The notes beneath the pieces are model-generated. The model was not told the origin of the DNA. It saw nothing but the letters and a program-made list of their open reading frames with translations, and ran no database searches. Shown here one piece after another: positions 1-64,000 of a DNA stretch of 64,000 bases. Positions within the stretch are counted from its first letter, which is position 1. Each line of letters begins with the position of its first letter. A program made the translations under genes and the position numbers. Source of the stretch: Batrachochytrium dendrobatidis JAM81. Lineage: Eukaryota; Chytridiomycota; Chytridiomycetes; Rhizophydiales. Location: NCBI RefSeq assembly GCF_000203795.2, contig NW_006281107.1:630965-694964 (forward strand). The letters run 5' to 3'.

Positions 1-246
1 TTCTTCACAACAAAAACTGTCAATAAACTTTAGGATCTTCAATTATTATACTTTTGAATGTTATATCTAATGACTGGTAGATCTATTGACATGCCGATCA
101 ATAATATTTGTATGAGGGAATTTTAGAGTTTGCTATATAAAAGTAGGTTTGTGCAATATGTCGTTTGTTGATGCACAATGTTGATTTTTCAAAAGAAAAT
201 CATGCTTTGCAAGTTGAATATCTATGAAATGACCAAGCAGTATTGT

Positions 247-861
247 CACTGCTGTATTCACGTAATGAAACATTAAATAAGTAATAAACAGTCAGTCCCA
301 TGAAATGGTTGTCGATTGCTGGACAATGCTATATGAGCTCATCAAAGTCTACAGATCTCTTGTGCTGTCGTTGGTTTCTTGCAGTAGAATCCAAGTTTAT
401 CTGAGCTTTTACAATACAAGAGTCGACAGGTTTCTTGACAATGTTGGGAGTTGAATTCAATATCTAGATTATAATGCATGAATCTGTCAATCATACAATA
501 TTGACTACCAAATAACCACAACTTTAGTTTAAAGTCAGTTTGATTTGTGCGTATCATAATAATTGTCTGGATATTGATTAATGGAGCTGTTAGTGCTTGA
601 TATTCCAAAACGTCTCAACGACAACGTCGCGAGGTAAAACTATATAGTGTCAGCTCAACCCAGCTGACAGTTGCTTTGGTATAAAATAGTTTTTTTTGCC
701 GAGCACTTCCACACAGGGAAAATTAAGAAAGTTTATTGAAGAGGCAGTTAATTTGTAATATTAAAGCGCACCGAGCATTTAACCGTTGTTTATTCCAAAG
801 CAAAATAGAAGCAGTCATTGCATGAATACAGGTATTTTATTTTACGTGAATACGGCGGTGA
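247..861. mobile_element. MITE-like element E1 (about 615 bp)
   Basis: Bounded by inverted ends: CTGTATTCACGTAA near 252 and the complement, TTTTACGTGAATACGG, near 841-855. The interior from about 255 to 805 is almost identical to 1530-2079, so E1 and E2 are two direct copies. A subterminal TTATTCC-A/G-AAGCAAAA motif near 790 recurs in other copies. No transposase is visible. An 88-codon minus-strand reading frame inside is present in both copies, but near-identity of the whole repeat explains that. Confidence 0.75.
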
Positions 862-1520
862 TAGAAGCACTATAGCCACTCATGATTTAGTCTAGCCTGT
901 CTATAACCAATCACTATGATCAACTGCTTTATATTTCAAAAGTACCAAAAGGCATACCCATTTGTTGCTTCGAAGGGATGACAGACACATTGATACAAAA
1001 AAGGTCTGGTTTATTCGCGCAAAAGTAAAGTTGGCATTTCCAGTGGGCTATGATGAATGCTCCAAGCTAAAATCTGGGCTAGAGTTTACCCGCACAGCCA
1101 TACAGTTTGTTGATATCAGAAGCTATTTGGTTATGATGATTTTTAATCCAAATATTCACTATGAAGCCAATGAAATAAAAATGACATGCAATTTAAAGCC
1201 ATACCCATTTGCCAAGTCGGCATTTATTCAAAGCAAAGTTCAACATGATGTAATTGTTCAAGCCCCTGGCATTCGCATTCTGATGATGGTTTCAAGCAAG
1301 GATAAACATTTTTTTAATGCAAATTAGTAAGAGCTCATTCTTACTGTTGCGAATATCTATGTTTTTGAATAACCAGAGTCTGCCAATGCAGATAATTGCT
1401 ATAAATTAAATTCAGTCTAACATGTGTGCAACTAAACCCTGCGCAAATAAATATGATAGCGTTTGTGCGAAAAAGTTTCTATTATGAAACGGGTGAAGTA
1501 CCCGTGTATTTTGAGTAAAT
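862..1520. other. Spacer between E1 and E2 with one open frame
   Basis: This spacer separates two direct repeats. It holds a plus-strand open frame of about 120 codons (962-1327) that begins with TTG, not ATG. It has no family I recognise. It could be a terminal exon of a decayed gene or chance. Nothing else is supported here. Confidence 0.3.
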
Positions 1521-2140
1521 TACCGTCGTATTCACGTAATGAAGCATTAAATAAAAATAATAAACAGTCAGTCCCATGAAATGATTGTCGATTGCTGGAC
1601 AATGCTATATGAGCTCATCAAAGTCTACAGATCTCTTGTGCTGTCGTTGGTTTCTTGCAGTAGAATCCAAGTTTATCTGAGCTTTTACAATACAAGAGTC
1701 GACAGGTTTCTTGACAGTGTTGGGAGTTGAATTCAATATCTAGATTATAATGCATGAATCTGTCAATCATACAATATTGACTACCAAATAACCACAACTT
1801 TAGTTTAAAGTCAGTTTGATTTGTGCGTATCATAATAGTTGTCTGAATATTGATTAATGGAGCTGTTAGTGCTTGATATTCCAAAAACGTCTCAACGACA
1901 ACGTCGCGAGGTAAAACTATATAGTGTCAGCTCAACCCAGCTGACAGTTGCTTTGGTATAAAATAGTTTTTTTTGCCGAGCAATTCCAGACAGGGAAAAT
2001 TAAGAAAGTTTATTGAAGAGGCAGTTAATTTGAATATTAAAGCGCACCGAGCATTTAACCGTTGTTTATTCCGAAGCAAAAGTGGCAGTGACTGTAAGAT
2101 GAATGCAGAGGTGTTCCATTTTACATGAGTGTGCAGCTAT
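1521..2140. mobile_element. MITE-like element E2 (about 620 bp)
   Basis: The left end reads TACCGTCGTATTCACGTAA from 1521. The right end, near 2120-2140, is the complement of TATAGCTGCACACTCATGTAA. Both ends abut TA. The core is nearly identical to E1. The last 90 bases, including the GAAGCAAAAGTGGCAGTGA segment, recur inverted at the start of E3, so the element ends are shared more widely than the interiors. Confidence 0.75.
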
Positions 2141-2333
2141 AAGTTCTGGTTGCAACAAAGTTACATCTGAATCAAACATTCAATTCTTTGACTTGTGATA
2201 AGATAAACCAGATGCAAGAAAATGTGTTTTAGGGTGAAATGCATTTTTGGATATAATTGGGCACTGAAAAAAGATTGTTAAAACCCATAGGGGTCTGAAT
2301 TGCGCGTCAAAGCAAATACGATTTCACATAGTC

Positions 2334-2971
2334 CACAGCCGTATTCATGTAAGATGGAACACTTTTGTATCTACTTTTCAATCACTGCCACTTTTGCTTC
2401 GGAATAACAATGGTTAAACATTGCGCTTTCATATTATAGGTTGGCTGTATTGCTTCAATAGATATTTCCAATTCGTCAATAAACAACATCTATCATATGA
2501 TGCACGCAATTAAGCTAGCTCAGCCAAGATTATCTCCTTTTTGGCATAGCCATACATTGTACGATCACAAGTTTGAAACTTGATTCATACATTGCAACCC
2601 AGATATTGAGTTCTCTACAGACGTGCTGTATCCCAAACTCACAAATGCGCTTGCGCTCTCTAATTCAAGAGAACATGAATCGCACGTATCAGAAATACAG
2701 CTATTGCTTTCATGTTGGTCACGTAATGTTTACTTGTAATGTTTAGGAAGTTGTGTGTGAGCAGGTGTAAGATTTACTGTAATGTAAACATTCGGTCAGT
2801 TATACAGAAATGAGCACAATGGAGAGAGACCAGTAAACCTTATCAAGGAGTTTAGAGGGCACAATGCTACCCAGTAAATTTAGTGGGAACTGTCACCAAT
2901 CATTTGATAAAACAGTCTATTATGCACTTTGGCACCCTTATTTAGTGTTCCATTTTACGTGAATACGGTTA
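2334..2971. mobile_element. MITE-like element E3 (about 640 bp)
   Basis: Starts with CAGCCGTATTCATGTAAGAT at about 2336 and ends with CATTTTACGTGAATACGG near 2951-2968. The left subterminal segment (CACTTTTGCTTCGGAATAAC) is the inverted equivalent of the right end of E2. Interior patches (GCACGTATCAG-AAT near 2680 and CCAGTAAATTTAGTGG near 2872) match E10 at 62.8 kb, so E3 and E10 belong to one longer subfamily. No coding capacity is evident. It lies about 240 bp upstream of the PMA1 start. Confidence 0.75.
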
Positions 2972-3212
2972 TGAAATGCGCTGTCTCACATTTATTGACA
3001 CGGCTATCAACGGCTTTTGCAGGTCCACCCAAAAAACTATTTAAATGTAGATTGTCTCCCCTCGAATTCTCTTTCACAGTCCTTTTTTGCTCTGTAGACA
3101 ATTTGTTCAGTTGCAATTGTTAGTTATTGCACAGGCCATCACTGCTGATTGTTATTACATCATTTGCTAGCCGAGTATAGCGAGTTAACCAGTCTCTCTA
3201 TTTTTGCCTACC

Positions 3213-6200
3213 ATGTCTCACGGTATGTTATTTTGTCAGATTGCTTCTTCAATCGTCGACGTTTGTCTTCCATCATGTCTTTCTGTCTTGGATGGATGTG
3301 TTTAGAGACGTGCTACAGTCTTGTTTCTAGTCCACCATTATGACTGGTGTAGCCTTGCTTTGCTGTAGCCCTGTTGGTCTAATTCTTGAAAGATGGCGAA
3401 ATTTTATCGCTTGGTGGCTGACGGTAGTGGACTAATTATGGTGCAATTTACCGTCTCCCGCTGGTAGTCCTTGCCTACTGCTTCATCTACTTTCTATCAA
3501 ACTGTACACATGTTTACTGGCCTTTCTCATCATTCCCTATCGATATTCCATTGGAAACCAATTGTAATTTGTCAAAATCGAGTATTTGCTAACTGCTTTT
3601 ATTTTTTTCAAACTGGCTCTATTCAATTCAATAGAAGTAAAGACAGATCCCCATCTTGAAAAGGATGAAAAGGATGATGTCCATGTTCATGTTGAAGTAG
3701 CTGATGCTATTGACGCTGAACTAGAACAATTGATTCAGACCAACCCCTCTAAAGGTCTTACAGATGCTGAGGTCGAGGAACGTCTTGCAAAGTTTGGACC
3801 TAATGGTGAGCTATATTTTTTAGTTTAAACATGCATGTATCCCGTATTGTAAAGTACCCCAATTGTCTATTTTAGATTGGGTTAATTACAAATCAAGCCC
3901 AAGCACTCTTGGCTTTAAAGTCAAGCATCTATCCTACCCTGTCTTACTATTTCCGTATTGATGAGTTTCAAGATTGACATCTTGTGATGTTGCATTGTCT
4001 GGGAGGTTTGCTTGGATATTTGATATGCTTTCTATATTTCACTACCCTGTGGGATTGGTGCTTTCAAATATAGCTTGCGTTTCAAATTGGTTGCAGCCGT
4101 ATTCGTGGTGTAATGCACTTTAACGAGTACAATTATCCCACCACGTGCCATCGACTAGACCCGTGCTTTCATATATTTCCTTTTGCTACTGTCTCAGCGA
4201 CAAAATTAAATTGAATGTGCTACACGTTCTGTCTGATTAGACAAGCCATTCTATTGTACCGAGCACTTGCTTGGCCGGGTTTAATTTGAATGTGACGACT
4301 AATCATTTTATGCCTTGGATGTAATTAGAAATTCCCGAATCTAAATCGAATCCGTTCCTCAAGTTCCTTGGTTACTTTGGTGGTGCCATTTCGTTTTTGC
4401 TTGAAATCGCTGCTCTGGTCTCTGCCATTCTTGGAGATTGGGTCGATTTTACTATTTTGATTATCGTTTTGATTGTTAATGCCGTTATTGGGTTCCACGA
4501 GGAGGCCAAGGCTGAATCTGCTCTGGATGCTCTTAAAAATACCCTGGCTCTTAGATGTCGTGCATGGCGTAACGGCGCACTGGTCGAGGTTGAATCTGTA
4601 CACTTGGTTCCGGGCGATGTGATTGCTCTCCGTCTTGGTGATATTGTTCCCGCTGATGCCCGTCTTCTTGGAATTGGTGTCACTGGAGCTGCAACTGAAG
4701 GTACTCTCCAAATTGATCAGGCTGCTCTTACCGGTGAATCTCTCCCTGTTTCAAAAGGAAAAGGAGCTATCGTTTACTCTTCTTCCATTGTCAAGCAAGG
4801 CCAACAGCTGGCTGTTGTTACAAAAACCGGTCTTCACACATTTATTGGTCGTGCTGCCAATCTGATTTCCATCACCACTGAGGAGGGTCATTTCCAAAAG
4901 ATTATCAATCAGATTGGAAACTTCCTCATCATTATTACCGTTGTTATGGTTGTTATTATCATGATTGTCTACCTTACCGTCAAGCCTGTTATAAACGAGG
5001 CTGGCCATGTTGTCACCGAGTTTGGTGAGCGTTTCAAGCTTGCTCTCAAGCAGGTGCTTGTTCTTACTATTGCTGCAATTCCCGTCGGTCTTCCCACTGT
5101 CATGTCTGCCACTATGGCTGTTGGTGCTTCCCAGCTTGCCAAAAAACAGGTTATCGTCAAGCGTCTTACTGCCATTGAAGAACTTGCTTCCGTTTCCATT
5201 CTATGCTCTGACAAAACCGGTACTCTGACTCTTAACCAGCTTTCATTTGATAAGCCTTATCTTGCCAATCGCGGAAGCACTAATTCCAATCTCGCTGGAG
5301 ATGGTACTGGTCGCTATACCGAGGATGATCTTTTGCTTTCCGCCTACTTTGCTTCCGAACCAGGTGCACCCGATCCTATTGAAAAGGCTACTCGTGATGC
5401 TGCCCAAGAACGTGTTACTCTTCTGCGCGAGCGTGATGTTCAGGACCATAACATTCCTGGATACCTTGTCAACGAATTCTTACCCTTTAATCCTACTTCC
5501 AAGTATACTGAAGCCACTGTTACCGATAACTCTACCGGAAAGAAATTCCGTTGCATTAAGGGTGCTCCCCAGGTCATTGCTCGTATGTGCGGCGGCCACG
5601 ATGAAGGAAATACCGCTGTTATTGATTTGGCCCGTCGCGGTCTCCGTGCCCTTGGTGTTGCTCGTACCATTGACGCTGAATGCAAGGTCTTTGAGCTTGT
5701 TGGCATGATTTCGCTGCTTGATCCTCCTCGTCCCGATTCTGCTCAGACCATCAAAGAGTGCAACGAATATGGTATTGGAGTTCGTATGATTACTGGTGAT
5801 CAGCTTATTATTGCCAAGGAAGTAGCTCATCGACTTGGCATGCAACGTGCCATTCTTGATGCTTCAAGACTCGTTGATCCTAACATTACCGAGGAGGCTC
5901 TTACTGACCGTTGCATCAAGGCTGATGGATTTGCTCAGGTTATTCCTGAACACAAGTACCGTGTTGTTGAACTTATGCAGAAGCGTGGCTTGCTTGTTGG
6001 CATGACAGGCGATGGTGTTAATGATGCTCCTGCACTCAAAAAGGCCAACGTCGGTATTGCTGTTGAAGGCTGCACTGATGCTGCTCGTTCTGCTGCCGAT
6101 ATCGTTTTGCTTGCTCCCGGTCTTTCTGCCATCGTTGATGGTATCAAGACATCGCGTTCCATTTTCCAGCGCATGCGTTCTTATGCTCTGTATCGTATTG

Positions 6201-6955
6201 CCTCGACAATTCATTTCTTGATCTTCTTTTTCATATCCATGCTTGCTTTCGATTTTTACCTGCCCGATCGTTTGATTATTATTATCGCTGTGCTCAACGA
6301 TGCTGCTACCCTTGTGATTGCCTTTGATAACGCCAAGATCTCCAAGCGTCCCGACAAGTGGCGTCTTGGCCAGCTTATTTCTTTGTCGTTCGTTCTTGGA
6401 TTTTTGCTCATGATTATTTCGTTCTGCCACTTCTTCGTTGCTCGTGCTCTTGTTACCGAGCCTGATCCTCATATTCGAGCAGGCATTATTCAAACCATCA
6501 TGTATCTGCAAATTTCTTCATGCCCCCATTTCGTCATTTTCTCTACTCGTGTTGAAACTTGGTTTTGGACTTCTATTCCTTCATGGAAATTCTTCCTTGC
6601 TATTATTGGTACCCAAATCATTGCCATGTTCATGTCCATCTTTGGTGCTTCTTTCCTTTATGCCACTGCTATTGGCTGGGGCTGGGGTGTTGGTGTACTT
6701 TTCATGTCGTTTGTTTTCTTCACTGTACTTGACGTCTTCAAGGTTGTTATTATTCGCTCGTGGTCATTTGAGCTTACTGCCGTGCTATGGCCCGTTCCTT
6801 CTCGCCGCGCAAAGCTGCTCAAGCGTCAACAGGATGCTATCCTTCACAAGCGTGTCCATATTAATATTGCCAAACTTCGTCGCGCTGCCGTTATGGCCGG
6901 TGTTGTCGGTCATTGGAGAGATGTCACACTGTCTTCCAAAAAGCATCATGCATAA
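3213..6955 (+). CDS. PMA1: Plasma-membrane P-type proton ATPase
   Basis: Exons 3213-3222, 3635-3805, 4329-6955; 935 codons. It exports protons across the plasma membrane at the cost of ATP, which energises nutrient uptake and sets cytosolic pH. Exon 1 is only 10 nt (Met-Ser-His plus one base). It was chosen because it joins in frame to an acidic N-terminus rich in Asp, Glu and His. Visible P3-ATPase motifs are TGES near residue 196, the phosphorylated Asp355 in CSDKTGTLT, GDGVNDAP near 621-628 and the PVGLP membrane motif. About ten membrane segments are expected. The length fits fungal PMA1 (about 900-1000 residues). The two introns (412 and 523 nt) are much longer than most here. The second contains a CAGCCGTATTCG stretch resembling one repeat end. 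The small first exon is the least certain part. Confidence 0.93.
4093..4125. repeat. Possible solo end of the MITE family in PMA1 intron 2
   Basis: GCAGCCGTATTCGTGGTGTA matches the first 12 bases of the family terminus and then diverges. I found no partner inverted end within the 523-nt intron, so this may be a decayed fragment or chance. Confidence 0.3.
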
Positions 6956-7074
6956 TTTTTTGGTCCAGTTTTGGGAGTCTTAAAACTTCAATTTTTCAAT
7001 ACAGTGTTATTTTTAGTTAAAAGTTGTATTAATTATAATGGGGGAGTGTCGAGATTTGTAACGAATGGATTTAT

Positions 7075-9213
7075 TTAATGAATGCGCTTCTCAACCGAGC
7101 TGCCCATTTCTTCGTACTGCTCTTTGGAAATCCACAGCTGATGAAAGCTGCCTAGTGATGCCATGATGGATCCACCAATCCAAGGACCAAATTTCCGCTC
7201 TGTCGATCCGCCTGCAGCATGTACCTTGATACGAACCTAAACATACTAATTAGAACCTTGTAAAATAAAGCTGCTACTTTAAATAACATACCTCGGGAAC
7301 ACCATGATGTAATTCTGAATACAGTCGATCAGCAAATCCAGGTAACAACGTGTTGGCTCCTGTAAGCACTACGCTGTTGTAAAAATTGCTACGTAAATCA
7401 TTGTCGCACTCGCCTATACTGGAATGAATCAGCTGGGGAATAGTCGCTGTATTGGTCTCGGTAGACATTGCGTTGGGATTCTAGGCAGTTGTTGTTAAGC
7501 AAAACATTAATGATCCAATAATGCGCTATTGAATTGACATGTTGTTGCGGTTTTATGGTGTCAGCAACAGGTATTACCTTGATAACATATCCGGGCTGAA
7601 AAAGACCTTCAACGCACCTGAAGCGATCAACACCAAAGGATCGGTTGAAACCGTTTGGAAATTCAAAATTCTTTGGTGGACGTCTCTTTAGCACTCTTAA
7701 AAGTTTGAGGATTAATAGTTGAATTGAGATCTACGATAAAGCAAGCCAATAAGTAGTCATTTACTTTTCATCAAACTGCGTTTCGGAAACTTGTAAAATG
7801 GTTTCTTTAAATTCTTGGAGCAAGCACTAAGTAAATAAATATAGGTTTTAAAAGGTGTTCAAGCATGCAACCAAGTTTATGGATGTGTATTCAATTACCT
7901 CCATGCCAAAATCATGATAGCTTGGAGTGGTGTTGGGGCGATTGGCAGCAACAAAGTTGGCTGGTGTACCGGAAACCACTGCCATTTTACTTTCGACTAG
8001 ATATTGGGGAATTAAATTGATACCAATCGATTCAAGATGTAGTTTAATTTGCTCAGATACAAAATCTCCTCCTAATGGAGCTCTTTGAATGCCTGTAAAT
8101 ACCCATGTTTTTGTGCACAAGATAGCACGCCAAAATGTTGGAGACAGATTAGATTGCATACCATATCTATATCACAATCGACATATTCAATAGTATCAAG
8201 CCTACCCTTTTTCAAAACGTAGCCATCGTGCACAGGAACAACACTTGTCGATGATGAGCCTGAATCCACCACCAATGCAGACGACTTTCCAGCAGCAAAA
8301 CTATACAATATATCAAGATTCAATACTACAGAACACTGTATAAATCTGGGTAGTCATACCAAATCAATACAATCATCGCTTACGCTGAAAGAACAGCGCT
8401 TCGCCCAAGATAAAACCCAGGAACATTATACTTTTCAAAAGCTAGCTCGCATAGTTTTTCTCGTTTTTCGCGAGGATTCCATGATGACTCGCAAAACATC
8501 AATGGGTGCTCAGTAGAATCAGCACATAGCACAGTCGAATAAGTATGATCAAAAATAGCCTCGAGTGCATCCCAATCGCTTACAACACCGTCTTCCAAAG
8601 GAGTTTTGACATGAAAGTTCTCTCGCCACTTGTAAATCTGTGAATCCCCTACCAAGTATTTTTTCTTTGGTTGGGATTTAGACGGTTGGCTGGCTTGCTT
8701 ATCCGAGGTCGAGTCTACATCCACATCCATTGGCGTGAGAGATGCTTCTTTGTTGCCAGAATCGGTGTGAACATGACCTACAAATGACGAGAATACACCC
8801 TTTGGGGAATCTTCTCCTGCATAGCCAACCTTTGTCAGCCGTGATCCAATATCGAATACGAGCGCAGATACTTCGTCTGTTATTGATAGATTATATAATT
8901 CAAAAGTGGCCGTGAAGATAATGCACACCACATTTACAATATGATCAGCACATTATATCTTGATGAAAAATAGATTAAACAGTATCATGTTGATGCACTA
9001 GCTCTTCAGATATAGAATGAATAGGATATGTTATGAGCTCGAGTAAATGCCCACTTGGATTGAGTTGAAGTAAATCCAGTGACGATGCAAGAGGAGTTGA
9101 CATTTGATTGGCTTTAGCACACATACACACATGCCGAGATAGTGTTTATCTATTCAACATATAACCCGTAGTATAGCACGCTGTAGAAACTCACCTCCAC
9201 CAAATACAACCAT
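7075..9213 (-). CDS. ARP4: Actin-related protein 4 (nuclear ARP)
   Basis: Exons, high to low: 9195-9213, 8384-8876, 8206-8300, 7899-8092, 7765-7826, 7578-7695, 7292-7480, 7075-7236; 443 codons. This is an actin-fold subunit of chromatin complexes (NuA4, INO80, SWR1 in yeast; BAF53 in animals) that binds other actins and histones. Evidence is the N-terminal actin phosphate-binding segment ([17 protein letters not shown]), a second VVDSGSSST motif, the QRAPLGGDF segment and a C-terminus [15 protein letters not shown] typical of the ARP4/BAF53 branch. An acidic, Ser/Pro-rich insertion around residues 50-75 separates actin subdomains. Exon 1 has 19 nt. The gene faces PMA1 tail to tail (119 bp) and diverges from RPA49 (274 bp). 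Arp8 is excluded by the short length. Confidence 0.9.
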
Positions 9214-9487
9214 TATTCAATATTCTGCCAACTTCAAGTGTTGGAATCGGTATTTTGGTGTGATTTCATTTGCAGTCCAGTCCCCAAATGACAGTCACGT
9301 GAATATGCCATGAACAGACAACAGCACGATCGTCAGATTACAAGTACTTGCAAGTCTCATCTGTTCATGACTGGATACCTGCGAGCTAATCGTAACACTT
9401 TATCTGACATGTGACTTGATGTCTTGATTAAAAAATAACAAATTTTTACAATTTAATCGTCAATTCGTTAAAGTCGATTAAAAATTA

Positions 9488-11320
9488 ATGGAAAACAAGA
9501 GTTACAAACTCAAGGCAGAGCGAGGCTCTGCTAGTCAGGTCTACCTCGGTATATTCTATATATGTTGAGAAATTGTATTTGACAAGTTGATTGGTTCCAT
9601 TGTTCATACTGGATATTTCGTTTTTGTTGTAATCTCTAGCTACGTTTCCCACTCCTCCAAGCAACATCGATTCACTTCAGTTTGATATCTATGGCAAACC
9701 AGTTTCTGAAAATGATGATACCATCAACAGAATTGCCACAAAAAAACGTCGTTTGGCTGTTGCTGAAACCGCAATAATGGAGTACGTTGGTGAACCGTCT
9801 ACAGTCAATTGCAAGTAAGTGATCATGTCTACTATTACGGCTGATACACTAGTAGTTTTCAAGAGTGCATGTTTTAATCATTTCGGTGCCTGTAGCTACA
9901 TTGTCGGCATTTTGGACAAGGCTTCGGGTGTCATGTCATTGCATGATGCTAGTCCGTTGACCATGACATCGATCGTCAAGTCACAAAAGCAGATTTCTTC
10001 AAAACTAATTGGTGAAAAAGTATGAATTTATCCTTGATGATCTACACCAGCAAACCTTTTAAACTTGCTGATCTTTCAACTGTCCTGACTCATCCCATAT
10101 ATATTGTTGTTTTAGAATACTGCTGCACGGAATAAGCTTGGTCAGACATTTGGTAGCAAAAAACGTAAAAAGAACATTCAAGACCTTGAGCTAAACAAGG
10201 TGGATGTCACTGGACTTGAAAATGTGGCCTCGGCAATTACAAATAAGATTCAAGAAACTTCAAAAGTTCTTCCATCTCGGGAAATGATCACTTCCACTAT
10301 GTTTGCCGATAGAAATATTCCTCCCTGCCACATGGACGCTGAAACGCCTGACAAGGTTTACAGGCTCGAGGATCTTGCTCCTACCCAAATCATGAATACT
10401 ATAGACATCAAACTAGTATGGAAGGCTCGTTTAGAGGAAGAGATTGTCAAACAGGTTCAAGGCTACAAGTAAGCATTCAGTGACTGTCGACTATCATGCA
10501 ATACTTGCAATCTAAAGTCACTTTTGTCGTGGTATTTAGAATGACTAGCTGGATCTTAAAATGTTTGATTACTACAGTACAGGAGCAAAAACATAAAAGT
10601 CATGCTAAGCTGGTATGGTGATGGAATTGGTTTATTGCGTTGATTCTAATTATTTTTGCATTGATTTTAATCTTTTTGTCAATGTATCTGGCAATGAATT
10701 CACTTGAATTTAGCTTGTTTTCGTGTCCATGCTTATGAAGCTCTACTGTGCCAAGCCTTTTGAACTTAGTAAAGGCGTTTTGAAATTAACGAATGGAAAT
10801 CAAATTGTTGCTGACCATGTCACATCCATCTTTACTGAATGGCAAGAAGATGAGGCTGGAAATAAAAGGTAAATTCATCATGATGCATGCCTTGAACCAG
10901 TCTGCCTGTCATGTAGATCATTCATTGGTTTTGATTCAAGACATTGCCTTTTATTCACGCCATCAACTTTACCATTGCTATTACAATTTAGATTGTGCAT
11001 TTCGAATATGCTCAAAGACAAGTTGCTTGCATATATCTTGGCAATCACACTACACATTAACAACTTTACCGTCAATATTGACAAGTTTTCGTCTGATCTG
11101 CTTATTAGTCCACTCAAGTAAGTGTCTCGCTTTAACTATTTTCCAGTTTATACAGTTTTGCCTAATGACAGATGTTGTTGGCTGATTACTTAGGGCTACA
11201 ACGATTGCAAAAGAAATGGGATGCCAAATTAAAGCTATACGGCCTGTTGACAGTGTTAGACTTACAGTGAAACACGCTGTTTTGGTACTGCCTTTGTCAT
11301 TCCATACACGTCGGCGATAA
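9488..11320 (+). CDS. RPA49: RNA polymerase I subunit A49
   Basis: Exons 9488-9548, 9640-9814, 9896-10019, 10116-10468, 10540-10612, 10714-10868, 10992-11117, 11194-11320; 397 codons. It is part of the A49-A34.5 heterodimer of nucleolar RNA polymerase I and supports initiation and elongation of rRNA transcripts. The N-terminal dimerisation part carries the NYIVGILD-like strand and a basic GSKKRKK stretch. The C-terminal tandem winged-helix part begins around ARLEEEIVKQ and ends with the conserved GCQIKAI segment just before the stop. The length is close to yeast A49 (about 415). All eight exon phases agree. It diverges from ARP4 and converges on the snurportin gene. The first exon is supported only by frame and by a good donor. 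Confidence 0.85.
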
Positions 11321-11554
11321 GCGTAATTTCTGCTACAGAGCATGACTTACTTTGTAGCAGATGCAGAGTTTTGAAGATACAAGACAGTACATTCATGAAA
11401 TAGTGATGCTTAAATAAACGAGTTTCTTATTCAAATAACTGGCGTCGATTTAGGACAAGTTTGGTTGCTAGTTTAGAAAAATATAATTATAGTAACTACA
11501 GCCTACTAATGCTATGAAGCAACACTACCAAAATTGGATTTCAGCCAGATCGAG

Positions 11555-12787
11555 TCAAGATGACAACCATGCTTGAAATATGGCATATGATTTAGCTTCC
11601 TCGTCCATTTCACAAGACCGTCCTGGAAAGGCAACAGCACAAAACAAAGGCGTTTTTTCCCCTGGTGCATACATGCATTGCTTATTAATTAAAAATAGTC
11701 CAGCAGCTATAGAGTCAAGTTCTGCTTGAGCTACGAGCAGCTTTAGATTGTCGGGCGTGCATTCTTTGGTCTGGAGAGGCAGTATACATCGTTGATTTGC
11801 TTTGGTTCTACGACCTACATCTACTTCAGAGATCTTTGAATGTAACCAATATTGTCTAAAGGATTATTTTAATGAATAGGCTGAAATGATGGAAATCAAA
11901 TACATAGATCTGGTGGTGATAACACATTGAATAGTCAATTTACCTAAACTCTGTATCACATTCATGCACAGGATTCCCATTCCAGGTCAGAATATCCAGT
12001 GCATAATAGGTTTGAGTTGGTTGATGATAAATGCAGTCCAAGATACATGGCTTGTTGTATTTTGGTGTTCTGTTGGTCAATCCGTATAAATTTTCCAGTA
12101 GATAATATCAATTAGCTTTCAACATCTTGCTGCAGCAATCTATCCAATTGAATTCTGGTAACATACATGGTTGCATACGATCCTCCAGGTAAGCAAGATA
12201 AAAAAGACTCAATTTTCTGGCCATGGGCTCTTCTGCTGATTGTTTTCCCACGAGAAGATATGATCAAACATCGCTCTCCTTGAGGAAAAACCATGGCCAA
12301 CCACCCACTAGTAAAATCTAAAGGAATCTCCATTAAAGGTTCTGGTAACATGACCATGAGTCTATTGTTATACATGTCAGTAGTCACACCACAGACAATA
12401 GTTGAGTATGGACCAACATGATGATGACAGCAAGTCTTACTGATGTTCAACCGTTTGAGCAGTAACATTGGATCCAGATTGAAGCGATCCAATAGTCAGA
12501 TTAGGATCTGTAATTTCCATTGCATCCACATATTGCGATTGTGGTTGCACCAATGCTTGATAGTTTGCTGATACATCAAATTCCACAGAATCAACCTCAG
12601 CATCAATCTTCAAAAGCTTTTCGGTTAGTTTTCTAGCAGCATCGACTTGTTGCAACCGTCGCTTCTTTTGGAATTCGAGTGCTCTTTGGCGTCGTACATC
12701 TTGACTGAGCGATGGTTGGAATTTGTATTGAGATATTCTATGAGTAGATACGTTTGGAATGTGCGTGGTAGCAGACGAATCCGACAT
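11555..12787 (-). CDS. SNUPN: Snurportin-1 (m3G-cap import adaptor)
   Basis: Exons, high to low: 12441-12787, 12179-12361, 11944-12069, 11555-11855; 318 codons. In animals snurportin binds the trimethylguanosine cap of spliceosomal snRNAs and importin beta, carrying snRNPs into the nucleus. The N-terminus has an importin-beta-binding helix (HRISQYKF followed by RRQRALEFQKKRR). The cap-binding domain shows GERCLIISSRGKT, a Leu-Pro-Gly-Gly turn, ILDCIYH and a TYYALDILTWNG segment. Yeasts lack this protein, so its presence suits an early-diverging fungus. It shares a 209-bp divergent promoter region with RAD54. The alternative, a generic mRNA-capping-fold protein, is less likely because the importin-binding helix is present. 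Confidence 0.9.
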
Positions 12788-12996
12788 TTCAATGACTTGT
12801 CAAGTCAATATTTTTCAAGTCAGAAATATTTATATTCACGTGATCATCTGTTCGGACAATTGCAATACAAATTGTCCGAAACTTAAATTTCAATTGCCAT
12901 CAACTTGATATTGCATAAACAGCAGTTTCTTGGGATCTGATTGAGTTGATTACAGTGTTGATTTGAATTCAAGGGTTTGTATTGTACTGAAACACA

Positions 12997-15900
12997 ATGG
13001 AAGTAGACGAAGGTGATGTTTACATGGACAACCATGAAGACTGTGACGATGGTGACTACAGTGATGAAAACTATAGTAAAGCGACACTGGCTTCAAAACG
13101 ACTACGGCAACTTCCATCCGGGAACAAACTCACAACTAGAAGTGGCCAATATGACGTTGATGGTGCATCACAGAGGATATCTGTCGTCAGTTTTGGGATC
13201 AAAGGCACTGGTGCATCCACAGTCACATTTGGTCTTGCTAGAAGAAAGAAGCTGTACAAAGGAACCAAGGAATTGGGTCGTTTGACTACTGGTAGAAAGT
13301 TGGGGTTGTTGTCCAGGTCAGATAACAGTTGCAATCTGGGATATGTATCAACCATGTGTGTGTTCCCTCAAGCCCCACTTCCATTGCGAACCATTGACCA
13401 GGATGCCATTCAAGCCATGATTGTCAAACCATTCAAGGCAAGAGCTTGAATACTGTCATTATGAAAATTTTCATGCATTTCATTAATCCTTGTTTTATGC
13501 TTTACGGGCTTTAAATTGCTGCTATATCAGGTTCCAACTCTAGCTAAATCTACCAAGAATTTTGGAAGTGGTGTGCGTTCTGGCACTACTTTGGGTGTTC
13601 GACGCAAGACAAATATACTATCTGGACCATTGCATGATCCTACAGAGCCAGATGCAGTTATACTGTACGAACCAAAAGTTATTTTATCCGAAGCCGCCAA
13701 ATTGGAAGCACTCAAATCTACTGCTATTGGAGGAAAAGGTCCTGTCGGTGAGGTGCACGTTGTTGTCGATCCACTTTTGGGTCGTGTTTTACGACCTCAT
13801 CAGATTGAAGGTGTTCAGTTTCTTTACAATTGCACCACCGGAGAGCAAGTCGCTGGCGCTTTTGGTTGTATCATGGCAGATGAAATGGTGAGTTTGTTAA
13901 AGTCTTTAAAGTGATTTATTTGTATTGACAGTGGTTTAAAATTCTCTCGGTTTGCTTGCACAGGGTCTTGGAAAAACGCTTCAATGTAAGTGTATAATAC
14001 GACTTTAAATCAATGGTTGTATTTGTTGTACTAAACATCTACAATTAGGCATTGCTCTACTTTGGACTCTTTTAAGACAATCACCTATACCAGGAAAGCC
14101 GTGGATTGAAAAGGTATACTTTATTTTGTAACCTGGCTCAAGCTTGAAATTTACGATTGTGCCAACAAAATGAATACATAGGCAATCATTGCATGTCCGT
14201 CTAGTCTTGTCAAGAATTGGGCCAACGAATTAAAAAAATGGCTTGGAGAAAACAGAGTTCGTCCATACTCGTGTGACAACAAAGGAACAAAGGAGCAAAC
14301 TACCAAGGACATTGAGCAGTTTGTAGCTGCAAAGGGTCGTGGAGTAGTCAATCCAGGTACGTTGTTACGCTTGAATACCTTGTAGTGATGTGGCTTTGTG
14401 TTCAAATCGCTAATCTCATATTGACACATGCTTTAATTAGTATTGATTGTTTCTTATGAAACATTGCGTATTTACACTCCAATTTTGGTCAAGACAGAAA
14501 TTGGTTTACTTTTGTGTGACGAAGGTACCGTATTCCCATGAGACTTTAAATTGCTTTTCATTGACGGTCCAACACTATTCTCATTTGTGACTTATTTAAT
14601 GGCACATCTAGGACATCGGCTCAAAAATGGCGACTCTCTTACTTATACTTCACTTAACCAGCTTAAAGCCAAACGTCGTGTTATTCTTTCAGGAACTCCC
14701 ATTCAAGTATGTATTGTTTTGTCACCATGTCGAGTAAATATATTTCTACCAAGTAATTCTCATTTATATTCAATATTTCCAAATTAGAATGATTTGACCG
14801 AATACTTTAGTTTGCTCAGTTTTGCTATTCCTGATGTGCTTGGCTCTGAAGCTGATTTTCGAAAAAAATTTGAGCTGCCTATTTTGAGAGGTCGTGATGC
14901 TGATGCATCTGACAAGGATCGAAAAACCAGTGAGGAGAGACTAGGCGAGCTGCTCACTACTGCAAACAAATTCATTATTCGTCGTACGGCTGAGTTGCTT
15001 ACCAAGTATTGTATGTATCTTGATGTTTTGGAGTCATCTCAATAATCGCATTGTATTGCCTAAGCTCGAATTCTTACCTTGCATCATTTGACAACACGCC
15101 CAAAACCAAATTTTTAGTGCCAGTCAAGTATGAGTATGTTGTGTTTTGCAAATTATCAGAGATGCAAGCCACTATATATCGTCATTTTTCCAAGCAAGAA
15201 ATGAACAAGCTTGCTGCCAAAGAACGAGGCGAGAAACCAGAAAAAGGTGGAAAAAAGGGTGGAGGATCTAGTTCGCTGCAAGCCATTACAACTCTCAAGA
15301 AGCTTGTAAATCATCCTATTCTTCTTAATAGAGATGACATGGAAGACAGCTGGATTCCAAAAGAATTTAGTTTCAAAGAATGCCAACCAGAATACTCTGG
15401 AAAAATGTATTTGCTAGAACGGATGCTTTGCCAGATGCAGTATGTGACAGGCTTGATTTGTCCTTATTGATACTCATGCCATTCAACTGTAGTTTTGAAA
15501 GCGTAGACTAATATTTTGAATATCTAGTGCCCAATCCTCGGATAAAATTGTGCTGATTTCCAACTACACTCAAACGTTGGATGCGATCGAGAAAATGTGC
15601 AGGGTTAGGAAATGGCAGCTTTGTCGATTGGATGGTACCATGACCATTCAAAAACGACAAAAGCTTGTAGATCGATTCAATGACCCTACTCAACCTGAAT
15701 TCATCTTTTTGCTTTCGAGTAAAGCTGGTGGTTGTGGGATCAATTTGGTAGGTCAAGATATAAACTGGCTTACATGTGTGATTCAAATACGAGTTAAATA
15801 ACATGCTTGCATGATCTAGATTGGTGCCAATCGTCTTATTCTTACAGATCCAGACTGGAACCCAGCCAATGACGCCCAAGCTCTTGCTCGTGTTTGGCGT

Positions 15901-16477
15901 GATGGCCAGACCAAAGTATGCTTTATTTATCGGTTTATTGCCACTGGCACCATTGAAGAGAAGATTTTTCAAAGTAAGTGACCATGTACCAAGAGTTAAG
16001 ATGACTACATTTTGGCATTTATTTCAAAACTCATTTTCAATTTATAATCTAGGACAAGCACACAAACAGTCACTGTCATCGTGTGTAGTGGACGAAGAGC
16101 AAGATGTGGAACGACACTTTTCTTTAGAAGCACTAAGACAGCTGTTCCAGTACAATGATCAAACAATGAGTGATACGCATGATGCGTTTAAATGCAAGCG
16201 ATGTCGCGGAGGAAAGCAGATGATCAAACCTCCAGAGGGTGTCATTAATACAGGAGCAACGGCAGCCGACACGAGCACATGGAATCATTACAGTGGTCTT
16301 GAACTGAACAAAGTCTATGATCACTTGCTACGTGAGCAAGGACTTTCTACTGGCGTGCTTACATATGTGTTTCAGAACAAGGTAAGACTAGTACGATTTG
16401 ACCTGTAATCTCCAGCTACTAACTTATTCCAATGCATATAGTCTCATGATAAGCAGGAAGCAAAAGCTATAAAATAA
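12997..16477 (+). CDS. RAD54: RAD54 recombination translocase
   Basis: Exons 12997-13437, 13531-13887, 13964-13985, 14049-14113, 14182-14356, 14441-14524, 14612-14706, 14788-15010, 15118-15439, 15528-15747, 15820-15973, 16053-16381, 16442-16477; 840 codons. This SWI2/SNF2 ATPase works with Rad51 in homologous repair, remodelling chromatin and driving strand exchange. Motifs in order are [12 protein letters not shown], Walker A (GLGKTLQ) encoded mostly by a 22-nt exon, the DEGH box split by an intron, [17 protein letters not shown], a [10 protein letters not shown] segment and the VWRDGQTK arginine-finger region. The N-terminus is acidic and then basic. Intron 1 uses a GC donor (GCAAGA at 13438); without it the frame runs into a stop. 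The Rad54 C-terminal Cys-rich patch (FKCKRCRGG) is present. Confidence 0.93.
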
Positions 16478-16564
16478 AGATTTGATAAAGCATCAACACT
16501 GTTATAAATAAATCATGATTGAATCACTTCAGTTTGAGTCGCATCTCGACGCGCATTTCTTTCC

Positions 16565-17033
16565 TCAAAAAACATCAAACTCGTTAGCATCTGTAATCAT
16601 GTCCACTTCTCCATCTAGTGCATACTCCAAGGCATCTGCAGAGATGGTCAAGGATACTGCTAGGTAGGTGTTGTCTGTTTTGGAAGTAGCTGTTGCTTGG
16701 CTATAACTGCATTTGGCTGAGGCTTGAAGCGCAATGATGGATTCGACCCTTGAGCCTGCAAGTTTACTAATGGACGCCGCTAATTCTTGAACCAATGCAT
16801 TGAGGTTTCTGCATTATTCCATGTATACAATACTCTTCATGAGTGTGTTCTGGCCATCTGCTGAAATGTATTTCCAGTATATATGCTAGATACCATTCAT
16901 AAATGCAGGCTTGTTGAGTCTAGTATGGCAGGATATTGTCCATGCATTCTTGCTAGTGTTCTAGTGAGCACTTTAGCATTGCCATATGCTTTCCTTGATA
17001 CTCGACATTAGTCTCTATCAATGCTTGAGTCAT
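16565..17033 (-). CDS. Small helical protein, unknown
   Basis: Two-exon model, high to low: 16972-17033 and 16565-16808; 101 codons. I do not recognise the family. The second exon is an open frame of about 80 codons preceded by a good acceptor (ATAATGCAG). The first exon and its weak GTGCTC donor were chosen to supply an ATG and the right phase. The predicted product is mostly amphipathic helix in the first half and ends in an acidic tail (EVDMITDANEFDVF). Its size and helicity recall small subunits of lysosome-related or kinetochore complexes, but that is only resemblance. The predicted start lies 71 bp from alpha-actinin on the other strand, like other divergent pairs here. Confidence 0.45.
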
Positions 17034-17104
17034 ATCAAAATTAACTCGATACTTTGTAAACTGTCATGGTTTATCTAATCATGTTTCCGTGATACTCCAG
17101 GGTC

Positions 17105-19564
17105 ATGGACCGTGACTGGGAGTCTATCCAAAAAAAAAGTGAGTCGTATTTAGTTTGGCCAATCTATATGCATGACCAAGTATGCTGTTGAATATTTTCA
17201 AACTATATTTTAAAGAAACTTGTTAATTGGTGATGGAAACATTGGTTTCTGTCCAACAATGGAATATTGAGATTTCTAATTGCATTTCATCAATTTTTGC
17301 AATTTTCTTGCTACATCAATCCAACTCGACATGTTTGTGCTTTTTTAATTATGCACCTGCGTTCCCCATCAGCCTTTACCAACTGGATCAACAGTCAGCT
17401 TAAACAGCGTGAGATCCCACCTATTGTTGATCTTGATACCGATCTGTCCAATGGTGAAAATCTGATTCAGCTTCTTGGTGAGTGTTGCTTTTATAATTAA
17501 AACTGCTTGATATGCTATTTTGTTATTTGAACATGGTCTAATGTTGTATTCAGAGATTATTGGTGACGAGAGTCTGGGCAGATACACTAAAAACCCGAAG
17601 CTTCGACTTCAAAAGATTGAAAACATGAATACGGCGCTCAGCTTTATCAAGAAGCGTGGCGTCATGCTCACCAACATTGGGTCTGAAGACATTGTCGACT
17701 CCAACCCAAAACTGATTCTTGGTCTGATCTGGACCATCATTTTACGATTTTCTATTTCCCAGATCAGTGAAGAAGGACTGACTGCAAAAGAAGGCTTGTT
17801 GCTGTGGTGTCAACGTCGCACGACCCCTTATGCTGCCGATTTCCATATCAAGGACTTTACATTTAGCTGGCAGGATGGTCTTTCCTTATGTGCTCTTATT
17901 CACCGACATCGTCCGGATCTTATCAACTACTGGGCGTTGGATAAGAAACAAAAACATGCCAACACTCAGCTTGCCTTTGATATCGCTGAACGGCATCTTG
18001 GCATCCCCAAATTATTTGCTGTTGAAGATATTGTTGATGTGATCAAACCCGATGAGCGTTCTGTCATGACTTATGTTGCTCAATACTTTCACGCCTTTTC
18101 AGCTCTTGACAGGTTTGGTGTTGCTGGTCGTCGTGTTGGTCAGCTTGGACAGGTGCTTCACCAAGCATGGGAAATGCAAAATGATTATGAACGTCGTGTT
18201 TGTGAGCTGATTGCTTTAGTTGGTGCTATTCAGTCTACCTGGGGCAATGCCAATTTTTCTGGCTATCCTGATGCTCGCCGTCAGTTGATTGAATTTGAAA
18301 CATACAAGGGTACTACAAAGAGAGGCTGGATTACTGAGCGTCGTGAATTGGACAGTGTAATATTAACTTTCAGTTTTGTTTAGCATAGAGTATTTGTAGA
18401 TTGGATTTACAAGTTGCTGAGTTCTTGTTTAATTTTGAATATCATTTAGCTTCTTGGAAATATTCAGACTAAACTCAAAACATATAATCTCAGACCTTAT
18501 ACCCCTCCTGCTGGTTACACTCTTGCAGACATTGATCGTCACTGGAATCAGCTTGTAACTGCTGAGGCTACTCGCAAGCGTGCCATTACTCATTATATTC
18601 GCGAGTAAGTGTTTTATGTATATGATTTGTACAGTTTGTCATGTTTAACTGGCATACTTAACCCTGGCAATACTTTTCATTTTTCCAATTGAATTAGGTC
18701 CAAGGATCAGCTTCGTCAAGAATATGCAACATTGGCCAACTCGCTGCAAGATTCTCTGAATGTGATTTCACATCAGCTTGCTTCTTTGCAGGGAGATCTT
18801 GAGCAGCAGCTTGATGTGACCAAGACTCTGTTGGGACAACTTGAGCCGGTTGCGCAGTCACTTGTTCAGATCAAGCAGTTGAATGATGCTCTTGTTGAAG
18901 CCAATATTGACGACAATGAGTATGTGGATTTGAAAAACTATTTTCGATTTTCAACCAGTGACACTAATGGCTATTTAATCAATTGCGTTTTTGTACTGAC
19001 CGAACCCAATGTTTTGCATTTTAATCAATCGGTAATAGGTATACCATTTATACCGTTGAAGATTTATCGTTTGACTATGGTCTGCTTACCCAGTCTCTGA
19101 ACAAAAAGCATGCCTTTATTGAGAACCAGATGGTGGCACGCACCAAAACCAATTTTACTCCTGAGCAACTTGAAGAGTACTCTGAGACCTTTAAGCACTT
19201 TGACAAAGATAACTCCAACACTCTTAAGCTGGAAGAATTCAAAGCTGCACTTCAGTCAGAAGGTACAACATTTGCAGATACCGAGTTTGAAAAAACGTTT
19301 CTTGAAGTTTCGCAAGGTACAGATGAAGTCTCGTTTGAGCAATTTATTGAATACATGCGTAACCTATCGGAAGACAAGACGACGCCCGAGCAGCTGCTTG
19401 AATCGTTCCGCACTCTTGCTATTGACAAACCATTTGTGACTGAGGCAGATCTGTACAAGGGGGCGATTCCACCGGCCATTGTCGAGTATCTGAAGACCGT
19501 GCTGTCGCGCAAGGAGGAAGGTTATGATTTCAATTCGTTTGTTTCGGGAGTTTTTGGAAACTAA
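17105..19564 (+). CDS. AIN1: Alpha-actinin (short fungal type)
   Basis: Exons 17105-17138, 17373-17477, 17554-18356, 18450-18604, 18698-18919, 19039-19564; 614 codons. It cross-links actin filaments, for example in the cytokinetic ring. Two N-terminal calponin-homology domains are clear: KTFTNWINSQL with NGENLIQLLEIIG, then a second with YAADFHIKDFTFSWQDGL and HRHRPDLINY. A shortened spectrin-like helical rod follows (about residues 250-460), then C-terminal EF-hands (FKHFDKDNSNTLKLEEF is the best calcium loop). Its length resembles fission yeast Ain1 (about 620) and is shorter than the animal protein. The start was chosen for the MDRDWESIQKK leader, which joins in phase to the first CH domain. 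Confidence 0.92.
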
Positions 19565-19621
19565 ATAAAATACTTTGGTTTTGAGAGCATGAATTGGTTA
19601 TAAATGGTGAGTGAAGTAGAT

Positions 19622-19908
19622 TACCACTGTTGTATTCAAGTAAAATGGAACATGAAGTGATCAGCAATCTCATACAATGGTGAATACCATGAGAATTAAA
19701 CTATTATTTTGTAAACTCTTTTGATTAAACTAGAGCGTGATGATGAGTATAAAACATCAAGTCAATATCTGGATTAGAATGAATTGAATGAATTGAATGG
19801 TTTTATAATATCGAGTTTCAATCCAAACTATAATGTTTTTAAAGAATTAAAAAGTTATTTCAACTCAAAATATTGACCGTCAAATCAGAAAACTTGAATA
19901 CGGCTGTA
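19622..19908. mobile_element. MITE E5 (287 bp), inverted partner of E6
   Basis: Begins TACCACTGTTGTATTCAAGT and ends with TTGAATACGGCTGTA, so it has imperfect inverted termini flanked by TA. The interior is the reverse complement of 39104-39393 with few differences by eye, including the duplicated GAATTGAAT unit near 19781-19799. It lies in the 437-bp gap between alpha-actinin and citrate synthase, ending 93 bp before the citrate synthase start. Confidence 0.88.
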
Positions 19909-20001
19909 CAAACAAAACTGGCTATTCGTCACGTGTATCAGCCAGTTAACAGCCTGAACTCGCAGATCACTTCGTTTTATCCGTTTTTGAAAATCCAACA
20001 G

Positions 20002-22183
20002 ATGCTTCGTTCCGCTGCTCATTCTGCGACAGTTGAGTTTCAACCCATCTGCAACTCTAATGCAATGTATTGCTAAAAAATGAATTGGTTTTGGATAACG
20101 CTGTTTTGGCTGTAATACAAGCTGCTGGCTTGAGTCTTGAATTCAAATCCATTCTATTGATTACGGAACCTTTTCTCTCATTAACTCATAACTGACTGTC
20201 AATCACTTTAAATACTGTAGATTTCCGCTGCTTCCTCTCGTCTTTCTAATGCAGCATTGACGACTGGCATTCGCTCATTTGCTTCTGCCAAGCCCAAGGT
20301 GCATATCAACTCAATATTGTATTTTGATCTTCAAATTAATTTTTTGGAATAGGGTTTGCATGCCATATTTTGACTGGAAACTTTGATTTGTTAAAAGTGT
20401 TGGATGTCTATGCAACCACTTTAACCAGATCTTTATTCAAACTGTATCTGTACTATCCTTTCTAATCAGCCCCTGTTGAGTTTGTTTTGATTCTACTGTC
20501 TGTTGATGCAGAAATTTAATGCCATGTTGTAATTGAACCCACCATACTTGTAGACTCTCAAGGAGCGTCTTGTAGAAATCATTCCTGCCAAACAGGCTGA
20601 AGTAAAGGAAATCCGTAAAAACTTTGGCTCCAAAGTTCTTGGCGAAACCACAGTGGAAATGGCAAGTTTATTATCTGATCGTGCATTTATGTGCTTATTC
20701 AAGTTGATAATCCCGAGAAATTTTCTGTTTCAATAGGCTTATGGTGGTATGCGTGGTATTAAAGGCTTGGTCTGGGAAGGCTCCGTACTTGACGCTGATG
20801 AGGTGTGTTATTGACTGCCACCATTGTGTTGAGCATCTATTCTATACACGGTATACACCGGTTGGTTGGAATAGATGCTTATTATCCATAAATATGTATA
20901 GGGCATTCGTTTCCGTAACTACACTATCCCCGAGTGCCAGAAACTTCTCCCCAAGGCTGAGGGTGGTGAAGAGCCCCTTCCTGAAGGTCTCTTTTGGTTG
21001 CTTGTCACGGGTGAGATTCCCACTGTTGAGCAGGTTCGTGCCCTCTCCGCTGACTGGGCTGCCCGTTCTGCTATTCCTGCATACGTCGAAGACATTCTGG
21101 ATCGTTGCCCAAACACCCTTCATCCCATGAGCCAATTTAGTTTGGCCGTTACTGCCCTTCAGCAAGAGAGTTCTTTTGCCAAGGCTTACCAAAAGGGTGC
21201 ATCCAAATCTGATTATTGGGACTACACTTTTGAAGACGCGAACGATTTGATTGCCAAGGTTCCCAGCATTGCTGCTCGTATCTATCGTAATACATTCAAG
21301 GATGGCAAAGTTTCAAATGTTGATTCTTCCCTCGATTACTCTGCCAACTTTTCGCATCTTCTTGGCTACAAGGATCCCAAGTTTATTGAGCTGATGCGTC
21401 TTTATCTCACTATCCACTCTGATCACGAGGGTGGAAATGTTAGGTATGCTTTGCGATACTCTACTAGAAACATAGATGCATAATAGTTGTAATCAATATC
21501 TTTAATTCCAATCATGTTTGTAATTTTCTTTGCTTGCAGTGCACATACTTCCCGCCTTGTTTCAAGTGCTCTTTCTGATCCATACCTTTCATTCGCTGCT
21601 GGTCTTAATGGTCTTGCTGGTCCTCTCCACGGTCTTGCCAATCAGGAGGTTCTTCGCTGGGTTATGAAAATGAAAGATACTATTGGCCTCGAACCTACTG
21701 ACGATCAAGTTAAGGAGTATATCTGGGCAGGTCTTAAAAATGGCCAGGTTGTTCCTGGGTACGGTCATGCTGTTCTTCGCAAAACTGATCCTCGCTACTC
21801 TTCCCAGCGTGAATTTGCTCTCAAGCATTTGCCTACTGACCCCATTTTCAAACTTGTATCGCAGCTGTATAACATTGTTCCAGCTGTGCTTACTGAGCAC
21901 GGAAAGACCAAAAACCCATGGCCCAATGTTGATGCTCACAGTGGTGTCCTTCTTCAGGTATTTTAACTTTAACGTTGGTTGAATGTATTGTTATATTTTA
22001 TCTAATCTATTGCACTTGCAGCACTTTGGCTTTGTTGAACAAGACTTTTACACTGTCCTCTTTGGCGTTTCTCGTTCTCTTGGATGCATGTCTGGTGTCA
22101 TTTGGGATCGTATCCACGGTCTTCCAATTGAGCGTCCCAAATCGCTCAGCACAGAGTCCATCAAGAAGATGTTCCAGAAATAA
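20002..22183 (+). CDS. CIT1: Mitochondrial citrate synthase
   Basis: Exons 20002-20031, 20221-20298, 20554-20661, 20737-20802, 20902-21443, 21540-21957, 22022-22183; 467 codons. It condenses acetyl-CoA and oxaloacetate to citrate in the mitochondrial matrix. The first 35 residues are rich in Ser, Ala and Arg with no acids until the mature part, as in a targeting peptide. Family signatures are [30 protein letters not shown] with the substrate His, [15 protein letters not shown] with the second His, and DAHSGVLLQ with the catalytic Asp. Intron 3 begins GCAAGT (20662), a GC-AG intron needed to keep frame. The promoter holds MITE E5. The first exon donor (GTTGAG) is weak, so the extreme N-terminus could differ. 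Confidence 0.93.
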
Positions 22184-22411
22184 GCCTACTGATTTTACGC
22201 ATCTAATCTCTTGGCAACAGTTACATCACCATCTCACCTTTTCTACTAGCTTTACATCTATTCTTTTTGAATTGCTTCTATCTAGAATGAATCACCGTTT
22301 TCATTTACTTGAAATGCTTTCAATTTATCTAAATCAGGGTTTTTATAGAATGAATGGCTTCAGATAACATGCTTATAGCAGAAAAAAGGATCCTGTGAGC
22401 TGGGTGAAATG

Positions 22412-25400
22412 CTAGTTGGTATGCGGTTTTTGCTGTGCCATCCATTTTTCTCTCAATCGTAAATCATCACCCGTGTTATTTTTAGGTTCACAAAGACAGC
22501 TGTACTTGTACAACACTGGCTCTTTAAGTGCCCTGAGATTGTTGCAATACTGTTGAATAGGTGTTGATGGTGAGCCAACCCCGGAACTCTGTCGGCTGTT
22601 AGACACTGGAACGATTTCTGTTGCACGCGTATACATGGATCGTAGCTTGTCCACATTGATGCATCCACTTTCGGTGATTTTTGGATTACCATCATTCATG
22701 AACAAGAAATCTTTGAGAAATAGTGATAGAATTGGAACATAGTATCTGCGATTTTTGTTGGGTTCTTCCTCAATGTCGTTAACGAGTGCCCGATACATTC
22801 TAAAGTTGTTTGTAGGTGATATCAAAGTTTCTAGTTCGTTGAGTTGTCGGACACGCTTTGCATCCGTTAGCTACATTCATTATTTTGTAAGTACATTGAC
22901 AATCTACTCAACGTGGCATTTTGATCGTACTACCATCACACCGAGACTCACCTCCCATGTAGCCTTGAGACGACTCACAGCAACAACATTTAGTCCAGAT
23001 ACAATGGCCATTAAAGTATTAAAGTTGTTGAGCTTGCGACATTCTTTAGCAAGTTTGATAAAATTTTCAATAACCTTGGCTCGGTTTTTGATTTCAGGCT
23101 GAGTGCACACTTCTGTAGCAACCCAAAAACTAACCTTTTCATATATTATTTTATGGAAATATAATGTTAATATAGCTTCCAACACGCTTGGCTCATGCCT
23201 AGTCAACTATGTAGGCTTACTGTGTTGAATGCATTGACAGCATCGTTGAGTGGCCGAACCTCGCGTTCAATAATAGGATCTTTTTCATTTGACCAAACAC
23301 GGAGAAGAAATTGAATGGGTTTTATGGCATTCAAGTACTCTTGTTCCCGTAATGTAAGATGCTTTGCCAATTCTGCTGGCTCAAAGTCTATAAATCCAAG
23401 TTTGGATGTCGTGAGTACTGGTGCTATTTCACTTGGGGGAGGCGAGTATGCAGCATAAAGAGCTTCCTATACCCCAAAGAAAATTCAAGTTTTGGCATTT
23501 TAATTTTGGATGAGTTTGGCAATTTCAAGTATAATGGCTTGTAAAGCAAGTGTATTCATGGCACTTTACCCTCCGACGAATGACACCCCGAAAGTGACCA
23601 GCTAGCAGTTTAAATTCATTCAAATGTTGGCTTTCGAGTGCCTTGTCTGAATCCAATGGACCAAATGACCCTTGAATTGCAGCAACAAATTGTTCTAGAC
23701 TTTCACGCGCTTCTGGATAGATAAAATCGGGCGACCAAATCGTTTTGATCCACAAATACACAACCGATATCGTTCTATTGGGTTATAACAAATATATTAC
23801 AAATGCCTCAGTTTAATGGCACATAAAAGAGTTTTCCTAGTATGAATTAGTTATCATTTTACTGATAATTACCTTATTTTTACTACAATCTTCCAGTTCA
23901 CACTAAACAGATCATCACCAGCTTCTTCATCCTGAGGTATAACAACGTGCAATCTAGCCTTGAGCATGCTCAAAAATGCCGAAGTGCTAACAATATGTCT
24001 GTAGGTATGCAGCATCATACTGATAAATGCTTTATCTGCTCATACATGTTATCAATACGGGTGATTCAGCTAATAGTATCTTTACTCGATTGATATTTCG
24101 ACAATCAACTACTTATAGTTTAATGATAGTACCTGGTCCATATATGTCAGTCATTCTTTCCACTAGCTTTTCAATTGTGGCTTGCACAATATGAAAGGGC
24201 GATTGAATTCCATCTATTCATCAGATCAAAAAATAATAGTAAGCAGAGCATTGCGTTTTAAATGTGATCAAGCTGGCATAGTCGAGTAAAAAGTTGTAAT
24301 ACCGGGATCGGGCTGGTATATAATTATGGCTTTGCCTTGGTCGTCAAAACTTCTTTGCCTACTTGGACTATGCGGCAAATCATCATTCATTACTTCTGCT
24401 CCTAAATCCATGGCTGCCTGATCCGTTAATCCTGTTTCGTCACGTAAAACTGACAATAGTGCATGGTATTCTTTGCCATACAAGTCCATATGATAGTCTA
24501 AATACAAAGCATGTGGTTAGTAATTGTTTGACAAAAACAGTACATGTTTATAGTATAATGAAAAATATTCATAAAGCACCTTCCAAGGGAACTTGTGCTG
24601 GGCCATGCCACACTGATATATTTGAGCTTGCAGTGTTAAGTGTACTAATCCACATAATCTACCAACATTGCATTTTATGATCAATTTCTATTGTCATGCA
24701 ATGAGATTACCCAATCAAACAAGTAATTTTACCATATTTGCATACGATGAAGGATAACACCGCAGTTTTCCATCAGAATGAGTGATTTCAAACCCAAAAT
24801 CTGTTGTGGATCGAAGAGGCATGGCAAAGCTATTGCCAAGTTTCAATTCAATGATTGGTTTTGAAGTAACCGACTAATCATGTATTCTTTGGTTAATATA
24901 TGGTGCAAACCTTTATCAAGTATATTATTTAAAAGCATGCTAATATTCAATTCACATGCATCACTTACAGTATCAATATCTGTTTTATACCACCACAAAA
25001 ATTTGCAATCATAGCGATAGGTTAGCACTTGTAATTCATGCAGTCTACAAACCAGATAGAAGTAAAGCACTACCTTTAAATGCTCTAAGAATATTATCAG
25101 ACAATCTAAAATATAGATTACTACCAGTTGATGTAGCCGATTTCATATATCCTTCATGTGTAAGGGGTTCTGCATCAATCATCTGAATACCACCGATTGA
25201 TCCTTTATAAGGGATCGATGCGGATAGTCGAGAAATATCTTGTGCAGAACTGGAACTGCAAATATCCCCATTAGTGCCATAGGTTTCAGCCGAAAATGTT
25301 GCATCTGCATTGAATGTTGGAGTATTGACTTGATTGGGAGTTGGCTGCAAGCTTTGGTGTGCCGAATTACATGAGCTTGGATACTGGCTTCTAGGAGTAG

Positions 25401-26526
25401 TTGTAGCCCATCTGTTTTCAATCCCGGGATCGCTTGTTGCCACAGATGTTAGAGATTCATCTATATTTGAATCGTTATTGGAAGAGGTGGGTAGCTTATT
25501 TTCTATAATTAAACTTTCTGGTCGATTCGAGGTAGTGGATTTTGCACGCTCGCGTCCAGGTCCTTTAAGAAATGCCACCAAATCTAGCTCATCATCCATT
25601 TTTGCCTGGCTGTTGGTCATAACCAACATACTTTTTGCCACCTCTTTGAAAGCTTGATCATGAAAAGGTTCAGGCTCTGCTGATACTTTTTTAGGTTTTT
25701 TGCGAAGACTAAAAAATGCTGCAGGTGATGATTGCTCCAATGACATATCGGATCCTGGCATAGTTGATGATACAAAGTTTCCGGACGTCGTCTTTCCAGC
25801 CAAATTAGTCACCTTTGACTTGTCCATCTCTAACCCCTAAAACCGCGTGACAATTTTTAGTAGTCTGTATTTTGATTGCATTGGATGCTTGGTTTTACCT
25901 CGTCTTTTGATTCCATTGCAGCCTTTAGCATATTGATGGATCCACGAGAGTTGCTTATTTTGCGACTGTATCCTGGATTATTAACCGATGAATCAGATCG
26001 CCTACGGTTGCTGGAGCGACCCAATGTGAGACTCTTGAAAAATCCCGGCGGCATGTCTGAATTGCGTCGTGGCTGTTCAGATTAATGATACAAAAAATTA
26101 ATCAACGCCTATAAACATTCTTGAAAATAGTAGCAGATTATCATGTCGCACTATTATGCCTAGCTAAGCTGCGCCGTATTTGATATGTTTTACGTCGCTG
26201 CATGCCAATTTGTATCATGTGTATCCAATATTACATATCGACTGATTTTAATATTATATCCAAACAATTATACTCACTTGGCCAATGGCTTCTGGCAGTT
26301 TGCATAGCCGCATAGCTTTTGAATTTGCTTCCTCGACCGTATATACCTGTCCTGCATCGAGCCGAATCGTGCCATTAGCAGTTTGGGGAACAATCATTCC
26401 AGTTGAATAGTTGTACATTACATATCCCGCTCCAAACCGAGACCCAAATGGAATGAGCGTTCCCGCTTTGTAAAAAGTAGAGTTTAATAGACAAGACTGC
26501 GTATCTGAACGGTTGGTGTTGCTCAT
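22412..26526 (-). CDS. Ras-family guanine nucleotide exchange factor with PH domain
   Basis: Exons, high to low: 26278-26526, 25899-26072, 25122-25836, 24969-25027, 24733-24873, 24580-24658, 24303-24497, 24133-24213, 23873-24035, 23570-23774, 23221-23466, 22952-23134, 22412-22870; about 982 codons. It would activate a Ras/Rap-like GTPase by nucleotide exchange. Order: unknown N-terminal domain (1-85), low-complexity Ser-rich linker, PH domain (about 365-480, with GYMKS, KFLWWYK and TSKPIIELKLG), RasGEF-N (ATIEKLVERM), then the catalytic CDC25-homology domain (FEPAELAKHLTLREQEY, FWVATEV, NFNTLMAIVSGLN, NRRYYVPILSLFLKD). No SH3 or RhoGAP domain is seen, so it is neither Cdc25-like nor Bem2. The donor ending exon 3 (25122 or 25125) is ambiguous. 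Confidence 0.85.
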
Positions 26527-26925
26527 AATATGAATAGTGTTATGGTGTCAGATGCGAGTGTCGATATGAGCAATGTTGGTGTTCGCGATGCTAGTCTAAT
26601 AAAGAAAATACTTTAAGCACAATGTATAAAAATCGGATGGGTTTTGCACTGGTTAATGTGAAAATATCAGTCTTGATATTGTTGAGATGATAATAATACG
26701 AAACATTTATTGATTTTGCTTCCGTCAGATACAATATGCTCATACATTTAAATATGTTTTCGTATTCAGAAGCACATTTAAAACACATTTCTGTAGGTAT
26801 TGGCCAGATTTAATCATGATCCCTATTGGCCGATAGGTTGGCTGAGTATTTGATCCCGCATTCATCAAGTTTCCAACTTTATCCAAAATTGCAAATCTGC
26901 GACTCGGCATTACAGCAAAAGCCAG
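26527..26925. promoter_or_regulatory. Divergent promoter region, RasGEF / AP-1 sigma
   Basis: AT-rich 399-bp spacer between a minus-strand and a plus-strand start. A minus-strand open frame (26740-26964, 74 codons) covers part of it and overlaps the proposed first AP-1 sigma codon. It has no recognisable family and no consistent splice into the RasGEF gene, so I do not call it. No repeat end is visible. Confidence 0.4.
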
Positions 26926-28211
26926 ATGGTTAGTGATGCATTGAAGTAGGGATGAAGCTTTCATTCACACTCCTATAATTAGCATACAGACATATTCATA
27001 TACTGATATTGTGCTATTCTGTAGATTGAGTACTTTATTGTATTCTCAAAGTACGGGAAAATGAGACTAAAGCGTTTGTAAGCCCCATTCTTGACATACT
27101 ACATGAACATCATGAGCAGTATAGAAAGAACACCGGATAATACCGTTTTTCTTGAATGATATTCTCCAAAACACTACCATGGGTTTCTAAAAGATAAAAT
27201 TAATATGCTGGTATACCACTTTATCACATATTACCTTTAGCTTGGACAATACATAATACCAACTACATTAAAAACATATTTCTAATTTGGCTTCATGGGA
27301 GTTTTAGATTCAAAACAGTTTCTTCTGGTAAAAAGTCTCAGATAATGAACGACACAATGGCACAGATACTCAAACGTACTAATGCAATGTCCAATATCCT
27401 GGATTTCCGGGGATCTCGTCTAATATATAAACGGTATGCAAGCTTGTATTTTTGTGCCAGTAAGTTCATGTATATTGTACAATGAGTAATGGCGAGCTCA
27501 TCTGAAATAAGTTTATCAGCTAACAAACCCATTCCGTTATAGGCATTGAAGAAAATGATAATGAACTAAGTAAGGATAGTTGGATAATCTACAACTTGGT
27601 GGATGTACTGGATGCTAATTGTTAGACTTGCTACATTGATCCACTAGTCACACTGGAGTTAATTCAGAGATACGTCCAGCTTTTAGATGCATGTAAAACA
27701 GTCTTGCTTCAATCAAATGGTTTTGAGAATTATCTACAAAAAGCTTAAATGCAATTGACATGATTATTCTAGATTTTGGAAATGTGTGTGAACTGGATAT
27801 TATCTACGGGTATGCTCCTTGGCTCTTTTCTCATTGCAGTGGTTGTGTTGATACCTATTGCTAGATTAACATAAATGCATTTGATTAAAATAGGATTGTT
27901 GAGGCGTACATCATTCTTGATGAACTATTGATAGCCGGCGAGATGGCCGAACCAAATCTACGCGGATTACTCAAATCCATCACAAAAGTAAGTGCATCAT
28001 GTCTAAAGCTGTCTATTCACAGCATCATATTAAACACGCATTTTTGATTTTTAAAGTGCGAAACGATAGAACAGGACTTGGTTAGTGACCATGAGTATTT
28101 TAATCCCGCTGTAATATAAGCCTGCTAGCATCATTAAATTAGTTTTTTTGTAAAACATATATATCTGTATAGGCAATTATGGAAAATCTGATAGGGCATT
28201 CAGTGTTTTAA
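26926..28211 (+). CDS. APS1: AP-1 clathrin adaptor sigma subunit, divergent
   Basis: Exons 26926-26928, 27025-27077, 27308-27459, 27543-27569, 27648-27692, 27773-27809, 27894-27987, 28057-28080, 28173-28211; 157 codons, the usual sigma-1 length. It is the small subunit of the trans-Golgi/endosome clathrin adaptor. Motifs line up along the family: [63 protein letters not shown] (each within the typical spacing), then KCETIEQDL. No exon exceeds 152 nt, so the gene shows no long open frame. Exon 1 would be exactly the ATG. That is unusual, but phase, donor (GTTAGT) and total length agree. Several normally invariant positions differ (QRY for HRY; IVEAY for FEKAY), suggesting a fast-evolving copy or paralogue. 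It converges on the NDUFAF6-like gene, with 29 bp between them. Confidence 0.82.
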
Positions 28212-28240
28212 AATCACAGCAATGAAACTAGTAGATCGAA

Positions 28241-29577
28241 TTAGTATTTATTTTTACGAGCTAGATTCCAGATGTAGAATTGTAGAAACAGTGATTTTTT
28301 CTGAAGCGATGGGTCAAAGACATTAAAGTTGGCCTTTTGCAGATTGGTTAAATAATTGTCGCCCAGTATCTATATGTTTTAATGTGCAGAGGTGTGTTAG
28401 TTTGGAGAACCGAATGAACCTTGTATGCATAAAAGTGATGAATATCGATATTTGGGATAAACGGTAGTTTACCAATGGCAATAAAGCAGGTATGGCAGTT
28501 ATGGGCACATCTTTTGAAAACGAACGAGCAGTCAGGATCTGATCATTTGCACGAGTAGCAATTGTAAAGACTGCATCCAACAGATGTTCGTTGGAGCCAA
28601 ACCTAAAAATATCTTCCGTGACTACTTGATGCTATCCATTATAAAAAGTGGTGTTGTCAGTAACATAAACTCTAATTCAATTTAAACTAGTCGAGAACAA
28701 TCAACCTGAGCCATGATTTCTGTAGGAAGATAAAACCGTTGCTTGGATATATTAAATGGCGTGCTACGCAATGCAGTGGTGATCCCAATCGCTTTTCCAC
28801 TATGACTAGCAGCATGTTCTGCATTGACATCTGTCACTCCTAATGCCTCCAAATGCAAATAGATAAGAGACGACATTGTATTCTCTGAATATGCCTCAAG
28901 ATCTGCAATAGTAGTGTGCTGAGTATCCCTCAGATTGGCTTCCTATTAAAATATCAGTTCTGGAATTTCCCAAGCAATATACATGTAGTTTGATCTGCCA
29001 AATATAATCAATAACATAGATTCTCACCCGAGCAGCAAGTATTTTTGTAAACCACATGCGTGAAAGTCTTGTAGATTCAAGCGACTTGGCCAGCGCCATC
29101 ATCACTGGATGGTTTGGAGCAGATCCTTGAAACGTTTTTTCAATGGCATCCCGCCACCATTGTATTCGCATGGATCCAATATTTACATCTGTTACTGCAT
29201 CCCGAATAATAGCTGTTTCTACATTGAATGCCTTGAGTGCCCACACAGTTTGACGAGCAAATTCGGGCGTAAAAAGTGTTATTAGAAACTGTTCATAGTC
29301 ATGCGTTCTAGTGGTTGGTATCCATATTACATTCAAAAAATATTATTATTATGCGCCGTGCAAAATACATTTGAATGGGAGTATTGATCAACTAATGAAT
29401 AGCAAATGACTAGAATCCACAAGTCTTGTATTGAAAGTCATTGGAACCCTACCTGACTAAATCCATGCAGTACTTTTCAGACTGATTGCTTGTAAGTAAT
29501 TGTCTAGATTGCAATCTCATTATTCCAGTGGGAATTTTAATTCTCTGAGCCGAATGTCTATGAGCGAGCATATGCAT
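28241..29577 (-). CDS. NDUFAF6: NDUFAF6-like squalene/phytoene synthase-fold protein
   Basis: Exons, high to low: 29453-29577, 29028-29307, 28706-28942, 28473-28631, 28241-28369; 309 codons. NDUFAF6 helps assemble mitochondrial complex I; the fold derives from isoprenoid synthases but the catalytic Asp-rich motifs are lost. Seen: a basic presequence (HRHSAQRIK), RTHDYEQFL, ALKAFNVETAIIRD, IGSMRIQWWRDAI, LEAYSENTMSSLIYL with HSGKAIGITTALR, and a conserved C-terminus ILGDNYLTNLQKANFNVFDP. The second canonical DXXXD Asp cluster is absent, which favours the assembly factor over a phytoene synthase. Fermentative yeasts lack complex I and this gene. An in-frame ATG two codons downstream (29571) is an alternative start. 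Confidence 0.87.
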
Positions 29578-29799
29578 TCTGAATATCATGATTGACAATA
29601 CTGAATTGACAAACTGAATTCAATTGTTTTTAGTCAAGATGATCAAATGAAAATTTAACAAATGCTTTTATTATCTGGATAAAGTCCAGTTGCTAGATTT
29701 TTATTGGGTAGTGCATGACAATCAGAAATAAATATGATGATAATGTAGACAAATCCAAAATATTATATACAATGAATAAAGTTCAAACGCATGTAGTTC

Positions 29800-32700
29800 T
29801 TATTTAGAACCCAGTAGCGATCCTTCTGCATCTGCAATCAGAAATTTGTCTGGAACCATTAAAAAATACTTTTCCATGGCTTCACGGAACCGATTTTTGT
29901 ATTGTCGTGGAGTAACAATTGTTGGCTCTTTTCCTCCACCGCCAAGAAATCCAGTTTCCTTGACCCAACTCTCTAATTTCTTGTCCCATGTAAATGTCCG
30001 AATAAAATCTGCAATGGTACATTCGGTGGATAAGTATAGTTTTTAAAAAACTGAAAATCATTGATAAACAATCAGGTCAGACTCACCAACAATGCCAACA
30101 ACTAGCTCATTTGAGTCACTGTCAATACCCACAAGCAAGGAATAGTCCATGACATTTAGTTTGGATAAAAATAAAGTATCGTTCCAAACAGATGCACGCA
30201 AAAGCCTTTTGCTATGCTCTCGAATAAATAATGGCGAATCATATATAACTAAAAATGCATGTGAGTCACTCCACAATCAGTCAATTTCAGATGATATTGT
30301 AGTTTAAACGACTCACATTCAACCAGATTTTCGTCCATAAGAACTTCATTTTGCTTTCCTGTAGATTGAACGTGACGGTTCCGCATTGATCCTTTCAAAT
30401 CAAATATCCGCGAAATAGACCGATCGTAAAATAGATTTTCCATGACAAGAAGATCCATTTTGATTGTTTTCCCTGTAACTGGATTCTTGAATCCAATGCG
30501 ATAAAATCCAAAAATCTTGGCCAGTACTGTCGGCAACTACCATCAACGTTTAAAAATCAATCATACTTGTAAAAGCATACCAGTAAGCAAACATATCACT
30601 TACTTCATGAAAAAAGGCCCGTGACATGTATTCAAAATACTCGGGTGCAAACTTGTACAAAGCATCCATTTCTGGTCGAGACAGTTGTTTTGCAACCAAC
30701 CAATCATCACGAGTTTTTAAAAATGTAGATCCTGATTTGCCACCAGATGCTTCCCATTTGATGCATCGAGCCAACGATTGCACATACTGCTCATCTGCAC
30801 CACAGTTTCTTCTCAAGGCATCAAATTGCTCTGCAAAAAACACTTTACAGTGCATACGAGTAGGACCATCCCAAAATTCTGCTCATATATATGTAGTTAA
30901 TAATCTGAATATACATATAGCATAGTGTGTAAACAACACAACTAAATATGGAAATTAAATATACATACGGTATCGAATGTGCGTCCCAGTTCCTCGAAGC
31001 AGCGTTTCCTCGATATCACCAAACTGATCATCAAAATCTATAGAATAGCGAGATTGCTGCATATCTTCAGTTACAACTGCCGCTGCAGGAGCCTGCGAGG
31101 CTGCAATTGAGTCGGTGTTTGTGCCTGGTTGCATGGATACAAGCTTTTCTTTATAATGCCGTGAGCCCAAAGTAAATGCCAGGATTGATGTTGGTTCGTC
31201 CTCACGAACAATAATGAGAGAATCTGGAAATATATGCTCTGTTGGATTCCTGTATAAAATACATATGCATTGCATGATCAGCCCAACAAGTGTATGAAAG
31301 CTTGAAAAGCCATGCCGAGTAAACATTCAAAGTACTTACGAAGGATACGCTATTGGTAAAAAGTTGGCTGGATTTCCATTCCAAATATTGGTAATGGATT
31401 TCAAGATCGAAGCACGCTCATTAGCAGGACCAAACTGAGGCATAGAAATAATCGGTTCAACCTCTGCAGCTACACCAGTGATCATATTCACTCCAGCCAG
31501 TGGCTCATCCTCGTCTGCCAAGACCTGGCCCTTGGATAACCTTTTACTACGTATAGGCAACTCCGTGTCTACACCTGCCAGTTGAGTGACACGAGACCGT
31601 GGCTTTAGAGAGAGATGGCGCGGAAACATGACACCATCATCAATCTGTTCATGCAATGGAACATCGTCTTCCCGCTCTGACCCAATTCGACTCCCCCCAC
31701 CAATTGACTTGACTACAATTTCAGCATTTGATATCGCGCCAGCCATAAAATTGGTGGATGCATGAGATCCACGCGACGTAACTGATGTAGCTGAAATGGT
31801 TCGATGTAAAATATCAGGCTCAGGTGATGATGAATTGTTATTACTATTGTGTATCCAACGAACAGGTTTTCCTGCTGCAGTATCCGATACAGTATAGTCT
31901 TCTGGATCATCAAACATATTGGGACTTGTAGTAATGGTATCAGTTTTGGCTACAGCCATTTCGTCAGGAGCGTGATCTGATGGGGATGATCCCAGCACTG
32001 GCGCATTTATATGTGCATTGGGATTGTCTAAGAGAAATAGTGTGGTTTTCATCCAAGCAAAAGACAAGCGACGATCAATAAACACAAATGACGATTCCCC
32101 TTGTACGGAAGCTGCTTGTGACGCATATATTGGCAATGGCGGAGCCATACGTGACTGGCCTAGCTGTGAAAGCTGAACGGACAGAGACGCAGGTATTGAT
32201 GCAGTGGTATTCATACCTAATGCAACCGATGAATCGTCTTTATATTTTAAAAATCAATCCAATGTTGAATAAACATGTCAACATCATGCAAAATCGCATT
32301 AAATGTACCATAACAAGACTTTAAATAATCAAAACACCTACCATGAACTGAAATGCAATCCTCGTCCATTCGATCTGCCTCTAAAACTTCAACCATTTTT
32401 GGCATGGGTGAACTACACAGCACTGGAAGTTTCCAGGAAAGCGCTGGCATATTGCCCATATCTAAATCAAGATCGAATTGCGGAGCAATATGATTCGAAG
32501 CATTGGTAGAAGGTATAGCAGGAGCGGCAATTCCAGTCGGTATGACAATCCGAAATTCGCCTAAAAGTGCATCCCTATCAACAAAAATCCGTTTAATCTG
32601 TCCAGCCATTCTACGTACATCTCCTTGTTCAGGTTGTAAAAATGTCCTCACAAACATTGTGAATTCTGAATCCCATGCAGTTACTTTTGACAGCAGCATA

Positions 32701-35700
32701 AAAAACACAGCATTAAGGGCAAGATGATCATCTGCTGCCGAAGTAATAGAAGTTTGTTGAAGAAGTTGAAGTAAAAGTTTTTGCTCAGATGTTGCACGCT
32801 TTCCAAGTTCTAAAATGGATTCCTTACACGCCTGTTGCTTCGTGATAGGAACAATATCAATAGTGAATAGCTTAATGCGTTGCAAGATTGAGTCATAGTA
32901 GGATTCAATTTGGTGACGCAAAGCTTCTAAATCCTGTTGACGTAATTTGATGCTGTGCTCTGTTTTGGCAAGACGTCGCATAGGTGGAACAGATACTTCA
33001 AACAATATAATGGATTCCATTTCAAAACGAACTGTTAGATTGTGCAGAGAAAAGTATGTGATATGGTTTCGATGAATGTCGTGTGTACAGCTGATGGCTC
33101 TGCAGTTTAGCTTTGGAAGATAAAAATGAAGCTCAAGATATTTTCCAAAAGAATACTTCCACGACTCCTCAGACATGGGTACGAACGGCGTACTAACATG
33201 ACAAATTTTGCAGAAACTCCACATAATAATATGATCCTCCATGCCACGAACAGGACAAGGGAGCGAGTCAACATTGACAATTAGCCGGTAGTTTCCATGA
33301 ACATAAATGCGAGAATGTGCCATCAAAGTATTTTCGCACCCCTTTATAGGACATACAAAACATGATTCTAGGCATAAATTTTCCAAATATTGTCCAAGTG
33401 TAAGGTCTGTATCACCATAGTACTGTATAAGACTCTGATGTGCTGGGATGCATGGAATGGTATTGCCGCGACATATGTTGGAATATAGAATGGTGATGTT
33501 TTGCTGAGAGAATATAGATAGTCCATTTACATGACTAAGAATGGATCTGGGATCAAGAAAAGACGGAACTACAGTAAGCTGTTTACTGTCGGGATCGATT
33601 TGAGATGGCGCTAGAATAGCGTCAAGTGAAGTTCGATCTGACGAGGCTGTATCTCCAATAGCCGCAACCAAAGCATCATCAACATGAAAGTCACGCATGT
33701 GGAAGGACAGAGGTCGATCCAACTGATACGGTGCTGCCGATTGCGACAAAGTCGTAGAGGTATTGGCTGCCGAGTTGAAATCAGATGCTGTTTGTTTCAT
33801 TTTAATGCTTGGAAATCTGGCAGGAGTGCGTCGATTAGCCATTGTATTTATTGTATTCCCAGTATTGTTTCGGCGAGTAGACGCCTCCTTCATCTTGACA
33901 AGCAAGTACGGTGCAGGAAACTTGACACTAGGAGATCCTGACAAGATCGTATTTTGAAATATTTTAAAAGCACGCTCGGCTGGAGAATCTTCAGCTTTTT
34001 GAACAGCGGATTGAGCGAGTAAAGGAGTAGAGGATGATGAAGTCGATAGTGGAAGTGCTGGAGAATGATTAACGCTGCATGTCAAGGTGGCTCCTGATGC
34101 ATTGGGAGATACAACTATAGAGTTAGAAATCACACCGGTTGAGGGTTTAGGCGGAGTGACGGTTGCTCCTGTTATAGTCAATACACTGGTGCCAATGCTT
34201 TGTGGTAAATTTGGTGTCAAGGCATACATGTCACGAAGCAAGCTAGTTTCAAGACGGAGACTATAAGCGACAAATATCATGAGATCCAAGACACGCTTGA
34301 CACGAGTTAGCTGATCAACTGAATCACCACGAAGTACAAACGAGCAGCCAGCCTCTACATTGCATCCTTCAAAGTACATGAATGTCTTGCGCATACCAAT
34401 GATATCTGCATTGACAAATGCCTTGAAGCTGAACGTCTCGCAAGTACCTAGTTTGGGACTCAAAGCCAACTTATCAATAGAGTGTATAATATCTGCCTGA
34501 GTGCAACGGGAAACATTGAAAAGAACCGAGGGTTTTACGTTATGTACTACTGCAATATTAGCCTTGAGTAGCATCTCCAAAGCTATCCGCGAAACAGTTT
34601 TTTGTACCAGCACAACATTGGGGTCAAGTGCAGTAACGCGGCTAATCAGATGCTTGATATGATCCTCTTCTTGTGCTACTAAAGTTTCAAGCGATATAAA
34701 CTGATTTTCAATCCGTTGATATTCTAATGGAAACGTTATAAGCAAAATTCTGGGGGCGGAAATCATGCGCATCATACTCTTATGGATTGCTTGCTTTGTG
34801 CTGACAACACCGTGAATCAGTGCACTGTCGGATATTGTACCACCTGGAATCTTTTTGATTTTAATGTAGTTTCTAATGTCAATATTATCGCCATGTCGTA
34901 AATTAGGTCGAAGAGCCCCGGTCGCTTTAATGAGCATTCCCATGAGAACATCAATCCAAGCATCCGGATCACACACTGCGGCCTCTACTAGAGTCTGTGC
35001 AAGTATACCCCTCATATGCTGTACCGAGACAGCATTCAGTCCGGCTCTACCATATATAGATGGAACAGCTGATCGCATTGGTAATCGAGATGTTGGACTA
35101 TTCTGATTAAATTTAGATTCTGAATCATTGGAGGTTTCAGTAGAATCCAAGCGTGGGTTTGGTGAAACTTCCGTTCCAGAAATGATGGCAGAATCTAAAG
35201 GACTCAGAGATTGCAAGCAAACAGCTGAATTGGTTTCTAGCAAAAGTGGTGGGTTCCAATTTCCAGAGAAAGGGCCAGCATAGCTTTGGCGTTGACCATT
35301 TGATGCATGCAAATGTTTCCACGGCTCAGATCCACGCTGATGCTGAAAAGGTTTAATGTTGTGGTTATCAAGGTCAGTAAGTGATTGAGTGGCAGTGTTT
35401 CCTGTAACGAGGCTTGCCGAATCTCTAAATATGCTTGAAGTCCAAATCTGAGACATATATCCTATGCCATCCATTTCATCATCGGTGATGCAAGGTAAAT
35501 TGGTGTCATCTTGCGGATCGTCAGCCAGCTGTCCATTCCGTGCAAGTGCATCACCTTCAGCTGGTATTCCAAGAATAGAACTAAATGGTGCTCTAGCAAA
35601 AATTTCTTCTGATGAGGTTTTAAACTCGTCTGTTTTTTTGAAGATAAACGGATTGCTAGATTTCTTGGCTACATCGGTTGATGTTCCATTATAAAACCCT

Positions 35701-37166
35701 ACATTGTTGGATAATGACCCAAACATAGTAACGGTATTGCCAAGATTACTGGTAGGAATATTCATTGTTGTCGTCGAGCCAGCACAAGATATAGCTTGAG
35801 AGCAACCGTCTGAATCTGGCATAGCGCCAGATGATGAAGATCTGTGAGGAAGTGACGTGGATTGAGAGGTATTTGGCTGAAGTGACGAATAAGAGGGAGA
35901 TCGTGGACCAAGAGCTAGATGATGCTGACTATAGAATGTGGCATGTGAGCTTGAATTTGAGCCAATCGATAGAGTTGCAGGATCTACCTGGGGAGGTCCA
36001 TTTTGCCGATAGTCTTCCATGATTTTCAGGCAAAAATTGCATACTCGCCTAATAGTAAATCAAGAGCATATGGAATGAATATGGATTATGACAGAATATA
36101 AATAGTTGAATAATTGACACAGACTGCCTGAACCAACAGGAGATCTAAAAATACCTACATTTCACCAACATGACCAAATCGTGCGCCAGGAACAATAGAC
36201 GAAGCACACTTTCGACAAAATATTTGACCACAGATACGACAATGATGTTTTCTTTTGAATGTAGAGAATGGCTGTTTGCAATCATAGCATTCTCGAACCT
36301 GCGTGAAAACAAATATCATCAACTGTGAGTGAAGAGATAGTCGCAACAAAATACAAAGATTTCGAGGACACATCCAAGTCCTAATAGAAGTAGCATTACA
36401 GTACATATGATTGAACGCATACTTTTTCATCACGCATCCAGTAGTCCTTGGACATGGTTGAAGCACCCAGATTTCGCAATCTATTGATGAGCTTAATAGG
36501 AGAATGGATGCGACCATCTGTATGCTGACTACGCGAAGCAGATGAGTTTGATGCACCACCCGAAGCCAATGTTATATTATTTCCTACACCACTTATCCCG
36601 CTTGCAATGCTAGTTGCACTGATGCTCCTGCTGCGAACCATGGTTGGATTGTACGCAATCGATATAGTATCAGATGCAGTGTCTGCATCTGTCATTTGGT
36701 GAACGCTACTGGTGTCAGAGCTGACCTGTGAGCTTTGTAGGTCAGGACTAATACTCCAATCAGAGGGTTGCTGAGGCGATAAAAGTGTTGGTTTGGTAAA
36801 TAATGGCATTGTAGTATTCAAGTTCTGACTGTTTGAAATGGTTCCAGTATCAGATACAGACGGATCCCTGCGAACTGAGCCAGTCTTTCGTCTAAACAAA
36901 TTGCTCAAGAAACTAACTGATTTTGGCATGGCTGCAGTGGGTGAACGAATCCCATCCAAGTCAAAAGACTCGAATGCCTGAGAGGGTGGAGTAGAAGCCA
37001 ACGGTGTTATAGTTTGATTAACATCTGCTGAAGTTCTGACTTCTAGTGGAGTACCAGACTGGTCCAACATGCTTGCATTCGATGTTTCAAGAGTGGAAAG
37101 TCCAAGTTTTGCCAATTGCAAGGCTTACTCGTAAAACGCTGTCCAAATTCCGTCACAACTTTTCAT
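29800..37166 (-). CDS. FAB1: FAB1/PIKfyve phosphatidylinositol-3-phosphate 5-kinase
   Basis: Exons, high to low: 37129-37166, 36423-37071, 36159-36298, 32342-36048, 31340-32237, 30969-31249, 30604-30878, 30317-30536, 30087-30248, 29800-30008; 2192 codons. It makes PI(3,5)P2 on the vacuole/endosome, controlling size, acidification and retrograde traffic. Order: Ser/Thr-rich N-terminus; FYVE zinc finger (about 225-290: [25 protein letters not shown], with ligands split over two exons); TCP-1/CCT-like domain (about 650-900, [15 protein letters not shown]); Fab1-specific Cys-rich region ([22 protein letters not shown]); C-terminal kinase (about 1890-2180: [33 protein letters not shown]). The length fits yeast Fab1 (about 2280). 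The start and the 57-nt first intron are tentative; from the FYVE exon onward the model is firm. Confidence 0.92.
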
Positions 37167-37295
37167 ATTACGATTAAACTTTATCGGAATCATTTGACAA
37201 CTTCAAAATCATGCATTCATTATGCTTTATTGCGTTAGACTCAACTCAGACAGATTGTCTAGAATATAAATCATAAATACCCATTTGGTATTGAA

Positions 37296-39048
37296 TTACT
37301 TTGCCTTTTGCTTCTCGATGCTTGCAGCACTCTGATGTCGCTCGCAGAATGCTCGAATGCGTTGGTACGCTGTTTCCAGCTGATCTTTGGGAGGTGTCAG
37401 CACAATACGAACAAAGGGTCCTGGGCATCGGAAACACTTTCCTGGTAGCAGCAGCACAGACTCTTCTTCGACAAGCTTCTCCACAAAATCAACATCATCT
37501 TTAATTCCATCAAACTCTTCCAATTTCAACTCAATCATAAGATACATGGCTCCCTGTGGAAACACTGGGCAAAGACCTGGAATTCCCTTGAGCAATTCTT
37601 GACTAAGGTGGCTGCTTTCTTCAAGTTGCTTCATAGTATCATCGTAGAATGACTGCGGTGCAGCAAGAATCTCGGGAATAGCGGCTTGAATCAGCGAATT
37701 AGCACCGAGAATGAGCTGGGAAAGATTAACTAGTCCTTTGCGTATCTAGTTATCATGGTTGAATTGTAAATACAATAGCACTATAGATTGCAGCATGGTA
37801 TTGAATTCACTCTCGTACCTCTGAGAATTTGTTATGACGATCGTGGATAAAAAGCCAGCCTACACGCCATCCAGGAACAAGGTATTTTTTGGCAATACCA
37901 CCAGTTGAAAGAATAGGGACGTTGGTAGTAAGCGAGGCCATTGAGAAAAACTCGTGTGGCTTGAATGCCATGTCTGCATAGATCTCACTAATGGGTTATA
38001 AAAGAGTCAGCATTGAATGCATTGATGTCGGCCATATGGCTCAAGTTTAGAGTCTGAATAAATGCGCAGACAAGTCATACATACTCTGCAATAATAGGAA
38101 GATGGTGACGCTCGGCAATATCAAGAATAGCAATTAAATGCTCCTTGGTGTATACGGATCCACAAGGATTGCTAGGATTGTTGACAACAATGCACGCAGT
38201 GTTTTCATCAATCTGCGATTCCAAATGGGCAAGATCAACTTGCCAATTATTGTGTGGCTGCAGATGATAGAAGCGAGTACTAACACCCTTGGAGCTTGCC
38301 AGGGTTTCGTAAAGTGGGAACCCTGGCATGGGAAGAAGAATATTTTTCCCTTCATCACACAGAACACCAATGCAAAGGTTAAGGGCATCCGAGCATCTAA
38401 GCGTGAATGTCAATAGTTATAATACACATGGAGTTACTAAAAGCTGTAATTAACCCAGATCATGCAAGCCAATTATTTCAGCAATGCCAATACAATTGGT
38501 TTAAAACAAGTGCATACCCGCTGGCCAAAATAATATCATCGGCGGTCAAGGGTGCATTCGGATGAGTGTACTTGGCTGCAATGCTGGTACGAGCAGCCAC
38601 AGTACCGATAGACGGAGGATATCCGTTAGCAGAGTATGCGTCTAGCTTATTTTTAACAGCATCGACGCAACTATAAAGATCATTTCAAATTAAATATATT
38701 AGCATTTATGGTTTGAGATGGAGTGGATACATGTGTATAAAGGATGTCAAAGACTAGCTTTATTTTCATGAACACTTAGATCACTCAACATGCAAGTACA
38801 TTTAATGGGATATAAATTCTCAAATACTTTAATCGATATAGTAATAACTAGGACAATAAATTAGTTGGACACATGCGACAATACCTCTGGTGAAGCTTGT
38901 AGTTTCCAAAAGTAGTAGGATCGCCGAGAGCAAGAGAAAGCATGGATTTTGCAGGGTTAGGAGTGACCTTGAGCGAATCAACAATAGCCCGGATGGGATT
39001 ACTGGTTCGCATGGAAACGATAGAGGGTTTGATGGGTTGGCTGGTCAT
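37296..39048 (-). CDS. TAT: Tyrosine aminotransferase (PLP, animal type)
   Basis: Exons, high to low: 38885-39048, 38518-38670, 38085-38396, 37819-37987, 37296-37745; 415 codons. It transfers the amino group of tyrosine to 2-oxoglutarate, the first step of tyrosine breakdown. Fold-type I motifs: [17 protein letters not shown] and [11 protein letters not shown] at the N-terminus, [29 protein letters not shown] with the cofactor Asn, DEIYADM with the pyridine Asp, and [15 protein letters not shown] holding the Schiff-base Lys. The similarity pattern is that of metazoan TAT, not yeast Aro8/Aro9. No mitochondrial presequence is seen, so it is probably cytosolic. Alanine aminotransferase is less likely because that family is longer and lacks the SNPIRAI leader. 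MITE E6 begins 56 bp upstream. Confidence 0.9.
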
Positions 39049-39103
39049 ACTGATTGATGAATACTATTTCAAAGTTGAATGTAAAGATAAAAACTGCAAT
39101 GAT

Positions 39104-39393
39104 TACAGCCGTATTTATGTGAAAGTTTTCTGATTTGACGGTCAATATTTTGAGCTGAAATAACTTTTTAATTCTTTAAAAACATTATAGTTTGGATTGA
39201 AACTCAATATTATAAAACCATTCAATTCATTCAATTCATTCTAATCCAGATATTGACTTGATGTTTTATACTCATCATCACGCTCTAGTTTAATCAAAAG
39301 AGTTTACAAAATAATAGTTTAATTCTCATGGTATTCACCATTGTATGAGATTGCTGATCACTTCATGTCCCATTTTACGTGAATACAACAGTA
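39104..39393. mobile_element. MITE E6 (290 bp) in a divergent promoter
   Basis: Starts TACAGCCGTATTTATGTGAA and ends TTTTACGTGAATACAACAGTA. Termini are inverted and TA-flanked. It is the reverse complement of E5 along its full length. It occupies 290 of the 413 bp between the tyrosine aminotransferase and Rab escort protein starts, so without it the spacer would be about 123 bp, in line with the other divergent pairs. Confidence 0.9.
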
Positions 39394-39461
39394 ACATTTC
39401 TTTAAAATACTTGCAAAGATTGTTATTGATCTTGACATAATCTCGCTGATAAACTACTACA

Positions 39462-41881
39462 ATGGAATGTGATAGCAAGGTTGTATTCCTTATATGAACA
39501 TAATGCATATTGGAACTATGCCATTCATACCTCAATGGCTAATGATTGACTTTGATGCTCTTCATCCCACTATTCACGACCAATGCTGGATTATCCCTCT
39601 TTAGTTTGATGTCATTATTGTTGGAACTGGACTTTCCGAGTGCATTCTCGCTGGGTAAGCTCTAGTCAAGCAAATGCTATAAGATATACTCTGGTTATCT
39701 GATAAACACTCGAGTACTCTGCATGGTTAGACCCATTATTATCCAACTAATATCAATTTCTCTAGTGCACTTGCCAAAGCTGGACAAAAAGTCCTGCACT
39801 TGGACACTGCTGAATACTATGGTGCTGAATATGCTGCATTCAACTTTGCCGAATTCATCGAGAAACAAGGTAATATCAACCAACCGTCATAGATTGTGCA
39901 TTGTAATACCAATCTACAATGTAGACGGCACTAAATAGTGACTGTCAAATTAACTTGATCCTAGTTGATTTCTCTTGGATTCATCAACCATCTCCAATTC
40001 ATCCTGAAAATGATTCTGAAAAATCCAAGGCATCCACGAATGCACAGTTTGCTCAAGATGAATCAGCACCCATTTCAAATAGTATTACTTTTGAACAGAA
40101 AATCAAAACATTAAACCAGCTCATATCAAAGTCGCCCAATATCAAACTGCAATTGGAAAAACTCTTGCATCTGAAAGAAATATCAACGGTCCAGTGGGAT
40201 ACTTTAGAGCCAAATGTGCTGGATCAAGTCGCTCTTTTGGTTGATGCTTTTCAGAGCTCGCGAAACTTTAGCCTAGAAATTATCCCATTGCTGCTCTATT
40301 GTCGAGGTCCACTGGTCAATTTGCTGGTATCATCACATGCAGGACCGTTTTTGGAATTCAAAATGTTGGAGGATATATACCTGGAATGGGACGGCGTCTT
40401 GGAAAAGGTCTGTTTTGATTCTGATTGTCCATGTCACATGGGTTGATATACTCTGTGCATCAAGTATAGTACAGATTTAGACTTACATGGATGCTTCAAT
40501 GCAGGTCCCCGGAAGTAAGGAAGACGTATTTGCTAGCAAGACCACGGATCTTGTTGGTAAACGGTACCTTATGAAATTTTTATCCATGGTATTAGACTAT
40601 AAAGAAAACGAATCTGTTTGGAAAGGTGCGTACCAATACTGTGCTGTATACTGGTGTACTATAGCATTCACATGCATATGGTGTGTGGCTTCTTGAGTTC
40701 TGACAGTGATTACTTTGTTCTAGATTATCAAAACAAACCATTTTTAGAATTTCTTGCAAGTCAAAAGCTCAATGAAAAGATGTCGGCTGTGATCATTCAT
40801 GCGATTGCGCTTGTTGGTAATGTGAACAAGTCAAAAACCATGACAACTTTGGAAGGACTTCAACTGACTCATACGCATTTGAGTTCTCTCGGTCGGTATG
40901 GAAAAAGTGCTTTTTTAATGGGCATTTATGGATCTGGAAGTGAATTATGCCAGGCTTTTTCAAGGTATGTATCTAATGTTGGCTGGCTTGTTTTGATAGG
41001 ACAGTATAGTATAATTTTGTTACAAGTAGCGTGTATATTTATGTTGGGTTTCCAGATACTCTGCTGTTTATGGCAGTACATACATTTTAGGGTTTGAATT
41101 GGAAAGATTTGATATTCAGCAAGATATGATAACCGTGACTGGCCAAGGAAAGACGTTTGAAGCTAAAAAACTGGTTGCTGGAGCAAAGTATATAGATTTA
41201 ATTTTTGAAAAATCTGTTACTGAAACAACACAGCTTTTGAGATCCACTATTATCAGTAAAGCGCCAATTATTGGATATGATTCTCTGGCGCTTGCTGTAC
41301 TACCTCCCCAGTTTGAGGTACGATCTGAGGGTATTTTTGCATTACAAAGCAACTCAACTATCAAGACTTGTCCAGATGGATTTTGTAAGCTTGGCTACAA
41401 TTGTTGACACGGATGTATGATTTGAAGCTGCACATGCATTAACTCATTCAAGTATACAGATACCATTACTTTGATTTCAGATGGCGTAGCAACAACCATG
41501 AAAGATCATCAAGAGGCGCTCGCTACTTTGACTAGGCATTACAATGAGTCTCATCCAGGTTTGTTCAATTGTATACTTGCACTATTTTATTTGATCCATG
41601 TATTACCATTACATTTCATCACATTGCAACTATACTGACTTGGCATTCTTGTATCACTAGACGGGCTCACAGCTCTACATGTGTTCCACCATACCAATCA
41701 TACTAAAGTCAAAGCTCAAGATGGATGGGTTCATGATCGTGTTGCAGTGTGTCAGAGCCCTGCACCAGGTATCTATGCAGAGCATCATGTGCACGAAGCG
41801 CAAACTCTTTTTGAACAACTATGTCCAGGTGGCGAGTTTTATCCAGAGCAGATTGTCACCGACATGGGTGGTGATGAATGA
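39462..41881 (+). CDS. MRS6: Rab escort protein (geranylgeranyltransferase component A)
   Basis: Exons 39462-39479, 39605-39654, 39766-39869, 39965-40407, 40505-40625, 40724-40964, 41056-41384, 41481-41558, 41661-41881; 534 codons. It presents newly made Rab GTPases to the type II geranylgeranyltransferase and delivers them to membranes. Shared GDI-fold motifs: FDVIIVGTGLSECILAGALA, KVLHLDTAEYYG, a FLEFK segment, SSKTTDLVGK-type KEDVF region, and YSAVYGSTYIL. A hydrophilic insertion after VDFSWIH (about residues 60-115) and a length above 500 distinguish it from Rab GDI (about 450). The six-codon first exon was chosen because its frame and donor give a leader directly before the dinucleotide-fold Gly motif. 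It diverges from the aminotransferase across MITE E6. Confidence 0.88.
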
Positions 41882-42026
41882 GAAATAAACTTGCATATTT
41901 TTGTAAATCTTGAAAGCGTGTAGTCAATCCACTTTTTATTAACAAACTAGTTTATTTTGGTTTGTATTTTTTGTCGAAATAGATGTTGGATATGTGCTTT
42001 TGTACGAGCCAATCAAATAGGTAAAA

Positions 42027-44324
42027 TCAGTATCTGCACTTGAAGGTTGCGTCATTGCGAGAACAGTTGACAGAAAAATTCGATTTAAATTTAGATTGAA
42101 GTAGTGTTGATACTTTTTCAATGTTCTGTTCTACATTGGATATTTGCGTTGCTATGAATTGCTCCTTGCTATTCACTGCAGCAAATTCTTTGGCGTATAC
42201 TTTTGTTAATCTTTGCTGTTCCTCTATTAAACGCTACATTTTGGAATCACCAATAGCAAGTTAGTTTACATACTGCATCGGCTAGTTTTCAAGTTTGCGG
42301 TGAATGTATCATGATTGTTTAGACCCATGTTTATTTTGAGGGCAGAATATTACCTTTAATTTTCGAATCTCTAGTGAGTCGTATTCGTGTACTGCGAGAT
42401 TTTCATCCTCGACTAGATTTTTTCTATAGTAATCCGGCTAGACATATTGCGTTAGCATCTAGTAGATATCTATGTACATTGCAATAATATTCTATATTTA
42501 GCATAAAGATTATATGGCTGACTTGCATTTTCCTTCAATTGCTCAAAAAGGGTTTTGATGAGCGGATCAGTAAGTGCACGTTGTTCGATCCAATCCTTGA
42601 CAAACTGCCATTTGCCCAGATACAGCAGATCTTTGCGTCTTTTTTCCTTTTGATCTCGTGCTACTTCTAGGTCAAACAACTTTCCTATTGTTTCAATAAA
42701 TTTGGTATCTTCGATTGCTGAATGAGATTCCAACCTTTTATGAGTAAAATAAATTGAGTTGAGATGCAATGAGCACACAGTGTTGAATTAGTATTGATTA
42801 ATATGGATTGGTTTACAATTTGAAATGAATTACATTTGTCTATGGTTTTGAGCAATCTCCCAAGATGCCACAAGCTCAACGATTCGCATTTTTTCTGCTT
42901 CAAGTGTTTGTTTGAATGCATACCCAACCAGTAGTTTGTTAATTTTTGATCGTAAAAATGCCTTTTCATCTTGAATGTTTACTATTGCCTTGATAACTAA
43001 ATGGTATTCATTCTATATTGATTCTAAAATTTAAAAAGTGAAACCTATAGTTTTGAACAATGTTGATCTGGAATAGCTGTGTTTTAGCAAGCATTTTGAC
43101 TAACCTGAATATCTGAAAGAAGACTAGAATAGCTACGAAATGTTTGAATGACTTGTTCCAAGCATCTATCTAGACTTTGTATACGACTTTTACTAAGCAT
43201 ATCCGAGCTATTTGAAAACACGTCTCGAAATTCCTATGACCAGATACACGAATCAGCAGCCTGCATCAGCCTATTCAATATTAAGTACAGTAGAAAGAGT
43301 ACCTGTTGCATATACAGATTAAGATCAGCTAAAGAATGAGATCCAACACCTCTGACAGCATCGGTATGGAATGTTTTTTTAAACAATGCCCGTGAAAACT
43401 CTGTTTGAAGTTGGAAATGACTTTTGTCAGTTTCCTTGACTGAGGCTAAAAATCCATATTCGTTGGTTAACACCACTTTAGATTGCATTTTTTTTGATTT
43501 AAAACCATTTGAGCTGGACTTTAAAGTTGTGCCAACTATATTCTGTGCAGACTTTAGAGACTGAAGATCTGTAGATGGTCGATGAGTTGCCGCAGTAACG
43601 TATGGTTTCCATTGCTGTAGCAATGAATGCAATTCCTGATTATTATTTGATTGCATAATGTGATATGATTTTATAGCTGTGAAATTGTGAATAAATGGTG
43701 GACAAAACAAAGGTAATTGCGAGCTAAAGTTTTAAAAGATTATTTTATGGATTAGACGCGCCGTTATACTATATCTTTGATGGCCATCAAGCCTAGTGAG
43801 CACAAACAGCACAAATCAAAAATGAACCATTTAAAACCATTTACAGTTTATTCACGTAAAATGGAATAGTGAACAAGAGTGCGGAATAAATAACCTCATG
43901 AAATGATGGGTGTCAGTTTACTGGACAGCATTGTTTTTATTCTTTAGCCGAGTTACTCTACTGATAACTAGTACGTAAAAAACAGTTGCAGAAACGTGCA
44001 ATGAGTATTTAAATGATTTATCCTCGAGTGTTTCATTCTACGTGAATACAGCTGTACTTGTAGGGATGCTTCAAATAAACTTTCACATTGAATCAGGTGA
44101 GAAACACAAGAGATTAGCAGTGTTACCAGTAGCTTATAACCAACGAGATTAGCAAGAGTAATACATATTCCAAGAGATTGAATGTTTATTTGAATGATAA
44201 ACCTAAAGTGGTTGAGATGCGAATGCAGCATGTTGAGATCAAGTGTGCAACCCTTTACACTCGAGTGTTGGATTTGTAAGGGAGACAAAACGACATCTAG
44301 GGCGAGTGCATTGAAATCGTCCAT
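42027..44324 (-). CDS. Coiled-coil protein, family not recognised
   Basis: Exons, high to low: 44203-44324, 43303-43723, 43105-43233, 42834-42988, 42527-42734, 42354-42437, 42027-42233; 441 codons. The product is largely charged helix (EFRDVFSNSSDMLSKSR, ETIGKLFDLEVARDQKEKRR, RLIEEQQRLTKVYAKEF), consistent with a coiled-coil structural subunit. Size and helical layout are compatible with an augmin-type (HAUS4-like) or kinetochore subunit, but no signature confirms it. The fourth of five introns after exon 2 uses a GC donor (GCAAGT, read on the minus strand at 42526). The first intron (479 nt) contains MITE E7. A shorter start at 43656 is possible. I prefer the longer model because the frame stays open through the upstream exon and its ATG lies 77 bp from the V-ATPase start. 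Confidence 0.6.
43842..44056. mobile_element. MITE E7 (215 bp) in a first intron
   Basis: Starts TACAGTTTATTCACGTAAAA and ends TTCTACGTGAATACAGCTGTA; TA on both sides. Near the left end it has the CATGAAATGATGGGTGTCAGTTT-like segment related to the interior of E1/E2 (in E1, CATGAAATGGTTGTCGATTG). It is the shortest copy, probably an internally deleted form. It lies inside the proposed first intron of the coiled-coil gene. Confidence 0.85.
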
Positions 44325-44401
44325 TGATATGAGGATGCTTTGAATTTGATCTTTTGTTTCCTCCAGACTTGTTCACATCTACTTCACTACTCCAATTCAT
44401 C

Positions 44402-45817
44402 ATGTTCTCTGAAGCCTGCCCCTCATACAGGTATTTGCATTACTTTCTTATATGCTTCTATTGCTTTCAGCTGAAACCCCAACACCTGCAAGGGTTCGTG
44501 CCATGGTGTGAGCGTGTGCCAAGGGTATGAGATGGTTTCTAACTAGGTGCGAACCCAATGTTTGCAGCGTCATTCTACTATGACCATCAAGCATGTATTT
44601 GTGTTTGTAATGAAGCAACATGCTCTTTGAATGCTACTTGTGCTTACTGTCTGGGCACTTGCCGTTGGTGTTGGAATGAGGTTGTTTCCCCTTGTATTGG
44701 CACCTATTGAATCTCTTGAATGCTTTTTCTTGTTACAGGTCGTTTGCCATCTATCTTGTATTACCATTCTATTGTTTGTCATACTCTCTTTTCCAACTCG
44801 TTCATTCATAACCTTTTTATATACTAACATTTCTTGTTCACTTGTTTGCTGGCGCTTGATCAACCACTAAAGTCCTTTCTTTGGTGCCATGGGTTGCACA
44901 GCAGCCATTGTGTTCAGTTGTGAGTTTACCTTTGTTCAAGTATGCTTTTTGTAGTTTTTGGACTATTTTCAACCCAGCAGATCTATATCTTGCTGTCGCT
45001 CTATAGCTCGGAACTTGTTCAACTTGATCTTGTGCTTGCCAATTTTAAAACACGCTTGACTGTTTCAACCACTTAACCATCTTGTATATTGATCTAACAT
45101 TCAGGCCTTGGAGCTGCATACGGCACTGCCAAATCTGGCGTTGGAATCTGTGCTATGGGTGTTATGCGCCCTGAACTTATCGTAAAAAATATCATTCCTA
45201 TTATTATGGTACGCTCAGTCTTGATTCAAACCAAGTTTTCATGACATCCTGGTTCTATCTAATTTCATTCGTGTGATTGTTGATCAATTTAGGCTGGTAT
45301 TATTGCTATTTACGGAGTCGTTGTTGCTGTACTTCTCTCTGGTGGCCGTAAGTTTTGATTTTTGGGATCATTTCATCTTTCTATATTGCAATCAATTCAT
45401 CCCACATCTTTTTTTGAATTTTAGTCAAACAGGAGATGACTCTTTTTGCTGGGTTCATTTCCCTTGCCGCTGGTCTTAGTGTGGGTCTTTCTGGTCTTGC
45501 TGCTGGGTTTGCAGTCGGTGTAGTCGGTGATGCTGGTGTTCGTGGTACTGCCCAACAGCCTCGTCTTTTTGTTGGTGAGTTGTAATTCGATGTATTGGTT
45601 TTTTTCTGCAGTATTTCTAACATTGGGTTTCTTTAGGCATGGTTCTTATTCTTATTTTTGCTGAAGTTTTGGTAAGTTTTCTAATGGATTGCATCTTGTA
45701 ATGCGTGTCTCAACACGTCTAATGATTCTGGCCATTCTTATTTCATCTTAGGGTTTGTACGGTCTTATTGTTGCTCTTATTCTCAACACCAAAGCCTCGA
45801 CCGGAGTTTGCCCTTGA
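44402..45817 (+). CDS. VMA3: V-ATPase proteolipid subunit c
   Basis: Exons 44402-44430, 44873-44919, 45105-45208, 45293-45347, 45425-45574, 45637-45671, 45752-45817; 161 codons. It forms the proton-carrying rotor ring of the vacuolar ATPase membrane sector. There are four hydrophobic helices: [10 protein letters not shown] with [14 protein letters not shown], a second with [14 protein letters not shown], a third with [22 protein letters not shown], and a fourth with [18 protein letters not shown]. The essential proton-binding Glu falls at residue 138, matching Glu137 of yeast Vma3. The [11 protein letters not shown] loop and the length (yeast 160) favour c over c' or c''. Intron 1 is 442 nt. 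It diverges from the coiled-coil gene. Confidence 0.95.
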
Positions 45818-46061
45818 AATATCAATAAAAGAGCTGATTTCTCGGGAAAATCCAGTTTGTTTTCGCTTGGAATAGCTGGGATACTTGAACGAATACTGAT
45901 GAAACATCTCAATTGGTTATTCAACTGCCAGTGCTGTGGCCTTTAATATTTGATCTTTCAGATATAAGCTAATTGTATTCACTATGGGGTTTCAGTTTAT
46001 TGATCAAGAGTGATTAGCTGTTGCAACAAAGATTGAACAAGATTCGCTCTAATCCTTTAGC

Positions 46062-46556
46062 TCAGTCTGTGAAATTTGGAAAGCACAATTTAAAATCCTT
46101 TCCAGCGTGCTTTCCGGCAACATGTTCCTCCAGTGCCTTGCGTTTGATAGTTTGCAAGAATGTTTGTCGACAGATACTACAAATGATATTCATTGCAGCT
46201 TGGTTCTGTTTGAAATAGATTGTTAGTTTTGCAATGAATCAAAAATATGACATTGGGCAAACTCGAGTACAATTCTGATACTCACAGTCTTGAGCTGACT
46301 CTTTCCGCCTTTGGCATCTTTTTCACTGCGGTCACGACGCATTGCTGCCTTTGCTCCCTGTGAATCATTATGTTAATTTAAATAAATCTAAAGAGCTGGT
46401 CACTGCTGGTTGGTAATTACAGCATGATAAGCCAGTGCTTCATAGCAAATTAGAGCAGGTAGTTGAAATAAATTCGACTACTGATATGCATAGCATGTGT
46501 TTAAACAATTCAACAAACACTAGACATGACAGACTCGTAGTACATACATTACCCAT
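46062..46556 (-). CDS. Small ZNF706/At2g23090-type zinc finger protein
   Basis: Exons, high to low: 46548-46556 (Met-Gly-Asn only), 46286-46357, 46062-46205; 74 codons. The family is a short, conserved eukaryotic protein with a basic N-terminus and one zinc finger; ZNF706 in animals has been linked to translation and stem-cell control, but its fungal role is not settled. Seen: MGN start, lysine/arginine/alanine-rich GAKAAMRRDRSEKDAKGGKSQLK, then NQAAMNI and a finger with two Cys (CSIC) and two His (EEHVAGKH). The nine-nucleotide first exon is supported by the conserved MGN start and an exact codon boundary. SERF-type proteins share the basic half but lack the finger. The 456-bp divergent spacer to UTP10 is mostly MITE E8. 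Confidence 0.85.
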
Positions 46557-46616
46557 ACTGGCTGATGTGGATGTAACTATTATGATTCAACTGGAATAAA
46601 ATCAAAAACTTTTATT

Positions 46617-46909
46617 TGAAGCCGTATTCACGTAAAATGAAACATTTTTCTGCATTCATCTTGCAGTCTTATTTTGCTTTGGAATAGACAATTGTTAAAT
46701 ATTTGTACTGTTTTGAATCCAACTCGGCCTTGTAAAGACTTGTACAATCACATTCTAGTTTAAAAACAACGATTACTGGAATGTAGTCACATTTCAGTCG
46801 ACTAAAGAGACCAAACACAATACTGTTCAGTAAACTGACATTCATTTCATAAAACTGTTTTTATTATAAACGTTTATTCAACGTTTCATTTTACGTGAAT
46901 ATCGCAGTA
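46617..46909. mobile_element. MITE E8 (about 293 bp) in a divergent promoter
   Basis: Left end GAAGCCGTATTCACGTAAAA, right end TTTTACGTGAATATCGCAGTA. The subterminal TTATTTTGCTTTGGAATAGACAA-like stretch near 46672 is the family's TTTGC-TTCGGAATAA motif. It fills most of the ZNF706-like/UTP10 intergenic region; removing it leaves about 163 bp. The left flank is GA rather than TA, so the left boundary is less certain. Confidence 0.85.
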
Positions 46910-47012
46910 AAATTGAATGCAAACAATTGCACGACAAAAAAAACAAATTCAATGTAAAAATTATAAATGCAACTTTCACCTACAAAATACATTCTAGCTA
47001 GCTGTTGAGAAA

Positions 47013-50000
47013 ATGCCAGCTCCCATCTCTAGCCTTGCTCGCCAGCTGCAGGGAATTTCGGCAAAGAGAGCGCCAATTCAATCTCGTCACAAGGCATCAC
47101 TGCTGTTTGATGGCCATGAAGCTGCCGATATTGACAGAGATACTATTCTTACTGTTGGTCGTGAAGGCCTGCTGGATCTCATTCAAATGAATCCATTGTT
47201 TGGTGCATTTGAAAACTCTTTATTCTCTGATTCTCTCAAGGATCAAGATCGTATGCTTTTGGTAAGCCAGTCTGGCTCGGAATGGGATTGTGTATAGGCT
47301 TGAAAGATTCACTAATTTTGTGTTTTCTTTTTTTAATCTTTGTAAACCTGACTACAGACAAAACCAGAGAATGTGGTCCTTGACAGCCAGATTGAAAGGT
47401 TTTTGCGTATGCTCTCACCATACTTTTTGCGCAAAGGTGCATTCAAGGCTCTTGAATGGTTGATTCGTCGTTTCAAGTGAGTTTACAAATGCAAATCGAC
47501 TGCATGATCCCAGTATTAGACTAATTTTAGGGTTTGTATTCTATTATTAGGATAAATGAGATGAATGTTGATGCAATTATGGAATGTATTCTGCCGTACC
47601 ATGAAACCAGACATTTTGTGCAATTTGTGCGTTTGCTTGCCATTCCGTAAGTGCCTTTTTATTTATAACTGAGTGTTGCAATTGCAGAATACAATACTAA
47701 AAATACATTACTAGTTCCAACTCCATTTTCCTATTTCTGCAAGACTCGGTACAGAAATCAGGAGTTCAACTCGATCGAAACCTTTTGGTTGACAAGTGCA
47801 TAAGAGAGCCATCGCTTCTTAAATTTCTTTTTGACATGATGGCCAAATCTAGTGCCGATGGTGTTACTAATTCGACGCTTACCTCTTTCATGGCATGCAT
47901 GGTAATTCAATATCTCGATTCAAAGCCTAGCATTAATGACTCGGACCTTCGTATTGTCCTTCCTTCTCTGCTAGACATTTTACGCACTACTGATGTCGAT
48001 CGTCGTGCTGCTGGGCAGATGATTTTGGCCTTTTTGTCCACAAAAGTGTGCCTTTCTTCAAATGCAATGACAGGCCTTTTAGATGCTGTGACTGTCGATG
48101 CAACCCCAGCATTGCTGCGCTCTTCAATTCTATGCATGGTAACAGTTTGCCAAAATCAGCCAAAGCTTAAATCTTTTCCCAAAAATGTGTACCAACGACT
48201 GATCCAGACAGAGTATGTAGATATTTGGGTTGCTTGACCAAGTTTGTTTTTGATGCATCGTGCTAATGATGGTATGTTTCATTGATTAGAACGTTCCCAA
48301 AGGTGATTGTTGAGATTTCAAACATGTATCAAGCCGAAAATCTGCTTGAACCACTGCTGAAAAAATTGATTCAGTCATACACTCCCAATCAAGACGATGC
48401 GTCAGATTCACCGGAAGCAACCATTTTTGCATCTATTGTTTCTGGTTCTTGTCTTGAAACCACTACTCTTCGACGGGTGCTAGAGCTTTCTCTTCAGTCG
48501 TATATATCTTCAGTAATTGAATGCGACACTCCAAAAATAATGGGTGCTGGATCTCTTTTACGCCAAGTATACGAAAAGAATGTGGCAATTTTGGACAGCA
48601 TCATTGATGCAGAGTTTAAACTGTGCAATGATACTGGCGATAAGGGTAAACTCCATCGTGCTGCTCTTCAAAAGCTTATGACTTCGTTTCTCAAGGGAAC
48701 TATGCTGGAAAGCGTGGATGATAAGGGCACTACCTTGTATCTTAGTTTGCACCACCCTCAACCAGAAGTCCGTCTTTTAGCTATTGAAAAGCTTCAGTCG
48801 ATTTTAGATACAGATTTGCTCACTAATGAAAAAACTAGTATGCACGACATTGCTCGTGAAACTCTATCGGTTCTTATTACAGACCAAGACCAGACTGTAG
48901 CAACTGCTGCTCTTAGCTTTCCCAATCTTGTCTCGTATGTGCCTATAAATGAGCTTTCTTCATTTGCTGCAGATCTATTGGCATCAAAGCATACCGAGAC
49001 TCGATTGCGTGCTGCTGCAGCTCAGGTTTTATGCAAGCTTCTTGATAAACCAGATTGCCCAATGTCTTGCTGTGAGGTGTTGCTTGGAACCATTTGGCGT
49101 ACAGAAAAATCCACTGTTGCAGCCACGCTCTTGGCCTCTTTTCTGCCTGCTCTTTTGCAGCGGATTGGTATCAATACAGCAGCAAGTGTCGAGTTTGGCC
49201 AAAAATTTGTTGAAAATGTAAATCTTCAACAGCAACAGCAGTCTGAGCAAGTTCAAGAAACGCCAAAAGATCAAAGTTCGCCTCATACACTCATGAATAT
49301 TGCAACCATCAAGTTTCTTGGAGATGCTTTGCGTACCTCGACCATATTTAGAGCTTTTGTGATTCAAAATGCCGTGCATTCCAAATTTGATCGTGCGCGC
49401 TTGGTAGGCATTTTAGCTCTTGCAGGTGAAATCAAGTCGGTTTCTCAACTGGACAAAGATACACTTACATTGGTGCCATTCTTGATGAAGAATCTTTCCG
49501 AGATCCCGACTACCACTCGAAATCCTGTTACCAATATTATTGGTATTATTGATAGTAATCGCATTGTCATGTCAGGAAAAGATGCGCAGACATTTGCCAT
49601 TGTCAAGATTGTTTTAGAAATCATCAAGAAACTTTCTCAGCCAGCCTCATGGCTTGATTCGGAAGCAGCTACACAAAGCGTTCATACATGTACTCTTAAA
49701 GGTGTGTTTTTGGCTGTTCTTGCCGTCAAAAACCAAGCTATTCGCGAACACCTTGTTGAAAAGTTCCTTGATCTTGTTGGCACTCGCAACATTGTTTCAT
49801 TTTGTGCCAGTCTTTGGATCGCTGCCAATAATTCTAATATAGGCATTCTGGGTCTAACTATTGTCAAAAAATTCATTTCTTCAAGTTCTGCAAAGGCATT
49901 TGACTATCAGCTTGCTATTCCTAGTATTTTATTAGCACTTGTTCATGCAGATCATCATATTCGTAGTGCAGCCATGGACATTATGAAAGTGATATGCAGC

Positions 50001-53000
50001 GAATATGGCAAACTGAGTGGTTTGCAACTAAAGCTTTCTCAAGAGAATATATACGGCTACGAGTACTTTTATGGAAGCAAATCTTCCGAGGTTGGATATC
50101 TCACTGTTGCATCAGCAGCCAGATTTGCCAACCAGATTTGCAACTGGCAACATGAAATTATTGCGGATGCCTGCTTTTTAAAGAATAACATTCACACTGC
50201 TCTTCGCCGTGGAGATGAAGCCAAGATAAAGTATCAGGAAGATGTGTTGGGATTTTTGTTGACCAACATTTGTGCATTTGGCATTGTAGACGCTCAGATT
50301 CAGTTGGTTTCACTTTTGGAAAACGTGGATTCGCCATTAAAATTGAAAGGACTGTTTCCTCTTGTGGAGTCCAATACTGCCATAGTATTTTCGGAGATGA
50401 CTTGTGCAGATCTTGGCACCGAGAAATCGACAAAAGAAGTCGAGCTTGTTACTAAGCATGCCACACTTTTGGGTCTACTGACCCAATCATACTCTTCAGC
50501 TGCAGTTGCATCTCTGTTTCAGTCTCGCAGCGGACGCTATCTTAAATCCTTTTGCAATCTTTTGTCTCCAAATACATTTTTGAAAATCAGTGACGCGCAC
50601 AAACAGCTATGGTGCACAGTCAATGCATGTGCGCTAGAACAAATTACGGATACTTGGATCTCTAGTATTCAAGTTGAAAAGTGTCAAGTCGTGTTTACTG
50701 CACTGATTGATCTCATTGCTTTTGGCGATGGTGAGATTTCCGCCAAAGTCAAAATTATGCTCAAGCCACTACCTCTCACTGGACAGGCTATTCTTCCCAT
50801 TCTTGAACGTATTCAGCAACACTTGTCCAATAATTTGAATCCATCCACAAGCAAGCGTGTTAAAGGTCAAGCAGCAGATGATAATGGCTCTATTGTTGCC
50901 GGCGTGGCATTATTGGAGCTTTTACAGTTCAAGGAAAATATGACCGACTTTGGAATATTGATTGGTCCTTTGTTTGACATTCTTGCTGCTCTTTTAAATG
51001 CAGATATTGTTCAAACTCTTACTGAAGTAGACTATTTCAAACAGCTCCTTCTTTCCACGCTTGAGCTAATATTCAAGGTTGATGCTGAAAAGGAAATTTT
51101 GTCGGTCAACGAAGACTCTATTCGAATTGATTTGGTAGTGCAATGTATTCGACTGACTGACAATCCACAGACCCACAACTCTGCTCTCTTGTTGCTCTCC
51201 ACGATTGCTTCAGTTGCACCGCAAAGCGTGTTGATCAATATTATGCAAGTGTTTACGTTTATGGGTGCCAATATTCTTCGACAGGATGATAGCTACAGCT
51301 TCCATGTCATTCAACAAACGCTACAGACCATTATTCCTGCTTTGATGCAACACTTGGACGGAGATGATTTCGCTGGAGTTAAACCTATTATGGAGGTATT
51401 TGTGCAAGCTTTGCCTCATATCCCAGAACACCGACGTCTTCGCCTGTTTACGCTACTGGTGCAGATCTTGGGAGTGGACAAGCATCTTGGAAGTATGCTC
51501 GCATTAATTCAATCGAATAGCATTATTAGCAGTTATTTGGTGGCTCAGCGAGCTAGCGATGCCAACCAAGCGATTAGTTTTGGGCTCAATCTATTGCAAG
51601 AATTCTCACACCACGATCAACTAAAAGCCCTGATCAAAATATCGGTATTTCAGCAATCTCTTCCAAACCAAAACGTTCAGTGTAATTCGCCACTTTTGGA
51701 ACCCAATAGTGAAATCAAGACTGTTCGTCGCATTAAACTTCAGCTCACGAATTTTGTCAGTCAGGCATTAAAGTCTAAAGCTCTTATTCACTCGGCTACC
51801 GCTGAGGTTGCCAAGTCTTCAGAAAACTTTAGTGATTTGCATTTGAAACTTATTGAGCTACTTCTTGTTGAAATTGACACTACGAGTCTTTTTGCTACCG
51901 AGGTTCAGATACGACCCGGATCGTCAGATGCCAAATTCAGCAAGCTGTATTTGAATGCCTTGCAAGAAGCTCTTGGACTGGTTAATAATCTTCTCCCGCT
52001 TGCCATGTTTATGCACGTTACTGGTGAGCTTTTGAAACGAAAGGAGGAAGGCATTTGTCACCGATCTCTAGTTATGCTTCGCCAACGGCTTGTATCACTG
52101 GAAGGCACCGATGAGTTGGATCATCAAGTATTTGTACCTGTGCTGACTATTTTGGTGTCAATGTTGAAAACCAAAAGCACAAAAGCCAAAATCCTTGAAA
52201 ACAAGCAGCTGGTTATGGAGTGCATTTCTAGCACAGCAGATCTTGTTGGTAAAAACATTCCTAAAGTTATTACTGAATGCTTTACTGCACTTCTTGCCGA
52301 CCATTGCATTCGATCTGAAAACGATAATATTGCTTCATCAACTATTGTGTGTCTGTCATCACTTTCTGTTGTTCTTGGTCCTCGTATCGTACCATTTATT
52401 CCAACTCTTTTGCCGACAGTGATCCACAATGGACAGGCAGCACTGGCTTCAAATGCCGATACTCGATCAATTGTTGTTTCTGCAGTGTTTGGATTTATTG
52501 TGATATTTATCGAAACTCTTCCTCAGTTTGTTAGTCCCTATCTTGGTGATCTTATTGGCTTTGTTGCTGAACCTCGTATCGAGTCCATGACACCTCGTAT
52601 CACCCAGCTTGCCTCGGCTATTTCCAGTGGGCTGGCTCGTCATATTTCGGCACGTATTATTTTTGATCCAATGTCGAAACAGCTGACTACTGCTTTGAAA
52701 GCGAGTGAATTTTCTACTGTTTCAATTTGTAAACTGTTGGCTGATGTCATATACAATACACCTCAGCCGGCACTGATTGATTGCATAAAGCCCCTTGGTG
52801 CAATCATGATTCAAGGATTTGGATACCGCTGCAGTGGTCCTGGTGCGCCGGTTGCGCCAAAGGTAACATTTTGATTGTGAATATATAGATTGATGTATCT
52901 ACTAGTACATGAAAATGCTCATACATGATTCTATAATAATTCTATACTGTTTTTAGAGCTTGGATATAGAGAATATACTGATTGGCGCATTTGTGGTCAT

Positions 53001-53932
53001 GATGATGAAAATTAACGAAAATATTTTCCGTCCGCTTTTTCTCAAAGTGGTAGACTGGGCAACATCTGAAATGCTTGAAAAAAATGGATGGACAATCCAA
53101 GGCATTTCGACCCGCCAGCAACTTCTTTATCGTCTTACAGATCGTCTTTTTTCTGAGCTTAAATCCATTTTTGTTCCTTACTTGGCCTATCTGCTTGAAA
53201 ATATTCTTTCTACTTTGCATAGATTTACTGAAAACAACGTATTGGATGCCGATGTATGGATTCTGATGGTGTCGAATTTGAAATCATGCTTTTTGTATCA
53301 TGGAACGAATGACTTTATCACTTCTGATCGACTGCAGACTGTTTTAAAGGCTTTAATCAAGCAAATTGAAGTGGTCGAGGCTCACGATGTTGCATACAAG
53401 GTTTGTTTTTTTGGTTGTTTTAACTTGGTGTTGAGCTTTGACTTAGTCGTGTACTATCATGTGTTTTAGGATAATATGCTGTCGCATCTGGTGCCTTGTA
53501 TCGGCCAACTTGCTGTAACCTTTAGAAGTGAAAAAGTATGGAAAGGACTGACACAACAGGTGTTGAAACTCACCCGCTCTGACGATGCCAATGTCAAATG
53601 GACATGCATCAAGGTGCTTCATGAAATGTATTCTCGACTTGGCGAGGAGATGCTTGTGTATTTCCCCGAAGCAATTCCATTTATTGCGGAACTTATGGAA
53701 GGTATGTATAATTGTATTGCCAATTGTTTTGAGTGCATCCAATTTGAAGTGTTTGATTCATGGATTGAAATAAGTCAATATTTATGTATGCCGAGTTTCT
53801 GACAAATTTGTGAATGTTATGTAAACTCTTCATTTAGATGACAATGAGGATGTGGAAAAGTCGTGCCAAGAGCTGTGCTTGCTTATTCAGCACTATCTGG
53901 GTGAACCCATTCAGCATTACTTTAGTGCATAA
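47013..53932 (+). CDS. UTP10: UTP10/HEATR1, small-subunit processome HEAT protein
   Basis: Exons 47013-47261, 47358-47476, 47551-47646, 47715-48212, 48290-52862, 52957-53400, 53470-53701, 53838-53932; 2101 codons. It is a nucleolar t-UTP/UtpA component needed for 18S pre-rRNA processing and optimal rDNA transcription. It is helical-repeat throughout. The N-terminus (SSLARQLQGISAKRAP followed by SLLFDGHEAADID) and AFEWL-like KALEWLIRRFKINEMN are family marks. The C-terminal conserved part includes FVVMMMKINENIFRPLF and VDWA, and a DDNEDVEKSCQELC ending. The length is near human HEATR1 (2144). One exon holds 4573 nt, contrasting with the small exons elsewhere. Its stop lies 18 bp from the NPRL3 stop on the other strand. 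Confidence 0.93.
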
Positions 53933-53950
53933 ACCATGTCAAGTATAGAG

Positions 53951-56667
53951 TTAAAGATGTTCTGGATATAAAGCTGTTACAATCTCGTCTCTGTACTTGC
54001 TGATAACAGACTTTAGCTCCCTCCTAAAATAGTTGAGCAATCAGTTGGCTTTGAATAAATAAACTAGCAAATTGATCAAAGCATAGTGTTGAGGGTTGAA
54101 AATAAGCGGGATTCACAGTCGTGTAGCGTACCTGGCTATACTTTCTCGGAATAAGATTTCTTCCACGTGTATACGACCATTAAAGTATGGAACGAGTCTG
54201 GATATAACATGTCAGTGATACCAAACCTTGAGTTGCTAGACTATACAAAATGAACGGAAATCTACCTTGTAAATAGTGCTGCAAGAGGCGGCGGCTGTGA
54301 ATTTGCAATGGTAGCGATCCAACTAGCTTCCTGCTCGCTTAAATTTCCAGGATCTGTAAAAATAGACGGATGATCACTGACAGGATTCCATGGTACATTC
54401 CCATTTTCTGGTGACGGAGTTTTTGCCAATAAACGTGCTGGAACCGACAAGTCTAGGCATCATGCATTTAAAATCAATTAAAACCAATTTTATAGTTGTG
54501 CAACTAGTGTAATCAAAATACATGTATACAACGTACATATATACATGTGCAGTTGAACAACAAGGTTTTTTCTGAGCAAAAATGTAATAATTTCTAAATA
54601 CAAATTGCGATTTTCTTTAGAATGGGCAATTGCAGAATATGGTCGTGGAATTGACAGGTCTTGCAAAATGCGTACGAGCTCCATTTGTGGAAACCGAGAT
54701 GAAAACTCGGTGGATAGCTTTGGAAGTCTGTTCAAAATGAAGAAAGCAGAATGGATTAGACGTTTAAATGATCAAGCCAATATCGCGTACATCGCAGTAT
54801 GGCTGTTTAAACAAGGCATCAAGGAGTTTAAACTACGCAAAACATACTCTGAAAGTTGAGCTTGAGGAGAAACAATATACACGTTTCGATTGCTGACTAC
54901 ATGAATAATTTTTGCTTTAGACCATACATACAGATGAGCGGCAAGACGGTATATCTGAGAAAGTGAGCAGCTCAGTGTAGTTTGCAGTTCTTCAAACCTT
55001 GAATACGTAAATTAGTATATTAGTTTTAGTGGAGATTAGCTATTATGCCATGGTTTACATTGCTAAATCACTTACGATAAAGTAGGTGTTACTATTTGAA
55101 TTAATTCTACAAGTAATGGAGATGCGTCAACAGGCAATGTGTTTAAAATTTCTTCAGCATCTGAAAGTAGCAACAGTGCTTGATAGGGTCGCAATGTAGG
55201 ATGGTTAAAATAAGCACTAGAGATCTCTAATGGAATAGAGATGGTAGAATTACTAGCATAATAGGAATCTATAGTGCTACTACTTGAACCTGGATACGTG
55301 TTTTGGGTTTCAATAATACCACACATTCGCAACGCCAAACTTACAGATCCGTTTACTTCTAAAAACGATGGCAATTGACCATGAACAGCATGGTAAATAT
55401 GAGCAAGACATCTTGCAAGACTGCTTGATTTAAGAATTTGCGATTGAAGTTCAAGAGGATCTCCCGCACCACCATTTTGAACTTGATACCGATCATTGAT
55501 GGCAAGAATAAGCTCAGTTTCAGTACGAATGTAGCCACGACGCAACTGTTCATATTTTAATGCAGTCGTAACTTTGACAACAACGTGATCGTAGATATTT
55601 TTAACTTCTTTTGAATGGTGACTGGTTCCACGACCATCTGGCTGAAGTGCAAACACTAGATTGAACATGGTGAGTTGGTGATGGTGATGATCAACAGGCG
55701 AAGGCAACTTTGAAGAAAATGCATTAGCAGATGGTTTATCCTCGGAAACACAGCTACTGGATGGATCCGAAACAGCAGCAGTAAAAGTAGAAGACGAGTC
55801 GATTTCACCCAAAGACTGACGATAACTCGTTGCACTTGCAATTAACTTTCTTTTTTGAACCATGCGCGCAAATCGAAGGCCAGTACCTGGACGATCTGCA
55901 TTCAGTAGTGTAGGATGACCGACAAAATCAACATTGTCCACTGTCAAGTGGAATTGCTTGTCGCAAAGAGCCACTTTTGGAGATAGAATATCTGAAAGAA
56001 ACTCACAATCCAAGCCCAAAAACTTATTTTTAGGCTCTGGAGGTCCATGAGAACCATGTCTTGAATGAGTTTGTTTTTTAGATAATGTTGCAGCAGTCAT
56101 GACTAAAGTGGAGGATTGAGCAGATCGAAAGTCCAAATGTGTTCCAGATACGCTGCTGGTTGCAGTCGAGACAGCGTTTGTACCAGCCAAAGAAATCCCA
56201 CTTGGAATGGTATTAGCATGGCCACGACTTGCCAAAGTCTTTCCAGCAGAAGAGTTTGATGGGGTTTGTGAGCCATTGTACTGATGATTCAAGCCTGATG
56301 GCAGCTGAAAGCTCATTCTGCTGTCTGTGGTGAGTCCACTAGTGAGTCCATTAGTGGATCCATTAGTGGATTCACTGGTATGCATGGTAGCAGGACGCTG
56401 TTTGCCTAGAAAGCTACGAGGTTTACTATGTCGATACTCTTGAATGCAATGATCAACAGGAACACCATGAATGCCATGACGAGAGCCTAGGATTTCTATA
56501 GGCGGTGAGCCAGAGTTGCTGTCATCTTCATGGCCATTCCGATGGCGAGAGCGTATGCCAGTTTGCTCACTCTGACTGGCAGCAGACGATGCGCTTGCAG
56601 GATACATGAACACCAGTTGATGGCCTCTGGAAGAGTACGACACAAACAGAATGCCTTGCACTACCAT
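53951..56667 (-). CDS. NPR3: NPRL3, GATOR1/SEACIT subunit
   Basis: Exons, high to low: 55076-56667, 54848-54997, 54522-54727, 54266-54452, 54132-54197, 53951-54023; 757 codons. With Nprl2 and Depdc5/Iml1 it forms the GTPase-activating complex that restrains TORC1 when amino acids are low. The longin-type N-terminus reads GILFVSYSSRGHQLVFMYP, followed by a long Ser/Gly/Thr-rich insertion (about residues 25-215). Then come FLGLDCEFLSDILSPK, the conserved MFNLVFAL strand, C-terminal winged-helix segments, and a last motif LVPYFNGRIHVEEILFRE matching the NPRL3 C-terminus. The donor of exon 3 (GTATTT at 54521) is the weakest joint. Confidence 0.9.
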
Positions 56668-56848
56668 TATGGCTTCTATTACTAATAATGAGAGTATATC
56701 TTATCAAACCCAAGACTGCAATCCACTGCAATCGCTTCACCAATTATAGATATTGTTCTGCCCACACTTGACCCAATATGATGGCTAAATAAAGCCTATG
56801 TATTTTTTATTTGCTTAACATAGTATTTTCAAGTCAATTACTCGACAT

Positions 56849-59800
56849 TCAGATGTTTGAAGGACGATATCCATTCGTGAGTTCTCGGGTGGATTCCATC
56901 GTCAATGTGCGATGTCCAAGTCCCAAAGTGCTTCCATTAATGCTGCTTCCAGATCCAAGGATGCGTGTAGTTAATGCACGACGAGCACGAACAGCCCGTG
57001 TCCGGCGTGCCAAGCTGGCATCTGCAACCTGCAACGTGGTGTAATCCACACTTTGTTCTCTGTTTGTACGGAAGATGTTGACCAGATGCACTGCGCCAGA
57101 TCTCCATCCTCTTTGTGATCCACTTTGTTGAGGTGATCCTTCCGGCGACGATTCTCCACTGTGACTAGGTGAATGTGCGTAAGATAGTGGCATAGTTGCA
57201 TTTGCTGGAACCGGTGCATGAGAAACTGTTGGTCCTGGGAATCGCAATGGAGCTGTTCGTAGTCCTTCAATACTGTTTCTCAATGGTCGGCTAGATTCTG
57301 CTGTTCCATCTTCATCAGATGTCTTGTCAATGGGAATTTCAACCATCATGTCATGTTCTCCTACAGTACTATCCATGGCCAGTTTTTCAGAATCTTGCTT
57401 ATAGGAAAGTTTTTCTGTGCTTGCAGTAACGAGTGTCGGCTCGGCAAAGATAAACGACGGAAGCTTAAAGTCGGGCATGATGCGAATCAGGAATCCAACA
57501 ACGAGACTGCCAAGTCCAATCAAAAGTGAGATTCCCCATCCTGTCGCATCAAGACCATTTTGATTGGTCTTGAACACAACACCTCCAAACTGCACAATCA
57601 GTGTTTGCATTACAACCGTCATGAGAAGAATGCCAATAAATGTATGGTTGCGAAGGAATCCACGGAATACATTGATCTTTTCGCGACTAATCGAGCGGCA
57701 GTTGATTTCGTTAAAGATTTGGCAAAAGACATATGTATTGAAAACAATCGTGGCAGTAGTGACATCGACTCCAGTGTGCCTAAAGGATTCGGCATTGGCT
57801 TCAGGACTTGTTTTTGACGCCCACCAACCAGGTCCATTGAAAAACAGCACCAGGCAGGCAGTGATTTGGTAAATGTCTTGTCCAACAATCATCTTGAACA
57901 TGTCGGGAGAAATAATCGACTCGGATCGGCTAGATGGCTTGCGGTTCAAAAGATCTGGTGAAGGAGGGTCGGTAGAAAGTGCAAGGGCAGCAAACGTGTT
58001 CATAATCAAGTTAATCCAGAGAAGCTGAATCGCACTCAAAACGGATGCAACATGTTTTGGTCCAGCAACAGTCGAGTAGATGGATGTGATAATAGTGAGG
58101 GTAACAGCAGATATGTTGACAGTAAGCTGGAATTGCAAAAACTTTCGAATTGCATCAAAAACACTACGACCCCAGATGACCGCCTTGACTAGAGAAGCAA
58201 AGTTGTCGTCCATAAGCACGATATCCGAAGCTTCCTTGGCAACTTCAGTGCCAGCAATACCCATAGAAAACCCAACATCAGCAGCAGCCAGAGCAGGCGC
58301 GTCATTAGTTCCATCTCCAGTAACAGCAACAGTGTGACCAAGACGTTTAAGGTTGTTGACAAGAATCTGCTTATCAAGTGGCGAACTACGTGCCAACACT
58401 TGCAAGCGAGGGAGAACATCGTTCATTTCCGTTTCGGAAAGTGTGCGGAATTTAGGACCTTCCATGGCAAGACCATCAGCAGCGAGAATACCACATTCAC
58501 GAGCAATAGCACAAGCAGTCTGAATGTTGTCACCTGTAACCATACGAACAACGATTCCAGCAGACTGGCACGATGCAACAGCATCAGGAACCTCGGGTCG
58601 CAAGGGATCTTGAATGCCAAACATGCCCACAAGAATCAGATCTTCGTCGTCAGGAATAGGTTGCTCACTCTCTTGATCAGATTCGCCATCGTCGGAATTA
58701 GACGTCATGTGATGAACAAAATGGTCAATGGGACGAATGGCCGCTCCAATCGTACGAAGCGCATTGGATGCATAGGTGCTAATCAAATCGGTGTATTGAG
58801 CACGAACCACATCATCCAGGGGAAGAACACGACCACTAGCATCAACATAGCGATCGCACAGTGCAAGAATAATTTCGGAAGCACCCTTGACGCATACCCA
58901 ATCACGAGTCTCGGATGTAGGCGAGGCAAGCTCATGTTGAGGAAGACCAAGTAGCTGTTCAAAAACAGGATCAACAGGATCACGGATGATACAGGACATG
59001 CGCTTTCGTTCAGAGCTAAATGGTTCAATTGCTACCATGTGAGCAGTTTTTCGATCCTCTTGGTATTCAAACCCGAGAATTCGGGTAAACTCCAGTAATG
59101 CAACCTCTGTTTTTGATCCATTAAACAACACAACGCCTTCGCTGTTGCGAGATTCGTCGGCAGTAGAATTGACGTTGAGAGTTCTAGCAACAAATGCTAA
59201 TAGTTTTTGAGATAGATCGGGTACACTGTTTCCGGCGAGTAGTTTTTGCTTTAGAGTCTTTTCGACATCCTCATGCTTGTACTGAACAGTTAAAAGAGAT
59301 CCTTGAACTACGGTCATCTTGTTCATAGTAAGCGTACCAGTCTTGTCAGAGCAAATAGTAGTGGCATTGCCCATAATCTCACAAGCAGCAAGATGACGGA
59401 CCAGATTGTTGTCCTTTAACATGCAAAGAGTAGCGTGGGCAAGAGAAATGGTAACGGCCAAAGGAAGACCTTCAGGGACAGCAACAACAATCACGGTGAT
59501 ACCAAGAATCAGAAGAGCAATAATGTCTTGACCAATCTGGAACGAGTCTTTGGTACCAGGAGGCGATGTGACAAAGTAGGCAATAAACAAAATAACAATC
59601 ATACTGAATGCAGTAGCCACGCCAAATATGGCAATCTTGTCGGCAATTCGCCCGAGTTTTTCTTGAAGAGGTGTGGCTTCGGCCTCGACTTCCAAGGAGA
59701 GCAAAGTACGGCCGTTGATCGAGTTGACACCAGTGGCGATAACCAGCATGCGACCAATACCATGGACAACTTTTGTGCCAGATAGTAAAAACGGATCGCG

Positions 59801-61097
59801 AGCCAAATCTTTATCGACTGAAATGGGTTCACCAGTCAGTGTACTTTCGTCGGTTTGAATATGGAATCCCTCAATAAGCACTCCGTCAGCGACAATAACG
59901 TCGCCCGTCTCAACAAGTACAATGTCTCCCACAAGAATGTCAGCAGTGGGTATAATAGCTACCTCCCCACTGCGTACCACTTTAGTTTGAGCCAATGCTT
60001 TTGAAAAGGCTGATAGTTCGTGAAATTGGTTTTGCTTGCGGTAATCGCTAACAGATCCAACCATGACAACAATAATGACTAGATGTTTTGAATTCATTTT
60101 GAAAAATTGAAGTATGGTTGAACAACCGATTCAAGCGCATGCAAAGCAATAGTTACAGTTGCCATATTTTATAATAAAATTGTTAGAACATCGCGGTTTT
60201 TAGAATGTGGACGTATGAGATTTTAGGAGAGTTGCATTGACAACACCAGAACAGTTGAGCCCAATATCTGGATTGTAATGGATGAATCCTGCTTCAGACT
60301 TGTCAATTGTACAATTAGGCTATGCCAAACGAAGAAAAAGGGAGGTTTGAAAATGAATCTCAGCTCAAACCTAGTTTGACTTGAGCATTGTATGATGGAC
60401 ATTATCTGAGCAGTTGAGAATTCAATGCCCAGAGACACAAAGGATATCTAATCACTGTCTATCCCAAGTAGCAGACATTGCAATATAAGCGTTTTATTCT
60501 ACATGAATACGGCTGTAATTTCACGGCCAATCAGCATATAGTGCAACGAAGCAGTTTTCCCATAATCTGGATAAATATGCATTGAAACCAAGAAACAATT
60601 GTCAAAAAGCAAATCTTACCTGCGGCAACAATGGCAGCACCGTCAATCAAAGCAAACTTGTCCCGCTTTTCAATGGGAGCGAATTCAAACTTGTATACAC
60701 CAATGGCCATTTCAATAACAGCTGCGCAGCATAGAACGATGAGTGTCTTGTCTTGAAGAGCATCCCACATGAATTGAAAAATGGTTCTCGAGGCAGCTTC
60801 TGGTAGCGAATTGGAGCCATAGAATTCTTTGCGTTCTTCATGAGTGGACACATCCTGGCATCATAACAAGTATTAGTTGAACGTTCATTCTATAGCTGGA
60901 TAGTTTTACAAAATACATACCGATGAAATGCCTTGCTTGAGATCCGTCAGTAGTGACTTTTCAAGACCAACAGACCTCCCCAATTCCAAATAAAGATCAG
61001 GATTCTTTGGGTCCAGCAAATCGAGAATCCGCTCTGGTGTCAATGAAAATTGGGACCGCTTAATCACGACTGTGTTTTTATTGTACTGAATCGACAT
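56849..61097 (-). CDS. PMC1: PMC1-type P2B calcium-transporting ATPase
   Basis: Exons, high to low: 60921-61097, 60620-60854, 56849-60078; 1213 codons. It pumps cytosolic calcium, probably into the vacuole as in yeast Pmc1, or outward as in animal PMCA. Motifs: FSLTPERILDLL and EFYGSNSLPE at the N-terminus, TLTGEPISV (actuator), PEGLPLAV in M4, phospho-Asp382 in CSDKTGTLT, VTGDGTNDAPALAAADVG and an M6 segment WINLIMNTFAALALSTD. The TGEP form is typical of P2B pumps. A Ser/Pro-rich tail of about 150 residues follows the last helix and may be regulatory; I cannot point to a calmodulin site, though the last 60 residues are Arg-rich. Intron 2 (541 nt) is enlarged by MITE E9. Confidence 0.93.
60154..60517. 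mobile_element. MITE E9 (364 bp) inside PMC1 intron 2
   Basis: Right end TTCTACATGAATACGGCTGTA matches the family. The left end TACAGTTGCCATATTTTATA is a decayed version; both are TA-flanked. Without it the intron would be about 177 nt; the neighbouring intron is 66 nt. It lies between splice sites and leaves the reading frame unaffected. Confidence 0.8.
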
Positions 61098-62212
61098 TCT
61101 GCCTAACTATTGTTGTGGTCTGTGCCATCAAACCAAGGTTAGACCACAATATAGCATTGAATGTGCGTGGCAATGAGCCCTGTAATGCATTGACTGGAAA
61201 ACGTACCTTGTAATACTTGATGATAATATGCAGATGTAATTGATTAAAATTTTGTCAATGGGACTTGAAATGAACAGATACGCCAGAATAACTTCTTTTG
61301 TAAGATAATGAATATCGTATCAGAATGGGCAAAGCACGGCCAATATATACCTGTGTTTTGTTAAATGCTCCTTGGTTTACAGCATTCAAAAGCACTGTTA
61401 GTGCTATGTATTTTCCGCACTAAATAGTGCTTGGTACAAGAGTATATCGCGTAGACAAATATGCTTTTGCCAATCTTGTGAATGAATCAGGGTGCTGGTA
61501 TCCCTTGCTCAGCAGCGGTCTGCGGACGAACTTGCATCATGGCATTATTTATCAAACTAATCATACTACCTTAGCACTACTTCACAGCATGATCTGATGA
61601 AATGTGAGCTCAGTGCTGTCATCAAGTATTTATAGATTGGCTCGACGGCAATGTTTTTCAAATTGTATAAAGCAGATGCACAATTCAGCCACAATATAAT
61701 CTACACGCCAAGCAATCTCAGTTGCATTGCCAATTTCGGTTCTAGCCCACACTATGGAATGATGGCACCGAACTATGGTCTATTAGATGATCAGAACAGA
61801 CTTCTAATGCATGGTGCTTCAAGATCCAGCGGTTTTAAAAAAAGATGCTTGGCTTAGGGATCAATCTCAAACCATCTTCAGTTTAGTCTTTACAAATTTT
61901 AATGTCACGCAACCAAACAAACAAGCTTTTTGTTTGTCATTCGACCTATTTTCCAAACAATTGTAAAGCAATGGTGCTTTGCCTATTTGTAAGCACCTTG
62001 CTGCAAAGCTTGATGTGGGGTTATAACCCAATACACTGGTATCTTGAAACTATAGGTCCCCGAAATTCAAGCCACATTTTTAGGTAGATTTGTGATGGTT
62101 GAAGTTATGGCGAATTTATTGGTTTAGCCAGTTGTTTAGCCCGACTACGGTAGCCATGCTTTAGCTAACCGCATTACAAACCTAGTTTCCAAGATTCAAT
62201 GCAACCGAATTC
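61098..62212. other. Gene-poor stretch upstream of PMC1
   Basis: About 1.1 kb without a supported gene. The part next to 61097 presumably holds the PMC1 promoter and 5' leader. Short open frames (such as 61651-61857) have no family resemblance and no consistent splice context. I see no RNA gene or repeat end here. Confidence 0.5.
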
Positions 62213-62983
62213 ATAGCCGTACTTGTGTAAAATGTACCGCTTTTGTATCTTGAATTGACCCTTTTGATCCGGAATAAACAATGATGAATATTTGCTGTGC
62301 TTTTCTACTAAAGATTGACTATTCAACATTCTGTTGTCTGGAATTGATTGGCGCACAAATCTATTGTCACACTCGAGTCGTTTTCTGCAGGATTCAAAAA
62401 TGAAGTGCGAGGCAGTGTAGTTCCAATCTTTGTGCCATTTGTTGAATGGTTGGTAAACCATGTTCAATCAGACGGTTGTTTTGTGGAATGGAATACTGTT
62501 TGGAATAACATGCGTGTTTTGGAATGTTGCATGTCGTTGTTTAAAAAGTCTTGACATGTTACGGATTGCTGAAACCTGGAATGTTGGAATGTTGGGAGTC
62601 TGGAAAGATTGCACTGCAACCAACAGATTCCTACTACACAACACACAATCAGACACCGTATATGTTATTGGAAACGCTGGTTTGACACACAACCAACAAA
62701 TATCTGGCACAATCATACCATTGAACAAGTGCTGTTGTATCCTAATATCAGACATGCTCTACTTGAATAACGCCAAAGATTGCACGTATCAGGAATGCAA
62801 CTGTTGTTTCTATGATGATCATCCAGAATGGGCACAAGGGAGAAAACCCAATGGATTTTACAAAAGGGTTTGGAAGGGACAATATTGCCTAGTAAATTTG
62901 ATGAAAGCTGGCATCCATCCAACATAAGATTGACTGTTTATTATACTTTTATTCAATGTTCCATTTGCCTGAATATCGCCTTA
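62213..62983. mobile_element. MITE-like element E10 (about 770 bp), relative of E3
   Basis: Left end ATAGCCGTACTTGTGTAAAA at 62213; right end CCATTTGCCTGAATATCGCC near 62961-62980. Subterminal TCCGGAATAAACAATG matches the family motif. Interior patches near 62780 (GCACGTATCAGGAATGCAAC) and 62888 (TGCCTAGTAAATTTGATG) align in order with E3. Several small open frames inside are not conserved between E3 and E10, so I treat the element as non-coding. Confidence 0.75.
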
Positions 62984-63355
62984 TTCATGCTACCTACAAC
63001 AGACTATCACCAAGTCGTTAAAACCATATGGTTACAAGCAATCATTGCTAAAAGACAGCTGCCAAGTCTGGGTGGTTTGTGTATATTTATTTTCGGTACA
63101 AGCCAGCGTAATATTGTGGAAACAGTATCAGGTGCTTGTGACGTGATATTGGAATAGGGTGATGAACCAAGTTAAAACACGACTGAAAACAGCTTGAATA
63201 AAAGGGAGGGTAAACTGGAAGACGACTATAAATATATTGAGAATTGAAAATACATACTTTATACAATAGTTTTTCATCAATATAATACCAGCTGTATCAT
63301 CGATTGCGAGTTATACAAACTGACTGATCATACCTCGCATTGCATACTGCTTTAA
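62984..63355. promoter_or_regulatory. Presumed promoter of the S41 peptidase gene
   Basis: 372 bp between the end of E10 and the S41 start. AT-rich, with TATAAATATATT near 63228 at about 125 bp upstream of the ATG as a possible core-promoter element. Nothing else is recognisable. Confidence 0.35.
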
Positions 63356-64000
63356 ATGGTTCTTTTTTTGGTAACAGTTTTAGCTGCAATATCTTGCATC
63401 AATGCTCAAACTCTTACAACACAACCTGATGCAACATCAACACCACCTGCTGCTATTAAAGATACTTGGTCTGACTATAGACCCATCAAACTCGATCGTG
63501 ATGCTGGATTGTTTACCTTTTTGCCATATAATCTTGAACAGCGAAAAATTCTAATGTCGAATGCCGAAAATGTATTCAAGGCAAGTTGTCATTTCCATCA
63601 CAATCTGATACCATAACCAACACAATATATTGCAGCATATTATTAACTGACCAACACATTACAATCGAACTCCAATGATTCAACATGTCCAGGCATGGGT
63701 TAATTTTGAATCAAAAATAGAGCATCATGGCCAAAAGGCAAATCCGTATCCTGCTCTTGAGCATATCCGAAACAATATCGGAACCCTTACTGATAAACAG
63801 CTCCAGCTTGGGTTATTGGATGCATTCACTCGAACTCGCGACGCACATACTACCATGACGTTAGCTGGTCCGTATAGTTGTTTTTTCGTTACCATAGGAG
63901 TTTATTTCCAATTTATTGATGGTCCAGGCAATATGATCAAAAACCCAACAATCGTCGTCAGCCAACCCGTCAATCGTGAAATATTTGACCTACTACGTAA
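63356..64000 (+). CDS. Secreted S41/CPAF-like peptidase, N-terminal part (runs off window)
   Basis: Exon 1 63356-63580, exon 2 63693 to beyond the right edge. The first residues (MVLFLVTVLAAISCINA) form a clean signal peptide, so the product is probably secreted. After a Thr/Pro-rich spacer comes the DYRPIKLDRDAGLFTFLPYN block, then AWVNFESKIEHHG and DAFTRTRDAHT. These match the N-terminal domain of the S41-family CPAF-like peptidases that are expanded in amphibian-infecting Batrachochytrium, where they are candidate host-interaction proteases. The catalytic Ser lies beyond the window, so activity cannot be judged. The intron has a GC donor (GCAAGT at 63581); using it keeps the VFKAWVNF join in phase. 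The gene sits alone next to repeats, unlike the packed housekeeping genes. Confidence 0.8.

Follow-up and report, generated by a model that had tools for sequence, protein, structure and literature searches.

Short TA-flanked elements of a chytrid genome are very probably decayed, non-autonomous copies of one IS630/Tc1/mariner lineage

Main finding

A stretch of 64 kb of chytrid DNA, in the following called the window (C33:630965-694964 of a 23.49-Mb genome in 33 contigs), carries nine short elements which are very probably non-autonomous, mostly decayed copies of a single IS630/Tc1/mariner lineage. Tc1/mariner elements are a common sort of mobile DNA. The copies share their ends, pair one A-type with one B-type end and prefer TA as insertion site. 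Between the ends lie remnants of a transposase gene in one orientation, and near-identical copies are found in unrelated flanks. The analysis covers one genome and one 64-kb window chosen without bias.

The parent of these copies would have been an asymmetric element, roughly 1 kb by estimate, with one transposase gene read towards its B end. Its order would be TA, the repeat CAG(C/T)CGTATTCACGTAAAA, an A-type stretch of approximately 80 bp, the transposase, a B-type stretch with the TTGGAATAAACAAT motif in it, the repeat again and TA. Internal deletions would have taken out different parts of the gene while both ends were kept, and the shortened copies would then have moved by cut and paste into TA sites, with transposase supplied from elsewhere.

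Elements in the window

The copy numbers E1 to E10 follow the order of an earlier sequence-only reading, which had proposed ten copies of 215 to about 770 bp. Nine of these stand (E1-E3 and E5-E10; Table 1), with measured lengths of 211 to 768 bp, amounting to 4,055 bp or 6.3% of the window. The tenth, E4, had been listed as a possible fragment in intron 2 of PMA1. It is a chance match, and was dropped because the match is weak and has no partner end: the only match near the PMA1-like gene (at approximately 5-6 kb of the window, with DKTGTLT at 5210) is CAGCCGTATTC at position 4094, with 6 mismatches in 19 positions, a profile E of 9 and an exact match of only 11 bases.

Table 1. Elements and transposase relics, with positions in the window (E1 to E10) or in the named locus
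Feature	Position	Strand	Length	Description
E1	249..858	+	610 bp	A-type end at left, B-type end at right
E2	1523..2137	+	615 bp	A left, B right; TA both sides
E3	2336..2971	-	636 bp	B left, A right
E5	19627..19906	+	280 bp	left A-like end (E 2e-3), right bare terminal repeat
E6	39106..39391	-	286 bp	TA both sides; orientation opposite to E5
E7	43844..44054	+	211 bp	A left, B right; TA both sides
E8	46619..46907	-	289 bp	B left, A right
E9	60156..60515	+	~360 bp	B right, degenerate left end; TA both sides
E10	62214..62981	-	768 bp	longest copy; B left, A right
Transposase relic in E10	62314..62896	-		nucleotide alignment
L044	4738-6393		1.66 kb	A end, transposase piece, B end
L045	4536-5269			A end, transposase piece, B end
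L046	4772-5346			A end, transposase piece, B end
L049	747-1381			A end, transposase piece, B end

The ends of E1 are recognised clearly by the two end profiles described below (E 2e-12 for A and 8e-15 for B), as is the B end of E9 (E 1e-9), of which the left boundary is tentative since the A-type profile is unmatched there. E6 matches the A profile at E 9e-4 and the B profile only at E 1.3, and a clear B-type stretch is missing in both E5 and E6. E9 sits inside a second P-type ATPase gene with a coding stretch on either side, by our reading in an intron of that gene. Scans of the window for Rfam families and for tRNAs, the latter at bacterial settings, were empty.

End types and target site

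Behind the terminal repeat, which starts CAGCCG or CAGTCG, two distinct stretches are found. The A-type stretch reads CAGCCGTATTCACGTAAAATGAAACACTAAATAAG..ATAATAAACAGTCAG, while the B-type stretch has the same first 28 bases followed by TTTT..TGTAT..CTTGCA..TTGGAATAAACAATGG. A subterminal TTTGCTTCGGAATAA-like motif had been noticed before; it is real, and belongs to end type B. Profiles for both types were made in two building rounds over 294,353 sampled bases, and facing ends less than 1.8 kb apart, both at E < 0.05, were taken as a pair. All 28 pairs scored in this manner consist of one A and one B end, so that the copies descend from one asymmetric element. Elements with an end missing the threshold fall outside these 28, i.e. 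E5, E6, E9, L044 4308-4675 and L044 8168-8680; the weaker end of L044 4308-4675 fits best as B at E 0.07, on the repeat alone. Ends without a scored partner were found in L001, L003, L034 and the subtelomere-like loci. At up to 3 mismatches there are 320 matches to the A core and 165 to the B core, and the reversed controls gave 0 and 0.

Read towards the element, the 18 flanking dinucleotides in the window are 11 TA, 6 CA (among them both flanks of E1) and 1 TG, the seven others thus each being one transition away from TA. TA on both sides of several copies had been reported from the letters, and this holds for E2, E6, E7 and E9. Genome-wide, TA precedes 121 of 147 exact ends, whereas it makes up 6.4% of the dinucleotides in the window, and many of the sampled copies have it on both sides. 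The joined flanks of 29 elements were also searched in the sampled DNA, a weak test which returned two self matches only; since no empty site was found, we infer the TA duplication from the flanks.

It could be argued that the ends come from another superfamily, PIF/Harbinger or piggyBac, and that the mariner-like pieces are chance passengers. The targets of these are TWA for PIF/Harbinger and TTAA for piggyBac, and TTA or TTTA does often precede the end. However, TTA is read inward at both ends, which makes the repeated part TA and not TTA or TTAA; on this reading of the flanks both targets were rejected. Furthermore, the transposase pieces enclosed by A and B ends are DDE_3/IS630-like and run in one orientation. 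We regard such an origin as highly improbable, and the assignment to the Tc1/mariner type, proposed earlier from the TA flanks, is upheld by the 121 of 147 exact ends and by the transposase pieces sharing these ends.

Abundance in the genome

The shared terminal inverted repeat reported from the window is borne out in the whole genome. The 19-bp end at up to 3 mismatches was found 1,112 + 1,191 = 2,303 times, against 3 + 1 = 4 times for the reversed control pattern. The window has nine ends at this threshold for its nine elements, and its density would imply 3,303 ends genome-wide against the 2,303 found, i.e. the window is 1.43 times denser. By extrapolation from this one window, and assuming one element per end at up to 3 mismatches, the family would comprise about 2,300 elements with a mean of 450 bp, altogether about 1 Mb or about 4% (4.4%) of the genome; the suggestion of a major genome component is thereby supported in scale. 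The 29 elements sampled have a median of 405 bp. An exact pattern search of viral contigs for the ends found none.

Transposase remnants in the middles

The middles of 29 elements were compared with transposase coding DNA after trimming 80 bp per side. On the expected strand 12 of the 29 match, or 9 of 26 when the three elements obtained through DDE_3 searches are left out. The opposite strand gave two weak matches, which come from these three elements, and 50 shuffle sets and 50 random-window sets gave none on the expected strand. In local alignment with a threshold of z >= 4 against 100 shuffles, 15 of 30 elements pass on the expected strand, compared with 1 of 30 on the opposite strand, which is L004 (z 4.4).

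Five of the nine window copies pass this threshold. The remnants cover approximately 357-781 in E1 (z 5.6, 0 of 100 shuffles), 1659-1992 in E2 (z 4.6), 2428-2771 in E3 (z 6.1) and 60234-60435 in E9 (z 13.8), where the region of the first catalytic D is included. In E10 a transposase is preserved in decayed but collinear form, aligned to reference positions 207-799 of 804 (z 18.1), with a protein match at C33:693285-693506, i.e. window 62321-62542, at E 1.3e-6 with one internal stop. At z 4 no transposase signal was obtained for the other 15 of the 30 elements. These include E5 (z 2.3), E6 (z 1.7) and E8 (z 2.7), all below significance, as well as E7, for which a signal against shuffles is absent.

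With remnants in the right orientation in five of nine copies, many of the variable middles represent different remains of a single gene. The sequence-only reading had described the interiors as unrelated or partly related; 'unrelated' fails for these five copies, as they hold pieces of one transposase gene. Similarly, its statement that no transposase is encoded in the window applies to an intact gene only, and not to remnants.

Captured host sequence, as in Pack-type elements, might also produce variable middles. In line with this, E2 and E6 match, ends aside, just their sister in the genome, so that their middles are private: E1 is the sole sister of the E2 middle (40 of 41 candidates scored) and E5 that of E6 (2 of 2 candidates). 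On the other hand, E2 is itself among the five window elements with transposase remnants, and a second genomic source of the E2 or the E6 middle was not seen. We consider capture very improbable.

Transposase relics and the search for a source

The DDE_3 model matches 24 places in the genome, of which at least 12 lie no more than 25 kb from the end of a contig. The DDE_1 model is unmatched here, and likewise in every control genome, so that its lack of matches carries no information. Among 20 ten-kilobase loci taken around the DDE_3 places, 15 besides L029 match L029 over at least 1,480 bp; these and L029 share one relic, with a B end and then TA. In the subtelomere-like loci the B end lies approximately 110-150 bp beyond the DDE_3 match. 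For the subtelomere-like relics and L030 a B end is present and an A end absent in the sampled DNA.

The relics are broken, with a longest stop-free stretch of at most 113 residues in 16 aligned copies. A read-through of L030 matches DDE_3 at E 2.8e-12 and the IS630 model at 2.7e-8, which is below the cut-off of that model. Its catalytic residues two and three are 39 apart (LDN to NPAD). The third catalytic codon is Asp in the L030 group, and GAA (Glu) in E10 and L034.

Complete arrangements of A end, transposase piece and B end were found outside the window (Table 1), within 575-734 bp in L045, L046 and L049. In the longer L044 element approximately 800 bp of other sequence replaces the N-terminal part, and its B end has no TA after it.

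A protein search with a 124-aa transposase piece gave at least 148 matches in the genome (150 of 207 candidates scored), in places several per locus. Most of them carry stops, one lies in the window (E10), and among these 148 no full-span, stop-free match was found besides the query's own place. A 147-aa piece matches one B. dendrobatidis protein with 88% identity over 71% of the query, and the L047 copy has 94% identity to that protein over 112 residues; partly on this basis, the genome is very probably that of B. dendrobatidis. An open reading frame of the window, searched with the species in view, had no match. For a 262-aa read-through none of 208 candidates was a relative at E up to 1, and a sequence search of solved structures gave no relevant match.

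We also searched for a full-length element with an intact DDE transposase, which the sequence-only reading had suggested looking for. None was found genome-wide by the DDE_3 and protein searches, though introns could hide one; the source may have been lost or missed. An open frame of 457 residues beside the C21 relic belongs to the neighbouring gene, the relic itself having stops inside and a B end after it, and we suspect that a frame of 5,790 residues at C9:296381 is masked sequence. That the L029 and L030 loci contain a complete autonomous element longer than 4 kb was considered and rejected, as the 3.3 kb upstream consist of other repeats (at least 56 genome matches, 40 of 81 candidates scored) and the upstream DNA, L050 included, gave no A end.

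Subfamilies and close pairs

Of the 488 candidates obtained with L004, 40 were scored, and 28 of these (query included) span at least 430 of its 448 bp. The members scored have 69-77% identity, with the exception of L004 itself and of a neighbour at 99%, which is its closest copy among those scored; the next has 77%. The subfamily looks MITE-like, its length being near-fixed in spite of this divergence. Thus a subfamily without an intact gene has multiplied end to end, which bears out the earlier view of MITE-like non-autonomous copies, probably moved in trans. Four distinct members were compared, L004 and L008, found by an exact end, and L052 and L054, found without one. Their middles are 72-81% identical, while the A repeat is conserved at 18-19 of 19 positions and the B repeat at 15-18 of 19 where it is whole (it is broken in L052). 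For these few sequences, such conservation would fit selection on the ends while copies moved.

Five pairs of very similar copies were looked at, picked for closeness or a common window, so that their distances of 1-35 kb are not an unbiased count. E1/E2 are 1.3 kb apart and have near-identical middles. E5/E6 are 19.5 kb apart, inverted, with 98.5% identity over 269 bp. L004/L051 are 34.7 kb apart and inverted, the left repeat of L051 differing in its first three bases and being flanked by TT. L052/L053 are 20.7 kb apart; the right repeat is altered and identity continues past it, and CA stands beside one of the two left ends. L054/L055, 1.3 kb apart and inverted, have 2 differences in 433 columns, and here the shared stretch starts and stops at the terminal repeats, each of the four ends being next to TA and the flanks unrelated. 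Pairs of 98-99.5% identity with unrelated flanks show movement or exchange which is recent beside the 20-30% divergence of the family. A preference for nearby sites may contribute to the short distances.

The alternative for such neighbours is that they are old insertions homogenised by gene conversion, or local duplicates. In its favour, E1 and E2 differ at 26 of 123 end positions but at 8 of 483 positions in the middle (Fisher p 4e-13), and the identity of their B ends, 78%, falls within the range of the family (mean 70% for other members, 190 comparisons). A uniform middle between differing ends suggests that the middle was exchanged, most simply by gene conversion. All five pairs being 1-35 kb apart, and the identity of L052/L053 extending past the altered right end, agree with this explanation as well. 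Against it, the contrast between ends and middle is not significant in L004/L051 (p 0.59), L052/L053 (p 0.45), L054/L055 (p 0.53) and E5/E6 (p 0.098), although whole-element conversion would also be expected to leave no contrast in those four pairs. The unrelated flanks argue against plain segmental duplication. Homogenisation or local duplication as the general origin of close pairs is a minority reading to which we give some weight. A wider scenario is rather doubtful, namely that the family is still mobile or ceased to be so only very recently, although no intact transposase is visible, and that ends and middles have partly separate histories, with neighbours converting each other's middles by way of the flanking homology which their A and B ends provide.

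Comparison with known systems

The kind of element is already known, and in the chytrid-genome literature searched no description of a family with these ends was found. For B. dendrobatidis, probably the same species, unclassified repeats with a mean of 12,958 copies and 4.23 Mb are given without naming their kind, besides DNA elements with a mean of 1,250 and 800 kb (PMC12204190). In that study 38% of the library is unclassified, its main text has neither 'MITE' nor 'mariner', and its annotation may hold the present family under DNA elements. A figure of 3.37% of the B. dendrobatidis genome is given for transposable elements in PMC9926174. Naming the family would let its insertions mark strains in comparisons, and the pairs of 98-99.5% identity offer a direct test of ongoing transposition in a fungus threatening amphibians worldwide.

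By the spacing of 39 in the L030 relic, the transposase resembles PlantMar or DD39D (Guest) elements as described in PMC7325037 and PMC8472432; the ends and the mixed third residue fit poorly. DD39D is reported from plants and a few oomycetes (PMC7325037) and in bees (PMC8472432). Unlike these, the chytrid copies have a Glu codon as third residue in E10 and L034 beside Asp in the L030 group, and the parent length of about 1 kb by estimate differs from 2-6 kb. The chytrid ends start CAG, and the CTCCC start of the bee DD39D element (PMC8472432) is not found in them. The maT (DD37D) and Tc1 (DD34E) groups belong to the same superfamily, and maT ends start CAGGG, whereas the chytrid catalytic spacing is 39 (PMC8472432).

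Compared with IS630/Tc1/mariner elements in general, the family differs in that the repeat is followed by separate A-type and B-type sequences, the middles of E2 and E6 are private with one sister each, and an intact source was not found. It has inverted terminal repeats and, as relics only, a DDE/D transposase of the superfamily linked to these ends. As MITEs do, the copies are short and numerous, lack an intact gene and have their ends in common with transposase relics. With IS630/Tc1/mariner elements and their MITEs the family shares the TA flank, the short inverted terminal repeats starting CAG, the DDE_3 domain, and deletion derivatives outnumbering coding copies.

Ends and interiors of individual elements

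Coordinates of the features are collected in the table. Two of the nine family copies in the window, E1 and E3, are flanked at both ends by CA instead of TA, read inward. The remaining loci (L numbers) were taken from the same genome outside the window. The 1.66-kb element in L044, which has an A-type end, a transposase piece and a B-type end, contains ~800 bp of other sequence, part of which recurs to the left of the relic in L033. Alignment of L052 with L053, a close pair of copies 20.7 kb apart, showed one differing patch of ~14 bases near element position 260, the rest being nearly identical.

Features and their coordinates
Sequence	Positions	Feature
Window	249-858	Copy E1
Window	2336-2971	Copy E3
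L044	4738-6393	Element
L044	about 5270-6060	Other sequence
L056	1-270	Host gene frame terminates, relic directly after
L030	1100-4360	Other high-copy repeats
C31	671991-678792	Transposase matches
C31	973655-983778	Transposase matches
L029	7177-9777	Open frame

Transposase relics and their surroundings

The transposase of L034 and L019 (contig C4) is ~32% identical to P0001 at the protein level and forms a second, more diverged lineage; the end-profile search found a B-type end accompanying it. A genome protein search placed transposase matches on contig C31 ~3.3 kb apart, as in a tandem array. The host gene preceding the L056 relic presumably resembles fumarylacetoacetase. The repeats adjoining a relic in L030 have 56 genome matches.

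Subtelomere-like repeat

A long subtelomere-like repeat is present at 13 ten-kilobase loci (L031, L032, L033, L035, L037-L043, L047, L048), and 6.9 kb of it in L047 matches eight loci at 95.6-98.7% identity. All 13 have in common a single mariner relic within the repeat, besides which the end-profile search found no further family ends in these loci. The L029 frame (866 aa) adjoins the subtelomere-like repeat. For B. dendrobatidis, an excerpt of one study describes telomeres adjoined by 20-80 kb of repeats (PMC6284735).
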